A stretch of 64,000 bases of DNA from Tabrizicola soli (lineage in GTDB: Bacteria; Pseudomonadota; Alphaproteobacteria; Rhodobacterales; Rhodobacteraceae): assembly GCF_015999335.1 (NCBI RefSeq), contig NZ_JAEACP010000004.1:62001-126000 (forward strand), written 5' to 3'. The position numbers and the translations under genes are program-made. The first letter of the stretch is position 1, and every line of letters begins with the position of its first letter. This document shows positions 1-64,000 of this stretch, in pieces. The notes below the pieces were generated by a model. It saw only the letters and a list, made by a program, of their open reading frames with translations, ran no database searches and was not told where the DNA came from.

Positions 1-91
1 CGCCCTCGCGGGCCAGAAGGCCCGCGGAAGCCAGCCCAAGGCCCAGTCCGGCGCCGGTTATCAATGCGGTCTTACCGTCAACGCGTCCCAT
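1..91 (-). CDS. Short-chain dehydrogenase/reductase, N-terminus only (runs off window)
   Basis: The reverse strand reads an ATG at 91-89 followed by about 30 residues beginning MGRVDGKTALITGAGLGLG, the Rossmann start and TGxxxGxG cofactor loop of a classical SDR. The rest lies outside the window. It follows the sulfotransferase gene by 33 bp on the same strand and is probably the next gene of the operon. Substrate cannot be told from this fragment. Confidence 0.7.
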   Translation of the reverse strand, partial: MGRVDGKTALITGAGLGLGLASAGLLAREG

Positions 92-124
92 TCGATCGCC
101 TCCTCCTGATTTTGCGGGTCCGGG

Positions 125-877
125 TCACAGCAGCGCTTCGGCTGCCAACAGGTCATAGAAGGGCTGGTGATGCGCCAGGTGCTCGCGCATCCGGGGATGA
201 TCCTCCGCCATCCGGTCGAACTTCACTTGCGCCTCGCGGATTTCATCGGCGCTGAGCGGCCGGATGCCGCTTGAGGTGCTGACATCCCCGTGCCAGCCGC
301 TGACCTGGTCCCAGTCCTTCGGCTTTTCGTTCTGCCAGTCGAAAGCGGCTTCCGAGAAGGGCAGGCCGACGGCGTCCCAGAATCGTGCCATTGCGCCGCG
401 CGTGTCCTCGCGGATTGCCTCGGCCCGCAGGACGACAGGACTGGAGCCCGCCGCCTTCAGCGCCGAGTAATGTTTCCACTGCGCCTCCAAGCCGATCTCG
501 TCCAGCGTAACCTCGGGGTCCAGCTTGTGATACGAGGCGATCGACGCGACCGGGTCGCGGATCAGGAAGGTGTTCACCAGCCGTTCCGCGAAGATCGCGT
601 CATCAAGGATATGCGGCATGACGTAATACGACATGTCCTTGAAGAAGACCGGCCCCTTTGCGGACCGGGCGATCAGGTGGTCGCGGATCGCCCCGTAGCT
701 GACCGGGTGGTCAGGGCGCACGTCGAAATGCGGCATGACCCGGACGCCGCGATGCACATAGTAATCGTACATGAACGGTTCGTGTGCGCAGTCAAGGTCG
801 CCCCGCTCGCGCATAACCCGCTCCATCGCCGTCGACATCGAGCGCGGATGTGACCAGAGGGCAAAAATCTTGTTCAT
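125..877 (-). CDS. Sulfotransferase family protein
   Basis: A 250-aa protein. The N-terminus FALWSHPRSMSTAMERVM has the 5'-phosphosulfate-binding loop pattern of PAPS-dependent sulfotransferases, and an SxxxPxxxxASY-like segment further in (LIRDPVASIASYHKL) fits the 3'-phosphate-binding region. Known members move a sulfuryl group from PAPS to a hydroxyl or amine. It starts 12 bp after the stop of the ATP sulfurylase/APS kinase gene, the enzyme that would make PAPS, so donor synthesis and use are probably co-expressed. The acceptor is unknown. Some distant members of this fold in Rhodobacterales are annotated only by similarity, so the activity is an inference. Confidence 0.75.
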   Translation of the reverse strand: MNKIFALWSHPRSMSTAMERVMRERGDLDCAHEPFMYDYYVHRGVRVMPHFDVRPDHPVSYGAIRDHLIARSAKGPVFFKDMSYYVMPHILDDAIFAERLVNTFLIRDPVASIASYHKLDPEVTLDEIGLEAQWKHYSALKAAGSSPVVLRAEAIREDTRGAMARFWDAVGLPFSEAAFDWQNEKPKDWDQVSGWHGDVSTSSGIRPLSADEIREAQVKFDRMAEDHPRMREHLAHHQPFYDLLAAEALL

Positions 878-889
878 TTCGATCCTTCC

Positions 890-2596
890 TCACGCCTTGA
901 TGAGTCCCATAGACTCGAGTTTCAGGAGGACTTCGTGGGCGCAGTCGTCCGCGTCCTGCCCTTCGGTGTCGATGCGAAGCTCGGGGTTTTCGGGGATCTC
1001 GTAGGGGTCGGAGATCCCGGTGAACTCCTTAATCTTGCCCTCGCGCGCCAGCTTGTAGAGACCCTTGCGGTCACGACGTTCGCATTCCTCGACGCTGGTG
1101 GCCACATGGACCTCGAGGAAGGCGCCATATTGCTCGATCATCTCACGCACGGCCCGGCGGGTTGCGGTATAGGGGGCGATGGGGGCGCAGATCGCAATGC
1201 CGCCGTTCTTGGTGATCTCGCTGGCGACATAACCGATACGGCGGATGTTGATGTCGCGGTGTTCCTTGGAGAAGCCAAGTTCGGATGACAGATGCTTGCG
1301 CACCACGTCGCCGTCCAGCAGCGTGACCGGACGGCCGCCCATCTCCATCAGCTTGACCATCAGCGCGTTGGCGATGGTGGATTTACCGCTGCCGGACAGG
1401 CCGGTGAAAAAGACGGTAAAGCCCTGCCGGTCCCGCGCCGGCGAGGTCTTGCGCAACTGCGTTACCACTTCGGGGAAGCTGAACCATTCTGGGATTTCCA
1501 GACCTTCGCGCAGGCGGCGGCGCAGTTCGGTGCCGGAGATGTCCAAGACGGTGCAACCTTCCGGCACCTCGTTGGCGGGGAAATACTGCGCTTTTTCCTG
1601 CACATAGACCATGTGCTTGAAATCGACCATAGTCACGCCGATTTCGGCTTCGTGCTTCTTGAACAGTTCCTGCGCGTCGTACGGGCCATAGAAATCCTTT
1701 CCCTGGGAGTTCTTGCCGGGACCGGCATGGTCGCGGCCGACGATGAAATGGGTCACGCCATGGTTGCGGCGGATCAGCCCGTGCCAGACGGCCTCGCGCG
1801 GGCCGGCCATGCGCATCGCCAGGTTGAGAAGCGACATCGTGGTCGTCGAGGAGGGATATTTGTCGATCACCGCCTCATAGCAGCGGACGCGGGTGAAGTG
1901 GTCTACGTCGCCCGGCTTGGTCATGCCGACGACGGGATGGATCAGCAAATTGGCCTGCGCCTCGCGCGCGGCGCGGAAGGTCAGTTCCTGATGCGCGCGG
2001 TGCAGGGGATTGCGGGTCTGGAAGGCCACCACCTTGTGCCAGCCAAGCTTGCGGAACAGCGCGCGGAGTTCGTTCGGCGTGTCGCGGCGGGCCTTGAAGT
2101 CGTAATGCACCGGCTGCTGGATGCCGGTGATCGGCCCGCCCAGGTAAACCTTGCCGGCCACGTTGTGCAGGTAGTTCACCGACGGATGCGCCAGGTCGTC
2201 GGCGCCGAAGACGCCTTTGGCCTCTTTCGCCTTGTCCGGCGCCCATTTGTCCGAGATCGACATGATGGCGATGATCACGCCCTCGGCATCGCGCAGCGCG
2301 ATGTCCTGACCCGGCTCGACCTTCTCGGCGAAGGCTTCCGACACGTCCAGCGTGATCGGCATCGGCCAGAGCGTGCCGTCCTCGAGGCGCATGTTTTCGA
2401 CCACGCCGTCATAATCCGCCTGGCCAAGGAAGCCCTTTAGCGGGTGGAAGCCGCCGTTCATCAGCAGTTCGACATCGCACAACTGGCGCGGGGTCAGATC
2501 CCAGGACGGCAGGGCCGCAGCCTCGTGCTTCAACTTTAGCGCCGAGTCGGAAGAAACATAAAGCTCCGGGATGGGAGCCAAGTTGGTGGATTTCAT
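890..2596 (-). CDS. Bifunctional sulfate adenylyltransferase / adenylylsulfate kinase
   Basis: A 568-aa fusion. Residues 1 to about 385 are an ATP sulfurylase with [10 protein letters not shown] (193-202) and GRDHAGPG (287-294), both part of its nucleotide site. Residues from about 390 on are APS kinase with P-loop GLSGSGKST (399-407) and LLDGDVVR. It converts sulfate and ATP to APS and then PAPS in the cytoplasm. The start overlaps the stop of the permease gene by 4 bp (ATGA), so it belongs to the transporter/demethylase operon. That is an unusual place for it: in sulfate assimilation it normally sits with cys genes, and here it is followed by a sulfotransferase. The sulfurylase half could also run in reverse. 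Confidence 0.93.
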
Positions 2597-4623
2597 TCAG
2601 GTACCTTTCTGTGAATGGAAGAACGGCTGCGCAGCAGCCTGTCGGAAACCAAAGCGACGCAGGTGATGATGGCGCCGGAAATCAGCCCGGCCCCGGCATC
2701 GGCCCTGGACAGCGCGACGTAGACTTGCTGGCCAAGCTCGCGGGTGCCGACCAGCGCGGCGATCACCAGCATGGAGAGGGCGGCCATGATGGTCTGGTTC
2801 AGGCCAAGCAGGACCGAGGACCGCGCGAGAGGAAGCTTCACCTGCCACAACATCTGCCAGGTTGTGGCCCCCATCTGGACGCCGGCCTCGACCAGATCGG
2901 CGCGGGCATTGCGCAGGCCGTGTTCGACATAGCGGATCGGAGGCACCACGGCATACAGCACGATGGCGATCAGGGCGGTGAACTCTCCCACCTTGAACAG
3001 CATCAGCGCCGGGATGAGAAAGACGAATTGCGGCATGGTCTGCAGCGTGTCGCTGATCGGGCGCAGGAAGGCGGAGAAGCGGTCGCTTTCGGCGGCAATC
3101 ACCCCCAGCGCGCCGCCAATGGCAAAGCAGATCAGGACGGCCACCGCGCAAAGGTAGACCGATTGCATCATCGGCACCCAGAGCCCCGAGAGCCCCGCCA
3201 GCGCGAGCCCGCCCATCGCCAGCGCGAAAAGGCCCGTCCCGCCTTTCCGCCAGGTGGCGACCCCGACCACCAGGAAGACACCCGGCCAGGGAAAACCGGG
3301 TAGACCGGTCCAGAACAGAAGTGCGGCAAAGCCCGCGATGATCCCACGCTGCGGACTCCGCCAGCCCAGCAGAAGCGCGATCGCGGCAGAGACCAGCACA
3401 TAGGCCGCCGTGATCTCCGGGGTCAGCGCGAAGCCCCAGACCATCGGGCTGGCCGAGCCGGAGAAACCGATCCGCATCGGCAGCATCACGCCATAGGTGA
3501 TGGCATTGCGCAGCACCGCGAAGAAGGGCGCGCTCCAGGCGACGAAATCCAGTAGCCAGCCGTCGATCCGCCGCAGCCAGCGTTGCCCCTGCTCTCCCGG
3601 CAAGAGATCCTGGCCTGACAGGACCAGAGCGACCACGAGGGCGAGGACAAGCCCGGCTAGGAGCCAGCGCGCCTGCATCACGCGCGGGCCGCGACGGGCA
3701 AAGCCGCGGGTGATCCGGTCCAGCAGCACCGCGATCAGCACGATCACCAGCCCCGCCCCCAGCGAACGGCCCAGTTCGGCGGCGCGCATGGCTGACAGCA
3801 CTTCCCAGCCGATGTCGTTGAAACCGCCGATGATGGCGATGATGATGACCATGGACAGCGAGGCCATGGTGGTCTGGTTCACCCCGACCAGAAGTTGCGG
3901 CAGGGCCGAGGGAACCATCGCCTGCCAGAAAAGCTGCCCCGGTCTTGCCCCCGCCATCAACGCGCTTTCGACGATGGCCGGCGGCACCTCGCGCAGGCCG
4001 ACAAGCGTGTTGCGCACCATGGGCGGGACCGAGAAGATCACGCTGGCCGCCAGGCCTGCCGTCGGCCCGAAGCCGAACAGGATCAGCAACGGGATCAGGT
4101 AGCCGAAGGCGGGCCAAGTCTGCATCACGTCAAGCATCACGATCAAGGCGGGTTGTGTCCGGGGAAAGCGATAGGCCAGCGCGCCCAGGGCAAAGCCGAT
4201 CCCGACCGCCGCCGGGACCGAGACCAGCACCAGCGCCAGCGTGTTCATCGCCTTGGGCCAGTAGCCCATCGCCACCACCGTCCCCAGCGCCGCCGCCGCG
4301 AACAGCGCAAGCCGCCAGCCCCCGGAGTAGAGCGCGATCAGCACGACGGCCAGGATCGCCGCCGGCCAGGGTGCCCAGGCCAGGGCGCTGCGGATCGCGG
4401 CCAGTGGCGTTTCGGCCAGGGCGGAAAGAAGCACGCCAAGCGGCCGGGCTGCCTCGAACGCCGGGGTGACGGCGGCGTTCAGCCAGTCGGACAGGTTCAG
4501 GACCAGCCCGGTCGGAAAGCCGCCAAGCTGCGGAAACTGCTGGGCGAGCGCCACCAGCAGGACGGAAAGCGCCAACATCCCGCCCCAGACCCGGTGCCAT
4601 GCCCTGACGCGCGGGGCCGTCAT
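2593..4623 (-). CDS. ABC transporter permease, two fused membrane modules (betaine/choline type)
   Basis: A 676-aa hydrophobic protein with two tandem binding-protein-dependent permease modules, each with the EAA-type loop (for example [20 protein letters not shown] in the first half, and [20 protein letters not shown] in the second). ProW-type permeases normally have one module, so this gene does the work of a dimer. It would form the inner-membrane channel with the adjacent ATPase and binding protein. It overlaps the ATPase gene upstream and the sulfurylase gene downstream by 4 bp each. The family imports glycine betaine, proline betaine or choline-like compounds; the true substrate is not shown by sequence. 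Confidence 0.9.
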
Positions 4624-5687
4624 GCGCTTGCCCCATCCGCCCTGAAACCGTGACGCGCGTCGCGCTGCAGGACCTCCAGCACGGCACCGGCCTCCAGCTC
4701 CAGCCCGCCATCCCCTTCGACGCGAAAGCGTCTTTGCCCGGCGGCGAGCGCCGGCAGGACCACCTCGATCGGCGCGGCGGCGGGAACCGGCGGCCCCTCT
4801 GGCGGCTCGCCCTGCGCCGGCCTGGCCAGATCCCGCACGCGGATCGCGCGGCTCAGGGCGACTTCGGCGGTGAAATCGGCCACATAGTCATCGACGGGCG
4901 ACAGCAGGATTTCGGCCGGAGTGCCAAGCTGGATGATCCTGCCGCCCCGCATCAGCGCGATCCGGTCGGCCAGCCTGCAGGCCTCCATGATGTCATGCGT
5001 GATGAAGACGATGGTCTTCTTCAGCTGGTTCTGCAGGCGCAGGAATTCGTCCTGCATCTGCCGGTGGATCAGCGGATCGAGCGCCGAGAAGGGCTCATCC
5101 AGGAACCAGAGGTCGGGATCGGGGGCCAGCGAGCGCGCGATCCCGACGCGCTGCTGCTGCCCCCCCGAGAGCTGGGAAGGAAGCGCGTCGAGGCGGCTGC
5201 CCAGTTCGACAAGCTCCAGCATCTCGCGGGCCCGCGCCTCGCGTTCGGACCGCGCGACGCCCTGAAGCTTGAGCGGAAAGGCGACATTCTCCAGGGCGGT
5301 CAGATGCGGCATCAGGCCGAAGCTCTGGAAGACCATCCCCATCTTCCGGCGCCGGATCTCGATCAGGTCGCGCCCGCTGATCCTGGCAAGGTCCTGCCCG
5401 TCGAACTCCATCGTGCCGTATTCGATGTCCAGAAGACGCGACAGGCAGCGCACCAGAGTGGATTTGCCCGACCCGGACAGGCCCATGATGACGAAGATCT
5501 CGCCTTGCTTCACGTCAAAACTGGCATCGACGACGGCGGGGATGTGGCCCTCACCGCGCAGACGCGCGGCAAGGGCCTCGGGGTCGATCCGATAGCCGGC
5601 GGTATCGAAGTAATATGCGGGCCTGGGTCCGAAGACCTTCCACAAGTGCTTGCAGCTCAGCATGATGCGGGACGATGCCTGCGCCAT
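4620..5687 (-). CDS. ABC transporter ATP-binding protein, ProV-like
   Basis: A 355-aa ATPase with Walker [10 protein letters not shown], signature LSGGQQQRVGIARSLA and Walker B WFLDEPFSALDPL, followed by the H-loop FITHDIMEA. About 50 residues precede the nucleotide-binding domain, as in ProV/OpuAA proteins, and the C-terminal ~90 residues carry no clear CBS pair. It energises uptake through the fused permease, whose start overlaps its stop. The binding-protein gene lies 33 bp upstream. Confidence 0.92.
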   Translation of the reverse strand: MAQASSRIMLSCKHLWKVFGPRPAYYFDTAGYRIDPEALAARLRGEGHIPAVVDASFDVKQGEIFVIMGLSGSGKSTLVRCLSRLLDIEYGTMEFDGQDLARISGRDLIEIRRRKMGMVFQSFGLMPHLTALENVAFPLKLQGVARSEREARAREMLELVELGSRLDALPSQLSGGQQQRVGIARSLAPDPDLWFLDEPFSALDPLIHRQMQDEFLRLQNQLKKTIVFITHDIMEACRLADRIALMRGGRIIQLGTPAEILLSPVDDYVADFTAEVALSRAIRVRDLARPAQGEPPEGPPVPAAAPIEVVLPALAAGQRRFRVEGDGGLELEAGAVLEVLQRDARHGFRADGASA

Positions 5688-5720
5688 CGACGGACCTCCG
5701 GTCGGATTTGCCTGAGACGA

Positions 5721-6656
5721 TCAGTTCAGGGCGGCATCCACCCAGGGGCGCCAGATCGCTTCGTTTTCGTCGACCCAGGCCGTGGTCACCGCATCCAGCG
5801 ACTGGCCCTTCTCGTCGATGGCAAGCATCATCTTCTGCTGGTCCTCGGTCGACAGCCGGAAGTCCTTCAGGATCTGGTAGGCCGCGGGCCATTTCCCCGC
5901 AAAGCCCGACCAGACGACCTTGTTAACGTCCGGCGGCATGATGCAGTGTTCATTCGACTGATCGACGCAGACCGGCATCTCGATCCAGCCCACCTCCACC
6001 TCGGCCAGGATGAAATGCGGCGCCCAGAACATCATCACCAGCGGCGTCCGGGCCGCCTCGGCCGCGCGCAGTTCCGACAGCATCGCGCCTTCCGATCCCG
6101 AGGGCACCGCCGTCAGCGGCAGGTTGTTGTCGGCGATGATGGTCGCCGCGCGCGAGCCCCAGTCGGCCGGGTAGTCCAGGAAGCGCCCATTCGGCAGGGT
6201 GTCGGGCGTCGCCAGCAGCCCCACGCAGGCAGGGTCCTTCAGCGCCTCCCACGAGGGCAGGGCCGGGCAGATCTCTTCCATGAACTTCGGATAGATCCAG
6301 CCCTCGTTCGTCTTCAGCCCCAGCGTGCCCAGGTCCTCGACCTTTCCCGCGGCAAGGACCTTGGGATAGACCTCGCCGACGTTGTTCAGCCAGATCTCGA
6401 CCGAGGCGCTGATCTCGCCATCCGCCAGGCCCTGGAAATGCGGATAGTTCCCGGCGGTCACATATTCCGCCTTGTATCCGGCCTTCTCCAGGATCTTGCC
6501 GGCGATCTGGGATGAAATCTGCGCCCCGGTCCATTCCAGCATGGCAAGCTTGATCGGTTCGCCTGCCGCGCCCATCTCGGCGGCCATGACGGGTGCCGAG
6601 GTCAGCCCCGCCAGAGCTAAAGCCGATACGGCCACAGTGACATACTTCTTCAGCAT
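5721..6656 (-). CDS. ABC transporter substrate-binding protein (OpuAC/ProX-like)
   Basis: A 311-aa periplasmic protein. The first ~25 residues form a signal peptide (MLKKYVTVAVSALALAGL, then an Ala-x-Ala-type site before AEMGAAGEP). The mature part resembles OpuAC-type proteins that hold quaternary ammonium groups in an aromatic box; several Trp and Tyr residues are spaced along it, for example in LEWTGAQ and MFWAPHF. The gene is 42 bp after the SDR stop and first in the transporter set. The ligand is probably the methylated amine degraded by the neighbouring enzymes, an inference from context. Confidence 0.9.
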   Translation of the reverse strand: MLKKYVTVAVSALALAGLTSAPVMAAEMGAAGEPIKLAMLEWTGAQISSQIAGKILEKAGYKAEYVTAGNYPHFQGLADGEISASVEIWLNNVGEVYPKVLAAGKVEDLGTLGLKTNEGWIYPKFMEEICPALPSWEALKDPACVGLLATPDTLPNGRFLDYPADWGSRAATIIADNNLPLTAVPSGSEGAMLSELRAAEAARTPLVMMFWAPHFILAEVEVGWIEMPVCVDQSNEHCIMPPDVNKVVWSGFAGKWPAAYQILKDFRLSTEDQQKMMLAIDEKGQSLDAVTTAWVDENEAIWRPWVDAALN

Positions 6657-6698
6657 TCTCTTTCTCCCTGTCAGTCCTTTCTGTTTGAATTCCCGCGC

Positions 6699-7490
6699 CT
6701 ACCAGAACGCGCCGCCGGTCACCTTGATCTCCTCCATCGTTATGCCCCGGGCACCGTCGCAGAGCAGGAAGCCGACCACGGCGGCGATCTCGTCGGGCTG
6801 GAGGATGCGGCCCTGCGGATTTTGCGCGGCGATCTCGGCGCGCGCTTCGGCGACGCTGCGGCCCCGGCCCTCGCGGGCGACCACCTCGGCGAGGTCTGAC
6901 TGCATCATCGGCGTCTCCACCCAGGTCGGGCTGACCATGACGCAGGTCACGCCATGCGCCGCACCCTCAAGCGCCACGCAACGCGTCAGGCCCAGCAGCC
7001 CGGCCTTCGAGGCGCAGTAGGCCGGATTGTCCTTCCAGCCGACCGATGCGGCGGTCGAGCCGATGTTGACGATCCGGCCCCATCCCTGCGCCATCATCGC
7101 CGGCAGGCAGGCGCGGGTCATGCGGAAGGCGCCCGTCAGATTGGTCTCGATGATCCGCTGCCAGAGCGCATCGGAATGGCCCTGCACCGGCTGTTCGGCG
7201 GTCACCCCGGCCGCGTTGACCAGCACATCGGCGTCTCCGAGCCAGTCGGCCGCGCGGGCGCAGAAGCCTCCGACCGACTGCGGGTCGATCAGGTCGAGCA
7301 CGCCGCCACGGATCGCACCGCCCCCTGCCACTGCGGCCGTCTCCAGCGCCTCCAGCGCCGCGCGCCGGGCCGGGCTGGTCAGGTCGCGCGCGCCGACAAC
7401 GACGCGATGACCCTTCTGCACCAGGTCCAGCGCGATAGCATGGCCGATCCCGGAAAGCCCGCCGGTGACGATCACCCGACGGCCGGTCAT
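6699..7490 (-). CDS. Short-chain dehydrogenase (3-hydroxybutyrate dehydrogenase-like)
   Basis: A 263-aa classical SDR with cofactor loop TGGLSGIG, NAAG, and catalytic Ser...YCASK. The closest pattern is 3-hydroxybutyrate dehydrogenase, NAD-dependent. I chose the ATG at 7490 because the protein begins at the Rossmann strand there and it overlaps the stop of the upstream FAD enzyme by 4 bp; an open frame extends to 7694 but its extra residues are low-complexity antisense translation. In this operon it could reduce or oxidise the semialdehyde left after transamination, for example malonate semialdehyde/3-hydroxypropionate. That role is an inference. Confidence 0.85.
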   Translation of the reverse strand: MTGRRVIVTGGLSGIGHAIALDLVQKGHRVVVGARDLTSPARRAALEALETAAVAGGGAIRGGVLDLIDPQSVGGFCARAADWLGDADVLVNAAGVTAEQPVQGHSDALWQRIIETNLTGAFRMTRACLPAMMAQGWGRIVNIGSTAASVGWKDNPAYCASKAGLLGLTRCVALEGAAHGVTCVMVSPTWVETPMMQSDLAEVVAREGRGRSVAEARAEIAAQNPQGRILQPDEIAAVVGFLLCDGARGITMEEIKVTGGAFW

Positions 7491-9889
7491 GGCTTTACCT
7501 CGCGCATCCTGAGGTCCTGCGGATCGAACGGCGGCTCGGACAGGATCCGCGCCCCGCGACGCTTGCCCAGAACCTCGACCTCCAGCCCTTCGCGCGCATG
7601 GCGGTCGCGCAGATAGGCCAGGGCGAGGACCTTTCCGGTGCGGTGGCCATAGGCGGCCGAGGTCACCACGCCCACGCAGCGATCGCCCTGCCACAGACCG
7701 TGGGAGTAATAGGGATCGGCCTCGCCGGGATCGAAGTCCAGCAGCACCATGTCCCAGCGGTTCTCCTCGGCCATGCGCCGCAGCAGCGCCTCGCGGCCGA
7801 TGAAGTCGTGGTCGGCCTTCACCAGGAAACCCATGCCGGTCTCGGCCGGTGTCCGTTCGGTGGTGAAATCCGATCCCCAGGCCGCATAGCCCTTTTCCAA
7901 CCGCATCGCGTTCATCGCATAGGCGCCGAAACAGCCGATCCCGTCGGGCTTGCCCGCCTGTTTCAGCGCCAGGAACAGCTCAGCCGCGCGGTCGGCGGCG
8001 ACATGCAGTTCCCAGCCAAGTTCGCCGACATAGGACAGCCGCATCGCCCGGACGGGAATCCCGGCGACGGTCATCTGCCGCACCGACATCCACGGCCCGA
8101 CCGGATCGGGCGTCAGCCGCTCCAGGATCGCCTGCGACCGGGGGCCCATCAGCCCGATCACCGCCAGCCCGTCGGTCACGCGCGAGATGGTCACGTCAAG
8201 ACCCGAAGCCCGCGCCCGCAAGAGGTCATCGTCGCGCATCTCGGCCGCTGCGGCCGAGGTCAGGTAGAAATGGTCGTCCGCAAGGCAGGCCACGGTGAAT
8301 TCGGATTCCGTGCCGCCAGCGGGGGACAAGGCATAGGTTAGCGCGATCCGGCCCGGTTTCGGCGCAAGATTGCAGCCCAGCCGGTCGGTGAAGGCGCGGG
8401 CGTCCTTGCCCGTCACCTCGAACTTCGAGAAGACCGACATGTCCGCCAGCCCCGCCGAGGTGGTCACCATATGGCATTCGCGCGCCACGGCCTCGAACCA
8501 GTCCGGCCGCCGGAAGGTCGGCAAGGCGGGCGGGCCGAACCAGTTCGGCCGCTCCCAACCATAGGCCGCGCCCATCTGCGCGCCGCGTTCCCGCATCAGA
8601 TCGTAAAGCGGCGTCAGGCGCTTGCCGCGTGCGGCGGGACGTTCCTCATGGGGATAGTGGACGCCGAATTGCAGGCCGAAGCACTCGATGGCCTTCTGCA
8701 CCCGGTAGTCGCGGTCGGCCCAAGGGCCGAAGCGGCGGCTGTCCACCGCCAGCGCATCCATCGGCGGGGCGCCGTGGGTCATCCAGTGCGCCAGGAACCA
8801 GCCGGAGCCGCCGCCTTCCATCACACCCATCGAAGACCCCGTCAGCAGCCAGGCATTCGGCAGCCCCCAAGCCGGGCCGATCAGGGGATTGGCGTCCGGT
8901 GTAAAGGTGATCGGACCGTTGACCACCGATTTCACCCCCCCGGTCTCCAGCGCCGGGATCCGCGCCATCGCCGCCATCAGGATATGCTCGACCCGGTCGA
9001 GGTCAGGGGCCATCAACTCGGCACCGAATTCCGGCGGCACGCCGTCGACCGACCAGACCTGCGCATCCTTCTCATAGGGGCCCAGGATCAGCGCGTCCCT
9101 CTCCTGCCGGACATACCAGCTTTCCTCGGGGTCGCGGATCATCGGCAGTTCCGGCAATCCGGCGGCGATCCGCGCGGCCACCGCAGGGACGGTATCGGTC
9201 ACCAGATACTGGTGCAGCACCGGAACCGAAGGCACATTCGCCCCCATCATCGCCCCGATCTCCCAGCCCCATGTCCCGGCGGCATTGACGATATGCCTGG
9301 CGCGGATCGGCCCTTGTCTGGTTTCGACAACCCACATGTCACGCTCGCGGCGGATCGAATGCACCGGGTTCCAGCGCAGGATCGTGGCGCCACCGGCCCG
9401 GGCCACCTTCGCCATGGCATTGGTCGCCAGCGTGGGATCGACATGGCCGTCGTCCGGCTCGTAGATGCCGCCAAGGATGCCCTCGGTCCGCGCCAGGGGA
9501 TGTAGCGCGGCAACCTCCTCGGGCGATTTCAGCAGGCGCAGCTCATAGCCGGTAAATCTGGACAGGCCCGCGACATGGGCGAATTCGTCCATCCGGTCCG
9601 GGTTCGAGGTGATCCGCATCGCACCGCTGCGATGGAAGCCGCAGCTTTCGCCGGTCTCCGCGGGCAGGATGTCGCGGTAAAGGCGCACCGAGGTGGCGCG
9701 CAACTCCTGGATGGTCGGGTTATGGGCAAAATGGGTGCAAAGCCCCGCCGCATGCCAGGTCGAGCCGTGGGTCAGGTCGTTCTTTTCCGTGAGAACGACG
9801 TCCTTCCAGCCCGCCTTCACCAGATGATACAGCAGCGAGACGCCCATCGCGCCACCGCCGATGATCAGAACCTGCGCTTCGGTCGTCAT
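7487..9889 (-). CDS. FAD-dependent N-demethylase of the dimethylglycine dehydrogenase family (copy 1)
   Basis: An 800-aa protein with an N-terminal DAO fold (VLIIGGGAMGVSLLYHL) and the sequence HGSTWHAAGL, whose His carries covalent FAD in dimethylglycine and sarcosine dehydrogenases. The C-terminal half (about 400-800) is a GcvT/aminomethyltransferase domain that in the family hands the oxidised methyl group to tetrahydrofolate. The enzyme oxidatively removes an N-methyl group in the cytoplasm. It overlaps its paralogue upstream and the SDR downstream by 4 bp each. The two adjacent paralogues probably take successive methyl groups from one substrate. Confidence 0.88.
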   Translation of the reverse strand: MTTEAQVLIIGGGAMGVSLLYHLVKAGWKDVVLTEKNDLTHGSTWHAAGLCTHFAHNPTIQELRATSVRLYRDILPAETGESCGFHRSGAMRITSNPDRMDEFAHVAGLSRFTGYELRLLKSPEEVAALHPLARTEGILGGIYEPDDGHVDPTLATNAMAKVARAGGATILRWNPVHSIRRERDMWVVETRQGPIRARHIVNAAGTWGWEIGAMMGANVPSVPVLHQYLVTDTVPAVAARIAAGLPELPMIRDPEESWYVRQERDALILGPYEKDAQVWSVDGVPPEFGAELMAPDLDRVEHILMAAMARIPALETGGVKSVVNGPITFTPDANPLIGPAWGLPNAWLLTGSSMGVMEGGGSGWFLAHWMTHGAPPMDALAVDSRRFGPWADRDYRVQKAIECFGLQFGVHYPHEERPAARGKRLTPLYDLMRERGAQMGAAYGWERPNWFGPPALPTFRRPDWFEAVARECHMVTTSAGLADMSVFSKFEVTGKDARAFTDRLGCNLAPKPGRIALTYALSPAGGTESEFTVACLADDHFYLTSAAAAEMRDDDLLRARASGLDVTISRVTDGLAVIGLMGPRSQAILERLTPDPVGPWMSVRQMTVAGIPVRAMRLSYVGELGWELHVAADRAAELFLALKQAGKPDGIGCFGAYAMNAMRLEKGYAAWGSDFTTERTPAETGMGFLVKADHDFIGREALLRRMAEENRWDMVLLDFDPGEADPYYSHGLWQGDRCVGVVTSAAYGHRTGKVLALAYLRDRHAREGLEVEVLGKRRGARILSEPPFDPQDLRMREVKP

Positions 9890-12279
9890 GCCTTCATCCT
9901 TTCGCCGGCGGGGTCGAAGGGCGGGCGAAGCAGCGCCGCCGCCGCATGATGCCGGCCAGCAATCTCGATGGTGAATGTCCGGGCCGCGGTCGCCTCCGCA
10001 CCCTCTCCCGGCGCGATCTCGACAAGGCCAAGCGCCAGTGTCCGGCCGGTCCGCGCCCCGCGCGCGCCCGAGGTGGTCAGCCCGACCACGCGCCCGGCCT
10101 CCCAGATCGGCTCATCATGCAGGACCAGCGGATGGCCCGGCAGATCGAACAGGACCAGCCGCCGGCGCGGCCCAGCGGCGCGCTGCGCCGTAAGCGCGGC
10201 CTTGCCGAGGAAATCCTTGGACCAGTCGACGGTGAACCCCAGCCCCGCCTCCAGCGGCGAGATGTCCTGCCCCAGATCGTGCCCCATGTGACGAAATCCC
10301 TTCTCGATCCGGCAGGCATCAAGGGCGTAATGCCCCATCGGCATGGCCCCTGCCCGGAGCAGCGCCCGGAACACCTCCGGCGCCCCGGCGACGGGGATAT
10401 ACAACTCCCAGCCAAGTTCCCCGACGAAGCTGACCCGTTGGGCGGTACAGCTTTGACCGGCAACCGTCACCTGCCGCGCGGTCGAGAAGGGAAAATCCTG
10501 CCAATCATCGGCCGAGAGCCGCGCCAGCAGGGTGCGCGACCCCGCCCCCATCACGCCGACGACCGCTTCGGTTTCGGTTACGTCGGTGATTTTTACGTCG
10601 CGCCCGGTCGCGCGCCGGCGAAGCCATGCCCCATCACGCCAGCGCGTCGCAGCGCCCGAAACAAAGCGGAAGCGGTCCGCGGACTCGCGCCGGATGGTCA
10701 CGTCGGCCTCGATGCCGCCCCTGTCGTTCAGCATCACGGTATAGACGGCCCGGCCAACCGGCACGTCCAGGTCGGCCGTGGCGACATGCTGCAGGAAGGC
10801 CAGGGCCTCTGGGCCGGAAATGTCGAATTTCCCGAATGGGGACAGATCAAGCAGGACGGTTCCGTCCTGCATCCGTGCCGCCTCGCGCACAGCGATGGGG
10901 TACCAGGGCTGTGCGCCGACCGAGTAAGGCAGGCTGCGTTCCGAGCTGTCCTGCGCATACCACAGGCCGCGCTCCCAGCCGGCAGTCAGGCCGAAGACGG
11001 CACCGGCCTTTGCCCAGTCGTCATGCAGCACGGACTTTCGCAGGCCGCGACCCGCCGTCGGCTGCCTGAAGGGCCAGTGCAGCGCGAAGACATCGGCCAC
11101 CGCCTCCTCCATGCGGGCTTCCACATGCGCGGCGGCAGCGGCCAGCGGATCGGCGCGGGCCACATCGACCTCCCAAAGGTCGATCGGCGCGTGGCCGTCC
11201 ACCATCCAGTCCGCCAGCACCCGCCCGACCCCGGCCGAGGACATCACGCCGACCGAGTTCATCCCGGCCGCCACGAACAGCCCATCCTGCTCTGGCGTCT
11301 CGCCCAGCAGCATCTTCGAATCGACGGTGAAGCTTTCGGGGCCGTTCATGAAATGCTGGATTCCGACCTGGGTCAGTCCCGGTATCAGTGCCAGCGCGGC
11401 CTCCATGAAGGGGGTGAACTGGTCCCAGTCCTCGGGCATTTCCAAGAAGGGGCGGTCGCCTTCGGTCCCCCAGGCATCCCAGCACTTGGCGCGCGGCTCG
11501 AACCCGCCGATCACCAACTTGCCCGCATCGCCCTTCACGTAGATGCCGCGATCCAGATCGCGCAGCACCGGAAAGGGGTGCGGCATCCCCGGCATGGGTT
11601 CGGTCACAACATACATATGCTCGACCGCCTGCAAGGGAAGCGTCACCCCGGCCTGATCGGCCAGCCGCTTCGACCAGGCCCCGGCACAGAGGGCGACCTG
11701 GTCGGCATGGATCACCTCGCCATCCGCCATCTCGACGCCGCGGACCCGCTGGCCCTCGGTCAGCAGGCGGGCGACGCGGGCGTTCTCGCGGATGGTCGCG
11801 CCCTGGGCTTTCGCCTGTCGGGCATAGGCCATGCACAGGTCCACCGGATTGACATTGGCGTCTTCCTCGACCGCCATCGCCCCGACGATCCCGGTCAGGT
11901 CCAGACCCGGCACCGCCACGCCTTCGGGCCCGGTGATCGTGGGATGCAGGCCGAAGTCGCGGCCAAGTGCGGCAATCCGATGCAACTCGTCCATGCGGGC
12001 GGGATCGCGGGCCAGCCAGTACCCCCCCGTGCGGCGATAGCCGGTGGACATGCCGCTTTCGGCCTCAAGCCGGGGAAACAGCTCGCCGGCATACATTGCT
12101 AGCCGGGTGGCGTTGGGTGTCGCTCGCAGCGGCCCGACAATTCCTGCCGCATGCCAACTGGTGCCCGAGGTCAGCTGGTTACGCTCCAGGAGCGTTACCG
12201 CGACGTTCCCAAGCCGCGTCAGGTGGTAGGCAAGGCTCAGCCCCACCGCGCCGCCGCCAATGATCACGATCTTCCGCAT
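9886..12279 (-). CDS. FAD-dependent N-demethylase of the dimethylglycine dehydrogenase family (copy 2)
   Basis: Paralogue of the next gene in the operon and first gene of the leftward transcript. The start I prefer is the ATG at 12279, which puts MRKIVIIGGGAVGLSLAYHL at the N-terminus as in the family; a GTG at 12348 would add 23 residues. SGTSWHAAGIVG holds the covalent-FAD His. DAO domain to about residue 390, then the FAO-M and GcvT-type folate domains, ending with a GARGARTGRTLALG segment typical of GcvT C-termini. Likely oxidises a dimethyl- or monomethylamine intermediate. The promoter must lie in the gap shared with the divergent LysR gene. Confidence 0.87.
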   Translation of the reverse strand: MRKIVIIGGGAVGLSLAYHLTRLGNVAVTLLERNQLTSGTSWHAAGIVGPLRATPNATRLAMYAGELFPRLEAESGMSTGYRRTGGYWLARDPARMDELHRIAALGRDFGLHPTITGPEGVAVPGLDLTGIVGAMAVEEDANVNPVDLCMAYARQAKAQGATIRENARVARLLTEGQRVRGVEMADGEVIHADQVALCAGAWSKRLADQAGVTLPLQAVEHMYVVTEPMPGMPHPFPVLRDLDRGIYVKGDAGKLVIGGFEPRAKCWDAWGTEGDRPFLEMPEDWDQFTPFMEAALALIPGLTQVGIQHFMNGPESFTVDSKMLLGETPEQDGLFVAAGMNSVGVMSSAGVGRVLADWMVDGHAPIDLWEVDVARADPLAAAAAHVEARMEEAVADVFALHWPFRQPTAGRGLRKSVLHDDWAKAGAVFGLTAGWERGLWYAQDSSERSLPYSVGAQPWYPIAVREAARMQDGTVLLDLSPFGKFDISGPEALAFLQHVATADLDVPVGRAVYTVMLNDRGGIEADVTIRRESADRFRFVSGAATRWRDGAWLRRRATGRDVKITDVTETEAVVGVMGAGSRTLLARLSADDWQDFPFSTARQVTVAGQSCTAQRVSFVGELGWELYIPVAGAPEVFRALLRAGAMPMGHYALDACRIEKGFRHMGHDLGQDISPLEAGLGFTVDWSKDFLGKAALTAQRAAGPRRRLVLFDLPGHPLVLHDEPIWEAGRVVGLTTSGARGARTGRTLALGLVEIAPGEGAEATAARTFTIEIAGRHHAAAALLRPPFDPAGERMKA

Positions 12280-12646
12280 CTGGTCCACTGCTGCCTGTCT
12301 GGACCGCAACTCAGACAAAGAGAGCAGACCTCGCGCAAGGATAGACACGTATCATTAGATAGACTAATCTCTCTCGGAGAGTTGGACCTTTACTGCCCGG
12401 CATATCGCAGGCGGGATCGTGCCGTTGCAATGGAAGGAAGCCTTGCGCAGTGTCATCCTGCATACGTCCCTGGCCTGCCCCGTCCTGCCTGGCGGCTCCG
12501 CACGGCCAGCAGACCCGGCATCACCTGAACGTCAATTCAGGCCGAATCCGACATTGAAAAGTATTATTGTGCAGCCAGTTAGCATGCTTCAGACTTCAAC
12601 CGTCCGGCCGCCAGCACAACCATGAACCGCGAGACCTGAAACCACC
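12280..12646. promoter_or_regulatory. Divergent promoter region between the demethylase operon and the LysR gene
   Basis: A 367-bp gap without a convincing gene. It holds two compact inverted repeats in tandem: ATTAG-N5-CTAAT at 12354-12368 and CTCTC-G-GAGAG at 12371-12381, just upstream of the leftward operon, and an AT-rich stretch at about 12553-12590 in front of the LysR gene. Their position fits operator and promoter elements, but no matching site was found elsewhere in the window. Confidence 0.45.
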
Positions 12647-13645
12647 ATGGCAGCACAGACGCGCCAGAGCGGCAAAGAAGAACCCGACATCAACCTCTTC
12701 CGTGCGATCGAGGTCTTCATGGCCGTGGCCGAGATGCAGCAGGTCACGGCCGCCGCCCAGGCGCTGAAGATGACCCAGTCGGCCGCCTCGCAGCATCTCA
12801 AAAATCTGGAAACGATTTTTGGCCTTACGCTTTTCGACAGATCGGTCCGGCCGATCGCTCTGACCTATGCGGGCGAGATGCTCAAGCGGCACGGTTACCG
12901 CCTGTTGAACCAGATCGACGACCTGAAGCGGGACATGCAGCATCTGGGCACATCGTCACTGGCTGTCTTGCGCGTGGGCCTTCTGGCCTCGATCGCGACC
13001 ACACTGACACCGGGACTTTACGACCTGATCAGCAAGGAAATGAAAGTGCCAGAGCTGATGCTGTCAGCAGGCCTGGCAACCGATCACTTCGCCGCGCTGA
13101 ACGACCGGCGGCTTGACATTGCAGTCACCTCCGAGAGATTGCAGGAAGGGCCCGGCTACACTTTCACCTCGATTCTTGAAGAGCCATTCTTTCTTGTTCT
13201 TCCAGATAGTTATCGCGGCCCTGTCGACGACATAGGAGAGATTTCCCGTCGTCTTTCCCTGGCGCGCTTCGGCACGTCAACCCCGGTCGGGCGCCGCACC
13301 GATCAGCATCTGCAGCGTTGTCGGCTGGACTTGCCGCGCGCCATCGAGGCCGACCGGACCGCGATGGTTATGGCCGGGGTAATCACTGGAGAATGCTTCG
13401 CCATCCTGTCGCCGACACTGCTTATCGACGGTGTCGCCGAGGGGATGCGTCTCCAGATTCACCCCCTGCCTTTCGCACCCTTCAAGCGGACCATCCGTCT
13501 TGTCTACCGGCGAGACAACCTTGGCACCATTCCCCATCGCATCGCGGTCGAAAGCCAGCAGATCCTGAAGAAGGCCTTCGACAATTACTTCCCGCAGATT
13601 GCAAATCAGGTGATCTACCACGAGATCGCTTATCCGTCTCATTAG
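12647..13645 (+). CDS. LysR-family transcriptional regulator
   Basis: A 332-aa regulator. The winged helix-turn-helix lies at about residues 20-80, with AAAQALKMTQSAASQHLKNL as the HTH core and FDR at its end, followed by a periplasmic-binding-like effector domain. It stands between the divergent demethylase operon and the co-directional methyltransferase-aminotransferase genes, so it probably controls one or both. A T-N11-A-type palindrome 50 bp downstream of its stop (13694-13716) is a candidate site. The inducer is unknown. Confidence 0.9.
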   Translation: MAAQTRQSGKEEPDINLFRAIEVFMAVAEMQQVTAAAQALKMTQSAASQHLKNLETIFGLTLFDRSVRPIALTYAGEMLKRHGYRLLNQIDDLKRDMQHLGTSSLAVLRVGLLASIATTLTPGLYDLISKEMKVPELMLSAGLATDHFAALNDRRLDIAVTSERLQEGPGYTFTSILEEPFFLVLPDSYRGPVDDIGEISRRLSLARFGTSTPVGRRTDQHLQRCRLDLPRAIEADRTAMVMAGVITGECFAILSPTLLIDGVAEGMRLQIHPLPFAPFKRTIRLVYRRDNLGTIPHRIAVESQQILKKAFDNYFPQIANQVIYHEIAYPSH

Positions 13646-13693
13646 GATAACCTATACTAGCAGATTGCTCTGTCCCGACAGCACGACCAGCCT

Positions 13694-13716
13694 CTATCGT
13701 CCGCCAAAGTCGATAG
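13694..13716. promoter_or_regulatory. LysR-type operator candidate upstream of the mttB-like gene
   Basis: Perfect dyad CTATCG-N11-CGATAG, the T-N11-A layout known for LysR-type boxes, placed 28 bp before the start codon of the methyltransferase gene. A TATACT hexamer lies upstream at about 13652-13657. The neighbouring LysR gene is the natural candidate to bind it. Confidence 0.5.
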
Positions 13717-13744
13717 AAAGCGCGGGCAACGGACGGAGATATTC

Positions 13745-15265
13745 ATGCAAGAGCGACGGGGCCGCAGCGCCCGGATGCAAGAGCGTCGTGAGAAGAACAG
13801 CGTCTCGGCTCCCTATGTGATCCGCCGCATCGGGATTGTCAGCCTGATTGACGACGAGTCGGTGGCGATCATCGAGCGCAACGCCGACCGGATCCTCGAC
13901 GAGGTCGGCATGGATTTCCGCGGCGATCCTGAGACGCTGGAGATCTTCCGCGCCGCCGGTGCCCGTGTGGACGGAGAGCGGGTGCGCTTCGATCCCGGCT
14001 GGTGCCGCGACCGGATCAGGACTGCCCCGAAGGTCTTCACCCAACATGCGCGCAATCCGGCGCGCTCGGTCCAGATCGGCGGAGATGCGCAGCTTTTCTG
14101 CCCCAGCTTCGGCCCCCCTTTCGTCCACGACATGGAGAAGGGCCGCCGCTATGCCACGATCCACGACTTCCGCGAGATCACGAAACTCCACTACAGCCTC
14201 AACGCCGTGCACCATTCCGGCGGTGTCGTAGTCGAACCGGTCGACCTTGCCGTTCCCGTCCGTCACCTCCACATGGCCCACAGCCATCTGACTCTGACCG
14301 ACAAGCCCTTCATGGGCGCGGTCACTGCACCCGAGCGCGCCCGCGACACCATCGCCATGGCGAAGCTGGCCATGGGCGAAGAGTTCGTCGACCGGAACTG
14401 CGTCCTCTATTCGGTCGTGAATACCAATGCGCCGCTGGTGATGGACGAAACCATGCTTTGGGCGCTGAAGGAATATGCCAGAGCCGGGCAATGCACCGTC
14501 GTCTCGCCTTTCGTGCTTGGCGGTGCCATGTCGCCGGTCACCGTGGCGGCGACGTTGGCGCAGGTTCTGGCCGAGGTCCTCGCCAGTGTCGCGCTGATCC
14601 AGCTGATCCGGCCGGGGGCGCCTTCGGTCTTCGGCACCTTCTTCTCGCCGCTCAGCCTGCGCACCGGAGCACCGACCTTCGGCACACCTGAGGGCACGCA
14701 GTTCCAGATGTGCGCCAAGACCCTGGCCGACCGGCTGGGCCTGCCGTTCCATTCGGTGGGCGCGCTGACCTCGTCGAAGGTGCCCGATGCCCAAGCCGGC
14801 TATGAAAGCCAGTCGCAGCTAATGGGGGCAGTGATGGCCGGGGTCAATTTCATCATCCACGCCACCGGCTGCCTGGAGGGGCTTCTGACCACCGGCTACG
14901 AAAAGATCGTCATGGATGCCGACCGCTGCGCTGCCGCAGCGCGCTTCGTGCAGGGCATCGACTTTTCCGAGGCCGCGCAGGCGATGGATGCATTCGCCGA
15001 GATCGGGCCCGGCGGCCATTTCCTTGGCGCCGCCCACACCCGCGAAAACTTCGAATCCGCTTTCTGGATGGGCGAGATGTCGGACAACGGCACCTATGAG
15101 CAATGGATCGCCGAGGGCGGGCTCTGGCAGCACGACCGCGCCTCGGCGCGCGTGAAGCAGATCCTGCGCGACTATGAAGCCCCCGAAATGGATATCGCCA
15201 TCCGCGAGTCGCTGGACGACTTCGTTGCACGGCGAACCTTTGAAATCACCGGAGAAAAAGCATGA
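13745..15265 (+). CDS. Trimethylamine methyltransferase (MttB) family protein, non-pyrrolysine
   Basis: A 506-aa member of the MttB superfamily, recognised along its length (GVVVEPVDLAVPVRHLHMAH, SPFVLGGAMSPVT, GTPEGTQFQMCAKTLADRLG, GPGGHFLGAAHT). The frame is free of amber codons, so it belongs to the non-pyrrolysine group, in which characterised members such as MtgB demethylate glycine betaine onto a corrinoid protein. A GGAG sequence about 7 bp before the ATG at 13745 supports this start; an in-frame ATG at 13775 begins a repeat of MQERR. It overlaps the aminotransferase gene by 4 bp. No corrinoid protein gene is visible in the window, so the methyl acceptor would have to be encoded elsewhere. 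Removal of the first methyl of a trimethylated amine is my inferred role. Confidence 0.88.
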   Translation: MQERRGRSARMQERREKNSVSAPYVIRRIGIVSLIDDESVAIIERNADRILDEVGMDFRGDPETLEIFRAAGARVDGERVRFDPGWCRDRIRTAPKVFTQHARNPARSVQIGGDAQLFCPSFGPPFVHDMEKGRRYATIHDFREITKLHYSLNAVHHSGGVVVEPVDLAVPVRHLHMAHSHLTLTDKPFMGAVTAPERARDTIAMAKLAMGEEFVDRNCVLYSVVNTNAPLVMDETMLWALKEYARAGQCTVVSPFVLGGAMSPVTVAATLAQVLAEVLASVALIQLIRPGAPSVFGTFFSPLSLRTGAPTFGTPEGTQFQMCAKTLADRLGLPFHSVGALTSSKVPDAQAGYESQSQLMGAVMAGVNFIIHATGCLEGLLTTGYEKIVMDADRCAAAARFVQGIDFSEAAQAMDAFAEIGPGGHFLGAAHTRENFESAFWMGEMSDNGTYEQWIAEGGLWQHDRASARVKQILRDYEAPEMDIAIRESLDDFVARRTFEITGEKA

Positions 15266-16593
15266 CCCTGCAGACGAGCTGGAATCTGGAAGAAACCGCC
15301 GCACGGCGGGACCACTATTATTCGGCAAGCCAGAAGAAGTTCATTCCCTTCCGCGATCCGATGGTCTTCCGGCGTGGCCAGATGCAGTATCTCTGGGACG
15401 AGAAGGGCCGGAAATACACCGACCTTCTGGGGATGAACGTCTGCATCTCGGTCGGCCACTCGCACCCGGCCGTGGTGAAGGCCGCGATGGAGCAGGCGCA
15501 GGAACTGACCCATTGCACGACCATGTTCTACCATCCGGTCCCGGCCCATTTCGCCGAGGAACTGGCGGCCACGATGCCGAAGGGGCCGAAGGGCGACATC
15601 GAATGGGTCGTCCATTTCACCAATTCGGGGTCCGAGGCCATCGACCTCGCGATGGCGATGGCGCGCGGCTTTACCGGCAATCTGGACCTGCTGGCCCTGC
15701 GCACCGCCTATCATGGCCCGACCTCGGCCGCGCAATCGGTGACCGGCATCGCCGGCTGGCGGCATCCGGGCATGCCGGGGAATGTCGCCTTCGTGGCCGA
15801 GCCGAACCAGTATCGCGGCATCTTCGGCCAGAATGCCGGCGCCGCCCCCTATCTTGAAGAGATCGAGCGGGTGATCCAGACCGCGACCACCGGCCGGGTT
15901 GCCGGGATCCTGGTCGAAAGCGTCCAGGGCTATGGCGGCATCATCGAAATGCCGCCGGGCTACATGTCCGGGGCGGCCGAGCGCATCCGCGCCGCGGGCG
16001 GGCTTTACATCGCCGACGAGGTGCAGTCCGGTTTCGGGCGCACCGGCGACCACATGTGGGGGTTCGAGGCCGATGACGTGATCCCCGACATCGTGGTCAT
16101 GGCCAAGGGGATCAGCAACGGCTTCCCGCTGGGCGCGGTTGTCGCGCGCAAGGAGATCGCAGCGCCGATGGCCGCGAAGTTCATGTTCCACACCTATGGC
16201 GCGAACCCGACCTCTTGCGCGGCCGGACGGGCGGTGCTGCAGATCATCCGCGAAGACAAGGTGCAGGAGAATGCGCGCGTCGTCGGGGCGGAACTGCTGG
16301 GCCGTCTTCAGGATCTGAAACAGCGCCATGCCGCCATCGGTGACGTGCGTGGCCGGGGATTGATGCTGGCGATCGAGATGGTGAAGGACCAGCGGACAAA
16401 GGAGCCCGACCCGGCCACGACCGCCGCCGTCTTCGAAGCCTGCCGAGATTCCGGGCTGATCCTGTCGAAGTCGGGTCCGTTCCAGTCCTGCCTGCGCATG
16501 GTTCCGCCGATGTGCCTGTCGCTTGCGGATGTCGAGCAGGTCGCGCAGGGGCTGGACCAGGCCTTCACGCAGGCGGCACGGACCGGCGAATGA
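15262..16593 (+). CDS. Class III PLP-dependent aminotransferase
   Basis: A 443-aa fold-type I aminotransferase. IADEVQSGFGRTG carries the PLP-ring Asp and VVMAKGISNGFPLGAVV the Schiff-base Lys; both are typical of class III enzymes that act on amines not alpha to a carboxylate (omega-amino acid or alanine-glyoxylate transaminases). Start overlaps the methyltransferase stop (ATGA), and its own stop overlaps the start of the AraC-type regulator. In context it would deaminate the fully demethylated amine to an aldehyde. Beta-alanine, taurine or 4-aminobutyrate are possible donors; sequence alone does not decide. Confidence 0.88.
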   Translation: MTLQTSWNLEETAARRDHYYSASQKKFIPFRDPMVFRRGQMQYLWDEKGRKYTDLLGMNVCISVGHSHPAVVKAAMEQAQELTHCTTMFYHPVPAHFAEELAATMPKGPKGDIEWVVHFTNSGSEAIDLAMAMARGFTGNLDLLALRTAYHGPTSAAQSVTGIAGWRHPGMPGNVAFVAEPNQYRGIFGQNAGAAPYLEEIERVIQTATTGRVAGILVESVQGYGGIIEMPPGYMSGAAERIRAAGGLYIADEVQSGFGRTGDHMWGFEADDVIPDIVVMAKGISNGFPLGAVVARKEIAAPMAAKFMFHTYGANPTSCAAGRAVLQIIREDKVQENARVVGAELLGRLQDLKQRHAAIGDVRGRGLMLAIEMVKDQRTKEPDPATTAAVFEACRDSGLILSKSGPFQSCLRMVPPMCLSLADVEQVAQGLDQAFTQAARTGE

Positions 16594-17507
16594 ACGTCCC
16601 CTGGCACCCGGACCATTTGCCAAGGTCGCCCGGCATGGCGGGCGATCTCTTCGTCTTCGCCCTGGAGCCTGGGTTCTCCGCGCTGTCGCTGTTCACCGCG
16701 CTCGAGACGCTGCACGCCCTCAACCTGGCAGCCTCGGCCCCAGTCGCCCGCTGGCAGCTTTGTTCGGCCGATGGCGCAGCCGTTCGTTCTTCCCTGGGGC
16801 TGTCCCTTCCCGTGGACGGAATCTTCGACGTTCCACCGTCAGGGGCGACGATCGTCGTCGTGGGTGGCGAGGAGTGTGCCGAGGCGCCAGTCCGCCTTGT
16901 CCATTGGCTCCAGCGCAGCGCGCGGCGCGGGGTGCGGATTGCCGGGCTGCATTGCGCCGCCCGTACCCTGGCGCGGGCGGGGCTGCTTTCGGGCCGACGG
17001 GCCACGATCCACTGGCGCTATCAGGACGGTCTGATCGAGAGCTTTCCTGACATCGACGTCCGGCAATCGACCTACACGATCGACGACAGCATCTGCACTA
17101 CCGCCGGCGGCACTGCCGCGATGGAGCTTTTTCTTGCCCTGGCCGAGCGCGACCACGGCGAGGCGCTAGCCTCCCGGGCGGCCGAGGAAATAAACTACAG
17201 TGCGATCCGCATGTTGCAGGAAGGTGGCGGCATTGGTGTCGCACAGCGTCGGCGAATCCAGCATCCGAAACTGCATGAAGCGGTCCGGATCATGGAGGAC
17301 GCCCTGGAAAACCCCGTCCCGCCCGGCGATATCGCGCGCGACCTGGAAATCTCTGTACGCCAGCTCGAGCGCATCTTCCGCAAGTACCTCAAAACGAGCC
17401 CCAAGCGGTTCTATACCGAGCTTCGGCTCTCGCGGGCGCATCGCCTTCTGGTCCAGTCGCGCCTGAGCGTGATCGAAATCGCCATCGCCTGCGGCTTTGC
17501 CACCCCC
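16590..17507 (+). pseudogene. GATase1-like AraC-family regulator (GbdR/CdhR type), 3' end lost
   Basis: Starts with ATGA overlapping the aminotransferase stop. Residues ~15-190 are a DJ-1/PfpI-like domain (IAGLHCAARTLARAGLLSG, RATIHWRY), residues ~225-306 an AraC DNA-binding domain. The second helix-turn-helix is cut after SVIEIAIACGFATP: the recognition helix and C-terminus (normally SHFxxxYRxxFG...) are missing, and the sequence switches at about 17508 to DNA that belongs to a TniQ gene, in the same frame up to 19418. Relatives GbdR and CdhR activate glycine betaine and carnitine catabolism, which suits the genes beside it. It probably cannot bind DNA normally. A 942-aa fusion protein is possible on paper. 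Confidence 0.75.
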
Positions 17508-17573
17508 TTGAAAGCGCTCGGACGGTTCTGCAACACTGGTGCATCTAAGTTCAGCTTTGAAAGCATTGCCGAA

Positions 17574-19418
17574 ATGTTGACCCGTCTAGCTTTGTCGGCA
17601 CCCCTGCAAGACCGCGAGACCGGCTTTTCCTACCTTTCTCGGCTTGCTGCGCGTCATGGCTTGGCGGCTCATGCTTTTGCACTCGATTTCGGCCTTACAT
17701 TCCGCGCCATCATAGATGGAGACAGTTCGGCATTGGCTGATCTTGCGACCTTGGGCGGGGTCGATCCTGAAGCATTGCAGGATTGGAGCCCAGTCCATAC
17801 AGAAGGTCGCGTCCACTTGTTTCGTGGCGAGGGTTTCCACGCAAAGGCCCTCAAGCCGGCAACGATCCGTGGATGTCCGAAATGCCTTCAGGCCGATGCG
17901 CTGGCGTCCGATCGGCCAGCGGCGGAAGCAATGGCCATCAGGGGCCATTGGTTGCCAACGCCTGCCATGCTGTGTCTTGATCATCACCATCCTTTGGTTC
18001 CGCTCTGGACAGCGGCTGACCCATTCGAACGCTACGATGTTGCCACCCAGTTTCGCGGGATTGCGGGCGCCATCCTTTCCGGTGCATTGAACCAGCCCCT
18101 TCGTGAGCCTGGATCCTATGATCGATGGCTGGAAGCGCGGCTGTATGGGCGCCGTGGTGATGGATGGTTGGATCAGTTCCCGCTCTATCCTGCCGCACAT
18201 TTTTGCCAACTTCTCGGGCGCGCGATCTTTACGCTGAAGGTTCCCAAAACGCGCGCGCTGAAGCCGGAACAAGCTTGGATCGCGTTCGACCTCGGCTACC
18301 GCTTCGCCAGTCGAGGCGAGGACGCCATTCGTAGGGTTTTGACGGAGTTGCAGGAAGAAGCTGAGAGCCCCAGCGCGGGTCCGAAGAAGATTTTCGGCGA
18401 TCTTTATGACCGGCTGGCTTTCGACCTGACCTCAGAGAACTACCGCCCATTCCGGGAATTGCTGCGCGACCATATCGCTTCCACTTGGCCGCTGGGTCCG
18501 GGAGACGAATTGATGGGCGAGCCAGTGCGCGAGCGCCGACTGCATTCCATCCTCACCGCCCAGAAAGCTACCGGGATTGATGCGCGGCGGCTGAGGAAGC
18601 TTCTGGTCGAAGCGGGCTGGCTTGCCTCCTCGGCCGAAGGCAAGCCGAATGCCTGGGCGTTGGTCGACTCGAATGCGATTGAACCCTTTCTGAAGGATTT
18701 GCCGCAGAAGGTTTCCGCCATGGATCTCCAGTCCGCGCTTGGCATGTCCCGGTCTCAATTCGAGTTGCTGCGCAAGGATGGCTATCTCGCGCCAGACTTG
18801 GATGGTGGTGACCACAAGCCGCTCTGGGATCTTGCGGTCGGTCACAAGCTCATCGGGGACATGCTGACTGGCGCTGAGCCGATCTACCTGCCTATGCATG
18901 ATTGGTGCGATATTCCCAAGGCGGCCCAGCGTCTGCGTATCGGCCCCGGCGCAATTGTCGCCTTGATCCTTGACCGGAAGCTTGCTCGCGTGGGGCGTTA
19001 CGTCGGCAAGGAGGGATATGCTGCGATCCTTGTCGATTTGGCAGAAGTCGAGCGACATCTGCAGCGGCCAGAGGCCAAGGGGATAAGCATCGAACTCTTT
19101 GCCAAGGCGAACGGGTTGAAACCCGCGGCGGCGAGTTTTCTCGTCAAAAGCGGCCATATCGCATCGACTGTTGGGATCAATCCAAAGACCAAGGAGACGC
19201 AACGCTTCCTTTCTCCGTCCGACGTTGAGGCGTTCAACCACCGTTTCATCCCGCTGCGAGCGCTCGCCATGAAGATGGGGCTATCTTGGCAGCAGCTCCG
19301 CCTAGACATTCTTGCGGCGCGTGTCAGGCCGTTCACGCCGGATGGGCGCGATCTTGGGGCGGTTTTCCAGTGGTCCGAGATCGAAGAACACCTTTGGTGC
19401 CGGTGGCCGCGCGTGTGA
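17574..19418 (+). CDS. tniQ: TniQ/TnsD-family transposition protein, lone copy outside the transposon (TniQ1)
   Basis: A 614-aa protein from the ATG at 17574, chosen because it aligns there with the N-terminus of the second TniQ of the window (LTRLALSAPL against INPLPLTVPL). Zinc-binding pairs CPKC (about 100) and CLDH (about 139) match the TniQ zinc finger; the two proteins share blocks over their full length, for example GPKKIF.LYDRL, WPLGPGDEL and ERRLHS. TniQ/TnsD proteins recognise the target site and recruit TnsC. The gene lies just outside the left end of the Tn7-like element and its upstream partner DNA has been lost into the AraC-type gene, so it looks like a relic of an older element. 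No good ribosome-binding site precedes 17574; the frame is open back to 16590. Confidence 0.8.
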   Translation: MLTRLALSAPLQDRETGFSYLSRLAARHGLAAHAFALDFGLTFRAIIDGDSSALADLATLGGVDPEALQDWSPVHTEGRVHLFRGEGFHAKALKPATIRGCPKCLQADALASDRPAAEAMAIRGHWLPTPAMLCLDHHHPLVPLWTAADPFERYDVATQFRGIAGAILSGALNQPLREPGSYDRWLEARLYGRRGDGWLDQFPLYPAAHFCQLLGRAIFTLKVPKTRALKPEQAWIAFDLGYRFASRGEDAIRRVLTELQEEAESPSAGPKKIFGDLYDRLAFDLTSENYRPFRELLRDHIASTWPLGPGDELMGEPVRERRLHSILTAQKATGIDARRLRKLLVEAGWLASSAEGKPNAWALVDSNAIEPFLKDLPQKVSAMDLQSALGMSRSQFELLRKDGYLAPDLDGGDHKPLWDLAVGHKLIGDMLTGAEPIYLPMHDWCDIPKAAQRLRIGPGAIVALILDRKLARVGRYVGKEGYAAILVDLAEVERHLQRPEAKGISIELFAKANGLKPAAASFLVKSGHIASTVGINPKTKETQRFLSPSDVEAFNHRFIPLRALAMKMGLSWQQLRLDILAARVRPFTPDGRDLGAVFQWSEIEEHLWCRWPRV

Positions 19419-19433
19419 CTTCGAGAGGCAATA

Positions 19434-19465
19434 CTTAAAGGCTTCGGTTCCCCGAAGCCTTTAAG
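19434..19465 (+). terminator. Perfect 14-bp hairpin after TniQ1
   Basis: CTTAAAGGCTTCGG, loop TTCC, and its exact complement, 15 bp past the tniQ stop. There is no T-run after it, so it is either a weak terminator or another structural element. A second dyad (ACCGACTT/AAGTCGGT) follows at 19468-19491. Confidence 0.5.
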
Positions 19466-19520
19466 AAACCGACTTATGTCGGAAAGTCGGTCTTTACGTG
19501 TCGAACTTCATTTCAACTTC

Positions 19521-19525
19521 GACCG
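19521..19525. repeat. Possible target-site duplication, left copy (GACCG)
   Basis: The five bases directly outside the inferred left end are GACCG and are found again directly outside the inferred right end at 50960-50964. Five base pairs is the duplication length of Tn7-like elements. The match is short and could be chance. Confidence 0.4.
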
Positions 19526-19534
19526 ACCGAAACC

Positions 19535-19551
19535 AACCATAACTGTGCGCA
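19535..19551 (+). repeat. TnsB-type end site L1
   Basis: AACCATAACTGTGCGCA; differs by one base from the right-end site R1 in opposite orientation. Core CATAA-N4-(A/G)CGCA is shared by all five sites. Confidence 0.75.
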
Positions 19552-19628
19552 CCGTGTCCATCCCTCGATTCGAATCGAAATAAAATAACCGAACATCAAC
19601 ACCTTACAGACCACCCGAAGAGGGGAAA

Positions 19629-19645
19629 CCGCATAAGCGTACGCA
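19629..19645 (+). repeat. TnsB-type end site L2
   Basis: CCGCATAAGCGTACGCA, same orientation as L1, 77 bp further in, matching the CATAA-N4-ACGCA core. Confidence 0.65.
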
Positions 19646-19648
19646 CGA

Positions 19649-19665
19649 CACCATAAGGTTACGCA
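19649..19665 (+). repeat. TnsB-type end site L3
   Basis: CACCATAAGGTTACGCA, directly after L2 in the same orientation. Several spaced sites at an end are normal for Tn7-like elements. Confidence 0.65.
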
Positions 19666-19704
19666 GTCATTTTTCAGGCCGAACGCCCCCAGCATAACCC
19701 TCTA

Positions 19705-19738
19705 AGAAAAAACAAAAAAACCGCGCCGAAGCGCGGTT
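19705..19738 (-). terminator. Intrinsic terminator of the tnsABC operon
   Basis: On the reverse strand: stem ACCGCGC, loop TTCG, GCGCGGT, then a T-rich tract TTTTTTGTTTTTT. It lies 30 bp after the tnsC stop and inside the transposon end, so tns transcripts stop before the flanking DNA. Confidence 0.85.
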
Positions 19739-19767
19739 GTTTTTCGAGAGGCTGACTACTTGGGACG

Positions 19768-20730
19768 TTAGGAGATGAACGCCTGGAACGGTTTGTCAGG
19801 CCGGAACATGGTCTCATATCCGGGATGTGTGAAGGGTGTAGCGAGGGCGTTCACGTTCGCCTTCTCTGCCCAGAAGTCCACATAGTGATCCCGGGTCAAA
19901 ATGGGCGAGCCGGAAACGCGCGCCTTTGCGATCGAGGAAATCGTCATCTTGATGAGGGTACCCCACCTCATGGCCGAGGCGACCGCGAGGCGGCGGTAGA
20001 AGTCCTCCGTCATGAGATCCTCATCGACCTCCAGGCCGTTCTCGAGGGCGTAGCTCCCCACGATCTCGTGGATCACGTTAAGGTCGTCGGGGAGGTCGAT
20101 CCCGTCAAAGTGGACGTGGGTCACCTTGTTTTGGGTCTGGTCGAGGACGCGCACATGATCGGCGAGTTCAGGAACGCCGGACATGATCAGCATCAGGGGC
20201 CATCCCCTTGATTTAATGAGAGACTTGAAGTTGTCGAGGATCATTTCCCGGTCGTTGTCCGACTTGCCGGCGAAGATGTGCTGGGTCTCATCGAAATGAA
20301 TCCCGATGATGCCCTGGGTTTCGGCCTGATGGGCGACCCGTGCCCAGATATCGGTCTGGGTCAGACGGGCGTTATCAGACAGGTGGTATCCCATCGCCTT
20401 CAAGGTCCGCCGCCCGAGGTCCTTCCACCCGCCGGCCCGGCTCAAGTCGCACTGGGCGACGCGGGCGGGGGTCCCGGTCAGCAGCGGAACCTGTTCCGCA
20501 TGGAGCAGCTTCAGAACCTCGTTCGTTTCCCGGGTCTTCCCAGACTCGCTCAGCCCGGTGACCAGAAGAACCTCCCCTTCGAACCACTGACCGCTGTTCA
20601 GGTTCCCAATATGACGGCTGAAGACCTCGCTGAACGTGGCCCGGAGCTTTTCACCGCGGCTAAGCGGGAAATACCTGCCGGTATTCAGAGCGGCGGTTTC
20701 GGCGATCTGCGGGTTGAAGAGGCGGGTCAT
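19768..20730 (-). CDS. tnsC: TnsC/TniB-like AAA+ ATPase
   Basis: A 320-aa ATPase with Walker A GLSESGKT (59-66) and Walker B IIGIHFDE (141-148), followed by a sensor-like MSGVPEL. In Tn7-like systems TnsC forms ATP-dependent filaments on target DNA and links TniQ/TnsD to the TnsAB transposase. It is shorter than Tn7 TnsC (~555 aa) and nearer to TniB-type proteins, so it may lack the TnsA-contacting tail. Start overlaps the tnsB stop by 4 bp; it is last in the tnsABC operon and ends close to the left transposon end. Confidence 0.88.
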   Translation of the reverse strand: MTRLFNPQIAETAALNTGRYFPLSRGEKLRATFSEVFSRHIGNLNSGQWFEGEVLLVTGLSESGKTRETNEVLKLLHAEQVPLLTGTPARVAQCDLSRAGGWKDLGRRTLKAMGYHLSDNARLTQTDIWARVAHQAETQGIIGIHFDETQHIFAGKSDNDREMILDNFKSLIKSRGWPLMLIMSGVPELADHVRVLDQTQNKVTHVHFDGIDLPDDLNVIHEIVGSYALENGLEVDEDLMTEDFYRRLAVASAMRWGTLIKMTISSIAKARVSGSPILTRDHYVDFWAEKANVNALATPFTHPGYETMFRPDKPFQAFIS

Positions 20731-22889
20731 AGTTTACTGTCCTTGATGGGCGTGAAGGTTTTTCCGGTGGGCAGAGACGTCTGGCTCTTGGGCGGCGGTT
20801 TCGCGTTACTCGCGACAGAACGCTCACCGACCTTGAATGCCGGGGTGACTCCGGTCCGGTCCGTGAGGCTCCCGGCCCGCGCAGTCGGTCCGGTCACCCC
20901 TTTCGGGCGGGTCGGAACCTGGGCCAATCGGCTTCCGCGGCGATTAAGATCATGCATATTCTGATAACTCGGCGGGCTAACTGCATTCGGGAAGAAGTGA
21001 CTCTCCTGAGCACGGCGCCTGCGGACTTCTTGCAAGTGATCATCATGAAGTTCCTGCGCCTTGGGGTCGCGCCGGCATGCCTCTTCCATCAGCTCGATCG
21101 CCTCTTCGAGGGTTAGGTCTGCGAATACAGTCATGGTCAGGTTCACCTTGATGATATCGGTGCTCCCTTTCACCGTTACATATGCGTGCCTGAGGTCGTC
21201 TGGATCCAGATGGACGGTCACCTTGCGCGAGGCGCCACCCGTGAAGTTCATAAGCTCAGTCGAGTTGAACGGAATATTAAAGGCCTTGACGCCATTCGAC
21301 GTCGTCGTGGCGTTCACTTTGACCCCGAGGTGCAGACAACGCTCCCGTTGGGTGGGCGGGTCTACCTTGCGGTAGTTTTTCGTGATATCGAGCATCTTTT
21401 CCCAGGGCGTTGCCCCGTACATCCCGACCCCGAGGTGCTGTTCATGGGAATACTCGTCAACAAAATACCTGGTTATCTGCCCGTAGAATTCGTTATGGGT
21501 GATCGCCACTGATTTCTTGGGGTCATAGTCTGTCAGCTCACCCGGCCGACTGCCCGTATACCCGGGCAGGAAGTTCAGAACAGCCCACTGAGAGGTCCCG
21601 AAAATCCTTTCAACGTGTGGCTTGTCGATCGAATGATAAGAACGCGCCGGTATGACCGTCATGCCCACTCCAAGTTGAGCGCCATAAACCGGACCATTTC
21701 GGGTTGCCCCGCCATTATCAGCCTCGAAACTCATGATGCCGACCGGCGGAGCCGGGTCCTTGATACAGCCATAGCGGATCTTCTCGCGAGTTTTGTCGCG
21801 CGTAGCCATCCTCATGAGGGCCTCCGTGTGATCGGCATCAGCGGATTTCGCGATGATCCAGGCCAACGGCAGGCGGGTCGCGACGTCGATCATGAGGTGG
21901 AGCCACAGGCGGCAGATTTCATTCTCTTCCAACTCGTGCGGCACCTTTTCAGGGTCAATGCGTTTTGCTCGCACGGTGCCGCCGGTGTCGGTAAACAGCG
22001 ACAGATAGACTTGATCGACCTGACCTTTTTCGCCGTAATACTGGGCCCGAATATCGGAAGTGCCGGCCCCTATTCTATTCCGAGCGTACTGCCATCCATT
22101 TCGACCACCCACTTCGACGAATTTTTTTACGGCCTTCATCCGGGCCCGGATGGTCGTCTTCGATGGGAACTTGAAACCTGCCGCGATTTCTTTCGGAGGG
22201 ACATGAAACGTGGCGTAGGCCAGTTTCAGAAGGGGCGCCAGTTTGACCTGGCGCGGATCCTTCCTAGAAGCCAAGACGTGGTCGATAAAGTTCTCCTTGA
22301 GGGGACTGAGACGCCGGCTGCGGTTCCCCTTCATATGTTCCCGTTCCATCAATACGATCGGCTTGTCGCCAAACTCGTGATACGTGGAATGATATTTTTT
22401 AAGGGTCCTCCCCTCAGGAACAAGGAACACAAGCTCGACCCGTCCTTTTCTGGTAGGGTCGGAAAATTTATGTGATCCGTGGATTTTCGAGGCCTTGAGC
22501 AGAAGTTTTTCCCGAAGGGGGCCTCCCGTATTTATGCTCCGCTGGGTGACCTTTTCCCCTTCAGCTTCCAGTGCGTCTATCGCAAGGACGATGGCGAGGC
22601 GGTACCGAATGTCGCGCTGTTGTTCGTGGGAAAGCTGCTCGAAGACCTCAAGGCCACCGGTGAACCGAAGGAGCGCATCGCGCTTTTCAATGTCTTTCGG
22701 TGCGACGACCTCGCAGTCCCGATCCTTGATCGCCTGATCAATGTGCTGAAAGGAGAATGACCGGCATTCGCCATCGTCCACCCCCTCGACGGCATAGGCG
22801 TTTTCCCCAACGCCCGTGACCAGCCAGTCGCACCCATCAAGAACGAGGCGCGATCCGTTAAGGACACGGTAGATGGGGACATAACTCAT
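20727..22889 (-). CDS. tnsB: TnsB-like DDE transposase
   Basis: A 720-aa protein of the TnsB/TniA/MuA family. An N-terminal DNA-binding part with an HTH-like region (FPSKTTIRARMKAVKKF) precedes an RNase H-fold core with D292 (QVDQVYLSL), D391 (EADNG) and E427 (HVERIFG); the last two are separated by 35 residues, the classical DD-35-E spacing. The C-terminal 100 residues are basic and probably contact TnsC. It would bind the CATAA...CGCA sites at both ends and cut and join the 3' ends. It overlaps tnsA upstream and tnsC downstream by 4 bp. Confidence 0.92.
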   Translation of the reverse strand: MSYVPIYRVLNGSRLVLDGCDWLVTGVGENAYAVEGVDDGECRSFSFQHIDQAIKDRDCEVVAPKDIEKRDALLRFTGGLEVFEQLSHEQQRDIRYRLAIVLAIDALEAEGEKVTQRSINTGGPLREKLLLKASKIHGSHKFSDPTRKGRVELVFLVPEGRTLKKYHSTYHEFGDKPIVLMEREHMKGNRSRRLSPLKENFIDHVLASRKDPRQVKLAPLLKLAYATFHVPPKEIAAGFKFPSKTTIRARMKAVKKFVEVGGRNGWQYARNRIGAGTSDIRAQYYGEKGQVDQVYLSLFTDTGGTVRAKRIDPEKVPHELEENEICRLWLHLMIDVATRLPLAWIIAKSADADHTEALMRMATRDKTREKIRYGCIKDPAPPVGIMSFEADNGGATRNGPVYGAQLGVGMTVIPARSYHSIDKPHVERIFGTSQWAVLNFLPGYTGSRPGELTDYDPKKSVAITHNEFYGQITRYFVDEYSHEQHLGVGMYGATPWEKMLDITKNYRKVDPPTQRERCLHLGVKVNATTTSNGVKAFNIPFNSTELMNFTGGASRKVTVHLDPDDLRHAYVTVKGSTDIIKVNLTMTVFADLTLEEAIELMEEACRRDPKAQELHDDHLQEVRRRRAQESHFFPNAVSPPSYQNMHDLNRRGSRLAQVPTRPKGVTGPTARAGSLTDRTGVTPAFKVGERSVASNAKPPPKSQTSLPTGKTFTPIKDSKL

Positions 22890-23623
22890 TCAGGCAGCCG
22901 CACGCGGGAGTGGATGCTGATGACCGAATACCAGTCAGCGGCGAGGTGGCCGCGACCGATCAAGCGCAGGGCGGCGTCGAACGCGCGCGGCGACGGAAGG
23001 CCCGAGTTCAGGATCAGATCTTTCAGCAACCAGTAGTTCGTCGTGCGTGCGGTCTCCTGAACCAGTTCGTCTGCCTCCCGGTCCGTCCTCTGACAGGCGT
23101 CGTAGGCCCGGAACAGGTTATCGCGGTACGGTCTGGTATATTGGTCACCGTTGACCACGATCGCGTCGTCCGCGAAGTCCGTAGGGATCGCGTTGAAGAT
23201 GGCGTCGATCTCGGCCTTGGTTTTCGGTTTCGTCAGGCTGTGGCCGTTCCGGACGAAAACAGCCCGCCGGAACCCGTCCTCGAAGGTGACGCGCAAATCG
23301 AAGTGATGCTCGCGCGGCTTCTTCCGGCCGGGCCAAGGATAAAGGATCGGCGGAAGCTGGACCTCGATCCCGTAGACGGTGGGATCGAGCAGGATGTCGA
23401 GGGTCGCCGCCCATTCGGTCAGTGCCTCGAAGAGGTAGACCTTGGGAATTCCCCTCGTAGCCCGCGTCGCGAAGGTGGCGGCGACCCGGCGCGCGACGGT
23501 GCTACGCGTCAGGGGGTTCCGGTGACCGGAATAGGGCAGAACCCCGTGAATCTCGGGGATCTTCAGCGCCGGCTGTTTCCCAGTGGGACTGCGGCGTACT
23601 TCTTCCTCAAGGAAGATGGACAT
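22886..23623 (-). CDS. tnsA: TnsA-like endonuclease, altered active site
   Basis: A 245-aa protein first in the tns operon, with a GGGAGAGAG ribosome-binding site before the ATG. In Tn7 TnsA cuts the 5' ends of the element using E63, D114 and K132. Here E66 (LFEALTE) and D109 (HHFDLRV) can be placed, but where the catalytic Lys is expected the sequence reads VFVRN, giving Arg125. The C-terminal half (VQETARTTNYWLLKDLI) resembles the TnsA C-terminal HTH-like domain. If the Lys is truly missing, 5' cleavage may be weak and the element may form cointegrates. Identity as TnsA rests on position and overall pattern. Confidence 0.78.
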   Translation of the reverse strand: MSIFLEEEVRRSPTGKQPALKIPEIHGVLPYSGHRNPLTRSTVARRVAATFATRATRGIPKVYLFEALTEWAATLDILLDPTVYGIEVQLPPILYPWPGRKKPREHHFDLRVTFEDGFRRAVFVRNGHSLTKPKTKAEIDAIFNAIPTDFADDAIVVNGDQYTRPYRDNLFRAYDACQRTDREADELVQETARTTNYWLLKDLILNSGLPSPRAFDAALRLIGRGHLAADWYSVISIHSRVRLPE

Positions 23624-23683
23624 GACTCTCTCCCGTCCGGAAAGCTCCCCTTTCCGGATTCTTCTGCGTTTTTGTTTTGAGAG

Positions 23684-23790
23684 CCTGATGATCGCGCTTG
23701 TCTGGACCGTTGGTGGTCTCTATTTTGACAAGAGAACTGGGGCGATCAGGCCCCCGACTTCCCGGGCGCGCCATTGGCGCGCCCATTTTT
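23684..23790 (+). ncRNA. Candidate small structured RNA ending in an intrinsic terminator
   Basis: GATCGC (23690-23695) pairs with GCGATC (23742-23747), and CTTGTC (23697-23702) with GACAAG (23727-23732), giving a long imperfect hairpin. It is followed by the perfect stem GGGCGCGCC-ATT-GGCGCGCCC and ATTTTT. No reading frame explains it. No promoter was identified with confidence, so this is a proposal. Confidence 0.35.
23764..23790 (+). terminator. Intrinsic terminator upstream of the first cargo gene
   Basis: Stem GGGCGCGCC (23764-23772), loop ATT, stem GGCGCGCCC (23776-23784), then ATTTTT. The T-run is on the + strand although no + strand gene precedes it inside the element. Confidence 0.65.
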
Positions 23791-24161
23791 CTGTCGTGGT
23801 AGTCCCGTTCTTTCGGCCTCCTATCTGGCGCTGATGTTCAACTCACTGGGTACCGTAAGACTCATGCCGACGGACTCGGCGGACCTAACTGGCCTTGATG
23901 GATGGAGTCAACACACGGAAATATAAGAGAAAAAACCCTGTTCAGTTTTTCGCATCCTCTGTGAAACCGGGCCGTTCCGATCCTCCTCAAAGTCAGTTCA
24001 GACCAGATCAAACTATTCCAGAAACAGCCCTCGCGGAACGGCCCCGCCGTTGATAGTTGGGGAGCGAGTGTATCGTTAACTCATCAACCGTTCTGCGTCT
24101 GGCCCGGGGTGGCGGGAGAGCCTATGCTGAGAGGCGGATCAACCTTGGGACAGGACCACGG

Positions 24162-24872
24162 ATGCAGGACCGGTACGCTGGTGACGTTGGAGACTTCGTG
24201 AAACTGGGGCTCCTGCGCGCCATCGCCCCCGGGCGCACGCTCGGGGTGGCCTGGTACCGGTACCCGGATGAGGGCCACAACGGCGACGGTCGTCACACAG
24301 ACTATCTTCGGGACCGGAACCAGAAGCTCGCGCAGCTTGACCCGGAACTGTTCGAACATCTGAGCGGCGTGGTCCGGACGGCGCGCTCGATCCGGTCCCT
24401 GCTTCCGATCCTTGGTGACGCGCGGTCCTCGGACGAGGCGCTGGACGTCGTGAAGGTACCGGTCCAGAGGCGCCGGTCATGGCGCGCATCTTGGTTCGAC
24501 CGAGTGATGGGCGACCTGGACGGATGCGATCTGGTCTTCGCGGACCCGGATAACGGGCTGACCGATGACGATGATCGCCGGAAAGGGCGGGCGACCTTCG
24601 GGAAGTCGCTACCGATCTCTGAGGCGCTGCGGCTCAGCGAAGGCCGGGCCGCCGTGATCTACCACCACAACACCCGCCGGGCCGGCGGACACGATGCTGA
24701 GGTCGATCACTGGATGTCGGTCCTTGGCGCCCCGTGCCTCGCGGTGCGGGCACGAGCCTACAATTGTCGGACCTTCTTCATCGTGAACCCGGATCAGCGC
24801 ATGGAGGACGATATCCGTCGTTTCTGTGACCGGTGGTCCATCCTGAAGGTTTCACTGCACACTTCACGGTAG
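24162..24872 (+). CDS. Hypothetical protein, possible methyltransferase-like fold
   Basis: A 236-aa protein from the ATG at 24162 (MQDRYAGDVGDFVKLGLLR); this start fits a conserved-looking N-terminus, while the open frame to 24057 adds a non-conserved stretch. DxGDxxK at the start and FADPDNGL at about residue 127 resemble, in order and spacing, the motifs of RlmJ-like methyltransferases (DPPY-type site), but I cannot name a family with certainty. No membrane segment or signal. It is the first cargo gene after tnsA and is transcribed away from it. Confidence 0.7.
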   Translation: MQDRYAGDVGDFVKLGLLRAIAPGRTLGVAWYRYPDEGHNGDGRHTDYLRDRNQKLAQLDPELFEHLSGVVRTARSIRSLLPILGDARSSDEALDVVKVPVQRRRSWRASWFDRVMGDLDGCDLVFADPDNGLTDDDDRRKGRATFGKSLPISEALRLSEGRAAVIYHHNTRRAGGHDAEVDHWMSVLGAPCLAVRARAYNCRTFFIVNPDQRMEDDIRRFCDRWSILKVSLHTSR

Positions 24873-24932
24873 ACAGTCAGCGCGAAGTCCGGTTCGCTGT
24901 GTCTATTGGGTCGGTGCAACCGCCCCACGTTA

Positions 24933-24971
24933 TCAGGCCCGGTATCCTGATGATGAATTTCAGATCAGGAT
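24933..24971 (+). promoter_or_regulatory. Competing hairpins before a small gene
   Basis: ATCAGG (24933-24938) can pair with CCTGAT (24947-24952), and the same TCCTGAT can instead pair with ATCAGGA (24964-24970). The two structures exclude each other, as in attenuators. The small gene at 25038 follows 67 bp downstream. Confidence 0.35.
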
Positions 24972-25037
24972 TGTAGGCCTGTCGGGAGGAGAGGCATCCT
25001 ACCCGCTCCATCAAGGTGAAGAAGGAGGAGCGCGCCC

Positions 25038-25271
25038 ATGTCCGGTCCAGATGACCCCGCAGCGAACAAGGGACACCCTCTGACCGGACCGGATGATGGG
25101 AACCCGGCGTCTGATCCGCGCCCAGCCGTGCCAGACGATAATCGCTTTGCAGCGGCCTTCGTAGCCGCGCGCGGGACCGTTTCGCCTGAGCTTGACCTTA
25201 ACGGCATGCTGGATGAACCGCTCATCACGGGTCAGGATGGTGATACGGGGTATCGGCGCGCGGGTTCCTAA
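25038..25271 (+). CDS. Small hypothetical protein (77 aa)
   Basis: An AAGGAGGAG ribosome-binding site lies 7 bp before the ATG, the strongest in this area, and is the main reason to call the gene. The protein is Asp/Pro/Gly-rich at its N-terminus with a short predicted helix (NRFAAAFVAARG). No family recognised. Overlapping reverse-strand frames have no comparable start signal. Confidence 0.5.
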   Translation: MSGPDDPAANKGHPLTGPDDGNPASDPRPAVPDDNRFAAAFVAARGTVSPELDLNGMLDEPLITGQDGDTGYRRAGS

Positions 25272-25738
25272 GCGGACCGGTTTCACCGTCACACACCATA
25301 GAATCGAATCAGGATCCGCCCATCGGCAGTCTCGCTGCCACTTCGTCGACGCGCTGCTGCGGCTCGATCAGACCCCTCTTGGGACCGAGAGACGGGATGC
25401 GAAAAACATCTTCGGCCGGCGCGGAATGACCTGTAGGCGCTGAACAAACTGGGCCGTTCGTCTCTTGCGAAAAAAATGGTGTTTTTTCGTTTATCATCAA
25501 TGCGTTGAGCGCCATCGAATCCATCTGGAAGATGATGTCTGTCTCGTGTATCCCAAGAGTGTACAGGAGAACAAAATGAGACCACGCCTCACCCCTGACG
25601 GACGCTGATCCGTCGTCTGACCGGCCCGGTCCCGGCCATTCGGTCCGGGCCCTGACGCCTCGATCAACTCATCACACCCCGCACAAACGAGAACGCGCAT
25701 TTGCGCGACCGATATCCTTTACCCTCGAGGAGCCCACC
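25272..25738. promoter_or_regulatory. Leader region of the FtsH-like protease gene
   Basis: A 467-bp stretch. It holds GATGCGAAAAAC at 25396-25407 (exact complement at 23945-23956), the dyad CGAAAAAA-N6-TTTTTTCG at about 25468-25489, a 10-codon open frame with its own ribosome-binding site (25578-25610), a GGCCCGG-N15-CCGGGCC hairpin at 25623-25651, and the palindrome CGCGCATTTGCGCG at 25694-25707. Together these suggest a regulated promoter and leader. Confidence 0.5.
25578..25610 (+). CDS. Possible 10-residue leader peptide
   Basis: AGGAG sits 6 bp before an ATG that opens MRPRLTPDGR and a TGA. A GC hairpin begins 12 bp after its stop and the AAA+ protease gene 128 bp after it. Ribosome position on this short frame could alter folding downstream. 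Two CG-type Arg codons and one AGA are the only notable feature; short length makes this tentative. Confidence 0.3.
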
Positions 25739-27814
25739 ATGACGAAACCACCGCCTAACCCACAAGACCCACCTCCCGGAGCCGACGTGATCGAGGGGCT
25801 GCCGCCCCTGCCGGGGTTGCACGAGGCCTTGGCCTACATCGCCAAGGGTAACCCGCCTGCGCCCGTCGTGAAGCTGGACCCGGGGCTCGAGGGCGACGAT
25901 GACGACGATCTCGAGCTGGGTGCGCTGGATGAAGCGGATGATCCGGTTTCGGAGTTTCGGCCTGATCCCTCGGAGATGCTGATGGCCTTGATGATCCTCC
26001 GGATCTATGGGGCCGCGGCGTCCTGCGATCAGCCGCTCAGGCCGGAGCCCGGGCTTCTGTCGACGGTCATCATTTCCGGTCCGGAGGACCGCCGGCGCTT
26101 CGCCCAGATCCTGCCGGATCTGCCCATCGTCCGCCCGAAGGGCGCACAAGCGCCTGTCGTCGCCATCGAAGACGGCTCCACGGTCGACCGGTCGATCAAG
26201 GAACTCACCCACCGCGTCGAGGGGCTGGTCGAGCGGGGTAAGCCGGTGATCGTCGGGACGTCTCGGCCAGAACGCCTCCCGGCGGAGCTGCTCGCGCTCG
26301 AGTCCGTGCGGGTCATTCTGCCGCCCGTGGACCGGCGGATGCTGGGGGCCTTGCTGGAGGTGCTGCACCCGACCCAGCAGATTCTGATTCCCATGGACGA
26401 TGCGGATCTGGCGCTGGTGCCGGCGATCCACCTTGCGCCCGTCTTCGCGGCGGAAACCGCCGATCAAGCAGCGGACCGCCTGCGCCGCATCGCGGTCAAG
26501 CGCCCAGCGGTTTCCGCCGGCCCGACGCTGGACGACGTGCACGGCCAGCCGGAAGCCGTCGCCGCGCTCCGCCAGGTCGTGCGCGATCTTCAGGAGTGGC
26601 GCGCAGGCCGACTTGAATGGAGCGAGGTGACAAAATCGTTCCTGCTGGTGGGACCACCCGGGACCGGAAAAACGATGCTCGCACAAGCCCTTGCGGGAAG
26701 TTCCGGGATCACTTTTGTCAAGACGAGTTACTCTGACTGCCAAAAAATGGGACATCAAGGTGATTTTTTGCGCGAGCTGAACGCCTCCGCGGATCGCGCG
26801 CAAGCTGGCGCGCCGGCGGAGTGGTTCGTGGATGAGATCGACTCTTTTCATCATCGTGGTCAGTCGACAACCGGGTACATGGTGGGGGTCGTGAACGGAT
26901 TCCTGACGACCTTGGACCGGCTCTCTGCCACTGAAGGTGTCATCCTTGTCGCCGCTACAAACGATGTCGCCCGGATCGATCCCGCGGTGATCCGGGCCGG
27001 GCGCTTCGACAAGCATATCCGGGTCAATCCGCCGGACCGAGGCGGCGTGCGGACATTCCTCTCGTCCGCCCTCGTGGGGATGATGACGGAGGATCATCTG
27101 GATCGCCTCGCGGACCAGATGATGGGGCGGACGGGGGCAGAACTCACCGCGCTTGTCCGGGATGCGCGGACCCGGGCGCGTGCCGAGGGGAAGCCTTTCT
27201 CTGCTGACCACGTCCAGGCGGCCGCCGATGCCGTCCAGCCCCCGCTCGACCCCGATCTGATGTGGCGGGTCTGCCTCCATGAGGCCGGGCACCTTGTCGC
27301 CGGCGCCGTTTTTGGGCTCCCGGCCGCCACCTCCGCGCGCGTGACCCCGACCGGCGGAGAGGTCTTGCGACCAGGTAAGCCGAGCCACACGCGCGAGAGC
27401 ATACGGGCATACCAGTGCGCCGTCCTTGCCGGCCGGGCCGCCGAGGAGGTTCTGCTGGGCGACATCTCCTCCGGCGGCGGAACCGGGGCTACAAGCGACC
27501 TGGCGCAAGCGACCCGGCTCGCGATGGAGGCGGAATTCGTGTTGGGCTTCGGCCCGACGCTGACCTGGGTGCCGCTCGAAACGCCCTATTTCTTGCTCCC
27601 GGAGGCGCTGCGCCAGCGGATCGAAGCCTCTCTTCAGGTGGCGCAGACCGAGGCGCGGGCCGCGATGGACCGGCACCGTACCGCCGTCGAGCGGGTCGCC
27701 GGGGCCCTGTCCGAGCGGAGGGAACTGGACGCGGGCCTGATCGCCGATCTCCTGTCCGATATCGTTCAGGAGCCGGTCCGTGCCGAAGGCCTCACGTCGG
27801 CGGGGGTGGAGTGA
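25739..27814 (+). CDS. Soluble FtsH-like AAA+ zinc metalloprotease
   Basis: A 691-aa protein. Residues 1-~265 have no recognised domain. An AAA+ module follows, with GPPGTGKT (~303-310), Walker B WFVDEIDSF (~361-369), and DPAVIRAGRFDKHI as the SRH/arginine-finger region. The M41 protease domain has HEAGH (~513-517) and TGATSDLAQAT, whose Asp should be the third zinc ligand. It lacks the N-terminal membrane segments of FtsH, so it should be cytosolic. AGGAG precedes the ATG by 6 bp. Role unknown: regulated proteolysis of a repressor or antitoxin, or a defence effector, are both reasonable. A small CcdA-like antitoxin gene follows 72 bp downstream. Confidence 0.85.
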   Translation: MTKPPPNPQDPPPGADVIEGLPPLPGLHEALAYIAKGNPPAPVVKLDPGLEGDDDDDLELGALDEADDPVSEFRPDPSEMLMALMILRIYGAAASCDQPLRPEPGLLSTVIISGPEDRRRFAQILPDLPIVRPKGAQAPVVAIEDGSTVDRSIKELTHRVEGLVERGKPVIVGTSRPERLPAELLALESVRVILPPVDRRMLGALLEVLHPTQQILIPMDDADLALVPAIHLAPVFAAETADQAADRLRRIAVKRPAVSAGPTLDDVHGQPEAVAALRQVVRDLQEWRAGRLEWSEVTKSFLLVGPPGTGKTMLAQALAGSSGITFVKTSYSDCQKMGHQGDFLRELNASADRAQAGAPAEWFVDEIDSFHHRGQSTTGYMVGVVNGFLTTLDRLSATEGVILVAATNDVARIDPAVIRAGRFDKHIRVNPPDRGGVRTFLSSALVGMMTEDHLDRLADQMMGRTGAELTALVRDARTRARAEGKPFSADHVQAAADAVQPPLDPDLMWRVCLHEAGHLVAGAVFGLPAATSARVTPTGGEVLRPGKPSHTRESIRAYQCAVLAGRAAEEVLLGDISSGGGTGATSDLAQATRLAMEAEFVLGFGPTLTWVPLETPYFLLPEALRQRIEASLQVAQTEARAAMDRHRTAVERVAGALSERRELDAGLIADLLSDIVQEPVRAEGLTSAGVE

Positions 27815-27886
27815 TGATCCCGGGCCGCGGGGGTGCGCCCCCTGCGGTCCGGCTGGCGTGTCGTACCGGTGTCGGAGCAGGACCCC

Positions 27887-28075
27887 ATGAAGATCAAGAT
27901 ACGCCCGAGGCTGAACGCTGAAATGGTCGACGCCGCCCGCCGCTTGGGGCTCGATCTGTCCCTGATCGTGGAGGAAGCCCTGGTCCGGGAAATCGAGGCG
28001 GAACGCCGCCGGCATCAGGTGGACCAGGACCGCGAAGGCGGTGCCGGGACCGGGTCCAGCACCACCGAGACGTAA
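27887..28075 (+). CDS. CcdA-like antitoxin, no toxin partner visible
   Basis: A 62-aa protein (MKIKIRPRLNAEMVDAARRL...) with the short beta strand and helix-turn-helix of CcdA-type ribbon-helix-helix antitoxins, in particular LDLSLIVEEALVREIEAE, and a charged disordered tail. A CcdB-like toxin would be expected directly downstream; the next gene is not one. Start at the ATG at 27887; the frame extends upstream to 27833 without conserved features. Confidence 0.6.
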   Translation: MKIKIRPRLNAEMVDAARRLGLDLSLIVEEALVREIEAERRRHQVDQDREGGAGTGSSTTET

Positions 28076-28196
28076 AAGAACGGGTGCCGGTTCACGCCGC
28101 GCACCCTCCCGGATACCGACGACCAGACCCGGTTCGACCACTCACGCGACGTGACGCGACCGGGATTTTCCATTACACTTCAACTAGGAGATCATC

Positions 28197-28403
28197 TTGT
28201 CAGACCTGTTCAAAATCCGAGCCGCAGCGAAAGCCCGCTCCCGCGAAAGGGACGAGGAGCGGCTGCGTCGGGGCGAGGTTACCCCGTCCCAGCTCCAGCA
28301 GGAGAATCTGGTGTTCCGTGGCTTCCGAAAGGGCGAGATCGGCCTGCCGGCGAAATACATGAAGAAGATCAAGAAGCGGTCCGAGGACAAGGACGAGACG
28401 TAG
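28197..28403 (+). CDS. Small basic hypothetical protein (68 aa, TTG start)
   Basis: AGGAG (28186-28190) lies 6 bp before a TTG start. The protein is helical, rich in Arg, Lys and Glu (KARSRERDEERLRRGEVT), and ends in a lysine cluster. No family recognised. It could be a DNA- or RNA-binding accessory protein; no partner evident. Confidence 0.6.
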   Translation: MSDLFKIRAAAKARSRERDEERLRRGEVTPSQLQQENLVFRGFRKGEIGLPAKYMKKIKKRSEDKDET

Positions 28404-28507
28404 GCGCTGGTCGAATGCGCGGCCGTGAATAGCCGACGGTCTCATCCAGAAAGTAGCCCACTGTCAAAACAGGAGGCTTTGGCGCGTACCCGCGATTAAG
28501 GCCCCTA

Positions 28508-28535
28508 CTTGTTTTCCGATCATCTTTGAAACAAG
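28508..28535. promoter_or_regulatory. Inverted repeat upstream of the Cys-rich cargo gene
   Basis: CTTGTTT-N14-AAACAAG, 31 bp before the GTG start at 28567, in an AT-rich stretch. Placement suits an operator or promoter. Confidence 0.35.
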
Positions 28536-28566
28536 CTTTAACTTCATATGGCGGAAAGGGTGGGGA

Positions 28567-29829
28567 GTGACAGGGTACAATCACTATCCGTGGTGTTCTT
28601 GCGGCTGGTGCACCGGCGGTGGCGGTGGGCGCTTCCAGTTCTCAGCGGTCGATTCTGCTAGAAACCGGCTCAAGTCCCATAGTGTAAGCGGTTTCACGTC
28701 CTGTTTCGTCAACCCAAACGCACGCTGCCCGGTTTGCGGGCAGTCCGTTTTCTTCTACGCGAACAGTTATGGAAGTCGTGTTTATTTCAACGAACTGGGC
28801 CCCCCGTGGCCCAAACATGAGTGTACCGATAACACTCAACCTTCCAGCTCAGGTCGTTTTACAGGGCCAACGCGGCGGTCAACCAGCCAGATACACGAGA
28901 TTATAGAAGCAGATCGGGGCGCAGGTACATTCTTTGTAAGCTCACGAGATCATAAATACTCAGAATGGACCTTACATATCGTCGTTGAGGCGGTATTTGA
29001 AAAAGGTAGGCTATGGATAGCTACGGAAAGCGTATCTTCGCTCGAAATAACCAGATCGAACTTTTCAATATATTCAAAAGAAAAGGTTCTCGATGAAGGT
29101 GATTTGCTCAGCGCGCGTGGAGATGTCTTTTCGTTTGTTCGACGCGACACTTTAGAGCATATAGAAGTCGTCGACGGTCAGGTCGTAGAAAAGATCGCGG
29201 AACAGGACGAAGTAGAACCCGATCCTAACGAAATCCCAAATAGCAAATACGAGCTTCGAGATTCCGAACGACATCACTTCCAAAGTGCGACACTATCCCT
29301 GAAAGAGCTTGTCGCTCAATACAGGGACATCCTATTCTCTCTCGCAAGTCGTAACATTGTCGGACCAAAGCTCGTCTCGCATTATTTGAATGCATCTAGC
29401 AGAAGAACAGCCAGCGGAGCGTCATGGACACCCCGACTAGCATTTTTTTTGATCGCACTGACCGAGGCGCCCACCGAAAAATCACCAATCGTCCGGCCAC
29501 GGCGGCAGAGATCACAAAATCAGCCGTCTCGCTCTCCTTCAACAAGTCCTCAAAAATCTAAAAAAACTAAGAAACCTCGGGAAGCGAGAAGCACCCCGAA
29601 TGTGCAGAGGGTACTACCTGTCCCGGTCGACCCGGTCCCAGTTGCAGATCTTCCGAAGCTTCAACAGGATCTTGATAAATTTGACGCGCTGATGCTTCGG
29701 CTTCAGCAAGAGAGGGAATATGCGTGGTTTTCGGAGAAAAAGAGACAAGCGATAACGCAACAATTCCACAGTGTGAAAAAAAAGCGTGACCAGCTCTGGC
29801 AGAACATCGAACGTCTAAAAAGAATGTGA
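28567..29829 (+). CDS. Hypothetical protein with N-terminal cysteine clusters
   Basis: A 420-aa protein starting at GTG. The N-terminus has CSCGWC (about residues 10-15) and CPVCGQSVFFY (about 57), consistent with zinc binding, followed by ELGPPWPKHEC. The middle is mixed alpha/beta, then a Pro/Ser/Lys-rich linker (about 310-345), and the C-terminal ~60 residues form a coiled coil (KLQQDLDKFDALMLRLQQ). Base composition is much more AT-rich than the helicase operon beside it, pointing to separate transfer. No family named with confidence; a nucleic-acid-binding defence gene is a possibility. Confidence 0.7.
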   Translation: MTGYNHYPWCSCGWCTGGGGGRFQFSAVDSARNRLKSHSVSGFTSCFVNPNARCPVCGQSVFFYANSYGSRVYFNELGPPWPKHECTDNTQPSSSGRFTGPTRRSTSQIHEIIEADRGAGTFFVSSRDHKYSEWTLHIVVEAVFEKGRLWIATESVSSLEITRSNFSIYSKEKVLDEGDLLSARGDVFSFVRRDTLEHIEVVDGQVVEKIAEQDEVEPDPNEIPNSKYELRDSERHHFQSATLSLKELVAQYRDILFSLASRNIVGPKLVSHYLNASSRRTASGASWTPRLAFFLIALTEAPTEKSPIVRPRRQRSQNQPSRSPSTSPQKSKKTKKPREARSTPNVQRVLPVPVDPVPVADLPKLQQDLDKFDALMLRLQQEREYAWFSEKKRQAITQQFHSVKKKRDQLWQNIERLKRM

Positions 29830-29897
29830 AGTGTGATCTCTGATTCTCTAGCGCCAGCTGATCGAATAGAGCCCAGAGCAGGGCGGATACGATCGCC

Positions 29898-30452
29898 TTA
29901 CTTTGCCGCCCATAGAACGGCGTACCAATCTTCGGGCGCCAAATTTGGTTCTCGGGACACCGGGAGCTCTTCGGTGCAGATACAGGCCCGCAACAGGTTC
30001 CCGGGTTGACGCAAGTCCTTCACGAGGGCCGTTTTTAGGCGATGGGCCGCGACATAGGAAATCTCGTACCGGTGGGCGAGCCCATGCCCGGTCAGATTTT
30101 CCTCTTCCAGCCCCTTCGCGTAGGCGGTGATGACATCGCTGGCGGCGATGAACCATGTCCTGAGATCGAGCCGTGACCGGTGCATGGTCGTTCCCGCCGT
30201 CACCGAAAACTGCGTCCGGCATTGGCGGCACTGGTACAGCGACCGTGATTCAATCAGCCCGATATTTCGGTCGCCACAGGAGGGACATGTCACCCCTGAC
30301 GGCCAGCGCACATCCGCCAAGCGCCGCTGACAGGACGCCGTATCCGGGAAGGCCTGCCGGACGCCACCGATGGGGAGCGTGCGATAAATTTCCATCCAGT
30401 CTATGCGCGCCTCGACGTCAAAAACGCGTTCTTTCCGGCGCTTTCGGCTCAC
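29898..30452 (-). CDS. IS1595-like zinc-ribbon/HTH protein lacking the DDE transposase domain
   Basis: A 184-aa protein. CPSC (56-59) and CRQC (75-78) form the zinc ribbon seen at the N-terminus of IS1595/ISXO2-type transposases, followed by QFSVTAGTTMHRSRLDLRTW and an HTH-like helix set (GLEEENLTGHGLAHRYEISY). The DDE domain that normally follows is absent and no remnant or inverted repeat was seen. It starts 6 bp after the UvrD-like gene stop on the same strand, which suggests it is the last gene of the defence operon rather than a stray IS. It could supply DNA binding to the complex. Confidence 0.75.
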   Translation of the reverse strand: MSRKRRKERVFDVEARIDWMEIYRTLPIGGVRQAFPDTASCQRRLADVRWPSGVTCPSCGDRNIGLIESRSLYQCRQCRTQFSVTAGTTMHRSRLDLRTWFIAASDVITAYAKGLEEENLTGHGLAHRYEISYVAAHRLKTALVKDLRQPGNLLRACICTEELPVSREPNLAPEDWYAVLWAAK

Positions 30453-30458
30453 CGGACC

Positions 30459-32648
30459 TCATCCCAGGCTGTGGGTCTGATCGCTGATCAGCCTGGTCGG
30501 CGTACCGGACCACGACACCCGCAGCGCCTTCTTCGCCCGGGTCGCCGCGACATGCAGGAGGGACCGGTACTGCATGACGATGTCCTCCCTGTCGGCCGGG
30601 TCGACGGCGGCGCGGAGCGCCCCTTGCGGCGGGAAGGCGGCCTCGGACAGGAACGGGATCGCCACGGCGAAAAACTCGAGCCCCTTCGCGCGATGCATGG
30701 TCGTGATCCGCACCCCGGGGATGGACCGGTCATCAGCGCCGGACTGGAGCATCACCGTCTCGATATCGGCCGCGCGGAGCGTCGCCTGAACCCGGTCCGC
30801 GTCGGCGCGACGCGCGCACAGGACCCCGATGTCGGAGAGGCGGATCTGGTCGGGCGGCAGGGCCCGGACCCAGGCCACCAGCCCGTCCAGCTCCTCCGCC
30901 TCTGTCCGGCACCCGACCAGCTCCGGGGTGGCCCCCCGCATGAGGCTGACATAACCGCGCAGGGTATCGGTCCCCTCATCAAGATCGTCAACGCTGACCC
31001 CCTCGAGAACCGAGACAGCCCAGGCCCGGATCTCCTGCGTCGTCCGGTAGTTCAGGCGGAGCCGTTTCGAGCGGCCGCGCACGTTGATCCCGCAGCCCGA
31101 CATGCTGGCGCGGCGCCCGTAAATCCTCTGGTGCGCATCGCCCACGATGAAGAGGGAGTTCCGGTCGCCAGCCGGGGTCTCCGGAACGATCGCACGGATC
31201 AGCCGGAACGCCTGTTCGCCCATATCCTGCGCCTCGTCGACGATCACCGCCGCATAGGGCAGGTTCGGCGCCTCCGCCGTCAGGATCTCGGTCGCCTCGC
31301 GGTAAGCGTCGTCAGGCTCCGCCAGCCCTTCGCTGATCAGCCGGGCCCGGTAATCGGCGAAGATGTCCCACAACGCTGCCCGTTTCTTGCGGTCGAGCGG
31401 TGTGCCCCGGCCGGCCCGGGACGTCTTCAGGTACCCCTTCTGATCGGTCAGACCCTTCGCCTGGACGATTTGCGCCCATTCGGCGCGAACGAACGGCTCG
31501 GACAGGCCCTCGGGCAGCTCGTGATCATCGAAGACCTCCTTCCAGACCTGATCCAGCCGGTCCCTCGCTTCCCCGAAGAAGGCGACCTCTCGCGCGAAGC
31601 TCTTGCGCTTGAGGAACTGGGACACCCAGCGGTCCAGGTTGATCACCTCGATCCGCGGCGGGCGGGCGTCCAGATGGTCAGGGCACAGGGTCCGGAGGTT
31701 CGCCTCGATGTCATGCGCGAGGCTGGTCGTGAAGGTGGTCAGAAGGACCCGCTGGCCGGATCGGGTCGGATCGTTTTTGATCTGGTCTGCGAGGTGCTTG
31801 GCCCGGTGCATCGCGACGACGGTCTTGCCGGTACCGGCCCCGCCGCGGACCAGGACCGGCCCGTTATAGTCCCGGTAGGCGATCTTGCGCTGTTCGGGGT
31901 GCAGAAACACGCGCCAGCCCTCAAGCCCCTCCTCGAAAACGCGGCGCAGCTCCGCCTCGCTTTCCGGGATGAAGATGGTCTGGCGGCTCTGCTCGGTCTC
32001 GATCAACTTCCCGAAGGTCAACTCTACGGCGGGCTGCGGCGGTTCCGCGTCCGGCTCCGCGCCGACCCCGGTCAAGGACTGTATTTCCTCATCCGCATAA
32101 CCGGCCGCGACCGCGTAAAGGATCTGATAAGTGAGCGGGTCGAACCGGTCCTCCGCGTCCTCCAGCGCCTCGATCGTGGGAATCTGGCGGACGGCCGTCA
32201 GCTCCTCCTCCGGCACTCCGAGGGCGCGCAGCCGTGCATCTGTAACCTCATCGAAGAGGCGAGGAGCGGACGTGTCCGGCGTCGCCACCGGTTCGATAAC
32301 CGCGTCCACCTCCTCGATCACCCGAATTCGGTTCGTTTCCGGGTCGAGCTTGACCCGGCGCCCTGCCGCCCAGCGGTAGGCTTTGTCATGTTCGTTGACG
32401 TGCACGAACATGATGTCGCGGCCGACCTCGAAGGCGATGGCCCGGTACCCTTGGTCGACCCGCAAGGACTTGATCGAGCTGTCCCTCGATCCTTCCACCG
32501 TTTCCAAGTTCAGCCCATTCGCGGAAGGGTCCGACATATATTTCGTCATCAGGTCCATGAACCGGAGCGCGACCCGGTCCGGCAGTTTCCGCAGGCTCTT
32601 CATGCAGCCGATGTCGTAGGAGACCCGCTTGTTCATTGTGTCTGTCAT
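30459..32648 (-). CDS. UvrD/Rep-type helicase with RelE-like N-terminal domain
   Basis: A 729-aa protein. Residues ~8-95 resemble the RelE/ParE fold (CMKSLRKLPDRVALRFMDLM, IKSLRVDQGYRAIAF). A superfamily 1 helicase core follows: GGAGTGKTVVAMH (~265-277), VDEAQDMG (~467), LNYRTTQEIR, TTMHRAKGLEF and LHVAATRAKKAL. It would move along single strands 3' to 5'. Overlaps the large helicase gene upstream by 4 bp. In class 1 DISARM the corresponding operon end is occupied by drmC, a phospholipase-D-type nuclease, so this gene appears to replace it. Whether the RelE-like part cuts RNA is unknown. Confidence 0.85.
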   Translation of the reverse strand: MTDTMNKRVSYDIGCMKSLRKLPDRVALRFMDLMTKYMSDPSANGLNLETVEGSRDSSIKSLRVDQGYRAIAFEVGRDIMFVHVNEHDKAYRWAAGRRVKLDPETNRIRVIEEVDAVIEPVATPDTSAPRLFDEVTDARLRALGVPEEELTAVRQIPTIEALEDAEDRFDPLTYQILYAVAAGYADEEIQSLTGVGAEPDAEPPQPAVELTFGKLIETEQSRQTIFIPESEAELRRVFEEGLEGWRVFLHPEQRKIAYRDYNGPVLVRGGAGTGKTVVAMHRAKHLADQIKNDPTRSGQRVLLTTFTTSLAHDIEANLRTLCPDHLDARPPRIEVINLDRWVSQFLKRKSFAREVAFFGEARDRLDQVWKEVFDDHELPEGLSEPFVRAEWAQIVQAKGLTDQKGYLKTSRAGRGTPLDRKKRAALWDIFADYRARLISEGLAEPDDAYREATEILTAEAPNLPYAAVIVDEAQDMGEQAFRLIRAIVPETPAGDRNSLFIVGDAHQRIYGRRASMSGCGINVRGRSKRLRLNYRTTQEIRAWAVSVLEGVSVDDLDEGTDTLRGYVSLMRGATPELVGCRTEAEELDGLVAWVRALPPDQIRLSDIGVLCARRADADRVQATLRAADIETVMLQSGADDRSIPGVRITTMHRAKGLEFFAVAIPFLSEAAFPPQGALRAAVDPADREDIVMQYRSLLHVAATRAKKALRVSWSGTPTRLISDQTHSLG

Positions 32649-35600
32649 GTCCGTGCCTCCTGAAGGGCCGTGATAATTCGCGAGACCGTCTCCCCGATCT
32701 GATCGGTTTCCGGATCAAACGGGATCAGCGCCCAGCCGACCCCCTCATGGGATGTCTCGGCAACCGCGACGCGGGTATCCGACCATCCGAATTCCATCGC
32801 GCCCACCACGCGTCCGCCCGCAACCAGATCGTCCCCGAAGTGGTCCGGCCCGGGCGCCTCGGCCGCGATCAGTGCGTCAATCAACGGGTGGAACGCGTCG
32901 TCGCACAGCGCCCGCGCCTCTTCCCATGCGGCCAACCCGGGGCCCTGATCCCCCTGGTCAACGGGTTCCACCATGTCGGGTGGGGCCAACGTGTCCAGCC
33001 CGTCGAACTCGACATGAAGACCACGCACGCCCTGGAACAGGTTCACGATCCGCCAGAGCCCGCGCCAGGCCTCCGTGTAGAGGGTTTTCGCGGCCGGAAC
33101 CTCGCCCGGATCGGGCAGGACCGAACGCAGGAGAAGCCGAAGGTCGCGATCCGATTGAGTCCATTCGGTGGGCGAGATCTTTTCACAGGCCAAATAGAGA
33201 TCGAGCGCCCCGACCCCGACCTGTTCCACCGCCTGCGTACCGGAGAGAAACAGGCGCCCCGCCTCTGAAAGGGCCGCCTGCCGGGGAAGCTGGTCGATGG
33301 GGCGACCGCCCTTCACGAGGCCCCGGATCAGGACGGAGCGGATCACCGTATCCCCGTCCGCATCCCCGTCCGCATCCCCGTCCAGAAGGCGCCTCATTGC
33401 ATCGAGCGTGCTGATGGTCTGAAGCGTCCGGACCGCTTCTGCATGTGGGGCGAGCAGCGGATGCGCCAGCGCACGCCCAAGGGGCCCGGTCATCTGCGCC
33501 CCGAGGGCGGTTTCAGAGAGCGGGTTCAGGTAGCCCTTGTCCTCCGGGTCAAGGTCGCGCCAGGACAGGGTCCAGACCCGCACCTGCCCGGACCGGATCA
33601 TCAACATCCGGTCCAACAGGTCCTGGGCGACCGTACCCGCGTGATACTCGATCCCGTCCATTTCGATGACGATCGGCAGGCCGCCGCTGCGGCCAACCGG
33701 GGTCAGAAGGAAGTCGACACGCTTGCGGGGCAGGCCCCGGAACCGCGCGTCAATCTGCACCTGAGGCTCGATCGTCCAGAGGCGCGGCGCGTCCGGACGC
33801 CCCGCGCGTAGCACGAACCCACGCCGTCCGCCCGGCAGCACCTGCGGGGTCAGCGCCCCATCTCCGTAAAAGCCGGAGAGGGCTCGCAGAAGCCGCTTCT
33901 CCAGCACGCTCTCGACCAGCGCGCCCCGAATTGACGCGTCGATCCCGGTCTCGGTCTGGGTCAGGCTGTCCCATTTCTGGAGGATAGCCTCCATCATCTG
34001 TCGCGCCCGGTCCCGATCCGGCTCGCCGGGACCGAACTGTGACCTGTAGGGCTTCACGCAGCGGAAGCACCCGTTCCGGTCCGGCTCCTGGTTGCAGGGG
34101 CAGTCCCGCAGCGCCTCCGCCGCGCGGCTGACAACCTCACGCATCGTGCTCGGGTGTTCCGCGATCTGACGCAGATAGCCTGATCCGCCCGGCACGGAAT
34201 CGTAGAGGTAAAGGCTGCGAACCGTGGTCATTCCGTTCAGCTGCGCCTGGAAGATGGTGGACCGGATATGGTCCACCTTCCCCGCGAAGTGACGCCGCAT
34301 CCCGAGGTTGATCGCCGCGACGAAGCTCTTCAGATCATCATCATCCGCGTCCCCGACCACCGGGATCACGATCCGGATCGCCTCGGTGTTGAACTTGCGC
34401 ATCAGGAACACGCCGGTTTCCCACTGCTCGCGAAGCAGGTCCTCATCCCGCATGACAAGACAGTTCGGCGGGTGGGTTCCTCGATCGTCCTCGCCGCGTG
34501 GGGGACCCTGAAGCGACCCGCAGTGACGACAGATCCGGAACGGCTGTGCGGGCCGACGCTCTCCCGCGATCCGCGGCCCGGGGAGGGTGGACTTCGTCCC
34601 GAAGTTGAAGTCCCGGAACGTGCAGCTGGGCAGGAATTCAAAACCGAACGGGGCGCCGTTTTCCCGGCTGGTGAACCAGGAGGCGGCGATGTCTTCCGGC
34701 CCATGGAAGGGCATGAGAACCCGGTCGAACTGACGCTGGTCCCGCTGATCCCCGTCCCGGATCGCCGCCTTTTCCTCGCTGTCGATCGCGATGACAGACT
34801 TGAGCTGCACCACGTCATGCGCGGAGCCGCTATCCGACCACATCTCGTCCCCGCATTGCGGGCAGGTGCGGGTCTCGGCCCCCTCGATCCGGTGCGCGAC
34901 ATGCGAACAGGCTGGGCAGAAGGTCCAGCCGGCCAGATCTTCCTTGCCGATCTCGATCCGGTCGATCTGCACCTGGCGCCCGTTGGCGTAGAAGAACTGG
35001 CCCGGCGCGAATTCCGACAGGGCGGAGCTGGCGGGCCGGGAGTATTCGACGTGCAGAAGCCCGTCCTCGTCCCGTGCTGTCGCGCCATCGTTGCGCCGCG
35101 ACAGGATCGAGGTCAGTTTCACCCCTTCTTCGGGGAAGGCGTAGTTCGGCAAGATTCCCTTGTCGGTCAGAAACTTGATCACCGGCACATCGTCGATCCC
35201 GCTTCGGATCAGACGGTTGATCTCGGTCCGGTCCCGGGTCAGGTCCTGTTCACGACGCTCATATTCTTCATCGGTCAGCTCGGCCCGGCGCTTCTTGAGC
35301 CGACCAAGTTCCTTGGTCGCTTCCTCGCGCTTTTCCACCAGCCGGGCCCGTTCGGTGGCAGCCCCGTCAAAGGCCTCCCCGACGCGCCAGCCGATCGATT
35401 TCGGGTCCGTTCCGGTCAGGTAAGATCGGATCCTGTCGGCCAGATCTGTCCGGTCCTGCACCTCTTGCGGCAGGCCAGAGAGGAACCGGTCTGCCAGTTC
35501 CGGCCCGGTTTCGCGAACCAGTTCAAGCCATTCGACCGGGAACCCTTCGGTCGCGCCGGAGGCCCGGCGCTTCAGCACGTCCCGGACCTTCCCGTAATCC

Positions 35601-38600
35601 CCGCTTTCTTTTGAGGCCGCGACATAGGCGTCGAGGGTGTAGGCGGTCACCTGGCGCAGAAGCACCTCTTCGGCTGCGAGGAACACGCCTGGCGGTCGGA
35701 CCTGGCCTGCCAGCATCGGGGTTGGGTCTTCCCAGAACTGGAGGTCATGGGCACGCGCATTCGCCAGCACCATGTTCAGCGCGTTTCCGTCGCGCCGCCC
35801 GCTCCGCCCCATTCGCTGAACGTAATTCGCCTCTTCCGGGGGGACAGAGCTCAGAAGGAGGGTGGACAGGTCGCCGATGTCGATCCCCATCTCGAGGGTC
35901 GGAGTGGCCGAGATCAGGTTCGGGGCCCAGCGGGTTTCGCTCTTGATGAACCCGGTCTCGATCCGCAGCCGCTCATCCGTTTCGAGGATGCCGGTATGTT
36001 CTCGCGCCACCACCCGGTGGTTTCGGTCCGACCGGAGGGCGCGGCGCAGGGCGGGTCGGTCAGCCTGCTCGACCGCGGCCAGGTGCCCGTCACAGCCGAT
36101 CCGCGTGCAGGGGGAGCCGATGAGGACAGCCGCGTTCTCCGAAAGCCCGGTCTCGCGCCGACCGCACAAATCGCAGCACAGCCCGATCGTGGCGGTGGAT
36201 ACGGTGACCCGTTCCGGCACGAGAAGCCAGGCATGCCGGTTCTGCCCCTCCGGGCCGTTGACGCGCCGGACGATGTCGTCGGCCTCAAGTCGGCGCAGGA
36301 GGAGCGGAAAGATCGCGTCAGGGTCCGCGCCGTAGCGCAGGTCGGACGGTCCGATCAGCCGGAACAGCCAGTCCCGGTACCAGCTCGCGGGGCCGGTCCG
36401 GGTGATCTTCTCAAACCCGGTCGGGGCGGCGCCGAGGGTCACCGGAATCGGCGCGAGGCCCCGCCGGCTGTCCGGGCTTGGCAGGGAACCGGTCTTCCCC
36501 ACGCCCACCTGGATGGCGGCCGCGTACCAGTTCAGCCCGTAGTTCCCTTTCCCGTTCGCGATCGCGCTCTCGAGATAGGGGTGCGCCACGGACCCCTGCC
36601 GCCGCATCCGCTGCGTCACCCCGGCGAGGAGCCGGGTCAGAAGGGCCGGGTCGAACTCCGGCGCGCCCGGCAGATCGTTTCGCAGCTCCCGTGCCAGCCG
36701 CTCCGCGGACAGGCGCAGCAGATCCGTGGGCACGTCCGCCGCCGCCATGCCGTTCAGCTCAAGCGTGTGGTTGAAATGCGCCCGGTAGCTCAGGTCGACG
36801 AAGTACTCCCAGCCGAGCCTGATCCGGATATGGTCGAGAAACACCGGGTCGGTGATGGTGGTCCCGCTTTCGACCAGCTCCCGGTAGCGCCGCCGCCAGG
36901 TCAACTCCTTCGGGATGAACAGCGCTGTGAACCCGTCCGGGCCGAGGTCGTTCAACTGGGCGCGCGGGACGTCCTCGATCACCTCTTTCAGGGTCATCGC
37001 GCCCGTTTCCGCGGACCGAAGTGCCCCGTAGAGTGCCTTCTGGTAGACCGACAGTGCGTTCCGGGTTTCGGCCACCGCCGCCCGGTGCGCTGCGTCCTGA
37101 ACCGAGTCCGAGAACATCAGGAAGCGGGGTTTCGCCTCGGGGTGCTCTTCGTTCTGTTCGGATGTGTAAAGGGTACCTGTGATGCCGGTCGTCAAGCGCG
37201 CCGCCCGCATCCCGAAGAGGAGAAGCCCGCGCGCCTGCCCGCAGGCGGGACAGGTCCGGTCGATCCGTCCGTTCGCGTCGGTCGGGTTGTACAACCAGAC
37301 CGGCGAGGCCGGTCCCGGGCCGAGATCCTTGTGATCGGCCGGGGTGAACTCGACCGTTTCCGCGTTCAGGACCCCCTTCACGATCTGACCACCGGCGCCG
37401 CTGGCCGGGACCATCCGGTCGATCGACTCGTGATAAATAAGCCGGATCCGATCCGCCCCGTTCTCGTCGAAGAACTCCTGGTAGAGCTGCTCCAGGTCCG
37501 CATGAAGCGACTTCGACCGGGCGTCCTGCCGTCCGAGATGCGCGGTCGCCCCGCACCGGTTGCAGTTCACGACCGGAAGGGCCCGGCGAAGCTGGTCCCT
37601 TTCCAGGTCCATCTCGTGGAACAGGTCAATCTGTGAACGAACCCCGCCCGCTTCGAGCCGTGGCAGGGTTGTCACCATCCGGGCCATTTCCCGGATCCAG
37701 AGCTGGAGCCGGACGTTGAAAAGGGGGCGCGGGCTCTCGGCCGATCCGGACCGGGCCCAGGCGACCAGCCCTACGACCAGCTCGGCGAGCGCAGTCAGGT
37801 CTGCTTCGGGCCAGTCACGAAGGACCCGGACTTGTCCCAGCCCGGCCGCGATCGCCTCAAGCGAAGCGGGCCCCTTGTGCTCGGCGATGATCTTCAGGGT
37901 CCGCTGACACAGGTGATGCTGGACGAGCCGGTCCCCGAGTGCGATCCGCCAAGCCGGGTCCGCCGGGTCCCCTGTGTCCAGAAATGCGAGGTCTGGGTCG
38001 GTCCGATCCGGGAAAAGGCACGCAGCGAGCCGTCGCGCGGCTCCCGACTGGTCCATCTCAGCCGCCTCGCCTAAGGCCCCGTGGATCTCGGAGGGGTCCG
38101 GCCGGTCCAGATACTCCGCGTCACCGAACACCTCGTTGGGGGATTTCCGGGTCTCCCGGACCACCGCACCCGCATCGAACGGTTCGCCGAAAATGGTCTC
38201 GGCGTACTTGCGCAGGTCCGTCGCCGCATCTTCGCCGGAGCCGAGCGTGGCCGAAGACCCCACGCAGATCAGGTGTCCTTCCGGGGTGTTAAGCCGGTAC
38301 TTCAGGCGGCGCAGCAGCAGGGCGAGGTCCGCCCCCTGCGCCCCGTCGAAGGTGTGCATCTCGTCGACCACCAGAAACCGGAGCGTCTCCGGGTCGTTCT
38401 GCGCCCAGAGCGGCTTGTCCCGGCCGCGCAGCAGCAGGTAATCCAACATCTTGTAGTTCGTGAGCAGGATGTCAGGCGGGTTTTTTCGCATCGTCTCGCG
38501 ATGCGTGATCACGCTGTCCTCGGTCACCTCATGCGCCGGGTTCTGCGGTTCCGCGTCCGCATAGATCCCGGCCCGCACCCCCTCCAGCGACGGGATCCGG

Positions 38601-39058
38601 GTTAGCGCATCCGCGATCCGGCGCGCCTGGTCGGTCGCCAGCGCGTTCATCGGGTAGATCAGGATCGCCTTGATCCCGGGCTTCCCCTTGTGCCTCCGAC
38701 AGTGGTCCAGAATCGGCCACAGATAGGATTCCGTCTTCCCCGACCCGGTCCCGGTCGCGACCAGCGTCGAGCGCATCGCCGTCCCGCTCAGCCGGGCGAA
38801 GGCGTCCGTCTGATGCTGGTAGGGCGCGAATTTCAGCGGCACCTCCGGGAAGGGCTGCGCCCATGTCCCCTCCTTCGCCCCGTCGATCTGCCGGAACGGC
38901 ATATCGACCGAGATCCACGGCCCCTTCAGGAAGTTTCCGGGCTCGGCGATGAACCGGTCCACCATCCCCTCAAAGGCGGGGCTGGTGCTGTTCAGCGTCG
39001 TGTGGACCAGTTCGCGCAGGCTGTCCTGCACATGACGGGCGAGGAGGATCGGGTTCAT
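32645..39058 (-). CDS. Giant DEAD-type helicase with DUF1998/MZB region and C-terminal nuclease-like domain (DruE/DrmA-B-like)
   Basis: A 2137-aa protein. Superfamily 2 motifs: ATGTGSGKTE (~101-110), VVDEMHTF (~229-236), GSSATLG, and MGRSGRR (~1083). Cysteine pairs (CPAC, CPQCGDEMW) lie near 1390-1410. SLYLYDSVPGGSGYLRQI and the Cys cluster CPCN...CFRC (~1655-1675) match the DUF1998/MZB region. From ~1745 there is a PD-(D/E)xK-like segment, RVDFLL then IVIEMDGIEYH. This layout resembles DruE of Druantia, or DrmA and DrmB of DISARM joined in one chain. Starts 1 bp after the methylase stop; overlaps the UvrD-like gene by 4 bp. Likely the motor and possibly the nuclease of the system. Confidence 0.85.
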   Translation of the reverse strand: MNPILLARHVQDSLRELVHTTLNSTSPAFEGMVDRFIAEPGNFLKGPWISVDMPFRQIDGAKEGTWAQPFPEVPLKFAPYQHQTDAFARLSGTAMRSTLVATGTGSGKTESYLWPILDHCRRHKGKPGIKAILIYPMNALATDQARRIADALTRIPSLEGVRAGIYADAEPQNPAHEVTEDSVITHRETMRKNPPDILLTNYKMLDYLLLRGRDKPLWAQNDPETLRFLVVDEMHTFDGAQGADLALLLRRLKYRLNTPEGHLICVGSSATLGSGEDAATDLRKYAETIFGEPFDAGAVVRETRKSPNEVFGDAEYLDRPDPSEIHGALGEAAEMDQSGAARRLAACLFPDRTDPDLAFLDTGDPADPAWRIALGDRLVQHHLCQRTLKIIAEHKGPASLEAIAAGLGQVRVLRDWPEADLTALAELVVGLVAWARSGSAESPRPLFNVRLQLWIREMARMVTTLPRLEAGGVRSQIDLFHEMDLERDQLRRALPVVNCNRCGATAHLGRQDARSKSLHADLEQLYQEFFDENGADRIRLIYHESIDRMVPASGAGGQIVKGVLNAETVEFTPADHKDLGPGPASPVWLYNPTDANGRIDRTCPACGQARGLLLFGMRAARLTTGITGTLYTSEQNEEHPEAKPRFLMFSDSVQDAAHRAAVAETRNALSVYQKALYGALRSAETGAMTLKEVIEDVPRAQLNDLGPDGFTALFIPKELTWRRRYRELVESGTTITDPVFLDHIRIRLGWEYFVDLSYRAHFNHTLELNGMAAADVPTDLLRLSAERLARELRNDLPGAPEFDPALLTRLLAGVTQRMRRQGSVAHPYLESAIANGKGNYGLNWYAAAIQVGVGKTGSLPSPDSRRGLAPIPVTLGAAPTGFEKITRTGPASWYRDWLFRLIGPSDLRYGADPDAIFPLLLRRLEADDIVRRVNGPEGQNRHAWLLVPERVTVSTATIGLCCDLCGRRETGLSENAAVLIGSPCTRIGCDGHLAAVEQADRPALRRALRSDRNHRVVAREHTGILETDERLRIETGFIKSETRWAPNLISATPTLEMGIDIGDLSTLLLSSVPPEEANYVQRMGRSGRRDGNALNMVLANARAHDLQFWEDPTPMLAGQVRPPGVFLAAEEVLLRQVTAYTLDAYVAASKESGDYGKVRDVLKRRASGATEGFPVEWLELVRETGPELADRFLSGLPQEVQDRTDLADRIRSYLTGTDPKSIGWRVGEAFDGAATERARLVEKREEATKELGRLKKRRAELTDEEYERREQDLTRDRTEINRLIRSGIDDVPVIKFLTDKGILPNYAFPEEGVKLTSILSRRNDGATARDEDGLLHVEYSRPASSALSEFAPGQFFYANGRQVQIDRIEIGKEDLAGWTFCPACSHVAHRIEGAETRTCPQCGDEMWSDSGSAHDVVQLKSVIAIDSEEKAAIRDGDQRDQRQFDRVLMPFHGPEDIAASWFTSRENGAPFGFEFLPSCTFRDFNFGTKSTLPGPRIAGERRPAQPFRICRHCGSLQGPPRGEDDRGTHPPNCLVMRDEDLLREQWETGVFLMRKFNTEAIRIVIPVVGDADDDDLKSFVAAINLGMRRHFAGKVDHIRSTIFQAQLNGMTTVRSLYLYDSVPGGSGYLRQIAEHPSTMREVVSRAAEALRDCPCNQEPDRNGCFRCVKPYRSQFGPGEPDRDRARQMMEAILQKWDSLTQTETGIDASIRGALVESVLEKRLLRALSGFYGDGALTPQVLPGGRRGFVLRAGRPDAPRLWTIEPQVQIDARFRGLPRKRVDFLLTPVGRSGGLPIVIEMDGIEYHAGTVAQDLLDRMLMIRSGQVRVWTLSWRDLDPEDKGYLNPLSETALGAQMTGPLGRALAHPLLAPHAEAVRTLQTISTLDAMRRLLDGDADGDADGDTVIRSVLIRGLVKGGRPIDQLPRQAALSEAGRLFLSGTQAVEQVGVGALDLYLACEKISPTEWTQSDRDLRLLLRSVLPDPGEVPAAKTLYTEAWRGLWRIVNLFQGVRGLHVEFDGLDTLAPPDMVEPVDQGDQGPGLAAWEEARALCDDAFHPLIDALIAAEAPGPDHFGDDLVAGGRVVGAMEFGWSDTRVAVAETSHEGVGWALIPFDPETDQIGETVSRIITALQEART

Positions 39059-39059
39059 C

Positions 39060-42000
39060 TCAGGCGGCCTCTTCGGATTTCAACCGCTCGAAATGGGCCC
39101 AGGCGCGGCGGTAGTCCTCGATCCGGTCGCATTGGGTGAACGGGCCGACGAAGTGGCGGGTGACGGTGCGGGGGCCGCCGGGCATCGTGTCGTCGATGGC
39201 GGTGCATATCAGTTCCGCCGGATTGTCGGCGAGGATCTTCTCCCAAGCTGCGCGACCGGGGCTTTTGCCGCGGTCGTCCAGCCAGCCGACGCCGGGCAGG
39301 CCTTTGGAGCAGGTCCAGACGATCCGGCCGTTCTGGTCGAACCAAGTTCCGCTCTCATACTGTTGTAGGATCGGGAAATAGATACGGTAGACCTCAAGGA
39401 GTTGTTCAAGGGTCAAGCCGAGCGCTTGCGCAACCAGAACGTCAATCTCGACCAGCGCCAGGCGGCGGGCGAATTCGGTTCGGAGCCCTGCGCTCCGATC
39501 CCAAGTGGCGGGGCCCTCTACGGGGCCCTCGAGGCGCAAGCGAGGATCAGGAGACGACCACGGAAGAACGGCAAGCGTCGCAGAGGAGCGGTTCCATAGT
39601 TCGGCGTATTGTGATGTTAGACAAGAAAGTCGCAAAGATCGGTGCTGCGCTGTCTGTCCAACTTCTACCCAGGGGAAACGCGCCATATGGGAGTCCCTAA
39701 CATCTGAAGTTCCCGACGCCTTGATTAGAAAGTCATAAGGAAGGGAGCATGCAAATGTGCATAAGTTCAGGCGGTCCTCATCCCGTTCGGTCGCGACACT
39801 TTCTATTCCATCAACATGAGCCACGCCTGGTGGGATAAGCGCCGGAATCAAGCTGCGCTCACCGTTCAGGGCGATCATTCGCCGCAAGGCGACGCGGTAG
39901 AAATCCGCATGGCTCCTCGTAGGGTCCCAGCGGCACCGCGTCATGCGGTTTTTGTACTCAGCAAGACCGACCGCAGGACCATAATTGGTGCGCGGAAGGT
40001 AATCTGCCGGTGCCGCTGCCAGGTCGATCACGTCATAATCGGCCTTTGTTCGGTTTATTGATCTGGGCGTTTTGTAGAGCGGATTTCCAACATGAATTAG
40101 CGGCCCCTGAAGGATCATTTGATCCGCTGGTCGAAAGGTCGTTTCCCTCCGGATTGTCCCATCTTTTTGAGATGCTGTTTCGTTCCAGTGCGGCGACTGC
40201 TGCCACAGCGGCACTTCCACTGTACGCGCGCCTGTCGTCGTGCTGACTGCGCGCTCAATCTTCGGGATCGCCGCGTCCAGTTTCGGGAACCGAGCCATCT
40301 GGCGGAATACGTCGAGGGTCCGGGCGGAATAGGGCTGAATGAAACGAGCCTCCTCTACCGGAACCGTCTCCTCTTCTGAAAGAGCATGAATTACTGAAAG
40401 TGCACCTTGATCGATGTAAATGACGCGATCACGGTGGCCCCGTGTATCCCATTTCCCGTCCACGTCCTTGATGTCCGGAATCTCTCCAACACCATCGTGC
40501 GCGTACGACTCATCGACCTGTTGGGCCAAGAAGGCGGTTGTGAATTGCTCGAAAGCCGGGACCGCGTCGCTCCCACGGTAGATGTTCTGGCTGAACCGCA
40601 TATAGTGGGCGGCGTCCGCGAAGTTCTTCGACTTGATCGTGTTGATGTATCCGAAATGCTTTACGATCCGCGCATACCAGTGCCGCCGGAACGTCCCCGA
40701 CTTGGGGTCTCCCAGATGCCCGTCCTGATGGATCAACGCCGCATACCCTTGCGGCGCGACCAGCCGGAACGACAGGTCAATGAAGCACCTGTAGAGGTTG
40801 TTCGAGCCCCCCCCGGCGAAGGGGTTCATCACTTCGGACGAGGTCACCTCCATCGCCCCCCGGGTCGACACGAAATCCTGAAGGAAGGCTTCGACCGCCG
40901 GAACCAGCCGCCCCTCGCGCCGCACGGGCGGCGCCTTCGGCAGCGCCTCGGGCAGGACCTTCTTCGCGTCCGAGGCCGACAGCCCCGCATGAAGCGGGTC
41001 GATATCCGCCAGCACCAGCCCCTCGTTCCACGAGGGCTTGGCCCAGGGCGGGTTCCCGACGATCACGTCAAACCCGCCGCGCGTCTTCATCACATCCGCG
41101 AAGATCAGGTCGAAATGCACGAAGCGCTCGCGCTCGGCCACCTCGACCGCCGTCTTCAGCCAGTCGAAATTCTCGATCAGCGCCTCGACGTTCGTTTCCC
41201 GGAACAGCCCGTCCTGCCGCTTGGTGGCGGCCTTGAACAGGTCCCGCGCGGGGGCGTCGGGTTCCAACAGATCGAGGAAGTCCGGGGCCGGATCGGCGAA
41301 CTCCGCCACGCTGGGGGCGGCCAGCGATCCGTCGGCGGTGAACCCGCCCTCAAGGATCATCGCCATCCCCTGAAGGAACTCCGCCCGGCCGGGCAGCAGG
41401 TCCGCCTTGTCCAGCGGCCAGAGCCAGAGGGCGCACCACGCGTCCATCGCGGTCTTCAGCCGCTTGTAGGGGAGCGTGTTCGTCGCGTGGTCGGCCCCGG
41501 TCAGGTGGGCGTTCAGGCGGGCCTTCTCGTGGAAGTTCAGCCGCTTGTTCCCGGGCATGACCTTGCCGGGCCAGAGCGTGATCTCGTCATTCGCGGCGGC
41601 GCGGGTCTTGGCGAGGTCCTCGGCGACCTGATCGAACAGCGCCTCGGCGACGCGGCTGAGCTTCTGGACCAGCTTGATCTCGTGGGGTTCGAGCTTCTTG
41701 AAGAAGCCGTCCTTGCGCCACGCCTTGATCTGGTCCTGCGCGGATTTCGCGAACGGGGCGATCGACTTGTCCTTGTCGAAGTTCGCCATGTCCTTGGCGG
41801 GCAGGAGCCACTGCCAGACGTGACCGTCCGGCAGGCGTTTGCGCCAGCCGATCTCATCGGGTTTCCCGTTGAACCAGAGGTCGCCCTGCGCCTTGGCGCT
41901 GAGAAGCGCGGGGGCGTAGGCGGCCCGGCGCGCGCCGATCAGGGAGTTTCCGGCGTGAAGCTGGTCTCCGAACCAGGGCGAGAACTCGCTCCCGTGCAGG

Positions 42001-44006
42001 CTGTTCAGCCAGAGCGAGATCGCCCCCAGTTCGACAGCGATCGGGTTGAGGTCGACCCCGAAGCAGTTGCGGTCCGCGATATAGGCCCGGACCCGCTGCT
42101 TCTCGAGGACGATATCCTCCTGCGGGATGGTTCGGCCCATCTCCTTCTGCTTCCGCTCCAGGTAGAGGTCGGCGAGCTGGTTCGTGGTTTCCACGAGGAA
42201 GGCGGCGGAGCCCATTGCGGGTTCGAGGATCTTCAGGTCCAGCAGCTGGTCGGCGGTCAGATCCCGGCACCGCTCCATCAGCGCGTGCTTGACCAGCAGC
42301 CGGGCGAGTGGTTCGGGCGTGTAGTAGGAGGCGGATTTTTCCCGGTCCCTGCCAGCTAGCCGGTAGATGAAGGTCCCCTTTTCGTAGACGAGCGCCTCGG
42401 AACCGTTGAAGACGATCTCATCGGGGGCGAACTCGTTGATCCGGGAGCGGGGGACGAACCAGCTGGGCGCCAACTTGTCCACCTTGTCACGGCGGAACGC
42501 GTCCTCTTGTTCGGCCTCTTCCTCACCGAACAGGTCCTCCGCGGCGTCCTCATCCGGTTCGGGCGCTTCCGTCTCCTCCCCGTCCTCGGCCGCGTCATTT
42601 GACCGGCCCTTGCGGGGTTTCAGCTCGATGAGGTCGGTCTTGGCGACCACCCCGGTGAACGAAATCAGGGTCTCGTAGACCGCGCCCAGCTGGCCGATCC
42701 CGAGCTTGGCGTAGGATATCCGGCCCGTGCTCTTTCCGGTGGATCGGAGCGACAGCAGCCGGATCACCCGCTGAACCGCCTCGTTCCGCAGCCGCAGCCC
42801 GTTCAGGAGCGGCGTGCTCTCCGGGTCGAGCAGGGACACCTTGACGGCCGGCAGGCGAAGGCCGGTCCCTCGTTCCTCATCGGCGAGGTCGAGGCCGGTG
42901 TAGAGAAGATCAAGCGTCCGCTGGAGGCTTTCCCAGAGGAAGGTGCCCTCCCGGTCCGCCGTGGTCCGGAGCGGGACGGATTCCAGCTCACGCAGCGCCT
43001 CGAGCGAATATCCGGTCGCGTAGATCGGGTTCCGCATGTCCAAGAGGTTCAGGCGCGGGTTCGCCTCCGCGTAGAACAGGAACAGGAGCCGGTACATGTA
43101 GCGCAGGCACTCGCGCGACAGCTCCGGCCCGTCGATCCAGACTCCGCGCCGGGCCGGGTCCGGGAAGGTGGACGGGTACTTCCCGCCGGTGACCGCGATC
43201 ACCTCCTGGCCGAGCAGCTCGATCGCGTCCCGGACGGTTCGCTTCAGAGAGGTGGTGACCGCGTTGGCGTTTCGCTGCGCCTCCTCCTCGAGCCGATCCG
43301 AGATCGGCGCCCCCTGATCCGGGACGCGCGCCTCGCGGGAGATCAGGCAGGCCATCACGGTGAGCGTGTCCCGGTCCGCCCGGGCGAAGATCTCCTGGAG
43401 GTCGAACCGGAGGACGGACCGGGCCGGCCATTTCCTCTTGTCGATCAGCACGATCTGCGAGAGGCCGAGGACAAGAACGTGACGAGGGCCGTCGGACAGC
43501 TCGAACACCCCCTCGGCGAGGACGGACTCGATGGTACGATCCAGTAGGGCTGCCTCGCGCAGGTCCGGCGGAAGCTGCTCCTCCGTGAAGCAGGTCCCCA
43601 GCGGGTCCGACGCCTCGTCCTCCGGGGCCGGGATCTGCGCCTCGATCACCCAGAGCGCATCACGACCGCTGGTATCTGTTGCACGGGACACGAGTGGGAT
43701 TACCGGCGCCCCTTCGAGAGCCGTATAGGCCCCCTCGCGCCGCCACACGTAGCCGAGGGCGGTCAACACGTCGTGGTGCGCGTCCCGGACCAGTTCGGCC
43801 CGCCGGGACCGGTCCGAACTGTTGCGCACCTGACGAAGCGCCTCGACGGTCGGGCCGGCGACGCGGGCTAGCCGCTCGACCGGATGGGCGGACCGGTCCA
43901 GACCGGCCCAGCGGGCGGTGATGTCCTGAAGCTCCTCCTTCAGCACGTCCGAAAGGGTCCCGGACGGGAAGAACTCCGCTTCGTTTTCGATCCCGATCAG
44001 GTCCAT
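39060..44006 (-). CDS. Large N6-adenine DNA methyltransferase (DrmMI/PglX/Eco57I-like)
   Basis: A 1648-aa protein. The start at 44006 sits 4 bp after the stop of the SNF2 gene; an ATG at 44042 would overlap it. LEPAMGSAAFL (~590) is motif I (SAM binding), GVDLNPIAVELGAISLWL motif II and GNPPW (~985) the catalytic motif IV of gamma-class adenine methylases. About 395 residues separate motifs I and IV, as in PglX-like proteins. An acidic low-complexity segment lies near 485-510. The N-terminal 300 residues contain DALWVIEAQ, which could be a degenerate nuclease site, uncertain. It probably marks host DNA as self. Confidence 0.88.
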   Translation of the reverse strand: MDLIGIENEAEFFPSGTLSDVLKEELQDITARWAGLDRSAHPVERLARVAGPTVEALRQVRNSSDRSRRAELVRDAHHDVLTALGYVWRREGAYTALEGAPVIPLVSRATDTSGRDALWVIEAQIPAPEDEASDPLGTCFTEEQLPPDLREAALLDRTIESVLAEGVFELSDGPRHVLVLGLSQIVLIDKRKWPARSVLRFDLQEIFARADRDTLTVMACLISREARVPDQGAPISDRLEEEAQRNANAVTTSLKRTVRDAIELLGQEVIAVTGGKYPSTFPDPARRGVWIDGPELSRECLRYMYRLLFLFYAEANPRLNLLDMRNPIYATGYSLEALRELESVPLRTTADREGTFLWESLQRTLDLLYTGLDLADEERGTGLRLPAVKVSLLDPESTPLLNGLRLRNEAVQRVIRLLSLRSTGKSTGRISYAKLGIGQLGAVYETLISFTGVVAKTDLIELKPRKGRSNDAAEDGEETEAPEPDEDAAEDLFGEEEAEQEDAFRRDKVDKLAPSWFVPRSRINEFAPDEIVFNGSEALVYEKGTFIYRLAGRDREKSASYYTPEPLARLLVKHALMERCRDLTADQLLDLKILEPAMGSAAFLVETTNQLADLYLERKQKEMGRTIPQEDIVLEKQRVRAYIADRNCFGVDLNPIAVELGAISLWLNSLHGSEFSPWFGDQLHAGNSLIGARRAAYAPALLSAKAQGDLWFNGKPDEIGWRKRLPDGHVWQWLLPAKDMANFDKDKSIAPFAKSAQDQIKAWRKDGFFKKLEPHEIKLVQKLSRVAEALFDQVAEDLAKTRAAANDEITLWPGKVMPGNKRLNFHEKARLNAHLTGADHATNTLPYKRLKTAMDAWCALWLWPLDKADLLPGRAEFLQGMAMILEGGFTADGSLAAPSVAEFADPAPDFLDLLEPDAPARDLFKAATKRQDGLFRETNVEALIENFDWLKTAVEVAERERFVHFDLIFADVMKTRGGFDVIVGNPPWAKPSWNEGLVLADIDPLHAGLSASDAKKVLPEALPKAPPVRREGRLVPAVEAFLQDFVSTRGAMEVTSSEVMNPFAGGGSNNLYRCFIDLSFRLVAPQGYAALIHQDGHLGDPKSGTFRRHWYARIVKHFGYINTIKSKNFADAAHYMRFSQNIYRGSDAVPAFEQFTTAFLAQQVDESYAHDGVGEIPDIKDVDGKWDTRGHRDRVIYIDQGALSVIHALSEEETVPVEEARFIQPYSARTLDVFRQMARFPKLDAAIPKIERAVSTTTGARTVEVPLWQQSPHWNETASQKDGTIRRETTFRPADQMILQGPLIHVGNPLYKTPRSINRTKADYDVIDLAAAPADYLPRTNYGPAVGLAEYKNRMTRCRWDPTRSHADFYRVALRRMIALNGERSLIPALIPPGVAHVDGIESVATERDEDRLNLCTFACSLPYDFLIKASGTSDVRDSHMARFPWVEVGQTAQHRSLRLSCLTSQYAELWNRSSATLAVLPWSSPDPRLRLEGPVEGPATWDRSAGLRTEFARRLALVEIDVLVAQALGLTLEQLLEVYRIYFPILQQYESGTWFDQNGRIVWTCSKGLPGVGWLDDRGKSPGRAAWEKILADNPAELICTAIDDTMPGGPRTVTRHFVGPFTQCDRIEDYRRAWAHFERLKSEEAA

Positions 44007-44010
44007 TCGG

Positions 44011-46962
44011 TCACCCCACAAACACAACTTTGACGTCGACATGCGGGTTCGGGTCCGGAATCATCTTCCGGGTCCGCTCGAACCAGTCTGTCCAGTCATG
44101 GAACAGCTTCTCGATCTCCTGTTCCCGCTTGCGGCGGATCGTCAGGCGTCTCTTCTCAAACGGGCTGAGCCCCTCATCGGTACCGGGCAAGTCGCCGAGA
44201 TCAAGCGTAAGCTGGGCTCGGAACCGTGTCTCCAGGGTGGACAGCCGGTCAAGAACCGCGTCGAGGTCGCGCTGGATGTCCGCTTCTCGCGCCTTCCGGA
44301 GATCTACCAGGTGCGTCTGGAACCGGTCCACCGCAACCGGGATCGCTGCCTGCGCCGCCGAGAGGTCCTCCAGTGGGCGGCTCGGGGTGTCCCCGGCGAG
44401 CCGGGTCCGTTCCAAGAATGCGCCCACCTCTTCGATCCGCACGGTCCCGTCCGGCGACCGGATCACCACGGCCCACCGGTCCACGACCGGGGACCCGTTC
44501 GCGTTCGGGATCGCCCCGTGAAGGACCACGGCCACCTCCCCCGAGGGCAGGCGTCCGTGTAGGGACACTGCCGGGGCGGCGTGCTCCGGGAAGAAGGTGC
44601 TGGCCTGGTCTGCGAACCAGTGCAGGATCGGGTGCCCGTCCCACAGGAACTGAACGGTCGGCCAAGCCCGCTCCTGCGCCTTCGCGTCGTTGATCGCCTG
44701 GTTGATCACCCCGGGTTGGTCGGTCAACTCGATCCGGCCCCCGGGGCCGACCGCCTCCTCCGGCATGAACCGGCTATCAACCGCCCCTTCGCTCGCATAA
44801 CCGAACCCGTCGCGCGCGCGCATGTCGTCCGGGATCGGGAGCCGGATGACCCGGTCCTCCGGGAAGATCCCGGGTGGCTCCGGGAAGATGCGCCCTTCCG
44901 ACCGGGAGAGCCGCTCGATCATCGCCCGGGCATAAGTGAAGGTATCCGGGTATAGGCGAGGCGGAGCTTGATCCGTCGGAGGAGCCGCGTCGGTCGGAGC
45001 CGGGGCCGCGTAATCCCCGAAGAGGGCCGCGAACTCATCGTCGACCGACATGTGGGTTACGGCCTCCGCGGCCCGGGCGTCCATCTGGCGCTCGAACGCC
45101 TCCGCGCCGATGCCGGTAGCGACCGCCTCAGCGACGACAGCCTCCTCCCCGTCCGCGTCCCCCGCGCCGAGGAAAACGGCCGGGTCGCCGACCCCGGCTT
45201 GGGCCGCCTCGTCCTTCGCGACCAACTTCTCGAGGACCCACATCTGTCGCACCTTCGGGTGCGTGCTCTCGCCCACGAAATAGCTGATCTGCGGGGGCCG
45301 GTCCTGCCCGTACCGGTCGATCCGCCCGTTGCGCTGCTGGAACCGGAGGAGGGACCAGGGGAGGTCGAAATGGATCAGCCGGTGGCACTGGAAATGGAGG
45401 TTGAGCCCCTCGGACGCCATATCGGAGGCGATCAGGATCCGGATCGGTGATCGCTCCTGACCGAACGCCTCAATCAGCTCCTGGGTCCGGACGTCAGCCT
45501 CGACGCTTCCCCCGTCCACCCGTGCCACCTGGTCGGCCGAAAGGCCCAGGTCCTCGCGCAGCCGGTCCGCGAGCCAGGACACGGTCGCGATCCGTTCCGA
45601 AAAGATGACCAGCCGGTCCCGCGCCGCCCGACCGGTCCAGTTCAACTGGCGCAGCAGGCGCAGGAGCTCCTGATACTTGCTGAAGGCATCCGTATCGATC
45701 GCGGCCACGTGCTCCGCCAGCGCCCGTAGCCGGTCCCGGTCAGCTGGGGTGCCGCGAGCGGTCCCGTTTTCTATCCCCCGGATCCGCCGCTCGAGCGTCT
45801 CGCGACAGGCGGCCGGACTGGAAAAAATCGCCTTGGCGATCGTGGTCCGGAACAGGTCGATCGCGCGCCCCCGGGCCTGCTCTTCATCAAGATCGAGGTG
45901 CAGGTCCGCAATCGCCTGATAGGCCACCTCTTCCTGAGGGCTGAGCGGGAAGCGGCGTGGGAGGAGCTGGCGTTTCGGGACCTCTCGACCGATATCGGCG
46001 ACCACCTCCGGCGACGAGCGAAACCGGCGGACGACCAGATCCTCGATGTCAGACCGATGCAGCCGGGTCGGGTCCGGAACCCTCGTCGGGTCCAGCATCC
46101 TGATAAGACTCGCGAAACTTTCCTGAGACCCGTCATGCGGGGTTGCGGTCAGGAGCAGCAGGGAGTCGGTTCGGCGAGACAGGAGCTGCGCCAACTCGGC
46201 CCGTTGCGAGTTCGACCCGGCGGCCGACTTCCGTTCGGCCGCGTTATGCGCCTCATCGATGATGATCAGGTCCCAGTAGGAATGTTTCAGCGCGTCCCGG
46301 ATCTGGTTGTCCCGTTTCAGGGTGTCGATCGAGACGATGGACCGGTCGAACTGGTCGAACACGTTGTAATGGGCCGGGATCTTGTTGCGCATCCGCCGGA
46401 TCGCGGCGCTGTCGAGTCTGGAGAGCGGGATCGAGAACCGGGTCCAGAACTCCTTCTGGAACTGGGTCAGCATGGCCCGGGTCGTGACGACCAGGATCCG
46501 GTCAGCGCGACCGCGCAGGGCGAGTTCCGAGGTGATCAGGCCCGCCTCCAGGGTCTTCCCGAGGCCGACATCGTCCGCGATCAGGAGCCGAACCCGGTCC
46601 TGCGCCAGCGCCCGCTCCACCGGGAGGTGCTGAAAGGTCAGATCGTCAATCGCGGCCCGGCCCAGCGTCAGGGGGCGACGCGTCGTCGTCGGTGTCGCCC
46701 GGAACGCGGCCGCGAGATGCAGCTTCGTGTCGATCAGACCGGGGGACGTGTCCGGGACGAGCCGGACCGCGGCGGGGTCAAGGACGCGCGCCCCCTTCTC
46801 GAGGTCCCAGACGAACCGGGCCTCCTTGTCGCGAACCAGACCGTTCAAGCCCCGACAGTGGATCTCCCGGAATCCGCGCTTCAGCGTCGAGGTGCCCAGC
46901 ACCTTCCAGGTGGCGGAGCGGAGGCTGATGACGGACCCGGGGGTGGGGTATGCTGAACTCAT
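44011..46962 (-). CDS. SNF2-family helicase, DrmD-like
   Basis: A 983-aa protein and first gene of the defence operon. Residues 1-~100 form a small beta-rich domain (PTPGSVISLRSATWKVLG). The Swi2/Snf2 core follows: ADDVGLGKTLEAGL (~130-143), IIDEAHNA (~235), LLLTATPHDG, and FQQRNGRIDRYGQ (~543). The C-terminal 350 residues carry a coiled coil (READIQRDLDAVLDRLSTLE, KRREQEIEK). DrmD of class 1 DISARM has the same layout and the same first position in its operon. Likely translocates on double-stranded DNA without full unwinding. The methylase gene starts 4 bp downstream. Confidence 0.87.
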   Translation of the reverse strand: MSSAYPTPGSVISLRSATWKVLGTSTLKRGFREIHCRGLNGLVRDKEARFVWDLEKGARVLDPAAVRLVPDTSPGLIDTKLHLAAAFRATPTTTRRPLTLGRAAIDDLTFQHLPVERALAQDRVRLLIADDVGLGKTLEAGLITSELALRGRADRILVVTTRAMLTQFQKEFWTRFSIPLSRLDSAAIRRMRNKIPAHYNVFDQFDRSIVSIDTLKRDNQIRDALKHSYWDLIIIDEAHNAAERKSAAGSNSQRAELAQLLSRRTDSLLLLTATPHDGSQESFASLIRMLDPTRVPDPTRLHRSDIEDLVVRRFRSSPEVVADIGREVPKRQLLPRRFPLSPQEEVAYQAIADLHLDLDEEQARGRAIDLFRTTIAKAIFSSPAACRETLERRIRGIENGTARGTPADRDRLRALAEHVAAIDTDAFSKYQELLRLLRQLNWTGRAARDRLVIFSERIATVSWLADRLREDLGLSADQVARVDGGSVEADVRTQELIEAFGQERSPIRILIASDMASEGLNLHFQCHRLIHFDLPWSLLRFQQRNGRIDRYGQDRPPQISYFVGESTHPKVRQMWVLEKLVAKDEAAQAGVGDPAVFLGAGDADGEEAVVAEAVATGIGAEAFERQMDARAAEAVTHMSVDDEFAALFGDYAAPAPTDAAPPTDQAPPRLYPDTFTYARAMIERLSRSEGRIFPEPPGIFPEDRVIRLPIPDDMRARDGFGYASEGAVDSRFMPEEAVGPGGRIELTDQPGVINQAINDAKAQERAWPTVQFLWDGHPILHWFADQASTFFPEHAAPAVSLHGRLPSGEVAVVLHGAIPNANGSPVVDRWAVVIRSPDGTVRIEEVGAFLERTRLAGDTPSRPLEDLSAAQAAIPVAVDRFQTHLVDLRKAREADIQRDLDAVLDRLSTLETRFRAQLTLDLGDLPGTDEGLSPFEKRRLTIRRKREQEIEKLFHDWTDWFERTRKMIPDPNPHVDVKVVFVG

Positions 46963-47300
46963 CTTGTATCCATCTTACGACCGTCACCGGTAAGAACCCC
47001 GACCATGCGCCGGGGTCGGGCAGCTCGGTTTTCGAAAATTTCCGCCGACGCACGATCAGAACCGCAAGCCCCGACACCCTGCGCGTCCGTGGTCCATCCA
47101 AGGGTATTTCTTTTAGTTATTCAACCCAGTTAAGGCCGAAACCGGCGCCAGCGCGGCTAATGTTTGTCGAGACGCGAAGTTGGCGCAGACCGGTTCCGTT
47201 TGGAAGTGATCGCCCCGGTCAATTGAACCCATCGTGATTTCAGGCGAGACAGGGAAGGTTGGCGCAAATACAAGATTTACGCGCCGAAACGGATAACCTG
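46963..47300. promoter_or_regulatory. Divergent promoter region of the defence operon and tniQ2
   Basis: A 338-bp gap. Close to the SNF2 gene start is the dyad CTTAC-G-ACCG-TCAC-CGGT-AAG (46974-46994), and TTTTCGAAAA lies at 47029-47038. A CCCGAC/GTCGGG hairpin lies between them. These may be operators; no known regulator gene is adjacent. Confidence 0.45.
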
Positions 47301-49151
47301 ATGATCAACCCGCTTCCATTGACCGTTCCACTTCTCTGGCGGGAGACCGCGACGTCCTTTACGTCGCGCTTGGCGGCCCGGAACGGGTTGTCGGCCCCGG
47401 ACTTTTGTCAGGATTTCGGTATTACCTTTCGGGGGGTCGTTGATAGAGATCCTCTTACGCTACGCGTGATCGCAGACCTCGGCGGTGTTGATCAGGATGA
47501 ACTCGCCGCCTGGTCCCCGGCATCTGTCGGTGAGCGGCGCCTGAACCTCCGGGGGCATATCTTTCTCGGGAAAACACTCCGCAACCCGGAGACCCGAGGC
47601 TGCCCGGTGTGCTTGCGTGAGGATGCCCAGAATTCTGGGCTTCCACCGGAACAGTCGATGGGCCTGCGTGGACACTGGAGTGTGCCGCATGTCGCGACCT
47701 GCGTGCGGCACGACCACCCCCTGGTTTTCCTATACCGTGATCCCCATGCGACCGCGCGATACGACAACGCACAGCACTTGGCGTCGCTGAGCACCGCGAT
47801 CTTGAACGGGAACCTGGATAGGCCTCGGGAACATCCAACCTCCTTCGAGGACTGGCTGGAAGACAGGCTGTCAGACGGTCCGGGGTCAGACTGGCTATCG
47901 GGCCATCCGCTGCACGCCGCATCGGTCTTTTGTCGGCTTCTGGGGATCGCCCTCCTGCGGTTGGACGGTCTCAGGCTGGACCATATCGCCGTGGAGTCCC
48001 GACACGCCCTGTATGCTCAGGGGTTTGAAGTCGCCCAGGGGGGCGAGGAGGCTGTCCGGCGTGCACTCGTTCGCCTTCAAAACCTGGTCGAAACCCCACA
48101 GGACGGCCCGAAAAAGATCTTCCCCGCCCTCTATGACCGGCTGTCGCATGATTACGCGGACAACCCGGACTACGCGGCGTTCCGGCGCATCCTTCGGGAT
48201 CACATGGCGTCCAGCTGGCCCCTCGGGCCAGGTGACGAACTGCTGGGGGAACCGGTTCACGAGCGACGCCTGCACTCTGTGACGACAGCGGCCCAAGAAA
48301 CCGGCGTCGATCCCCGGCGGCTGCGGAAGCTTCTGGTCGCCTCAGGCCTTCTGGCCGAGGACTGCGCGCTACCGGACTCCTGGGCGGTATTCGACGCGGC
48401 GGAGGCTGAACCCGTGCTGCGCGACCTGACGGTCCTGGTTCCGGCCAAGGAGTTCCGGGACATCATCGGCGCGTCCCGGTCCCAATTCGACCTACTGGTT
48501 GCAGACGGGGTCCTCGTCCCGGCGCTTGAAACGTCGGAGACGAAATCCGTATGGGATCCCCGGACCGGGACCGCGTTCCTGACCGGACTGTTGCGGGGCG
48601 CTGTTCAGCTCCGTCAGCCCCAGCACAGCTGGGAACACATCTCGAAATCCGCGCAGCGGCTCAAGATCGGCCCCGGCGTCATCATCCAGGCGATCATGGA
48701 CGGGCGGCTGCACCGGATCGGAAACCTTGAGGGCCGGACCGGTTATGCAGCCGTCTTCGTCGATCACGACGAAGCCGCCCGGCTGTTCGGAAGTGAAGCG
48801 CCCCCGGGGCATAGCATCGAGACCTTCGCGAAGTCTGTAGGTTCCGGTCCGCCGATCGGCCTGCGTCGACTGATCTTGGATGGGCACACGCCCGCGACCC
48901 GGGCTATCAACCCCCGGACGAAATCCGAACAGTTCTACATCACGCCCGCTGACGCAGAAGCGTTTCACGCGAAGTTTCTCACGCCCCGCACCATGGCGAA
49001 CGCCTATCGCAGGAGCTGGCAGAGCCTGCGGGTGGAACTGGAGCGGCACGGGATTATGCCGTTCAGGAGCGGCGAACGCGACTATGGACGAATATTTCTC
49101 CGTACCGACGTCGAACGATATATTAAGAGCGTAACTGAAATGGGAACATAA
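47301..49151 (+). CDS. tniQ: TniQ/TnsD-family target-selection protein of the transposon (TniQ2)
   Basis: A 616-aa protein from the ATG at 47301, which matches the N-terminus of TniQ1; the TTG at 47259 would add 14 residues but has its purine run too close. Zinc pairs CPVC (~105) and CVRH (~140) follow the TniQ pattern. It is full-length and collinear with TniQ1. It sits near the right end and away from tnsABC, transcribed toward nrdJ. As the only tniQ inside the element it should choose the target; the placement of the element beside the nrdJ 3' end suggests that sequence. Confidence 0.85.
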   Translation: MINPLPLTVPLLWRETATSFTSRLAARNGLSAPDFCQDFGITFRGVVDRDPLTLRVIADLGGVDQDELAAWSPASVGERRLNLRGHIFLGKTLRNPETRGCPVCLREDAQNSGLPPEQSMGLRGHWSVPHVATCVRHDHPLVFLYRDPHATARYDNAQHLASLSTAILNGNLDRPREHPTSFEDWLEDRLSDGPGSDWLSGHPLHAASVFCRLLGIALLRLDGLRLDHIAVESRHALYAQGFEVAQGGEEAVRRALVRLQNLVETPQDGPKKIFPALYDRLSHDYADNPDYAAFRRILRDHMASSWPLGPGDELLGEPVHERRLHSVTTAAQETGVDPRRLRKLLVASGLLAEDCALPDSWAVFDAAEAEPVLRDLTVLVPAKEFRDIIGASRSQFDLLVADGVLVPALETSETKSVWDPRTGTAFLTGLLRGAVQLRQPQHSWEHISKSAQRLKIGPGVIIQAIMDGRLHRIGNLEGRTGYAAVFVDHDEAARLFGSEAPPGHSIETFAKSVGSGPPIGLRRLILDGHTPATRAINPRTKSEQFYITPADAEAFHAKFLTPRTMANAYRRSWQSLRVELERHGIMPFRSGERDYGRIFLRTDVERYIKSVTEMGT

Positions 49152-49199
49152 GCTGGCGCGATTGTACACGGCTCGCCTATCAACTCACGCGGCTCTGTA

Positions 49200-49793
49200 T
49201 CAACTGTTCACTCTGTGAATTCTCTCCACTAGGAAATACAGGCCGAAAAGCGTAACCAAAATTAACCGAAAAAACAAAAAACTCAGAACAAAAGTATATA
49301 GGGACTTTAGGGATAGAGTAATCAAAAAGCCCGACGCAGGTCGGTCAATCGCTCTAATGATATAGTTTACGTTGGGCGCGATAATTTCACCACTCACGCT
49401 CAAAAGAATCAAAAGAAGAGAGGTGACCGTCAGGTAGGAGAATAAGTGACATAAGAATACACGATGAGAAAGTGAAACTAGAGACGTATCGTCGCCCGTT
49501 CTGACCTTCAGCGTCGGGGAGGGACTAGGCATGGTTTCATCAAGCTCAGCGCGTTGAAATGTGGCGACCGCTGCAAGCGCTGCGATGAAGAAACCCGGGA
49601 GTAGGCTAGTAATTCTGAACACATAATCAGACAGTCCGGTTTCGCCTGTCAAAGGCGGACTAACCGGCAATAAAAAGTAACCGATCACCGCCAATGCTGC
49701 CAGCGCTGCTGGCATCCGCCTATTGATGAGGCTCAGCGTGGGGTGCGTGATCGACCCAAACGCGAACCCACGTGTTATTTGATACCAGAACAT
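49200..49793 (-). CDS. Hypothetical membrane protein, about four TM segments
   Basis: A 197-aa protein with hydrophobic stretches at about 29-45, 60-80, 112-135 and 155-190. No catalytic motif seen. AT-rich compared with the rest of the element. It starts 6 bp after the stop of the 324-aa gene upstream, so the two form a pair. A cytosolic sensor plus membrane effector is a common plan for abortive-infection systems; this is an inference from layout only. Confidence 0.7.
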   Translation of the reverse strand: MFWYQITRGFAFGSITHPTLSLINRRMPAALAALAVIGYFLLPVSPPLTGETGLSDYVFRITSLLPGFFIAALAAVATFQRAELDETMPSPSPTLKVRTGDDTSLVSLSHRVFLCHLFSYLTVTSLLLILLSVSGEIIAPNVNYIIRAIDRPASGFLITLSLKSLYTFVLSFLFFRLILVTLFGLYFLVERIHRVNS

Positions 49794-49799
49794 CGCAAC

Positions 49800-50774
49800 T
49801 TAAACATCCCTTACTGACTTTAGTTTCGTGTTCATCATGTCCGCTAAGTGACGAACGAGGCTTGCAGAGGACTGAGCCAAGGGCGGATTGATGCCCGTCA
49901 CTCGATAACACTTCACGTAGAGCTGTTGTGTAGGTGTACCTGTATCAACGTCGATCTCGACTGTTCGGGCCTTTTTATCAGGGTCGATAAAGCGGATTTT
50001 TGCAGTCGGATAGTCGATCTTCATGCGCTGGAGAGGTTTGAGGATATTTGACCATCGGCCACCTGCGGGTAAGGACTTATCAACGCTCAGCTTGAGTATT
50101 TGAGCTTCCTCACGTATGTATGCCGACCCCCCCAGTGGAGTCTTCGTCTTGTGTTTTAAAAGTTCGATCCCGCCCACAACACCATTCTCCAAATCACTAA
50201 CAAAATCTTCAGACAGGTGTCCTTGCAGTTCAACAGTTGGAACAAATGAGTTCATTTTCGGGCTTCCGTCTTTCCGAGCGCCTCCAGGATCGGCGTATTG
50301 GAACACAGTTTTGTCAGTCCGACACTTTTCTCGAATAACTCTATTTAACGTTGACTGAATAACAAGATGCCCTATTCGAGGTACGCCCTCAACAAGTGTA
50401 AGGTAGGTATCAGGTTTACCTTTTTCCTGCTTAAGGGACATCACAACATGAGCTGCGACATCTCCACCTTCATCAGGCGTTTTTTTAGCGATCCTTAGGT
50501 TTCCCGTATCAATATTTCCATACGCAGCTTCAGCTGCCGACAGGTCTGATCGACGAATTAACAACTCTACAGTTTCATCGGCAGCATCGTACTTTACGTC
50601 GCCAATACGATAAACCACGCTGCCTTTCTCGAGGGTGTGCTTCGCCTGCCCAACTGCGAAAGCGCCATTCCACACCGAGAGTAGATCTCTCAAATGTGGT
50701 ATGTGCGCATGCTTGGCGGCCTTCTTTATTCGAAGGTCGTAGAAATAGATATGACGCTCGTTATTCTTCATCAA
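49800..50774 (-). CDS. Hypothetical cytosolic protein (324 aa), partner of the membrane protein
   Basis: Starts MMKNNERHIYFYDLRIK and is mostly beta/alpha with no membrane segment. No family recognised. A conserved-looking RHIYFYDLRI start and a C-terminal block with QLYVKCYRVTG suggest a compact domain. Low GC. It begins the last operon before the right transposon end and is read into the element. Confidence 0.7.
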   Translation of the reverse strand: MMKNNERHIYFYDLRIKKAAKHAHIPHLRDLLSVWNGAFAVGQAKHTLEKGSVVYRIGDVKYDAADETVELLIRRSDLSAAEAAYGNIDTGNLRIAKKTPDEGGDVAAHVVMSLKQEKGKPDTYLTLVEGVPRIGHLVIQSTLNRVIREKCRTDKTVFQYADPGGARKDGSPKMNSFVPTVELQGHLSEDFVSDLENGVVGGIELLKHKTKTPLGGSAYIREEAQILKLSVDKSLPAGGRWSNILKPLQRMKIDYPTAKIRFIDPDKKARTVEIDVDTGTPTQQLYVKCYRVTGINPPLAQSSASLVRHLADMMNTKLKSVRDV

Positions 50775-50911
50775 CCCTTCCTCAATTCAATTCGCCAAGT
50801 CTTGAATTGTACTACAATGCAGGTTTATCCACCTACAAGCGATCAGGTCAGTCTCGGTTGTACTATGCCGATTTTCACGCTGCGTGACGATCGAAACCTC
50901 TTGACAAGCTT
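50775..50911. other. Right-end spacer of the transposon
   Basis: AT-rich DNA between the last cargo gene and the right-end sites. It should hold the promoter of the two-gene module. No further copy of the end site was found in it. Confidence 0.4.
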
Positions 50912-50928
50912 TGCGTAGGCTTATGGTT
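50912..50928 (-). repeat. TnsB-type end site R2
   Basis: Reverse strand AACCATAAGCCTACGCA, 22 bp inward of R1 in the same orientation, opposite to L1-L3. Confidence 0.7.
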
Positions 50929-50933
50929 TCGCC

Positions 50934-50950
50934 TGCGCACGGTTATGGTT
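50934..50950 (-). repeat. TnsB-type end site R1
   Basis: Reverse strand AACCATAACCGTGCGCA, one mismatch to L1. Outside it the next bases still share ACCGA with the left end, then similarity stops. Confidence 0.75.
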
Positions 50951-50959
50951 TTTCTCGGT

Positions 50960-50964
50960 GACCG
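50960..50964. repeat. Possible target-site duplication, right copy (GACCG)
   Basis: Same five bases as directly outside the left end (19521-19525). It lies 11 bp from the last base of the nrdJ gene. Confidence 0.4.
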
Positions 50965-50974
50965 CGGCTCACCC

Positions 50975-53245
50975 TCACCCGCACTTCGAATGGCCACAGG
51001 ACCCGCAGGTGAGGCAGCCCTCCACCATCCGCAGGTCATGCGAGCCACAGGCCGGGCAGGACTTGCCGCGCGGGGCCTCGCCCACCCGCAGCACCTCGGC
51101 CTTGGGGTCGGATTTCAGCCCCAGCCCCTCGCCCTCGATGAAGCCGATGTCGATCAGGTGGCGCTCGATCACCCCGCCGATGGCGGCAAGGATGGACGGG
51201 ATGTAGCGCCCCTCCATCCAGGCCCCGCCGCGTGGGTCGAAGACGGCCTTCAGCTCCTCCACGACGAAAGAGATATCCCCGCCCCGCCGGAACACCGCGC
51301 TGATCATCCGGGTCAGGGCCACGGTCCAGGCGAAATGCTCCATGTTCTTCGAGTTGATGAACACCTCGAAAGGCCGCCGGTGGCCCGCGATCACGATGTC
51401 GTTGATGGTAATGTAGAGCGCGTGTTCCGAGCCCGGCCATTTCACCTTGTAGGTCTGCCCCTCCAGCGCCGCCGGGCGGTCCAGGGGTTCCGAGAGATAC
51501 ACCACCTCGCCGCCCGTCACCGGCTGGGCGGCGACCGGGGCGGTCTCCTTCTCCGACACGGTCAGCACCGAGCCGGTGACGTCATTGGGCCGATAGGTCG
51601 TACAGCCTTTGCAGCCCTGGTCCCAGGCGGCCATGTAGACCTCCTTGAAATCGTCGAAGCTGATGTCCGCCGGGCAGTTGATCGTCTTGGAGATCGACGA
51701 ATCCACCCATTTCTGCGCCGCCGCCTGCATCCGCACATGGTCGAGCGGCGGCAGGGTCTGGGCGTTCACGAAATGCTCCGGCAGCGGCGCATCGCCGTGC
51801 TTCTCCCGCCAGAGGCGGACGGCGTAGTCGACGACCTCCTCCTCGGTCCGGCTGCCGTCCTTCTGCAGCACCTTGCGGGTATAGGCATAGGCGAAGACCG
51901 GCTCGATCCCGGAACTGACGTTGCCCGCATAAAGCGAGATCGTCCCGGTAGGTGCCACCGAGGTCAAAAGCGCGTTGCGGATGCCATGCCTGGAGACGGC
52001 CTCGCGGACATCCTTGTCCATCTGCTGCATATTGCCCGAAGCAAGGAATCCCTCGGCATCGAACAAGGGGAAGGCCCCCTTCTCCCTCGCCAGATCAACG
52101 CTTGCGAGGTAGGCCGCCCGCGCGATGGCGTGCATCCAGATCCCGGTGGCCTTCGCGGCCTCTTCCGACCCATAGCGCAGCCCGACCATCAGGAGGGCAT
52201 CGGCCAGCCCCGTGACCCCCAGCCCGATCCGCCGCTTGGCCTGCGCCTCGGCCGCCTGCTCCGGCAGCGGGAAGCGGCTGGCGTCCACCACGTTATCCAT
52301 CGCCCGCACCGCGACCCGCACCAGATGGTCCAGCGCCTTCATGTCCATCGCGGCATGGGCGTCGAAAGCATCCTTCACCAGCGTCGGCAGGTTGATCGAG
52401 CCCAGGAGGCAGGCGCCATAGGGCGGCAGGGGCTGCTCGCCGCAGGGGTTGGTGGCCGCGATCGTCTCGACATAGTTGAGGTTGTTCATCGCGTTGATGC
52501 GGTCGATGAAGATCACCCCCGGCTCGGCGAAATCGAAGGTGGAGCGCATGATCCGGTTCCACAGGTCTCGCGCCTCGACGGTCTTGTAGACCCGGCCCGC
52601 GAAGACCAGTTCCCACGGACCGTCGGCCTTGACCGCCGCCATGAAGGCATCCGTGACCAGCACCGACAGGTTGAACATGCGCAGCCGCGCCGGGTCCTGT
52701 TTCGCCTCGATGAAGGCCTCGATGTCGGGGTGATCGCAGCGCATCGTCGCCATCATCGCGCCGCGACGGCTACCCGCCGACATGATCGTCCGGCACATCG
52801 CATCCCAGACGTCCATGAACGACAGGGGCCCCGAGGCATCCGCCGCCACCCCGGCCACCGGCGCCCCGCGCGGGCGGATGGTGCTGAAATCATAGCCGAT
52901 CCCACCGCCCTGCTGCATGGTCAGCGCGGCTTCCTTCAGGCTGTCGAAGATCCCCGCCATCGTGTCCGGGATCGTGCCCATGACGAAGCAGTTGAACAGC
53001 GTGACCGCCCGCCCCGTCCCCGCCCCCGCCGTGATCCGCCCGGCCGGCAGGAAGCGGAACCCCTCCAGCGCCGTGTAGAATTCCTCCTCCCACTTCGCCG
53101 GGTCCGTCTCCACCTCTGCCAGCGCCCGCGCGATCCGCCGCCAGGTATCCTCGACCGAACCGTCGATGGGCGTGCCGTCCGCCTCCTTGAAGCGGTACTT
53201 CATGTCCCAGATGGCTTCGGCGATGGGGGCTTGGAATCGCGACAT
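50975..53245 (-). CDS. nrdJ: Adenosylcobalamin-dependent ribonucleotide reductase (class II)
   Basis: A 756-aa enzyme that reduces ribonucleotides to deoxyribonucleotides with a radical formed from vitamin B12. NPCGEQPLPPYGACLLGSIN is the active-site segment, and the cysteine-rich C-terminus (CPACG, CGSCGHSKCG) re-reduces the active site. The start is the ATG at 53245 (MSRFQAPIAEA); the open frame to 53320 is not conserved. The C-terminus is complete, so the transposon 16 bp past the stop has not damaged it. An inverted repeat 20 bp upstream of the start may be its operator. Confidence 0.93.
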   Translation of the reverse strand: MSRFQAPIAEAIWDMKYRFKEADGTPIDGSVEDTWRRIARALAEVETDPAKWEEEFYTALEGFRFLPAGRITAGAGTGRAVTLFNCFVMGTIPDTMAGIFDSLKEAALTMQQGGGIGYDFSTIRPRGAPVAGVAADASGPLSFMDVWDAMCRTIMSAGSRRGAMMATMRCDHPDIEAFIEAKQDPARLRMFNLSVLVTDAFMAAVKADGPWELVFAGRVYKTVEARDLWNRIMRSTFDFAEPGVIFIDRINAMNNLNYVETIAATNPCGEQPLPPYGACLLGSINLPTLVKDAFDAHAAMDMKALDHLVRVAVRAMDNVVDASRFPLPEQAAEAQAKRRIGLGVTGLADALLMVGLRYGSEEAAKATGIWMHAIARAAYLASVDLAREKGAFPLFDAEGFLASGNMQQMDKDVREAVSRHGIRNALLTSVAPTGTISLYAGNVSSGIEPVFAYAYTRKVLQKDGSRTEEEVVDYAVRLWREKHGDAPLPEHFVNAQTLPPLDHVRMQAAAQKWVDSSISKTINCPADISFDDFKEVYMAAWDQGCKGCTTYRPNDVTGSVLTVSEKETAPVAAQPVTGGEVVYLSEPLDRPAALEGQTYKVKWPGSEHALYITINDIVIAGHRRPFEVFINSKNMEHFAWTVALTRMISAVFRRGGDISFVVEELKAVFDPRGGAWMEGRYIPSILAAIGGVIERHLIDIGFIEGEGLGLKSDPKAEVLRVGEAPRGKSCPACGSHDLRMVEGCLTCGSCGHSKCG

Positions 53246-53264
53246 GCGGCGACGGGTCCTTGAA

Positions 53265-53294
53265 CTTGTGGATAAGTCGGGGCGAACCCACAAG
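53265..53294. promoter_or_regulatory. Operator candidate between nrdJ and the DUF1489 gene
   Basis: CTTGTGG-N16-CCACAAG, 20 bp upstream of the nrdJ start. NrdR, the usual repressor of reductase genes, binds paired sites at such places, but this is not a clear match to its consensus. Confidence 0.4.
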
Positions 53295-53355
53295 ATACGC
53301 CTCTCCCCCCGGCGGGTCAACTTGCACCCGGCCCGCCAGCGGCTATCTTTGGCGC

Positions 53356-53778
53356 ATGATCAACATCCTCAAACTCTGCGTCGGCGCCGACTCGGTCGAG
53401 GACCTGCTCGACTGGCAGCGCGCGCAACGCCCGCGCTGGCCCGAGGGCAAGGCGATCCACGTCACCCGCATGTGGCCCAGGCGCGAGGCCGAGGTGCTGG
53501 ACGGCGGCTCGCTCTACTGGGTGATCAAGGGCGTGATCCTGGCCCGCCAGCGCATCACCGACCTGCAGGAGGTGAACCTGGGCGACGGCATCCCGCGCTG
53601 CGCCCTGGTCCTCGACCAGGAGGTCATCCGCACCGAGGCCGCCCCCCGCCGCCCCTTCCAGGGCTGGCGCTACCTCGATCCGAAGGACAGCCCGCGCGAC
53701 CTGCCCAAGGGCCGCGCCAAGGACGACCCGCTGCCGCCGGACCTGGCCCGGGCCCTGGCGGAACTCGGCCTGCACTGA
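53356..53778 (+). CDS. DUF1489 family protein
   Basis: A 140-aa protein (MINILKLCVGADSVEDLLDWQ...) matching the alphaproteobacterial DUF1489 family in length and pattern (HVTRMWPRREAEVL, GSLYWVIKG). Function unknown. The ATG at 53356 is used because the family begins there. Divergent from nrdJ. Confidence 0.85.
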   Translation: MINILKLCVGADSVEDLLDWQRAQRPRWPEGKAIHVTRMWPRREAEVLDGGSLYWVIKGVILARQRITDLQEVNLGDGIPRCALVLDQEVIRTEAAPRRPFQGWRYLDPKDSPRDLPKGRAKDDPLPPDLARALAELGLH

Positions 53779-53802
53779 ACGACCCGGACAATTCGACTAA
53801 AA

Positions 53803-53823
53803 TTGTGCTTCCTCTTGGCACAA
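53803..53823. promoter_or_regulatory. Inverted repeat TTGTGC-N9-GCACAA
   Basis: Lies 73 bp before the EamA transporter start in an otherwise GC-rich gap. Could be an operator or an RNA hairpin; there is no T-run for a terminator. Confidence 0.3.
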
Positions 53824-53896
53824 ATACTCATCTTCACGGCCGGCCCCGAAGACCGCCCTCTGGCCCTGCCGCGCGAAACCCGCCACAACCGACGCC

Positions 53897-54754
53897 ATGC
53901 CCCGCCCGCTCCTCCTCGCCGCACCCGCCCTCTTCCTGCTCCTCTGGTCGGTCGGCTTCCCGATCGCCAAGATCGGCGTCCAGCATGCGGGACCCTTCAC
54001 CCTTCTGGCCCTGCGCTACGGCATCGCCGTCCTCGTCCTCCTTCCCCTTCTCCCGATCCTGAAACCGCAATTCCCCAAAGGCCGCGCCGCCTGGCACATC
54101 GCGGTGACCGGCTTCCTGATCCAGGTCGCCTATTTCGGCCTGTGCTACATCGCCTTCAAATCCGGCGTCTCGGCCGGAGGCGTCGCGATCATCGTCTGCC
54201 TGCAGCCGATCCTGGTCAGCCTGATCGCGCCCCGGATGGTCGGCGAAAGCGTCAGCCCCGCCCGCTGGCTCGGTCTCGCCCTCGGCCTGACCGGGGCGCT
54301 CACGGTGATCCTCGCCCGATCCGGCATCTCGCACGAACCACCGCTCGGCCTCCTCGCCGCCATCGGCGGCCTGGTCGGCATCACCGCCGCCACGCTGTAC
54401 GAAAAGCGCTTCGGGACCGACAGCCATCCGGTGCCCGCGAACCTGATCCAGTATGCCGTCGGCGCCGCCTTCACCCTGCCGCTGGCCTTTCTGGCCGAGG
54501 GGATGCAGGCCGACTGGACACCCGCGCTGTTCGGCACCCTCGCCTATCTGGTGCTCGGCAATTCGCTGGTCGCGATCACCCTCCTCCTCGCGATGATCCG
54601 CGCCGGAGAGGTCGCCCGCGTCTCGGCGCTGTTCTACCTCGTCCCGCCGCTCGCCGCGCTTTTCGCCTGGCCGATGCTGGGCGAGGCGATGCCGCCCCTC
54701 GCCTGGGCCGGCATGGCGCTGGCCGGGATCGGCGTCGCCCTGGCCCGCCGCTAG
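53897..54754 (+). CDS. DMT-superfamily (EamA) transporter
   Basis: A 285-aa inner-membrane protein with about ten hydrophobic segments in two EamA repeats (GGVAIIVCLQPILVSLIAPR and RVSALFYLVPPLAALFAWP occupy equal places in each half). The family exports amino acids and other metabolites. Substrate unknown. Stand-alone gene, closed by a long inverted repeat shared with hisG. Confidence 0.9.
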   Translation: MPRPLLLAAPALFLLLWSVGFPIAKIGVQHAGPFTLLALRYGIAVLVLLPLLPILKPQFPKGRAAWHIAVTGFLIQVAYFGLCYIAFKSGVSAGGVAIIVCLQPILVSLIAPRMVGESVSPARWLGLALGLTGALTVILARSGISHEPPLGLLAAIGGLVGITAATLYEKRFGTDSHPVPANLIQYAVGAAFTLPLAFLAEGMQADWTPALFGTLAYLVLGNSLVAITLLLAMIRAGEVARVSALFYLVPPLAALFAWPMLGEAMPPLAWAGMALAGIGVALARR

Positions 54755-54756
54755 GA

Positions 54757-54822
54757 CCGCTCCTCGTTCGACTTCGTCTCCTCGTCGCCTGCGAGGAGTG
54801 ACGAAGTCATCGACGAGCGGCC
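54757..54822. terminator. Bidirectional hairpin between the EamA gene and hisG
   Basis: An imperfect stem of about 28 bp: CCGCTCCTCGT...GACTTCGTC on the left pairs with GACGAAGTC...ACGAGCGG on the right. Between two convergent genes, it probably ends both transcripts. Confidence 0.55.
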
Positions 54823-54823
54823 G

Positions 54824-55522
54824 TCAGAAGGGCACGCCCGCAACCCCCAGCTTCGCCGCAAGCCGCGCATAGGCCGCAAGATCCGCCGCCGACCATTCCG
54901 CCATCCGGCTGGCCCAGAGCACCGCCTGGCTGGAATGGATCAGCCCGTCCGACAGGATGCGCAGGTGGTTCGCCCGCAGCGTCTCGCCCGAGGAGGTGAT
55001 GTCGGCGATCGCCTCCGCCGTTCCGTTCAGCACCGTCCCCTCGGTCGCGCCCTGGCTGTCGACCAGCTGGTAATCCGCCACCCCCTGCGCCTGCAGGAAA
55101 TCCCGGACCAGCCGGTGATACTTGGTCGCGATCCGCAACCGATGCCCATGCGCCTTGCGGAACCCCGCCGCAGCGGCGTCAAGGTCGTCCACCGTCTCGA
55201 CGTCGATCCAGACATTCGGCACCGCGATCACCAGGTCGGCCTGCCCGAAGCCCAGCCTCGCCACTTCGGCCACCTCGTCCGCGCCCAGCTGTTCCCGCAC
55301 GAGGTCCGAGCCCGTGACGCCCAGATGGATCCGCCCCGCCGCCAGTTCACGCGGGATCTCCCCCGCCGAGAGCAGCACCGGCACCACGCCCTCGACCCCC
55401 TCGACCACGCCGGAATACTCCCGGTCCGAGCCCGCGCGCCGCATCACCACGCCCCGCGCGCCGAACCAGTCGAAGCAGTCCTGCATCAGCCGCCCCTTGG
55501 ACGGCACGCCCACCCGGATCAT
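54824..55522 (-). CDS. hisG: ATP phosphoribosyltransferase catalytic subunit, short form
   Basis: A 232-aa protein starting MIRVGVPSKGRL, with the PRPP-binding region around VDSQGATEGTVLNG. It joins ATP and PRPP in the first step of histidine synthesis. The short form lacks the regulatory ACT domain and needs HisZ, encoded directly upstream with 4 bp overlap. Confidence 0.93.
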   Translation of the reverse strand: MIRVGVPSKGRLMQDCFDWFGARGVVMRRAGSDREYSGVVEGVEGVVPVLLSAGEIPRELAAGRIHLGVTGSDLVREQLGADEVAEVARLGFGQADLVIAVPNVWIDVETVDDLDAAAAGFRKAHGHRLRIATKYHRLVRDFLQAQGVADYQLVDSQGATEGTVLNGTAEAIADITSSGETLRANHLRILSDGLIHSSQAVLWASRMAEWSAADLAAYARLAAKLGVAGVPF

Positions 55523-56616
55523 GCCACCGCCCCCTTCAGCCGCGCCACCAGCCCCGGCCGGATCACGCCGCCGACTGCCGGGATGAAGGCCCCCGACCCC
55601 AGCACCGCCGTCAGCGCGTCGTAGCGCCCGCCGCTGGCGACCGGCGGCATCCCGTCCTTCAGGAAGCTGAAGACGAAGCCGTCGTAATATTCCAGAGCCG
55701 TCCGCCCATGGCTCGCCTCGAAGGCCAGCGTCGAGACGTCCACCCCCTTCGCCGCCAGCGCCTCCAGCCGGGCCGCGAAACGGTCCACCGCCGGGCCGAT
55801 CGCCGGCAGCATCGGGGCGATCCCGCGCAGGTGGCTCAGGGCCGCCGCGGCCGGGGCTTCCAGCGACAACAGATCATACAGCAGCGCCGCCTCGGTCGCC
55901 CTGATCGGCGCCGTCCCGGCATCCGCCACCAGCGCCTCGGCCCGCGCCGCGATCTCCTCGGCGGAGCGCAGCCCGACGAAGCTTCCCGCCTCCTCGATCA
56001 ACTGCGCGGGAGAGCCTGCGCGCAGCCGCTCCAGCAGGGCCAGCCGCCCGGCCGGAACCGGGGCCCGCCCGGCGAAGCGGTCCAGAAGCGCCTTGAACCG
56101 CGTGGGCCGCCAGACATGCCGCAACAGCGCCGCCTTGCGGCCCTCGCTGGTCTCCAGCCCCCGGACGGCGGCCATCAGGATGCCGATATCCCCGGTCACC
56201 GGCCGCAGGTCCAGCCCCGACAGCAGGTCGCGGAACAGCGCGAAGACCTCGGCATCCGCGACTTCCGTCGCCTGGCGGTCGAAGACCTCATAGCCCACCT
56301 GAAGATATTCCGACGCCCGGCCCGAGCCGCGCGCCTGCTTGCGGAAGACCTCGCCCAGATAGGCATAGCGCGCCGGCTCCGCCCCATGCGCCATATGCGC
56401 CTGCACCACCGGCACGGTGAAGTCGGGGCGCAGCATCATCTCGCCCTTGACCGGGTCGTCGGTCACATAGGCCCGCGCCCTGATATCCTCGCCATAAAGG
56501 TCCAGAAGCGTGCCAGCCGGTTGCAGCACATCGGCCTCGACCGGCACCGCGCCCGCCTGAATGAAGGCCGCCAGCAGCCGCTCGCCCTCGGCCCGGATCA
56601 CCGCCTTCGGGGTCAT
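55519..56616 (-). CDS. hisZ: ATP phosphoribosyltransferase regulatory subunit
   Basis: A 365-aa paralogue of histidyl-tRNA synthetase without the anticodon domain. It has the class II fold (DFTVPVVQAHM, ARYAYLGEVFRKQ, and a final SGGRYDALTAVLG) but does not charge tRNA; it forms the octamer with short HisG. The hisS gene lies 94 bp upstream, past a palindromic G/C block (56660-56697). Confidence 0.92.
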   Translation of the reverse strand: MTPKAVIRAEGERLLAAFIQAGAVPVEADVLQPAGTLLDLYGEDIRARAYVTDDPVKGEMMLRPDFTVPVVQAHMAHGAEPARYAYLGEVFRKQARGSGRASEYLQVGYEVFDRQATEVADAEVFALFRDLLSGLDLRPVTGDIGILMAAVRGLETSEGRKAALLRHVWRPTRFKALLDRFAGRAPVPAGRLALLERLRAGSPAQLIEEAGSFVGLRSAEEIAARAEALVADAGTAPIRATEAALLYDLLSLEAPAAAALSHLRGIAPMLPAIGPAVDRFAARLEALAAKGVDVSTLAFEASHGRTALEYYDGFVFSFLKDGMPPVASGGRYDALTAVLGSGAFIPAVGGVIRPGLVARLKGAVA

Positions 56617-56710
56617 GCCACGGCCTCCGCCCCGAGCCGCCGCCGACCACGAAGCGCCTCCCCTCCCCCGCCGTGGGGAGGGGATGGGGGTGGGGGGCAG
56701 GCGCGACCCG

Positions 56711-58180
56711 TCATTGGCCCAGCATCCGCTTCACCGCCGCGACCAGCTCGCCACGCGGCACCTCGACCTGGGCCGGGCGGTCCTTCCACTCCTCCAGCGT
56801 CGCGCTCTCGGCGATCTTCGCGCCCAGGATCAGGTCCTTCAGGATCACGACACCCTTCTCGGCCTCGTTCCCGCCCTGGATCACCGCCACCGGCGAGCCG
56901 CGTTTGTCCGCATATTTCAGCTGGTTGCCGAAGTTCTTCGGGTTCCCCAGATAAACCTCGGCCCGGACGCCCGCCCGGCGCAGCTCGCCCACCATCGACA
57001 GGTAATCCGCCATCCGGTCGCGGTCCATGACGGTGACCACCACCGGCCCCGCCGCCGCGCCCTCCACGCGCCCCTTGGCCCGCAGCGCCGCCAGCAGCCG
57101 GTCCACCCCGATGGAGACCCCCGTGGCCGGCACGTCCTGCCCGGTGAAGCGTTTCACGAGACCATCATAACGCCCGCCTCCGGCAACCGAGCCGAACTGC
57201 CGCTTGCGGCCCTTCTCGTCCAGGATCTCGAAGGTCAGCTCCGCCTCATAGACCGGCCCGGTATAGTAGCCGAGGCCCCGGACCACGCCAGGGTCCAGCA
57301 CGATCCGGTCCGGCCCGTAGCCCTGCGCCTCCAGCAGCGCGGCAATGCCTTCCAGCTCCGCCACCCCCTCCGCGCCGACGACCGAGCCGCCCACCAGGTT
57401 CCGCAGCCGGGCGACCGTCTCGGCGCCTGTGTCGCGCTTGGCGGTGGTGAAGCCCATCACCACCTCGGCCTGCTCCGCCGACAGCCCCGCCCCCTTGGTG
57501 AAATCCCCGCTCTCGTCCTTGCGGCCCTCGCCCAGCAGGGCGCGGACTCCCTCCGGCCCCAGCCGGTCGATCTTGTCGATGGCGCGCAGGACGATGCCGC
57601 GCTCGTCGTGCTTGTCCGCGCCCGCCAGCCCCGCGACCTCCATCACGCCGTTCAGGACCTTGCGGTTGTTGACTTTCACCAGATAGTCGCCGCGGGGGAT
57701 GCCGACCTCTTCCAGGCAGTCGGCCAGCATCGCGCAGATCTCGGCATCGGCCGCCACCGAGCCCGAACCCACCGTATCCGCGTCGCACTGGTAGAACTGC
57801 CGGAAGCGGCCGGGGCCGGGTTTCTCGTTCCGCCAGACCGGACCCATCGCGTACCTCCGGTAGGGACTGGGGAGGTCGTTGCGGTACTGCGCCGCCACCC
57901 GCGCGAGGGGGGCGGTGAGGTCGTACCTCAGGGCCAGCCAGTCGGCGTCCTCGTCCTGCCAGGCGAAGACGCCCTCGTTGGGGCGGTCGACGTCGGGGAG
58001 GAACTTGCCGAGGGCCTCGACCGTCTCGACGGCCGAGGTCTCCAGCGGGTCGAACCCATACCTGTGGTAGACCCCCGCGATGCGGTCGAGCATGGCTTTC
58101 CGTTCGGTGACCTCGGCCCCGAAATAATCCCGGAATCCCTTCGGGGTCTCGGCGCGGGGGCGGCGGGGTTTGTCGGCCAT
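56711..58180 (-). CDS. hisS: Histidyl-tRNA synthetase
   Basis: A 489-aa class II synthetase from the ATG at 58180 ([20 protein letters not shown]). Motif 2 [20 protein letters not shown], the histidine-specific [14 protein letters not shown] and motif 3 [13 protein letters not shown] are all present, and a C-terminal anticodon-binding domain follows. The frame is open to 58444, but that stretch is antisense to slyX. Confidence 0.94.
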
Positions 58181-58249
58181 GGCGGGACCTTCGCTTTTGA
58201 TCGAGGTCCGTGTATCCCGTGGGGGGCGGACGAGCAAGCGGGGGGATGG

Positions 58250-58450
58250 ATGGACCGGGTCGAGGTGCTGGAGGAGAGGGTGGCCCACCTGATGCGGGCG
58301 GTGGAGGAGCTGTCGGACGTGGTGGCCCGCCAGGCTGGGGAGATCGCCGGGCTGGAGCGGCGGGTGCGGCTGCTGATGGAGCGGGCGGCGGAGGAAGAGG
58401 CCTTGCGGGGGGAGGCCCCCGAGGCGAACGTCCGCCCGCCGCACTGGTGA
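58250..58450 (+). CDS. slyX: SlyX-like protein
   Basis: A 66-aa coiled-coil protein ([20 protein letters not shown]) ending in PPHW, the usual SlyX ending. Function not known. Divergent from hisS, with its start 69 bp from the hisS start, so the promoters overlap. Confidence 0.8.
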
Positions 58451-58656
58451 ACGCGCCGCGCGCGGCGCTCCCGTGTTGGATGAATTATTTCAACTAGTTA
58501 GATGTTGGAGTTAGGGGTTTGTTAAGGGGGGTGAGACCAGGATTTCCGACTGTCTGGTGCCGATCTGGCGGCGCGACACAGGTTCGGCATGCGCAGGCTT
58601 AATCCGTTGTTCAACCTTCTCGCTTAATGCGCAAGCCCAGACTGAGGGAGGTCGTC

Positions 58657-58980
58657 ATGCGACATGAAAGCAAGTTTTCGAGCGGGATCAGATCAGGGGA
58701 AAACTCCGCATTCATCGTGCCGCTGAACTATATTTTCGCGCCGGAGGTCAAGTTTTCGGTCGTGCCTGAACGGCTTCTGGACAGTATCATCGACGACGCG
58801 CTCGCAACCGAGCTCGCACGATTGAACGCCTATCTTCCCGTGGGTGTCAGCATCGACGTCACGACAGTCGACCTGACCCCGATCAGGGATGAATTGCGCG
58901 ATGCGGTTTCATCCGGGCTGAGCGAAGCCGGTATGCCGGTCAATCCGAACGATCCTGTCAGCGATCTATTTCCGGCTTGA
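58657..58980 (+). CDS. Hypothetical protein (107 aa), probably truncated by a frameshift
   Basis: A GAGGGAGG ribosome-binding site precedes the ATG at 58657. The protein has a central helix (SIIDDALATELARLNAYLPV) and no recognised family. It ends at 58980 in DLFPA-stop, but the +1 frame takes over at TTTCC near 58970 and continues as RLDHDLPELADAGL to 59179, where it overlaps the next gene by ATGA. A single extra base would explain this. Confidence 0.6.
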   Translation: MRHESKFSSGIRSGENSAFIVPLNYIFAPEVKFSVVPERLLDSIIDDALATELARLNAYLPVGVSIDVTTVDLTPIRDELRDAVSSGLSEAGMPVNPNDPVSDLFPA

Positions 58981-59179
58981 CCATGACCTGCCCGAACTTG
59001 CAGATGCGGGACTCACCGACGAGGCGACTAACGACATCACAGATCAAATCAATCCTCGCACTGATGAAGTAAGTCGTGAAGAGCGTCAGAGATTCATGCA
59101 AGAGTTTCGGGACAGCGGGCAGTTTGACAACATTTGCAAATTCTCAGTTGCCCGGCCCAGATTCGAGGATGCGGAATGA
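58970..59179 (+). pseudogene. Out-of-frame continuation of the preceding gene
   Basis: About 69 residues without their own start codon (no ATG/GTG/TTG before the middle), acidic and helix-like (TDEATNDITDQI, REERQRFMQEFRDSG). The stop overlaps the start of the next gene, as expected for the true end of an upstream gene. Confidence 0.5.
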
Positions 59180-59709
59180 TCCGGCAGTTGCTTTTCATAC
59201 TTCTCCTGACCGGGCTCAACAACGGAGCATCCGCCGAAGATCTGGGCTACCATCAGACACTTTATGACCTGGAGCGCGTTGAAACTCGAGAATTTTCCAT
59301 CCTCCTCGCGCCGGCTGATGATGATGCACGATTTTCGATTACGCTGCGTGACGAAGAAACCGGCTTTAGTCGTCGCCACGAATTTTACGGGCAGGGTGCG
59401 AATGATCCTGCACCTTACCTGCTTGAGTACAGGTATGATTGCGGCGTCGACGTCATCCTGCTGACTATAGAATACCCGTGGCGACACGACCTTCCGCAAT
59501 ATGTGCGTGTCCTGGACACATTCGCGTTTCGGGATTCAGATTTTGAATTCATCGACGATACGTTCGGGCCGCTGACAGACATCGCGTTGATGGACAGTAC
59601 CGTACCGGAATCCAAGGATCTCGACATGCAGCCGCCGATCCTTGTCGAATGTCTGCCTGCGGGCTCCGAGACTCCGTTCCGGTTTGTCGAGAATCCGGTG
59701 AGACCGTGA
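59176..59709 (+). CDS. Hypothetical exported protein
   Basis: A 177-aa protein. The first ~20 residues are a signal peptide (MIRQLLFILLLTGLNNGASA, cut before ED). The mature part is acidic and beta-rich with two Cys (YDCGVD and VECLPAG), which could form a disulfide in the periplasm. No family recognised. Coupled by ATGA overlap to the upstream frame. Confidence 0.65.
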   Translation: MIRQLLFILLLTGLNNGASAEDLGYHQTLYDLERVETREFSILLAPADDDARFSITLRDEETGFSRRHEFYGQGANDPAPYLLEYRYDCGVDVILLTIEYPWRHDLPQYVRVLDTFAFRDSDFEFIDDTFGPLTDIALMDSTVPESKDLDMQPPILVECLPAGSETPFRFVENPVRP

Positions 59710-59885
59710 ACGGGGCAATTGCGTAGCTGCCGGGCTGGAAGGACAAAGCCAATCACTCGGAATGTTACGGCGCCCGCACTGGGGCGGGTGCGGCACTACC
59801 ATGGGGCGGGGTGTTCGGCGGCGTGCCCCCTCCCCTACCCCTTTCCACGAGGGGGAGGGAGGCTCAATGGCAGGCGTTGGGGAGA

Positions 59886-59935
59886 GTCGGGGCAAGCCCC
59901 GACCTACGGGGACGCGCGGTGCGCTGTAGCGCACC
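59886..59935. repeat. REP-like palindromes
   Basis: GTCGGGGC-AA-GCCCCGAC (59886-59903) followed by GGTGCGC-TGTA-GCGCACC (59918-59935). The first, with CCTACGG after it, recurs at 60862-60885. The rest of the 243-bp gap 59710-59952 is G/C-rich with a CCCCTCCCC-type tract and no gene. Confidence 0.65.
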
Positions 59936-59952
59936 CTACGATGGGGTGGGCG

Positions 59953-60792
59953 TCAGGTCTGGCCAAACCACTCCTCCACCTTGTCCAGCACGTCGTCGAT
60001 CAGGCCGGGGGACCTCGCCTGGGGGCCGGTGAAGCGGAGGAGCCAGCCGGTGGGCGTGGGCTCTCGCGTGATCGTCAGGCCCTGGCGGAGGCGCAGCAAC
60101 CTTCGGGGGCGGCGGGTGGTGGGGGTCGTGGGCTCTCGCGCGATATCCAGCAGGACGGGGCGGAGGGCGGACCATTGGGTTTCTGCGCTCGCGCCCGTGC
60201 GGGGTTGGAGGGTGGCGGTGAGGAGGTCCTCGTGGCCGCCGGTGATGGCGGCGGCCAGCGTGTCGAGCTGGCGGGTGCCGAGGGTTTCGGGCTGGCTCAG
60301 GAGGGGGCCGAGGGCCTCGACCACCGCGGAATGGGCGCGGAGGCGGCGGCGGGAGGCGCCGGGGAGCGAGGGGAAGAGGGTGGCGATGGCGGCGTCGGGG
60401 GTGTCGAAGTGGCCTTCCTCGACAGACGCAAGGATGAGGGTGGCTTTTTCCCAGGGCGAGACGGGTTCGCGCAGTTCGTTCTCGGTCACCATGGCGGTGA
60501 GCGCCTGGGCGAGGGTTTGCGGGGAGCGGAGGAAGGCGGGGATCGTCTTGAGGCCGATCGCGCGGGCGGCGGTGAGGCGGCGGAGGCCGGAGATGAGGCC
60601 GTATTTGTAGACCTCCCCGTTCTCGGAAGGTCGCGGGGTGGAGAGGGTCCAGACCTCGACCGGGGTGCGGAGACCCTCGATCAGGATGGAGTGCTGGAGT
60701 TGGTGGAGGGCGGCGGGGTCGAGGGCGCTGCGGTCGCGGAGGAGGGCGTGGGGGTCGATCTCGGTCAGGGGGAGGTGGTGGAGGGGGTCCAT
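59953..60792 (-). CDS. ParB-like nuclease/partition-domain protein
   Basis: A 279-aa protein. Residues ~5-115 are a ParB N-terminal domain: LTEIDPHALL, LQHSILIEGLRTPVEVW and the GLRRLTAARAIGL box, followed by ENELREPVSPWEKA as in ParB HTH regions. No parA gene or clear parS site is near, and the C-terminal dimer domain is not recognisable. It may act in gene regulation or segregation of another replicon. Confidence 0.8.
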   Translation of the reverse strand: MDPLHHLPLTEIDPHALLRDRSALDPAALHQLQHSILIEGLRTPVEVWTLSTPRPSENGEVYKYGLISGLRRLTAARAIGLKTIPAFLRSPQTLAQALTAMVTENELREPVSPWEKATLILASVEEGHFDTPDAAIATLFPSLPGASRRRLRAHSAVVEALGPLLSQPETLGTRQLDTLAAAITGGHEDLLTATLQPRTGASAETQWSALRPVLLDIAREPTTPTTRRPRRLLRLRQGLTITREPTPTGWLLRFTGPQARSPGLIDDVLDKVEEWFGQT

Positions 60793-60861
60793 GGCGTGCT
60801 CCTTTGGGCGGGAGGAGACGCGGTTTGGGTTAGCGTTGGGTGTGCGGGGCGTGCGGGGGGA

Positions 60862-60885
60862 GTCGGGGCAGGCCCCGACCTACGG
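60862..60885. repeat. REP-like palindrome, second copy
   Basis: GTCGGGG-CAGG-CCCCGAC followed by CTACGGA, matching 59886-59910. Between dnaE and the ParB-like gene. Confidence 0.6.
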
Positions 60886-60899
60886 AGCGCGGGGTGGCG

Positions 60900-63800
60900 T
60901 CAGATTTCCTCGACGGCGAGGACGCCCTGCATGGCCTTGATCGCGCCCTTGATCTGGGGGGTGACCGGGTATTGGCCGGGGAGGTCGATGTCGATCTCGC
61001 GGCCCTCGGGGTCGGTGACGCAGAGGGTGATGGCGGCGCGTTGGCGGCCTTCGACTTTCGACAGGAGGGAGGCGAGGGAAATGGCGGCCTCGGGGCGGAC
61101 GAGGTGGATGCGGAGGTCCTGCGCGCCGGCGGTGGCGGTGGCGGCGTCGACGGGGGTGATGGACTGGGCGAGGAGCTTGAGGCTGTCGCCTTCGAGTTCC
61201 GCCTTGACGGTGAGGACGACGTTGGACCCGGCGTCGAGATGGTCGCGGGAGGCCTCCAGGACCTCGGAGAAGCAGGTGACCTCGTAAAGGCCGGTGGGGT
61301 CGGAGAGCTGGACGAAGGCGAAGCGGTTGCCCTTGGCGGATTTGCGTTCCTGGCGGGAGGAGACGGAGCCGGCGAGTTTGGCGATGCAGGGGCCGCGTTC
61401 GGCCTTTTGCGTGACTTGCGCCAGGGTCTCGACGCCCTTCTTGCGCAGGGTGGACATGTAGTCGTCGAGCGGGTGGCCGGAGAGGTAGAAGCCGATGGCC
61501 TGATGTTCCTGGGACAGGCGTTCGACGGGCAGCCAGTCGTCGCGGAACGGCAGGCGGGGTTCGGGGATGTCGGCCCCGGCGGCGCCGAAGAGCGAGACCT
61601 GGGCGGAGGCGGCGGCCTCGTGGATGGCGGCGGAATAGGCGACGAGGGCGTCGAGCGATTCGAAGACGCGGGCGCGGTTGGGGTCGAGCGCGTCGAAGGC
61701 GCCGGCGCGGGCGAGCATTTCAAGGGGGCGCTTGCCGATGCGTTTGAGGTCCACGCGGCGGGCGAAGTCGAAAAGGGTGGCGAAGGGCCTGTCCTGCCGC
61801 GCCTCGGTGATCAGGCGCATGGCCTCGACGCCGACGTTCTTCAGCGCGCCGAGGCCGTATACCAAAGCGCCGTCGCGGACGGTGAAGGTGGCCAGCGAGG
61901 CGTTGACGCAGGGGGCGATGGTCTTCAGCCCCAGCTTGTCGACCTCGCGCTTGTACACCGCCAGCTTGTCGGTGAGGTGGATGTCGCAGTTCATCACGGC
62001 GGCCATGAACTCGGCCGGGTAGTTGGCCTTGAGGTAGCCGGTCTGGTAGCTGACGACCGCATAGGCGGCGGCGTGGGACTTGTTGAAGCCGTAGTTGGCG
62101 AATTTTTCCAGGAGGTCGAAGACCTCGCCGGCCTTCTTGGCGTCGATGTTGTGGGTGGCCTTGCAGCCCTGGATGAACTTCGGGCGTTCCTTGGCCATCT
62201 CCTCGGCGATCTTCTTGCCCATCGCGCGGCGGAGGAGGTCGGCGCCTCCCAGCGAATAACCCGCCATGACCTGGGCGATCTGCATCACCTGTTCCTGGTA
62301 GACGATGATGCCCTGGGTCTCGGCGAGGATGTGGTCGATGGTCGGGTGGATGGATTCCAGGTCGCGCAGGCCGTTCTTGACCTCGCAATAGGTCGGGATG
62401 TTCTCCATCGGGCCGGGGCGGTAGAGGGCCACGAGGGCGACGATATCCTCGATGCAGGTGGGCTTCATCCGGCGGAGCGCGTCCATCATGCCGGAGCTTT
62501 CCACCTGGAAGACGGCGACGGTCTTGGCGCTGGCGTAGAGGTCGTAGGTGGGCTTGTCGTCCAGCGGGATCAGGTTGATGTCGAAGCTGATCCCGCGCAG
62601 GGCCAGAAGGTCCATCGCGTTCTGGATCACGGTCAGGGTCTTCAACCCGAGGAAGTCGAATTTCACCAGACCCGCGGCCTCGACCCATTTCATGTTGAAC
62701 TGGGTCGCGGGCATGTCCGAGCGCGGGTCGCGGTAGAGCGGCACCAGCCGGTCCAAGGGGCGGTCGCCGATCACGACACCGGCGGCGTGGGTCGAGGCGT
62801 TGCGGTAGAGGCCTTCGATCTTGGCGGCGTAGTCGAGGAGGCGGCCGACGACTTCCTCTTTCGCGGCCTCGCGCAGGCGGGGCTCATCCGCCAGCGCCTT
62901 GGTGATGCTGACGGGCTTCACGCCTTCCACGGGGATCATCTTGGAAAGCTTGTCGACGTGGCCGTAGGAGAGTTGCAGCACCCGGCCCACGTCGCGGACG
63001 GCGGCCTTTGAGAGCAAGGCACCGAACGTGATGATCTGGGCCACCTTGTCGCGGCCGTATTTCCCCTGGACGTAGGAGATCACCTCTTCCCGGCGGTCCA
63101 TGCAGAAGTCGATGTCGAAGTCAGGCATCGAGACGCGTTCGGGGTTCAGGAAACGCTCGAACAGCAGCGCATAGCGCAGAGGGTCGAGGTCGGTGATGGT
63201 GAGGGCATAGGCGACGAGGCTGCCGGCGCCAGAGCCCCGGCCGGGACCGACGGGAATGTTGTGGTCCTTGGCCCATTTGATGAAGTCCGACACGATCAGG
63301 AAATAGCCCGGGAACCCCATCTTCTCGATGATCCCGAGTTCGAAATCGAGGCGGGCCTGATATTCCTCGGGCGTGGCGGAATGGGGGATGACCTTGAGCC
63401 GGGCCTGCAGCCCCTCGTTGGCCTGACGGCGCAGTTCCTGCACCTCGTCGTCGGCGAAGCGCGGCAGGATCGGCTTGCGCTTCTGGGCCGCATAGGCGCA
63501 GCGTCTGGCGATCTCGACCGTGTTTTCCAGGGCCTCGGGCAGGTCGGCGAAGAGGGCGACCATCTCCGCCTCGGACTTGAAATAGTGCTGCGGGGTCAGA
63601 CGGCGGCGGGGCTGCTGCTGGTCGACATAGGCGCCCTCGGCGATGCAGATCAGGGCATCGTGCGCCTCGTACATCTCGGTCTTGGGGAAGTAGACGTCGT
63701 TGGTGGCGACGATCGGCAGGTCGAGTTCGTAGGCGAGGTCGATGGCGCCACGTTCGGCGAGGGCTTCGTTCTCGGGCAGGGCGCCGCCGGGGCCGGGGTG

Positions 63801-64000
63801 GCGCTGGAGTTCGACGTAGAGACGTTTGGGGTAGATGTGTGCCAGCCGTTCCAGGATGGCGCGGGCCTTGGCCTGCTGGCCGGTTGCGTGGAAGCGGCCG
63901 AGCGGGCCTTCGGGGCCACCCGTCAGGCAGATCAGCCCCTCGGCGTTCTGGGCCAGTTCGTCCAGCGTCACCTGCGGCAGGTTGGCAGAGCCGGTCATCG
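60900..64000 (-). CDS. dnaE: DNA polymerase III alpha subunit, 5' end outside the window
   Basis: At least 1032 residues of the replicative polymerase (full length about 1170), so the true start lies beyond 64000. The visible part begins in the PHP domain (IVATNDVYFPKTEMYEAHDA), then the catalytic core with GRGSGAGSLVAYAL and the metal-binding MPDFDIDF, the beta-clamp-binding region, and the C-terminal OB fold (FAFVQLSDPTGLYEVTCFSE). The stop is at 60900-60902. Confidence 0.95.
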   Translation of the reverse strand, partial: MTGSANLPQVTLDELAQNAEGLICLTGGPEGPLGRFHATGQQAKARAILERLAHIYPKRLYVELQRHPGPGGALPENEALAERGAIDLAYELDLPIVATNDVYFPKTEMYEAHDALICIAEGAYVDQQQPRRRLTPQHYFKSEAEMVALFADLPEALENTVEIARRCAYAAQKRKPILPRFADDEVQELRRQANEGLQARLKVIPHSATPEEYQARLDFELGIIEKMGFPGYFLIVSDFIKWAKDHNIPVGPGRGSGAGSLVAYALTITDLDPLRYALLFERFLNPERVSMPDFDIDFCMDRREEVISYVQGKYGRDKVAQIITFGALLSKAAVRDVGRVLQLSYGHVDKLSKMIPVEGVKPVSITKALADEPRLREAAKEEVVGRLLDYAAKIEGLYRNASTHAAGVVIGDRPLDRLVPLYRDPRSDMPATQFNMKWVEAAGLVKFDFLGLKTLTVIQNAMDLLALRGISFDINLIPLDDKPTYDLYASAKTVAVFQVESSGMMDALRRMKPTCIEDIVALVALYRPGPMENIPTYCEVKNGLRDLESIHPTIDHILAETQGIIVYQEQVMQIAQVMAGYSLGGADLLRRAMGKKIAEEMAKERPKFIQGCKATHNIDAKKAGEVFDLLEKFANYGFNKSHAAAYAVVSYQTGYLKANYPAEFMAAVMNCDIHLTDKLAVYKREVDKLGLKTIAPCVNASLATFTVRDGALVYGLGALKNVGVEAMRLITEARQDRPFATLFDFARRVDLKRIGKRPLEMLARAGAFDALDPNRARVFESLDALVAYSAAIHEAAASAQVSLFGAAGADIPEPRLPFRDDWLPVERLSQEHQAIGFYLSGHPLDDYMSTLRKKGVETLAQVTQKAERGPCIAKLAGSVSSRQERKSAKGNRFAFVQLSDPTGLYEVTCFSEVLEASRDHLDAGSNVVLTVKAELEGDSLKLLAQSITPVDAATATAGAQDLRIHLVRPEAAISLASLLSKVEGRQRAAITLCVTDPEGREIDIDLPGQYPVTPQIKGAIKAMQGVLAVEEI

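Follow-up and report, generated by a model that had tools for sequence, protein, structure and literature searches.

The window, a 64,000-nucleotide stretch of the Tabrizicola soli genome, contains five open reading frames on the minus strand, encoding proteins of 983, 1660 or 1648, 2137, 729 and 184 amino acids. Their positions, and junctions ranging from a 4-bp overlap to a 6-bp gap, are those described in a first-pass annotation (Table 1). The second gene has two possible starts: the 1660-aa form begins at an ATG at 44042 and the 1648-aa form at an internal ATG. With the shorter form, the first two genes are separated by 4 bp and the second and third by 1 bp; the third and fourth overlap by 4 bp, and a 6-bp gap precedes the fifth. 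All five lie within a candidate Tn7-like transposon (about 19526-50959) recognized from tnsABC, tniQ and inverted end repeats.

Table 1. Features of the candidate transposon and its flanks, in window coordinates.
Feature	Coordinates	Strand	Description	Basis
Candidate target duplication GACCG, left	19521..19525	.		
Candidate left transposon end	19526..19665	+	three TnsB-site-like repeats, inward-reading	
tnsC	19768..20730	-	TnsC/TniB-like ATPase	AAA_22; TniB just under cut-off
tnsB	20727..22889	-	transposase	Mu-transpos_C; PADLOC TnsB 3.6e-8
tnsA-like gene	22886..23623	-		position and relatives
AAA+/M41-like gene	25739-27814	+	other cargo	
CcdA-like gene	27833-28075	+	other cargo	
420-aa gene	28567-29829	+	other cargo	
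Gene 5	29898..30452	-	DDE-less IS1595-type zinc-ribbon gene, transposon-linked family, 184 aa	Zn_ribbon_IS1595 (Pfam); clade and tnsA linkage
armD	30459..32648	-	UvrD helicase, RelE-like N-terminus, 729 aa	UvrD; K275, D471 kept
armC	32645..39058	-	YprA/DruE-like helicase, MZB domain, long tail, 2137 aa	DEAD, Helicase_C, MZB, DruE models; K108, D232 kept
armB	39060..44006	-	PglX-like N6-adenine methylase, 1648 aa	Eco57I, N6_Mtase; G599, NPPW N985 kept
armA	44011..46962	-	SNF2/BrxHII-like helicase, 983 aa	DrmD/SNF2 matches; K136, D236 kept
tniQ	47259..49151	+	presumed target selector, 630 aa	TniQ 6.3e-19
PDC-M53B	49200-49793	-	PADLOC candidate defence pair, further cargo	
PDC-M53A	49800-50774	-	PADLOC candidate defence pair, further cargo	
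Candidate right transposon end	50912..50959	-	two repeats, inward-reading	
Candidate target duplication GACCG, right	50960..50964	.	10 bp from nrdJ stop	
nrdJ	50975..53320	-	nrdJ-like ribonucleotide reductase; presumed attachment gene, outside element	Ribonuc_red_lgC 1.4e-127

PADLOC and HMM searches of the five proteins, as the first-pass annotation had proposed, gave matches spread over several families. ArmA is an SNF2 protein whose top PADLOC and NCBIfam matches are to DrmD. ArmB matches Eco57I and N6_Mtase in Pfam, with a Type IIG model as its top PADLOC match and DrmMI next. DEAD, Helicase_C and MZB domains are all found in ArmC (Pfam; MZB, 8.4e-11), for which DruE is the top PADLOC match (3.8e-97). 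ArmD matches UvrD and the fifth protein Zn_ribbon_IS1595 (both Pfam). These models recover most of the domains that had been read from the sequence, the RelE domain and the nuclease tail being the two that gave no Pfam match. The extra N-terminal region of ArmD does not match the Pfam RelE model and can be aligned with E. coli ArmD; we call it RelE-like from reading the sequence and from published work (PMC12458937). The C-terminal tail of ArmC matches no Pfam nuclease model, and in it D1782, D1801, H1806 and D1813 are invariant across four aligned sequences.

Bell et al. (2025 preprint; PMC12458937) recently gave a system with these components the name ARMADA Type II and tested it in E. coli. 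It is defined by the order ArmA (BrxHII/SNF2), ArmB (PglX-like), ArmC (YprA-like) and ArmD, with ArmC carrying DUF1998/MZB and a C-terminal Vsr-type nuclease, and ArmD being a UvrD helicase fused to an N-terminal RelE-like domain (PMC12458937). All four E. coli genes are required, protection is direct rather than abortive, and the residues needed or contributing are K136 and D236 of ArmA, G605 and N971 of ArmB, K110 and D234 of ArmC, and K266 and D454 of ArmD (PMC12458937). The first four genes of the window show the same order and domain types. When aligned with the E. coli copy that bears the published residue numbers, the window proteins keep all eight of the mutated residues, at 33-40% identity to that copy. 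The armA-D set also recurs in other genomes, indicating more than a chance association, and ArmD is present in 70 of 80 sampled ArmC loci. Because gene order, domains and all eight residues match ARMADA Type II, the earlier statement that no named system has this gene set is wrong for four of the five genes. Genes 1-4 probably form an ARMADA Type II anti-phage operon that looks intact and is the cargo of a Tn7-like transposon integrated immediately downstream of nrdJ, with gene 5 belonging to a transposon-linked family.

The first-pass annotation had described a hybrid of DISARM and Druantia, which is apt as a description and agrees with the account of ARMADA Type II given by Bell et al. (PMC12458937). 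The division of top PADLOC matches among DrmD, Type IIG/DrmMI and DruE models might suggest either a system of a new class or a DISARM or Druantia whose genes have been rearranged. We rejected this reading as extremely improbable given that the system has been named (PMC12458937) and that its tested residues, gene order and domains fit. Class 1 DISARM shares with the window the pairing of an SNF2 helicase with a PglX-like methylase, but the window has a YprA helicase and MZB in one chain and a RelE-UvrD gene instead of DrmB and DrmC. No separate DrmA, DrmB or PLD nuclease DrmC was found among the five genes with PADLOC, Pfam or NCBIfam, and the NCBIfam DISARM matches all fall below their cut-offs. 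The likeness to Druantia lies in the long DruE-like helicase of gene 3; none of the partners DruH, DruABCD and DruMFG is among the PADLOC matches listed. The annotation had also proposed that drmA and drmB functions are merged. A DruE-like helicase with a zinc domain is indeed present in one chain, but the direction of the supposed merger is doubtful because the two-gene split is treated as a peculiarity of DISARM (PMC12458937).

The element around the operon shares with Tn7-like transposons tnsB and tnsC, a large TniQ, inverted end repeats, defence cargo and apparent insertion just past a conserved gene. A tnsA-like gene is also present; it has no match in Pfam or PADLOC; it is in the right position and is conserved in relatives. 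The two candidate ends carry oppositely oriented arrays of TnsB-type repeats, five in all, with a motif derived from those same end sites. The word GACCG, a candidate target duplication, occurs 10 bp outside the outermost repeat at both ends and is one of four words shared there. The tips of Tn7 are TGT, whereas those of the candidate element are ACCGA. The element and its family further differ from known Tn7-like transposons in the zinc-ribbon gene upstream of tnsA, with the same strand and order, and in the apparent use of nrdJ as a site. In E. coli, ARMADA is carried by satellite-like integrase elements at tRNA sites (PMC12458937), in contrast to the Tn7-like element of the window.

Several comparisons bear on the nrdJ site and on the Tn7-like element as carrier of ARMADA. 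At one other locus (L193) tniQ likewise adjoins nrdJ, and its TniQ is 49% identical to that of the window. Other results count against this reading. Of 16 congener nrdJ loci, 14 reach the stop codon; these resemble the window as far as 50967-50973, diverge from one another and from it after that point, and yield no clean empty site. Twenty further nrdJ loci, whose sequence extends at most 1.5 kb beyond the gene, showed no tns genes, and tns genes are nearby in only one of 80 ARMADA loci (L089).

ARMADA lies between gene 5 and tniQ, and it should also be noted that the element appears to have further cargo. The PDC-M53B and PDC-M53A genes form a candidate defence pair (PADLOC, 2.2e-43 and 2e-52). 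On the other side of gene 5, the 420-aa protein has no family match in PADLOC, Pfam or NCBIfam. An 825-aa minus-strand ORF (25664-28141) overlaps the AAA+/M41-like gene on the plus strand; it is probably spurious and was not retained as cargo.

The fifth gene has a history of its own. It shares with the N-terminal part of IS1595 transposases a zinc ribbon and the helical region after it; the DDE_Tnp_IS1595 catalytic domain was matched by none of eight members of the gene 5 family and by both control proteins (2/2). In phylogenetic analysis the DDE-less sequences form a clade (support 100/99) apart from 14 IS1595 rows. In 15 of 17 other places in Rhodobacterales, a family member lies directly upstream of the tnsA of a Tn7-like transposon, on the same strand; in the window, gene 5 and tnsA are 6.3 kb apart and are not adjacent. 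A class-wide search of 385 genomes returned only the window's own copy, and a phage collection gave one weak match. The structure model of the protein is weak (mean pLDDT 69, three sequences).

A match to Zn_ribbon_IS1595, with many IS1595 relatives, would be expected if gene 5 were mere debris of an insertion sequence that landed by chance behind armD. We judged this very unlikely: the family lacks the DDE domain, forms its own clade and is linked to tnsABC, with short ORFs recurring beside tnsA, and gene 5 itself has intact cysteines and appears to be under purifying selection (dN/dS 0.22 against its homologue in L108).

That homologue is also an argument for a five-gene ARMADA variant, in which one alphaproteobacterial sublineage recruited the zinc-ribbon protein as a fifth defence part, such as a DNA-binding sensor or operon regulator. 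L108 has the same 6-bp junction between armD and the zinc-ribbon gene as the window, and the two proteins are 76% identical. In addition, L089 has a stump of the family behind armD, with its own copy further off, and G353 carries a broken family member on the same strand as armD, 1.07 kb beyond it. However, L108 is the only one of 80 ARMADA loci with an intact gene 5 behind armD, the gene is missing there in the four closest plasmid copies, which have armA-D, and four genes suffice in E. coli (PMC12458937). L108 aside, no family member lies within 3 kb in 16 of 18 rechecked armD loci (for L092 the sequence covers only 506 bp), and elsewhere the family is mainly tied to tnsA. The search for the gene order in other genomes, suggested by the first-pass annotation, recovered armA-D repeatedly and an intact zinc-ribbon gene behind armD in one of the 80 loci, and a five-gene operon is not supported as a general unit. 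We rejected a general role of gene 5 in ARMADA; its recruitment to defence in one sublineage seems rather unlikely.

We favor the reading of genes 1-4 as ARMADA Type II cargo and of gene 5 as a transposon-linked gene. ArmC would load on phage DNA where single strands are exposed and degrade that DNA through its putative nuclease tail; ArmA and ArmD would remodel or unwind DNA, and methylation by ArmB may help to discriminate self from phage DNA. TniQ would recognize the end of nrdJ, where TnsABC would insert the element. The zinc-ribbon protein would bind DNA; a role in regulating the tns operon is most likely, and one as a targeting helper less so. Its gene would mark the seam between transposon gene and cargo. 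There is about an even chance that a Rhodobacterales Tn7-like family has an extra conserved gene upstream of tnsA (znR), a DDE-less IS1595 fragment turned DNA-binding regulator or second target selector, and that one znR-tnsABC-tniQ branch homes to the nrdJ 3' end and took up ARMADA between znR and tniQ. On the same reading, this acquisition has brought a gene of the transposon under the transcription of the defence operon.

The literature searched did not contain the znR-tnsABC linkage, the nrdJ site or ARMADA as Tn7-like cargo. These data place a recently named and tested defence system on an apparent Tn7-like element in alphaproteobacteria. They also account for the odd fifth gene, which seems to be a transposase fragment repeatedly paired with the core operon of a different transposon. 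Should the zinc-ribbon protein regulate or direct transposition, it would represent a Tn7-like accessory not found described in that literature, and through the coupling of its gene to armD it could be expressed along with the defence operon.

The first-pass annotation had described five tightly coupled leftward genes, and the sequence confirmed both the five frames, at the coordinates claimed, and the tight junctions, which are in turn gaps of 4 bp (taking the 1648-aa start of gene 2) and 1 bp, an overlap of 4 bp and a gap of 6 bp. Domain models identified gene 1 as a SNF2 helicase (nearest to the DrmD models of PADLOC and NCBIfam), gene 2 as an Eco57I/N6 methylase, gene 3, whose closest models are those of DruE, as a DEAD helicase that also has an MZB (DUF1998-like) domain, gene 4 as a UvrD helicase (Pfam), and gene 5 as a zinc ribbon of the IS1595 type (Pfam). 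When all five proteins were searched against PADLOC and NCBIfam, the set was not covered by any one named system, which is why it had appeared new. The claim that no named system has these genes did not hold, since genes 1–4 correspond to ARMADA Type II, the name given to this gene set in the consulted part of a 2025 preprint (Bell et al., PMC12458937). The E. coli copy in strain SC516 has exactly the residue numbers of that paper (ArmA K136 and D236; ArmB G605 and N971; ArmC K110 and D234; ArmD K266 and D454), and all eight are kept in the window proteins aligned with it, which are 39.2, 38.8, 32.6 and 39.9% identical to its ArmA, ArmB, ArmC and ArmD. By sequence comparison, genes 1–4 are ARMADA Type II, a system already known. 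The consulted part of the preprint assigns RelE and Vsr domains to ARMADA proteins; Pfam matched neither RelE in ArmD nor Vsr in ArmC of the window.

According to the same part of PMC12458937, ARMADA protects E. coli directly, with growth arrest absent and all four genes required. DruE of Druantia, a studied relative of ArmC, is described in the consulted part of PMC13192584 as a helicase-nuclease engaging DNA with exposed single strands. ArmC may be the effector acting on phage DNA; ArmA and ArmD would unwind or remodel DNA around ArmC, and the methylase activity of ArmB may aid in telling self from phage DNA.

ARMADA recurs in other genomes and is common in E. coli. An armC-armD query matched in 525 of 5426 complete E. 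coli genomes (518 at ≥80% query coverage), and ArmC matches (E ≤ 1e-100) were found in 5/394 genomes of the Rhodobacteraceae, counting the window's own. Haematobacter and Martelella plasmids carry armA-D with ArmC 98.2% identical to that of the window, and ArmC identity is 94.6% for a further Haematobacter plasmid and 87.0% for one from Gemmobacter. At the DNA level, the window resembles these four plasmids only within 30493-46962, which runs from the start codon of ArmA to slightly before the ArmD stop. The first two plasmids (L008 and L009) come from two orders and are both typed conjugative; their near-identical armC-armD points to recent transfer. All four plasmid copies, L008-L011, have a WYL-domain regulator upstream of armA (8287-9147 in L008); it is absent upstream of the window's armA, plasmid similarity ending at the start codon. 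A scan of genome contigs for ArmC gave 492 loci. Among the best 80, all four genes are present in order in 45; in the others, contig ends cut the operon or just some of the genes are present; ArmD is present in 70, lost to a contig edge in 7 and lacking in 3. In this sample, the armB-armC gap exceeds 200 bp in 31 of the 65 loci with both genes (e.g. L008 17126-17974), so that the interval resembles a place of insertion. One such gap encodes a 282-aa protein with a weak Peptidase_M78 match slightly below cut-off, and a 420-aa window cargo protein of no known family has a weak 30-bit match to a protein in another armB-armC interval (L095 9039-9986).

The proposed five-gene order recurred in other genomes as far as armA-D, but among these best 80 of 492 loci L108, a MAG contig, is alone in having an intact gene 5 behind armD. 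Sequence of 600 bp or more beyond armD is present in 61 of the 70 ArmD-bearing loci. In the four plasmid copies closest to the window, neither annotation nor scans showed gene 5 behind armD. L108 has the identical 6-bp gap, and its zinc-ribbon protein is 76% identical to the window's (dN/dS 0.22), compared with 79% for ArmC (0.14) and 82% for ArmD (0.11). On a less likely reading, the zinc-ribbon protein would be a fifth defence component of ARMADA in one alphaproteobacterial sublineage, and remnants of gene 5 count for this: its first codons persist after armD in L089, and a broken relative lies on the same strand 1.07 kb past armD in genome G353. These traces favour an old association within one sublineage.

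The relatives of gene 5 point to a transposon as the usual place of its family. Profile A2, built from 8 relatives and applied at E ≤ 1e-25, found 18 places in 17/390 genomes of the Rhodobacterales, the window's genome counted, and no place besides the window's own in 385 genomes of the Alphaproteobacteria. The family ORFs detected are 159-261 aa long. Outside the window, 15 of 17 places have a tnsA-like ORF as the next gene downstream, in the same orientation and 44-779 bp off, as scored with a tnsA profile partly derived from two of these loci (L075 and L076). Three of the 17 contributed to profile A2; among the 14 outside it, tnsA is present in 13. The exceptions are L185, whose contig stops 456 bp beyond the gene, and L195, in which no tns gene was seen. 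Three loci found by other routes (L085, L089 and L201) have the same arrangement, and L086 has tns genes nearby in a different orientation. In L089 (Alloyangia pacifica), a tniQ-tnsC-tnsB-tnsA-zinc-ribbon set (18750-25687) lies directly past ARMADA, on the strand opposite to the operon. None of 8 family members scanned matched the IS1595 DDE domain, while both controls did. A tree of 36 zinc ribbons comprised the window, L108, 20 rows labelled Tn7-linked (L185 and L195 included) and 14 IS1595 rows, hand-picked from zinc-ribbon search loci and checked for DDE in two. The DDE-less rows split from the IS1595 rows (support 100/99), and the window and L108 pair together within the DDE-less clade. 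This clade, together with the adjacency to tnsA, indicates that the family is normally located in Tn7-like transposons, and gene 5 is assigned to it on sequence grounds.

Features of the candidate Tn7-like carrier and its surroundings in the window
Feature	Position	Strand
Frame fusing truncated GlxA-like regulator to second TniQ	16512-19418	
Candidate block	19526-50959	
ACCATAANNNTRCGCA-like sites, left, pointing inward	19536, 19630, 19650	
tnsC, tnsB, tnsA-like gene	19768-23623	
AAA+/M41-like and CcdA-like genes	25739-28075	+
420-aa cargo protein	28567-29829	
Zinc-ribbon gene (gene 5)	29898-30452	-
tniQ	47259-49151	+
PDC-M53B and PDC-M53A	49200-50774	
ACCATAANNNTRCGCA-like sites, right, pointing inward	50912, 50934	
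nrdJ	50975-53320	-

The window itself holds a candidate carrier of 31,434 bp (Table). At ≤2 mismatches, ACCATAANNNTRCGCA has 7 matches in the window against 0.65 expected, a count that is not independent because the motif was derived from those same sites; two matches lie away from the ends and three carry 2 mismatches. GACCG occurs 10 bp outside both outermost end sites, with tips ACCGA at both sides, and is treated as a candidate duplication because four shared words fell within the distance limit. The right GACCG lies 10 bp from the nrdJ stop. Similarity to 14 congener nrdJ loci ends at 50967-50973, which fits an insertion next to that stop; a clean empty site was absent among the 14 loci compared. 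In L193, from another genus, the genes run tnsB, tnsA, zinc ribbon, tniQ, nrdJ, with tniQ adjoining the 3' end of nrdJ and its product 49% identical to the window's TniQ; in genome G051, tnsB lies ~3.4 kb past nrdJ. The window shares this order but has tnsC first, and adds cargo between tnsA and the zinc ribbon and ARMADA between the zinc ribbon and tniQ. The common order thus suggests that the "five-gene operon" is a seam where a gene of the transposon meets the cargo.

The PDC-M53 pair, a defence candidate by PADLOC, is placed between tniQ and the right end of the transposon and would be the element's second defence module; the AAA+/M41-like and CcdA-like genes lie between tnsA and the zinc-ribbon gene. 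The fused open frame joins DJ-1/PfpI and AraC HTH domains to another TniQ, which shares 43% identity with the first, and may be what is left of an older element at nrdJ. Left of the window on the same contig, a second tnsABC set (L077 13476-17410) has a TnsB 51% identical and a tnsA spread across two frames.

A literature search covering few subscription papers found no paper bringing together Tn7-like elements, tnsA and a zinc ribbon, none with three of the topics Tn7-like elements, TniQ, IS1595 and zinc ribbon, none that linked both Tn7 and TniQ to ribonucleotide reductase and an insertion site, and none on ARMADA with Tn7 and phage. Term searches did not find ribonucleotide, zinc ribbon or nrdJ in the consulted part of Faure 2023 (PMC10293859), ribonucleotide, zinc ribbon or nrd in that of Benler 2021 (PMC8649781), or Tn7, TniQ, transposase, IS1595 or zinc ribbon in the main text of PMC12458937. 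The title and abstract of Benler 2021 already report diverse defence systems as cargo of Tn7-like elements. ARMADA itself being known, the newest element of the finding is the candidate transposon accessory: the zinc-ribbon gene is plausibly a new accessory of Tn7-like transposons.
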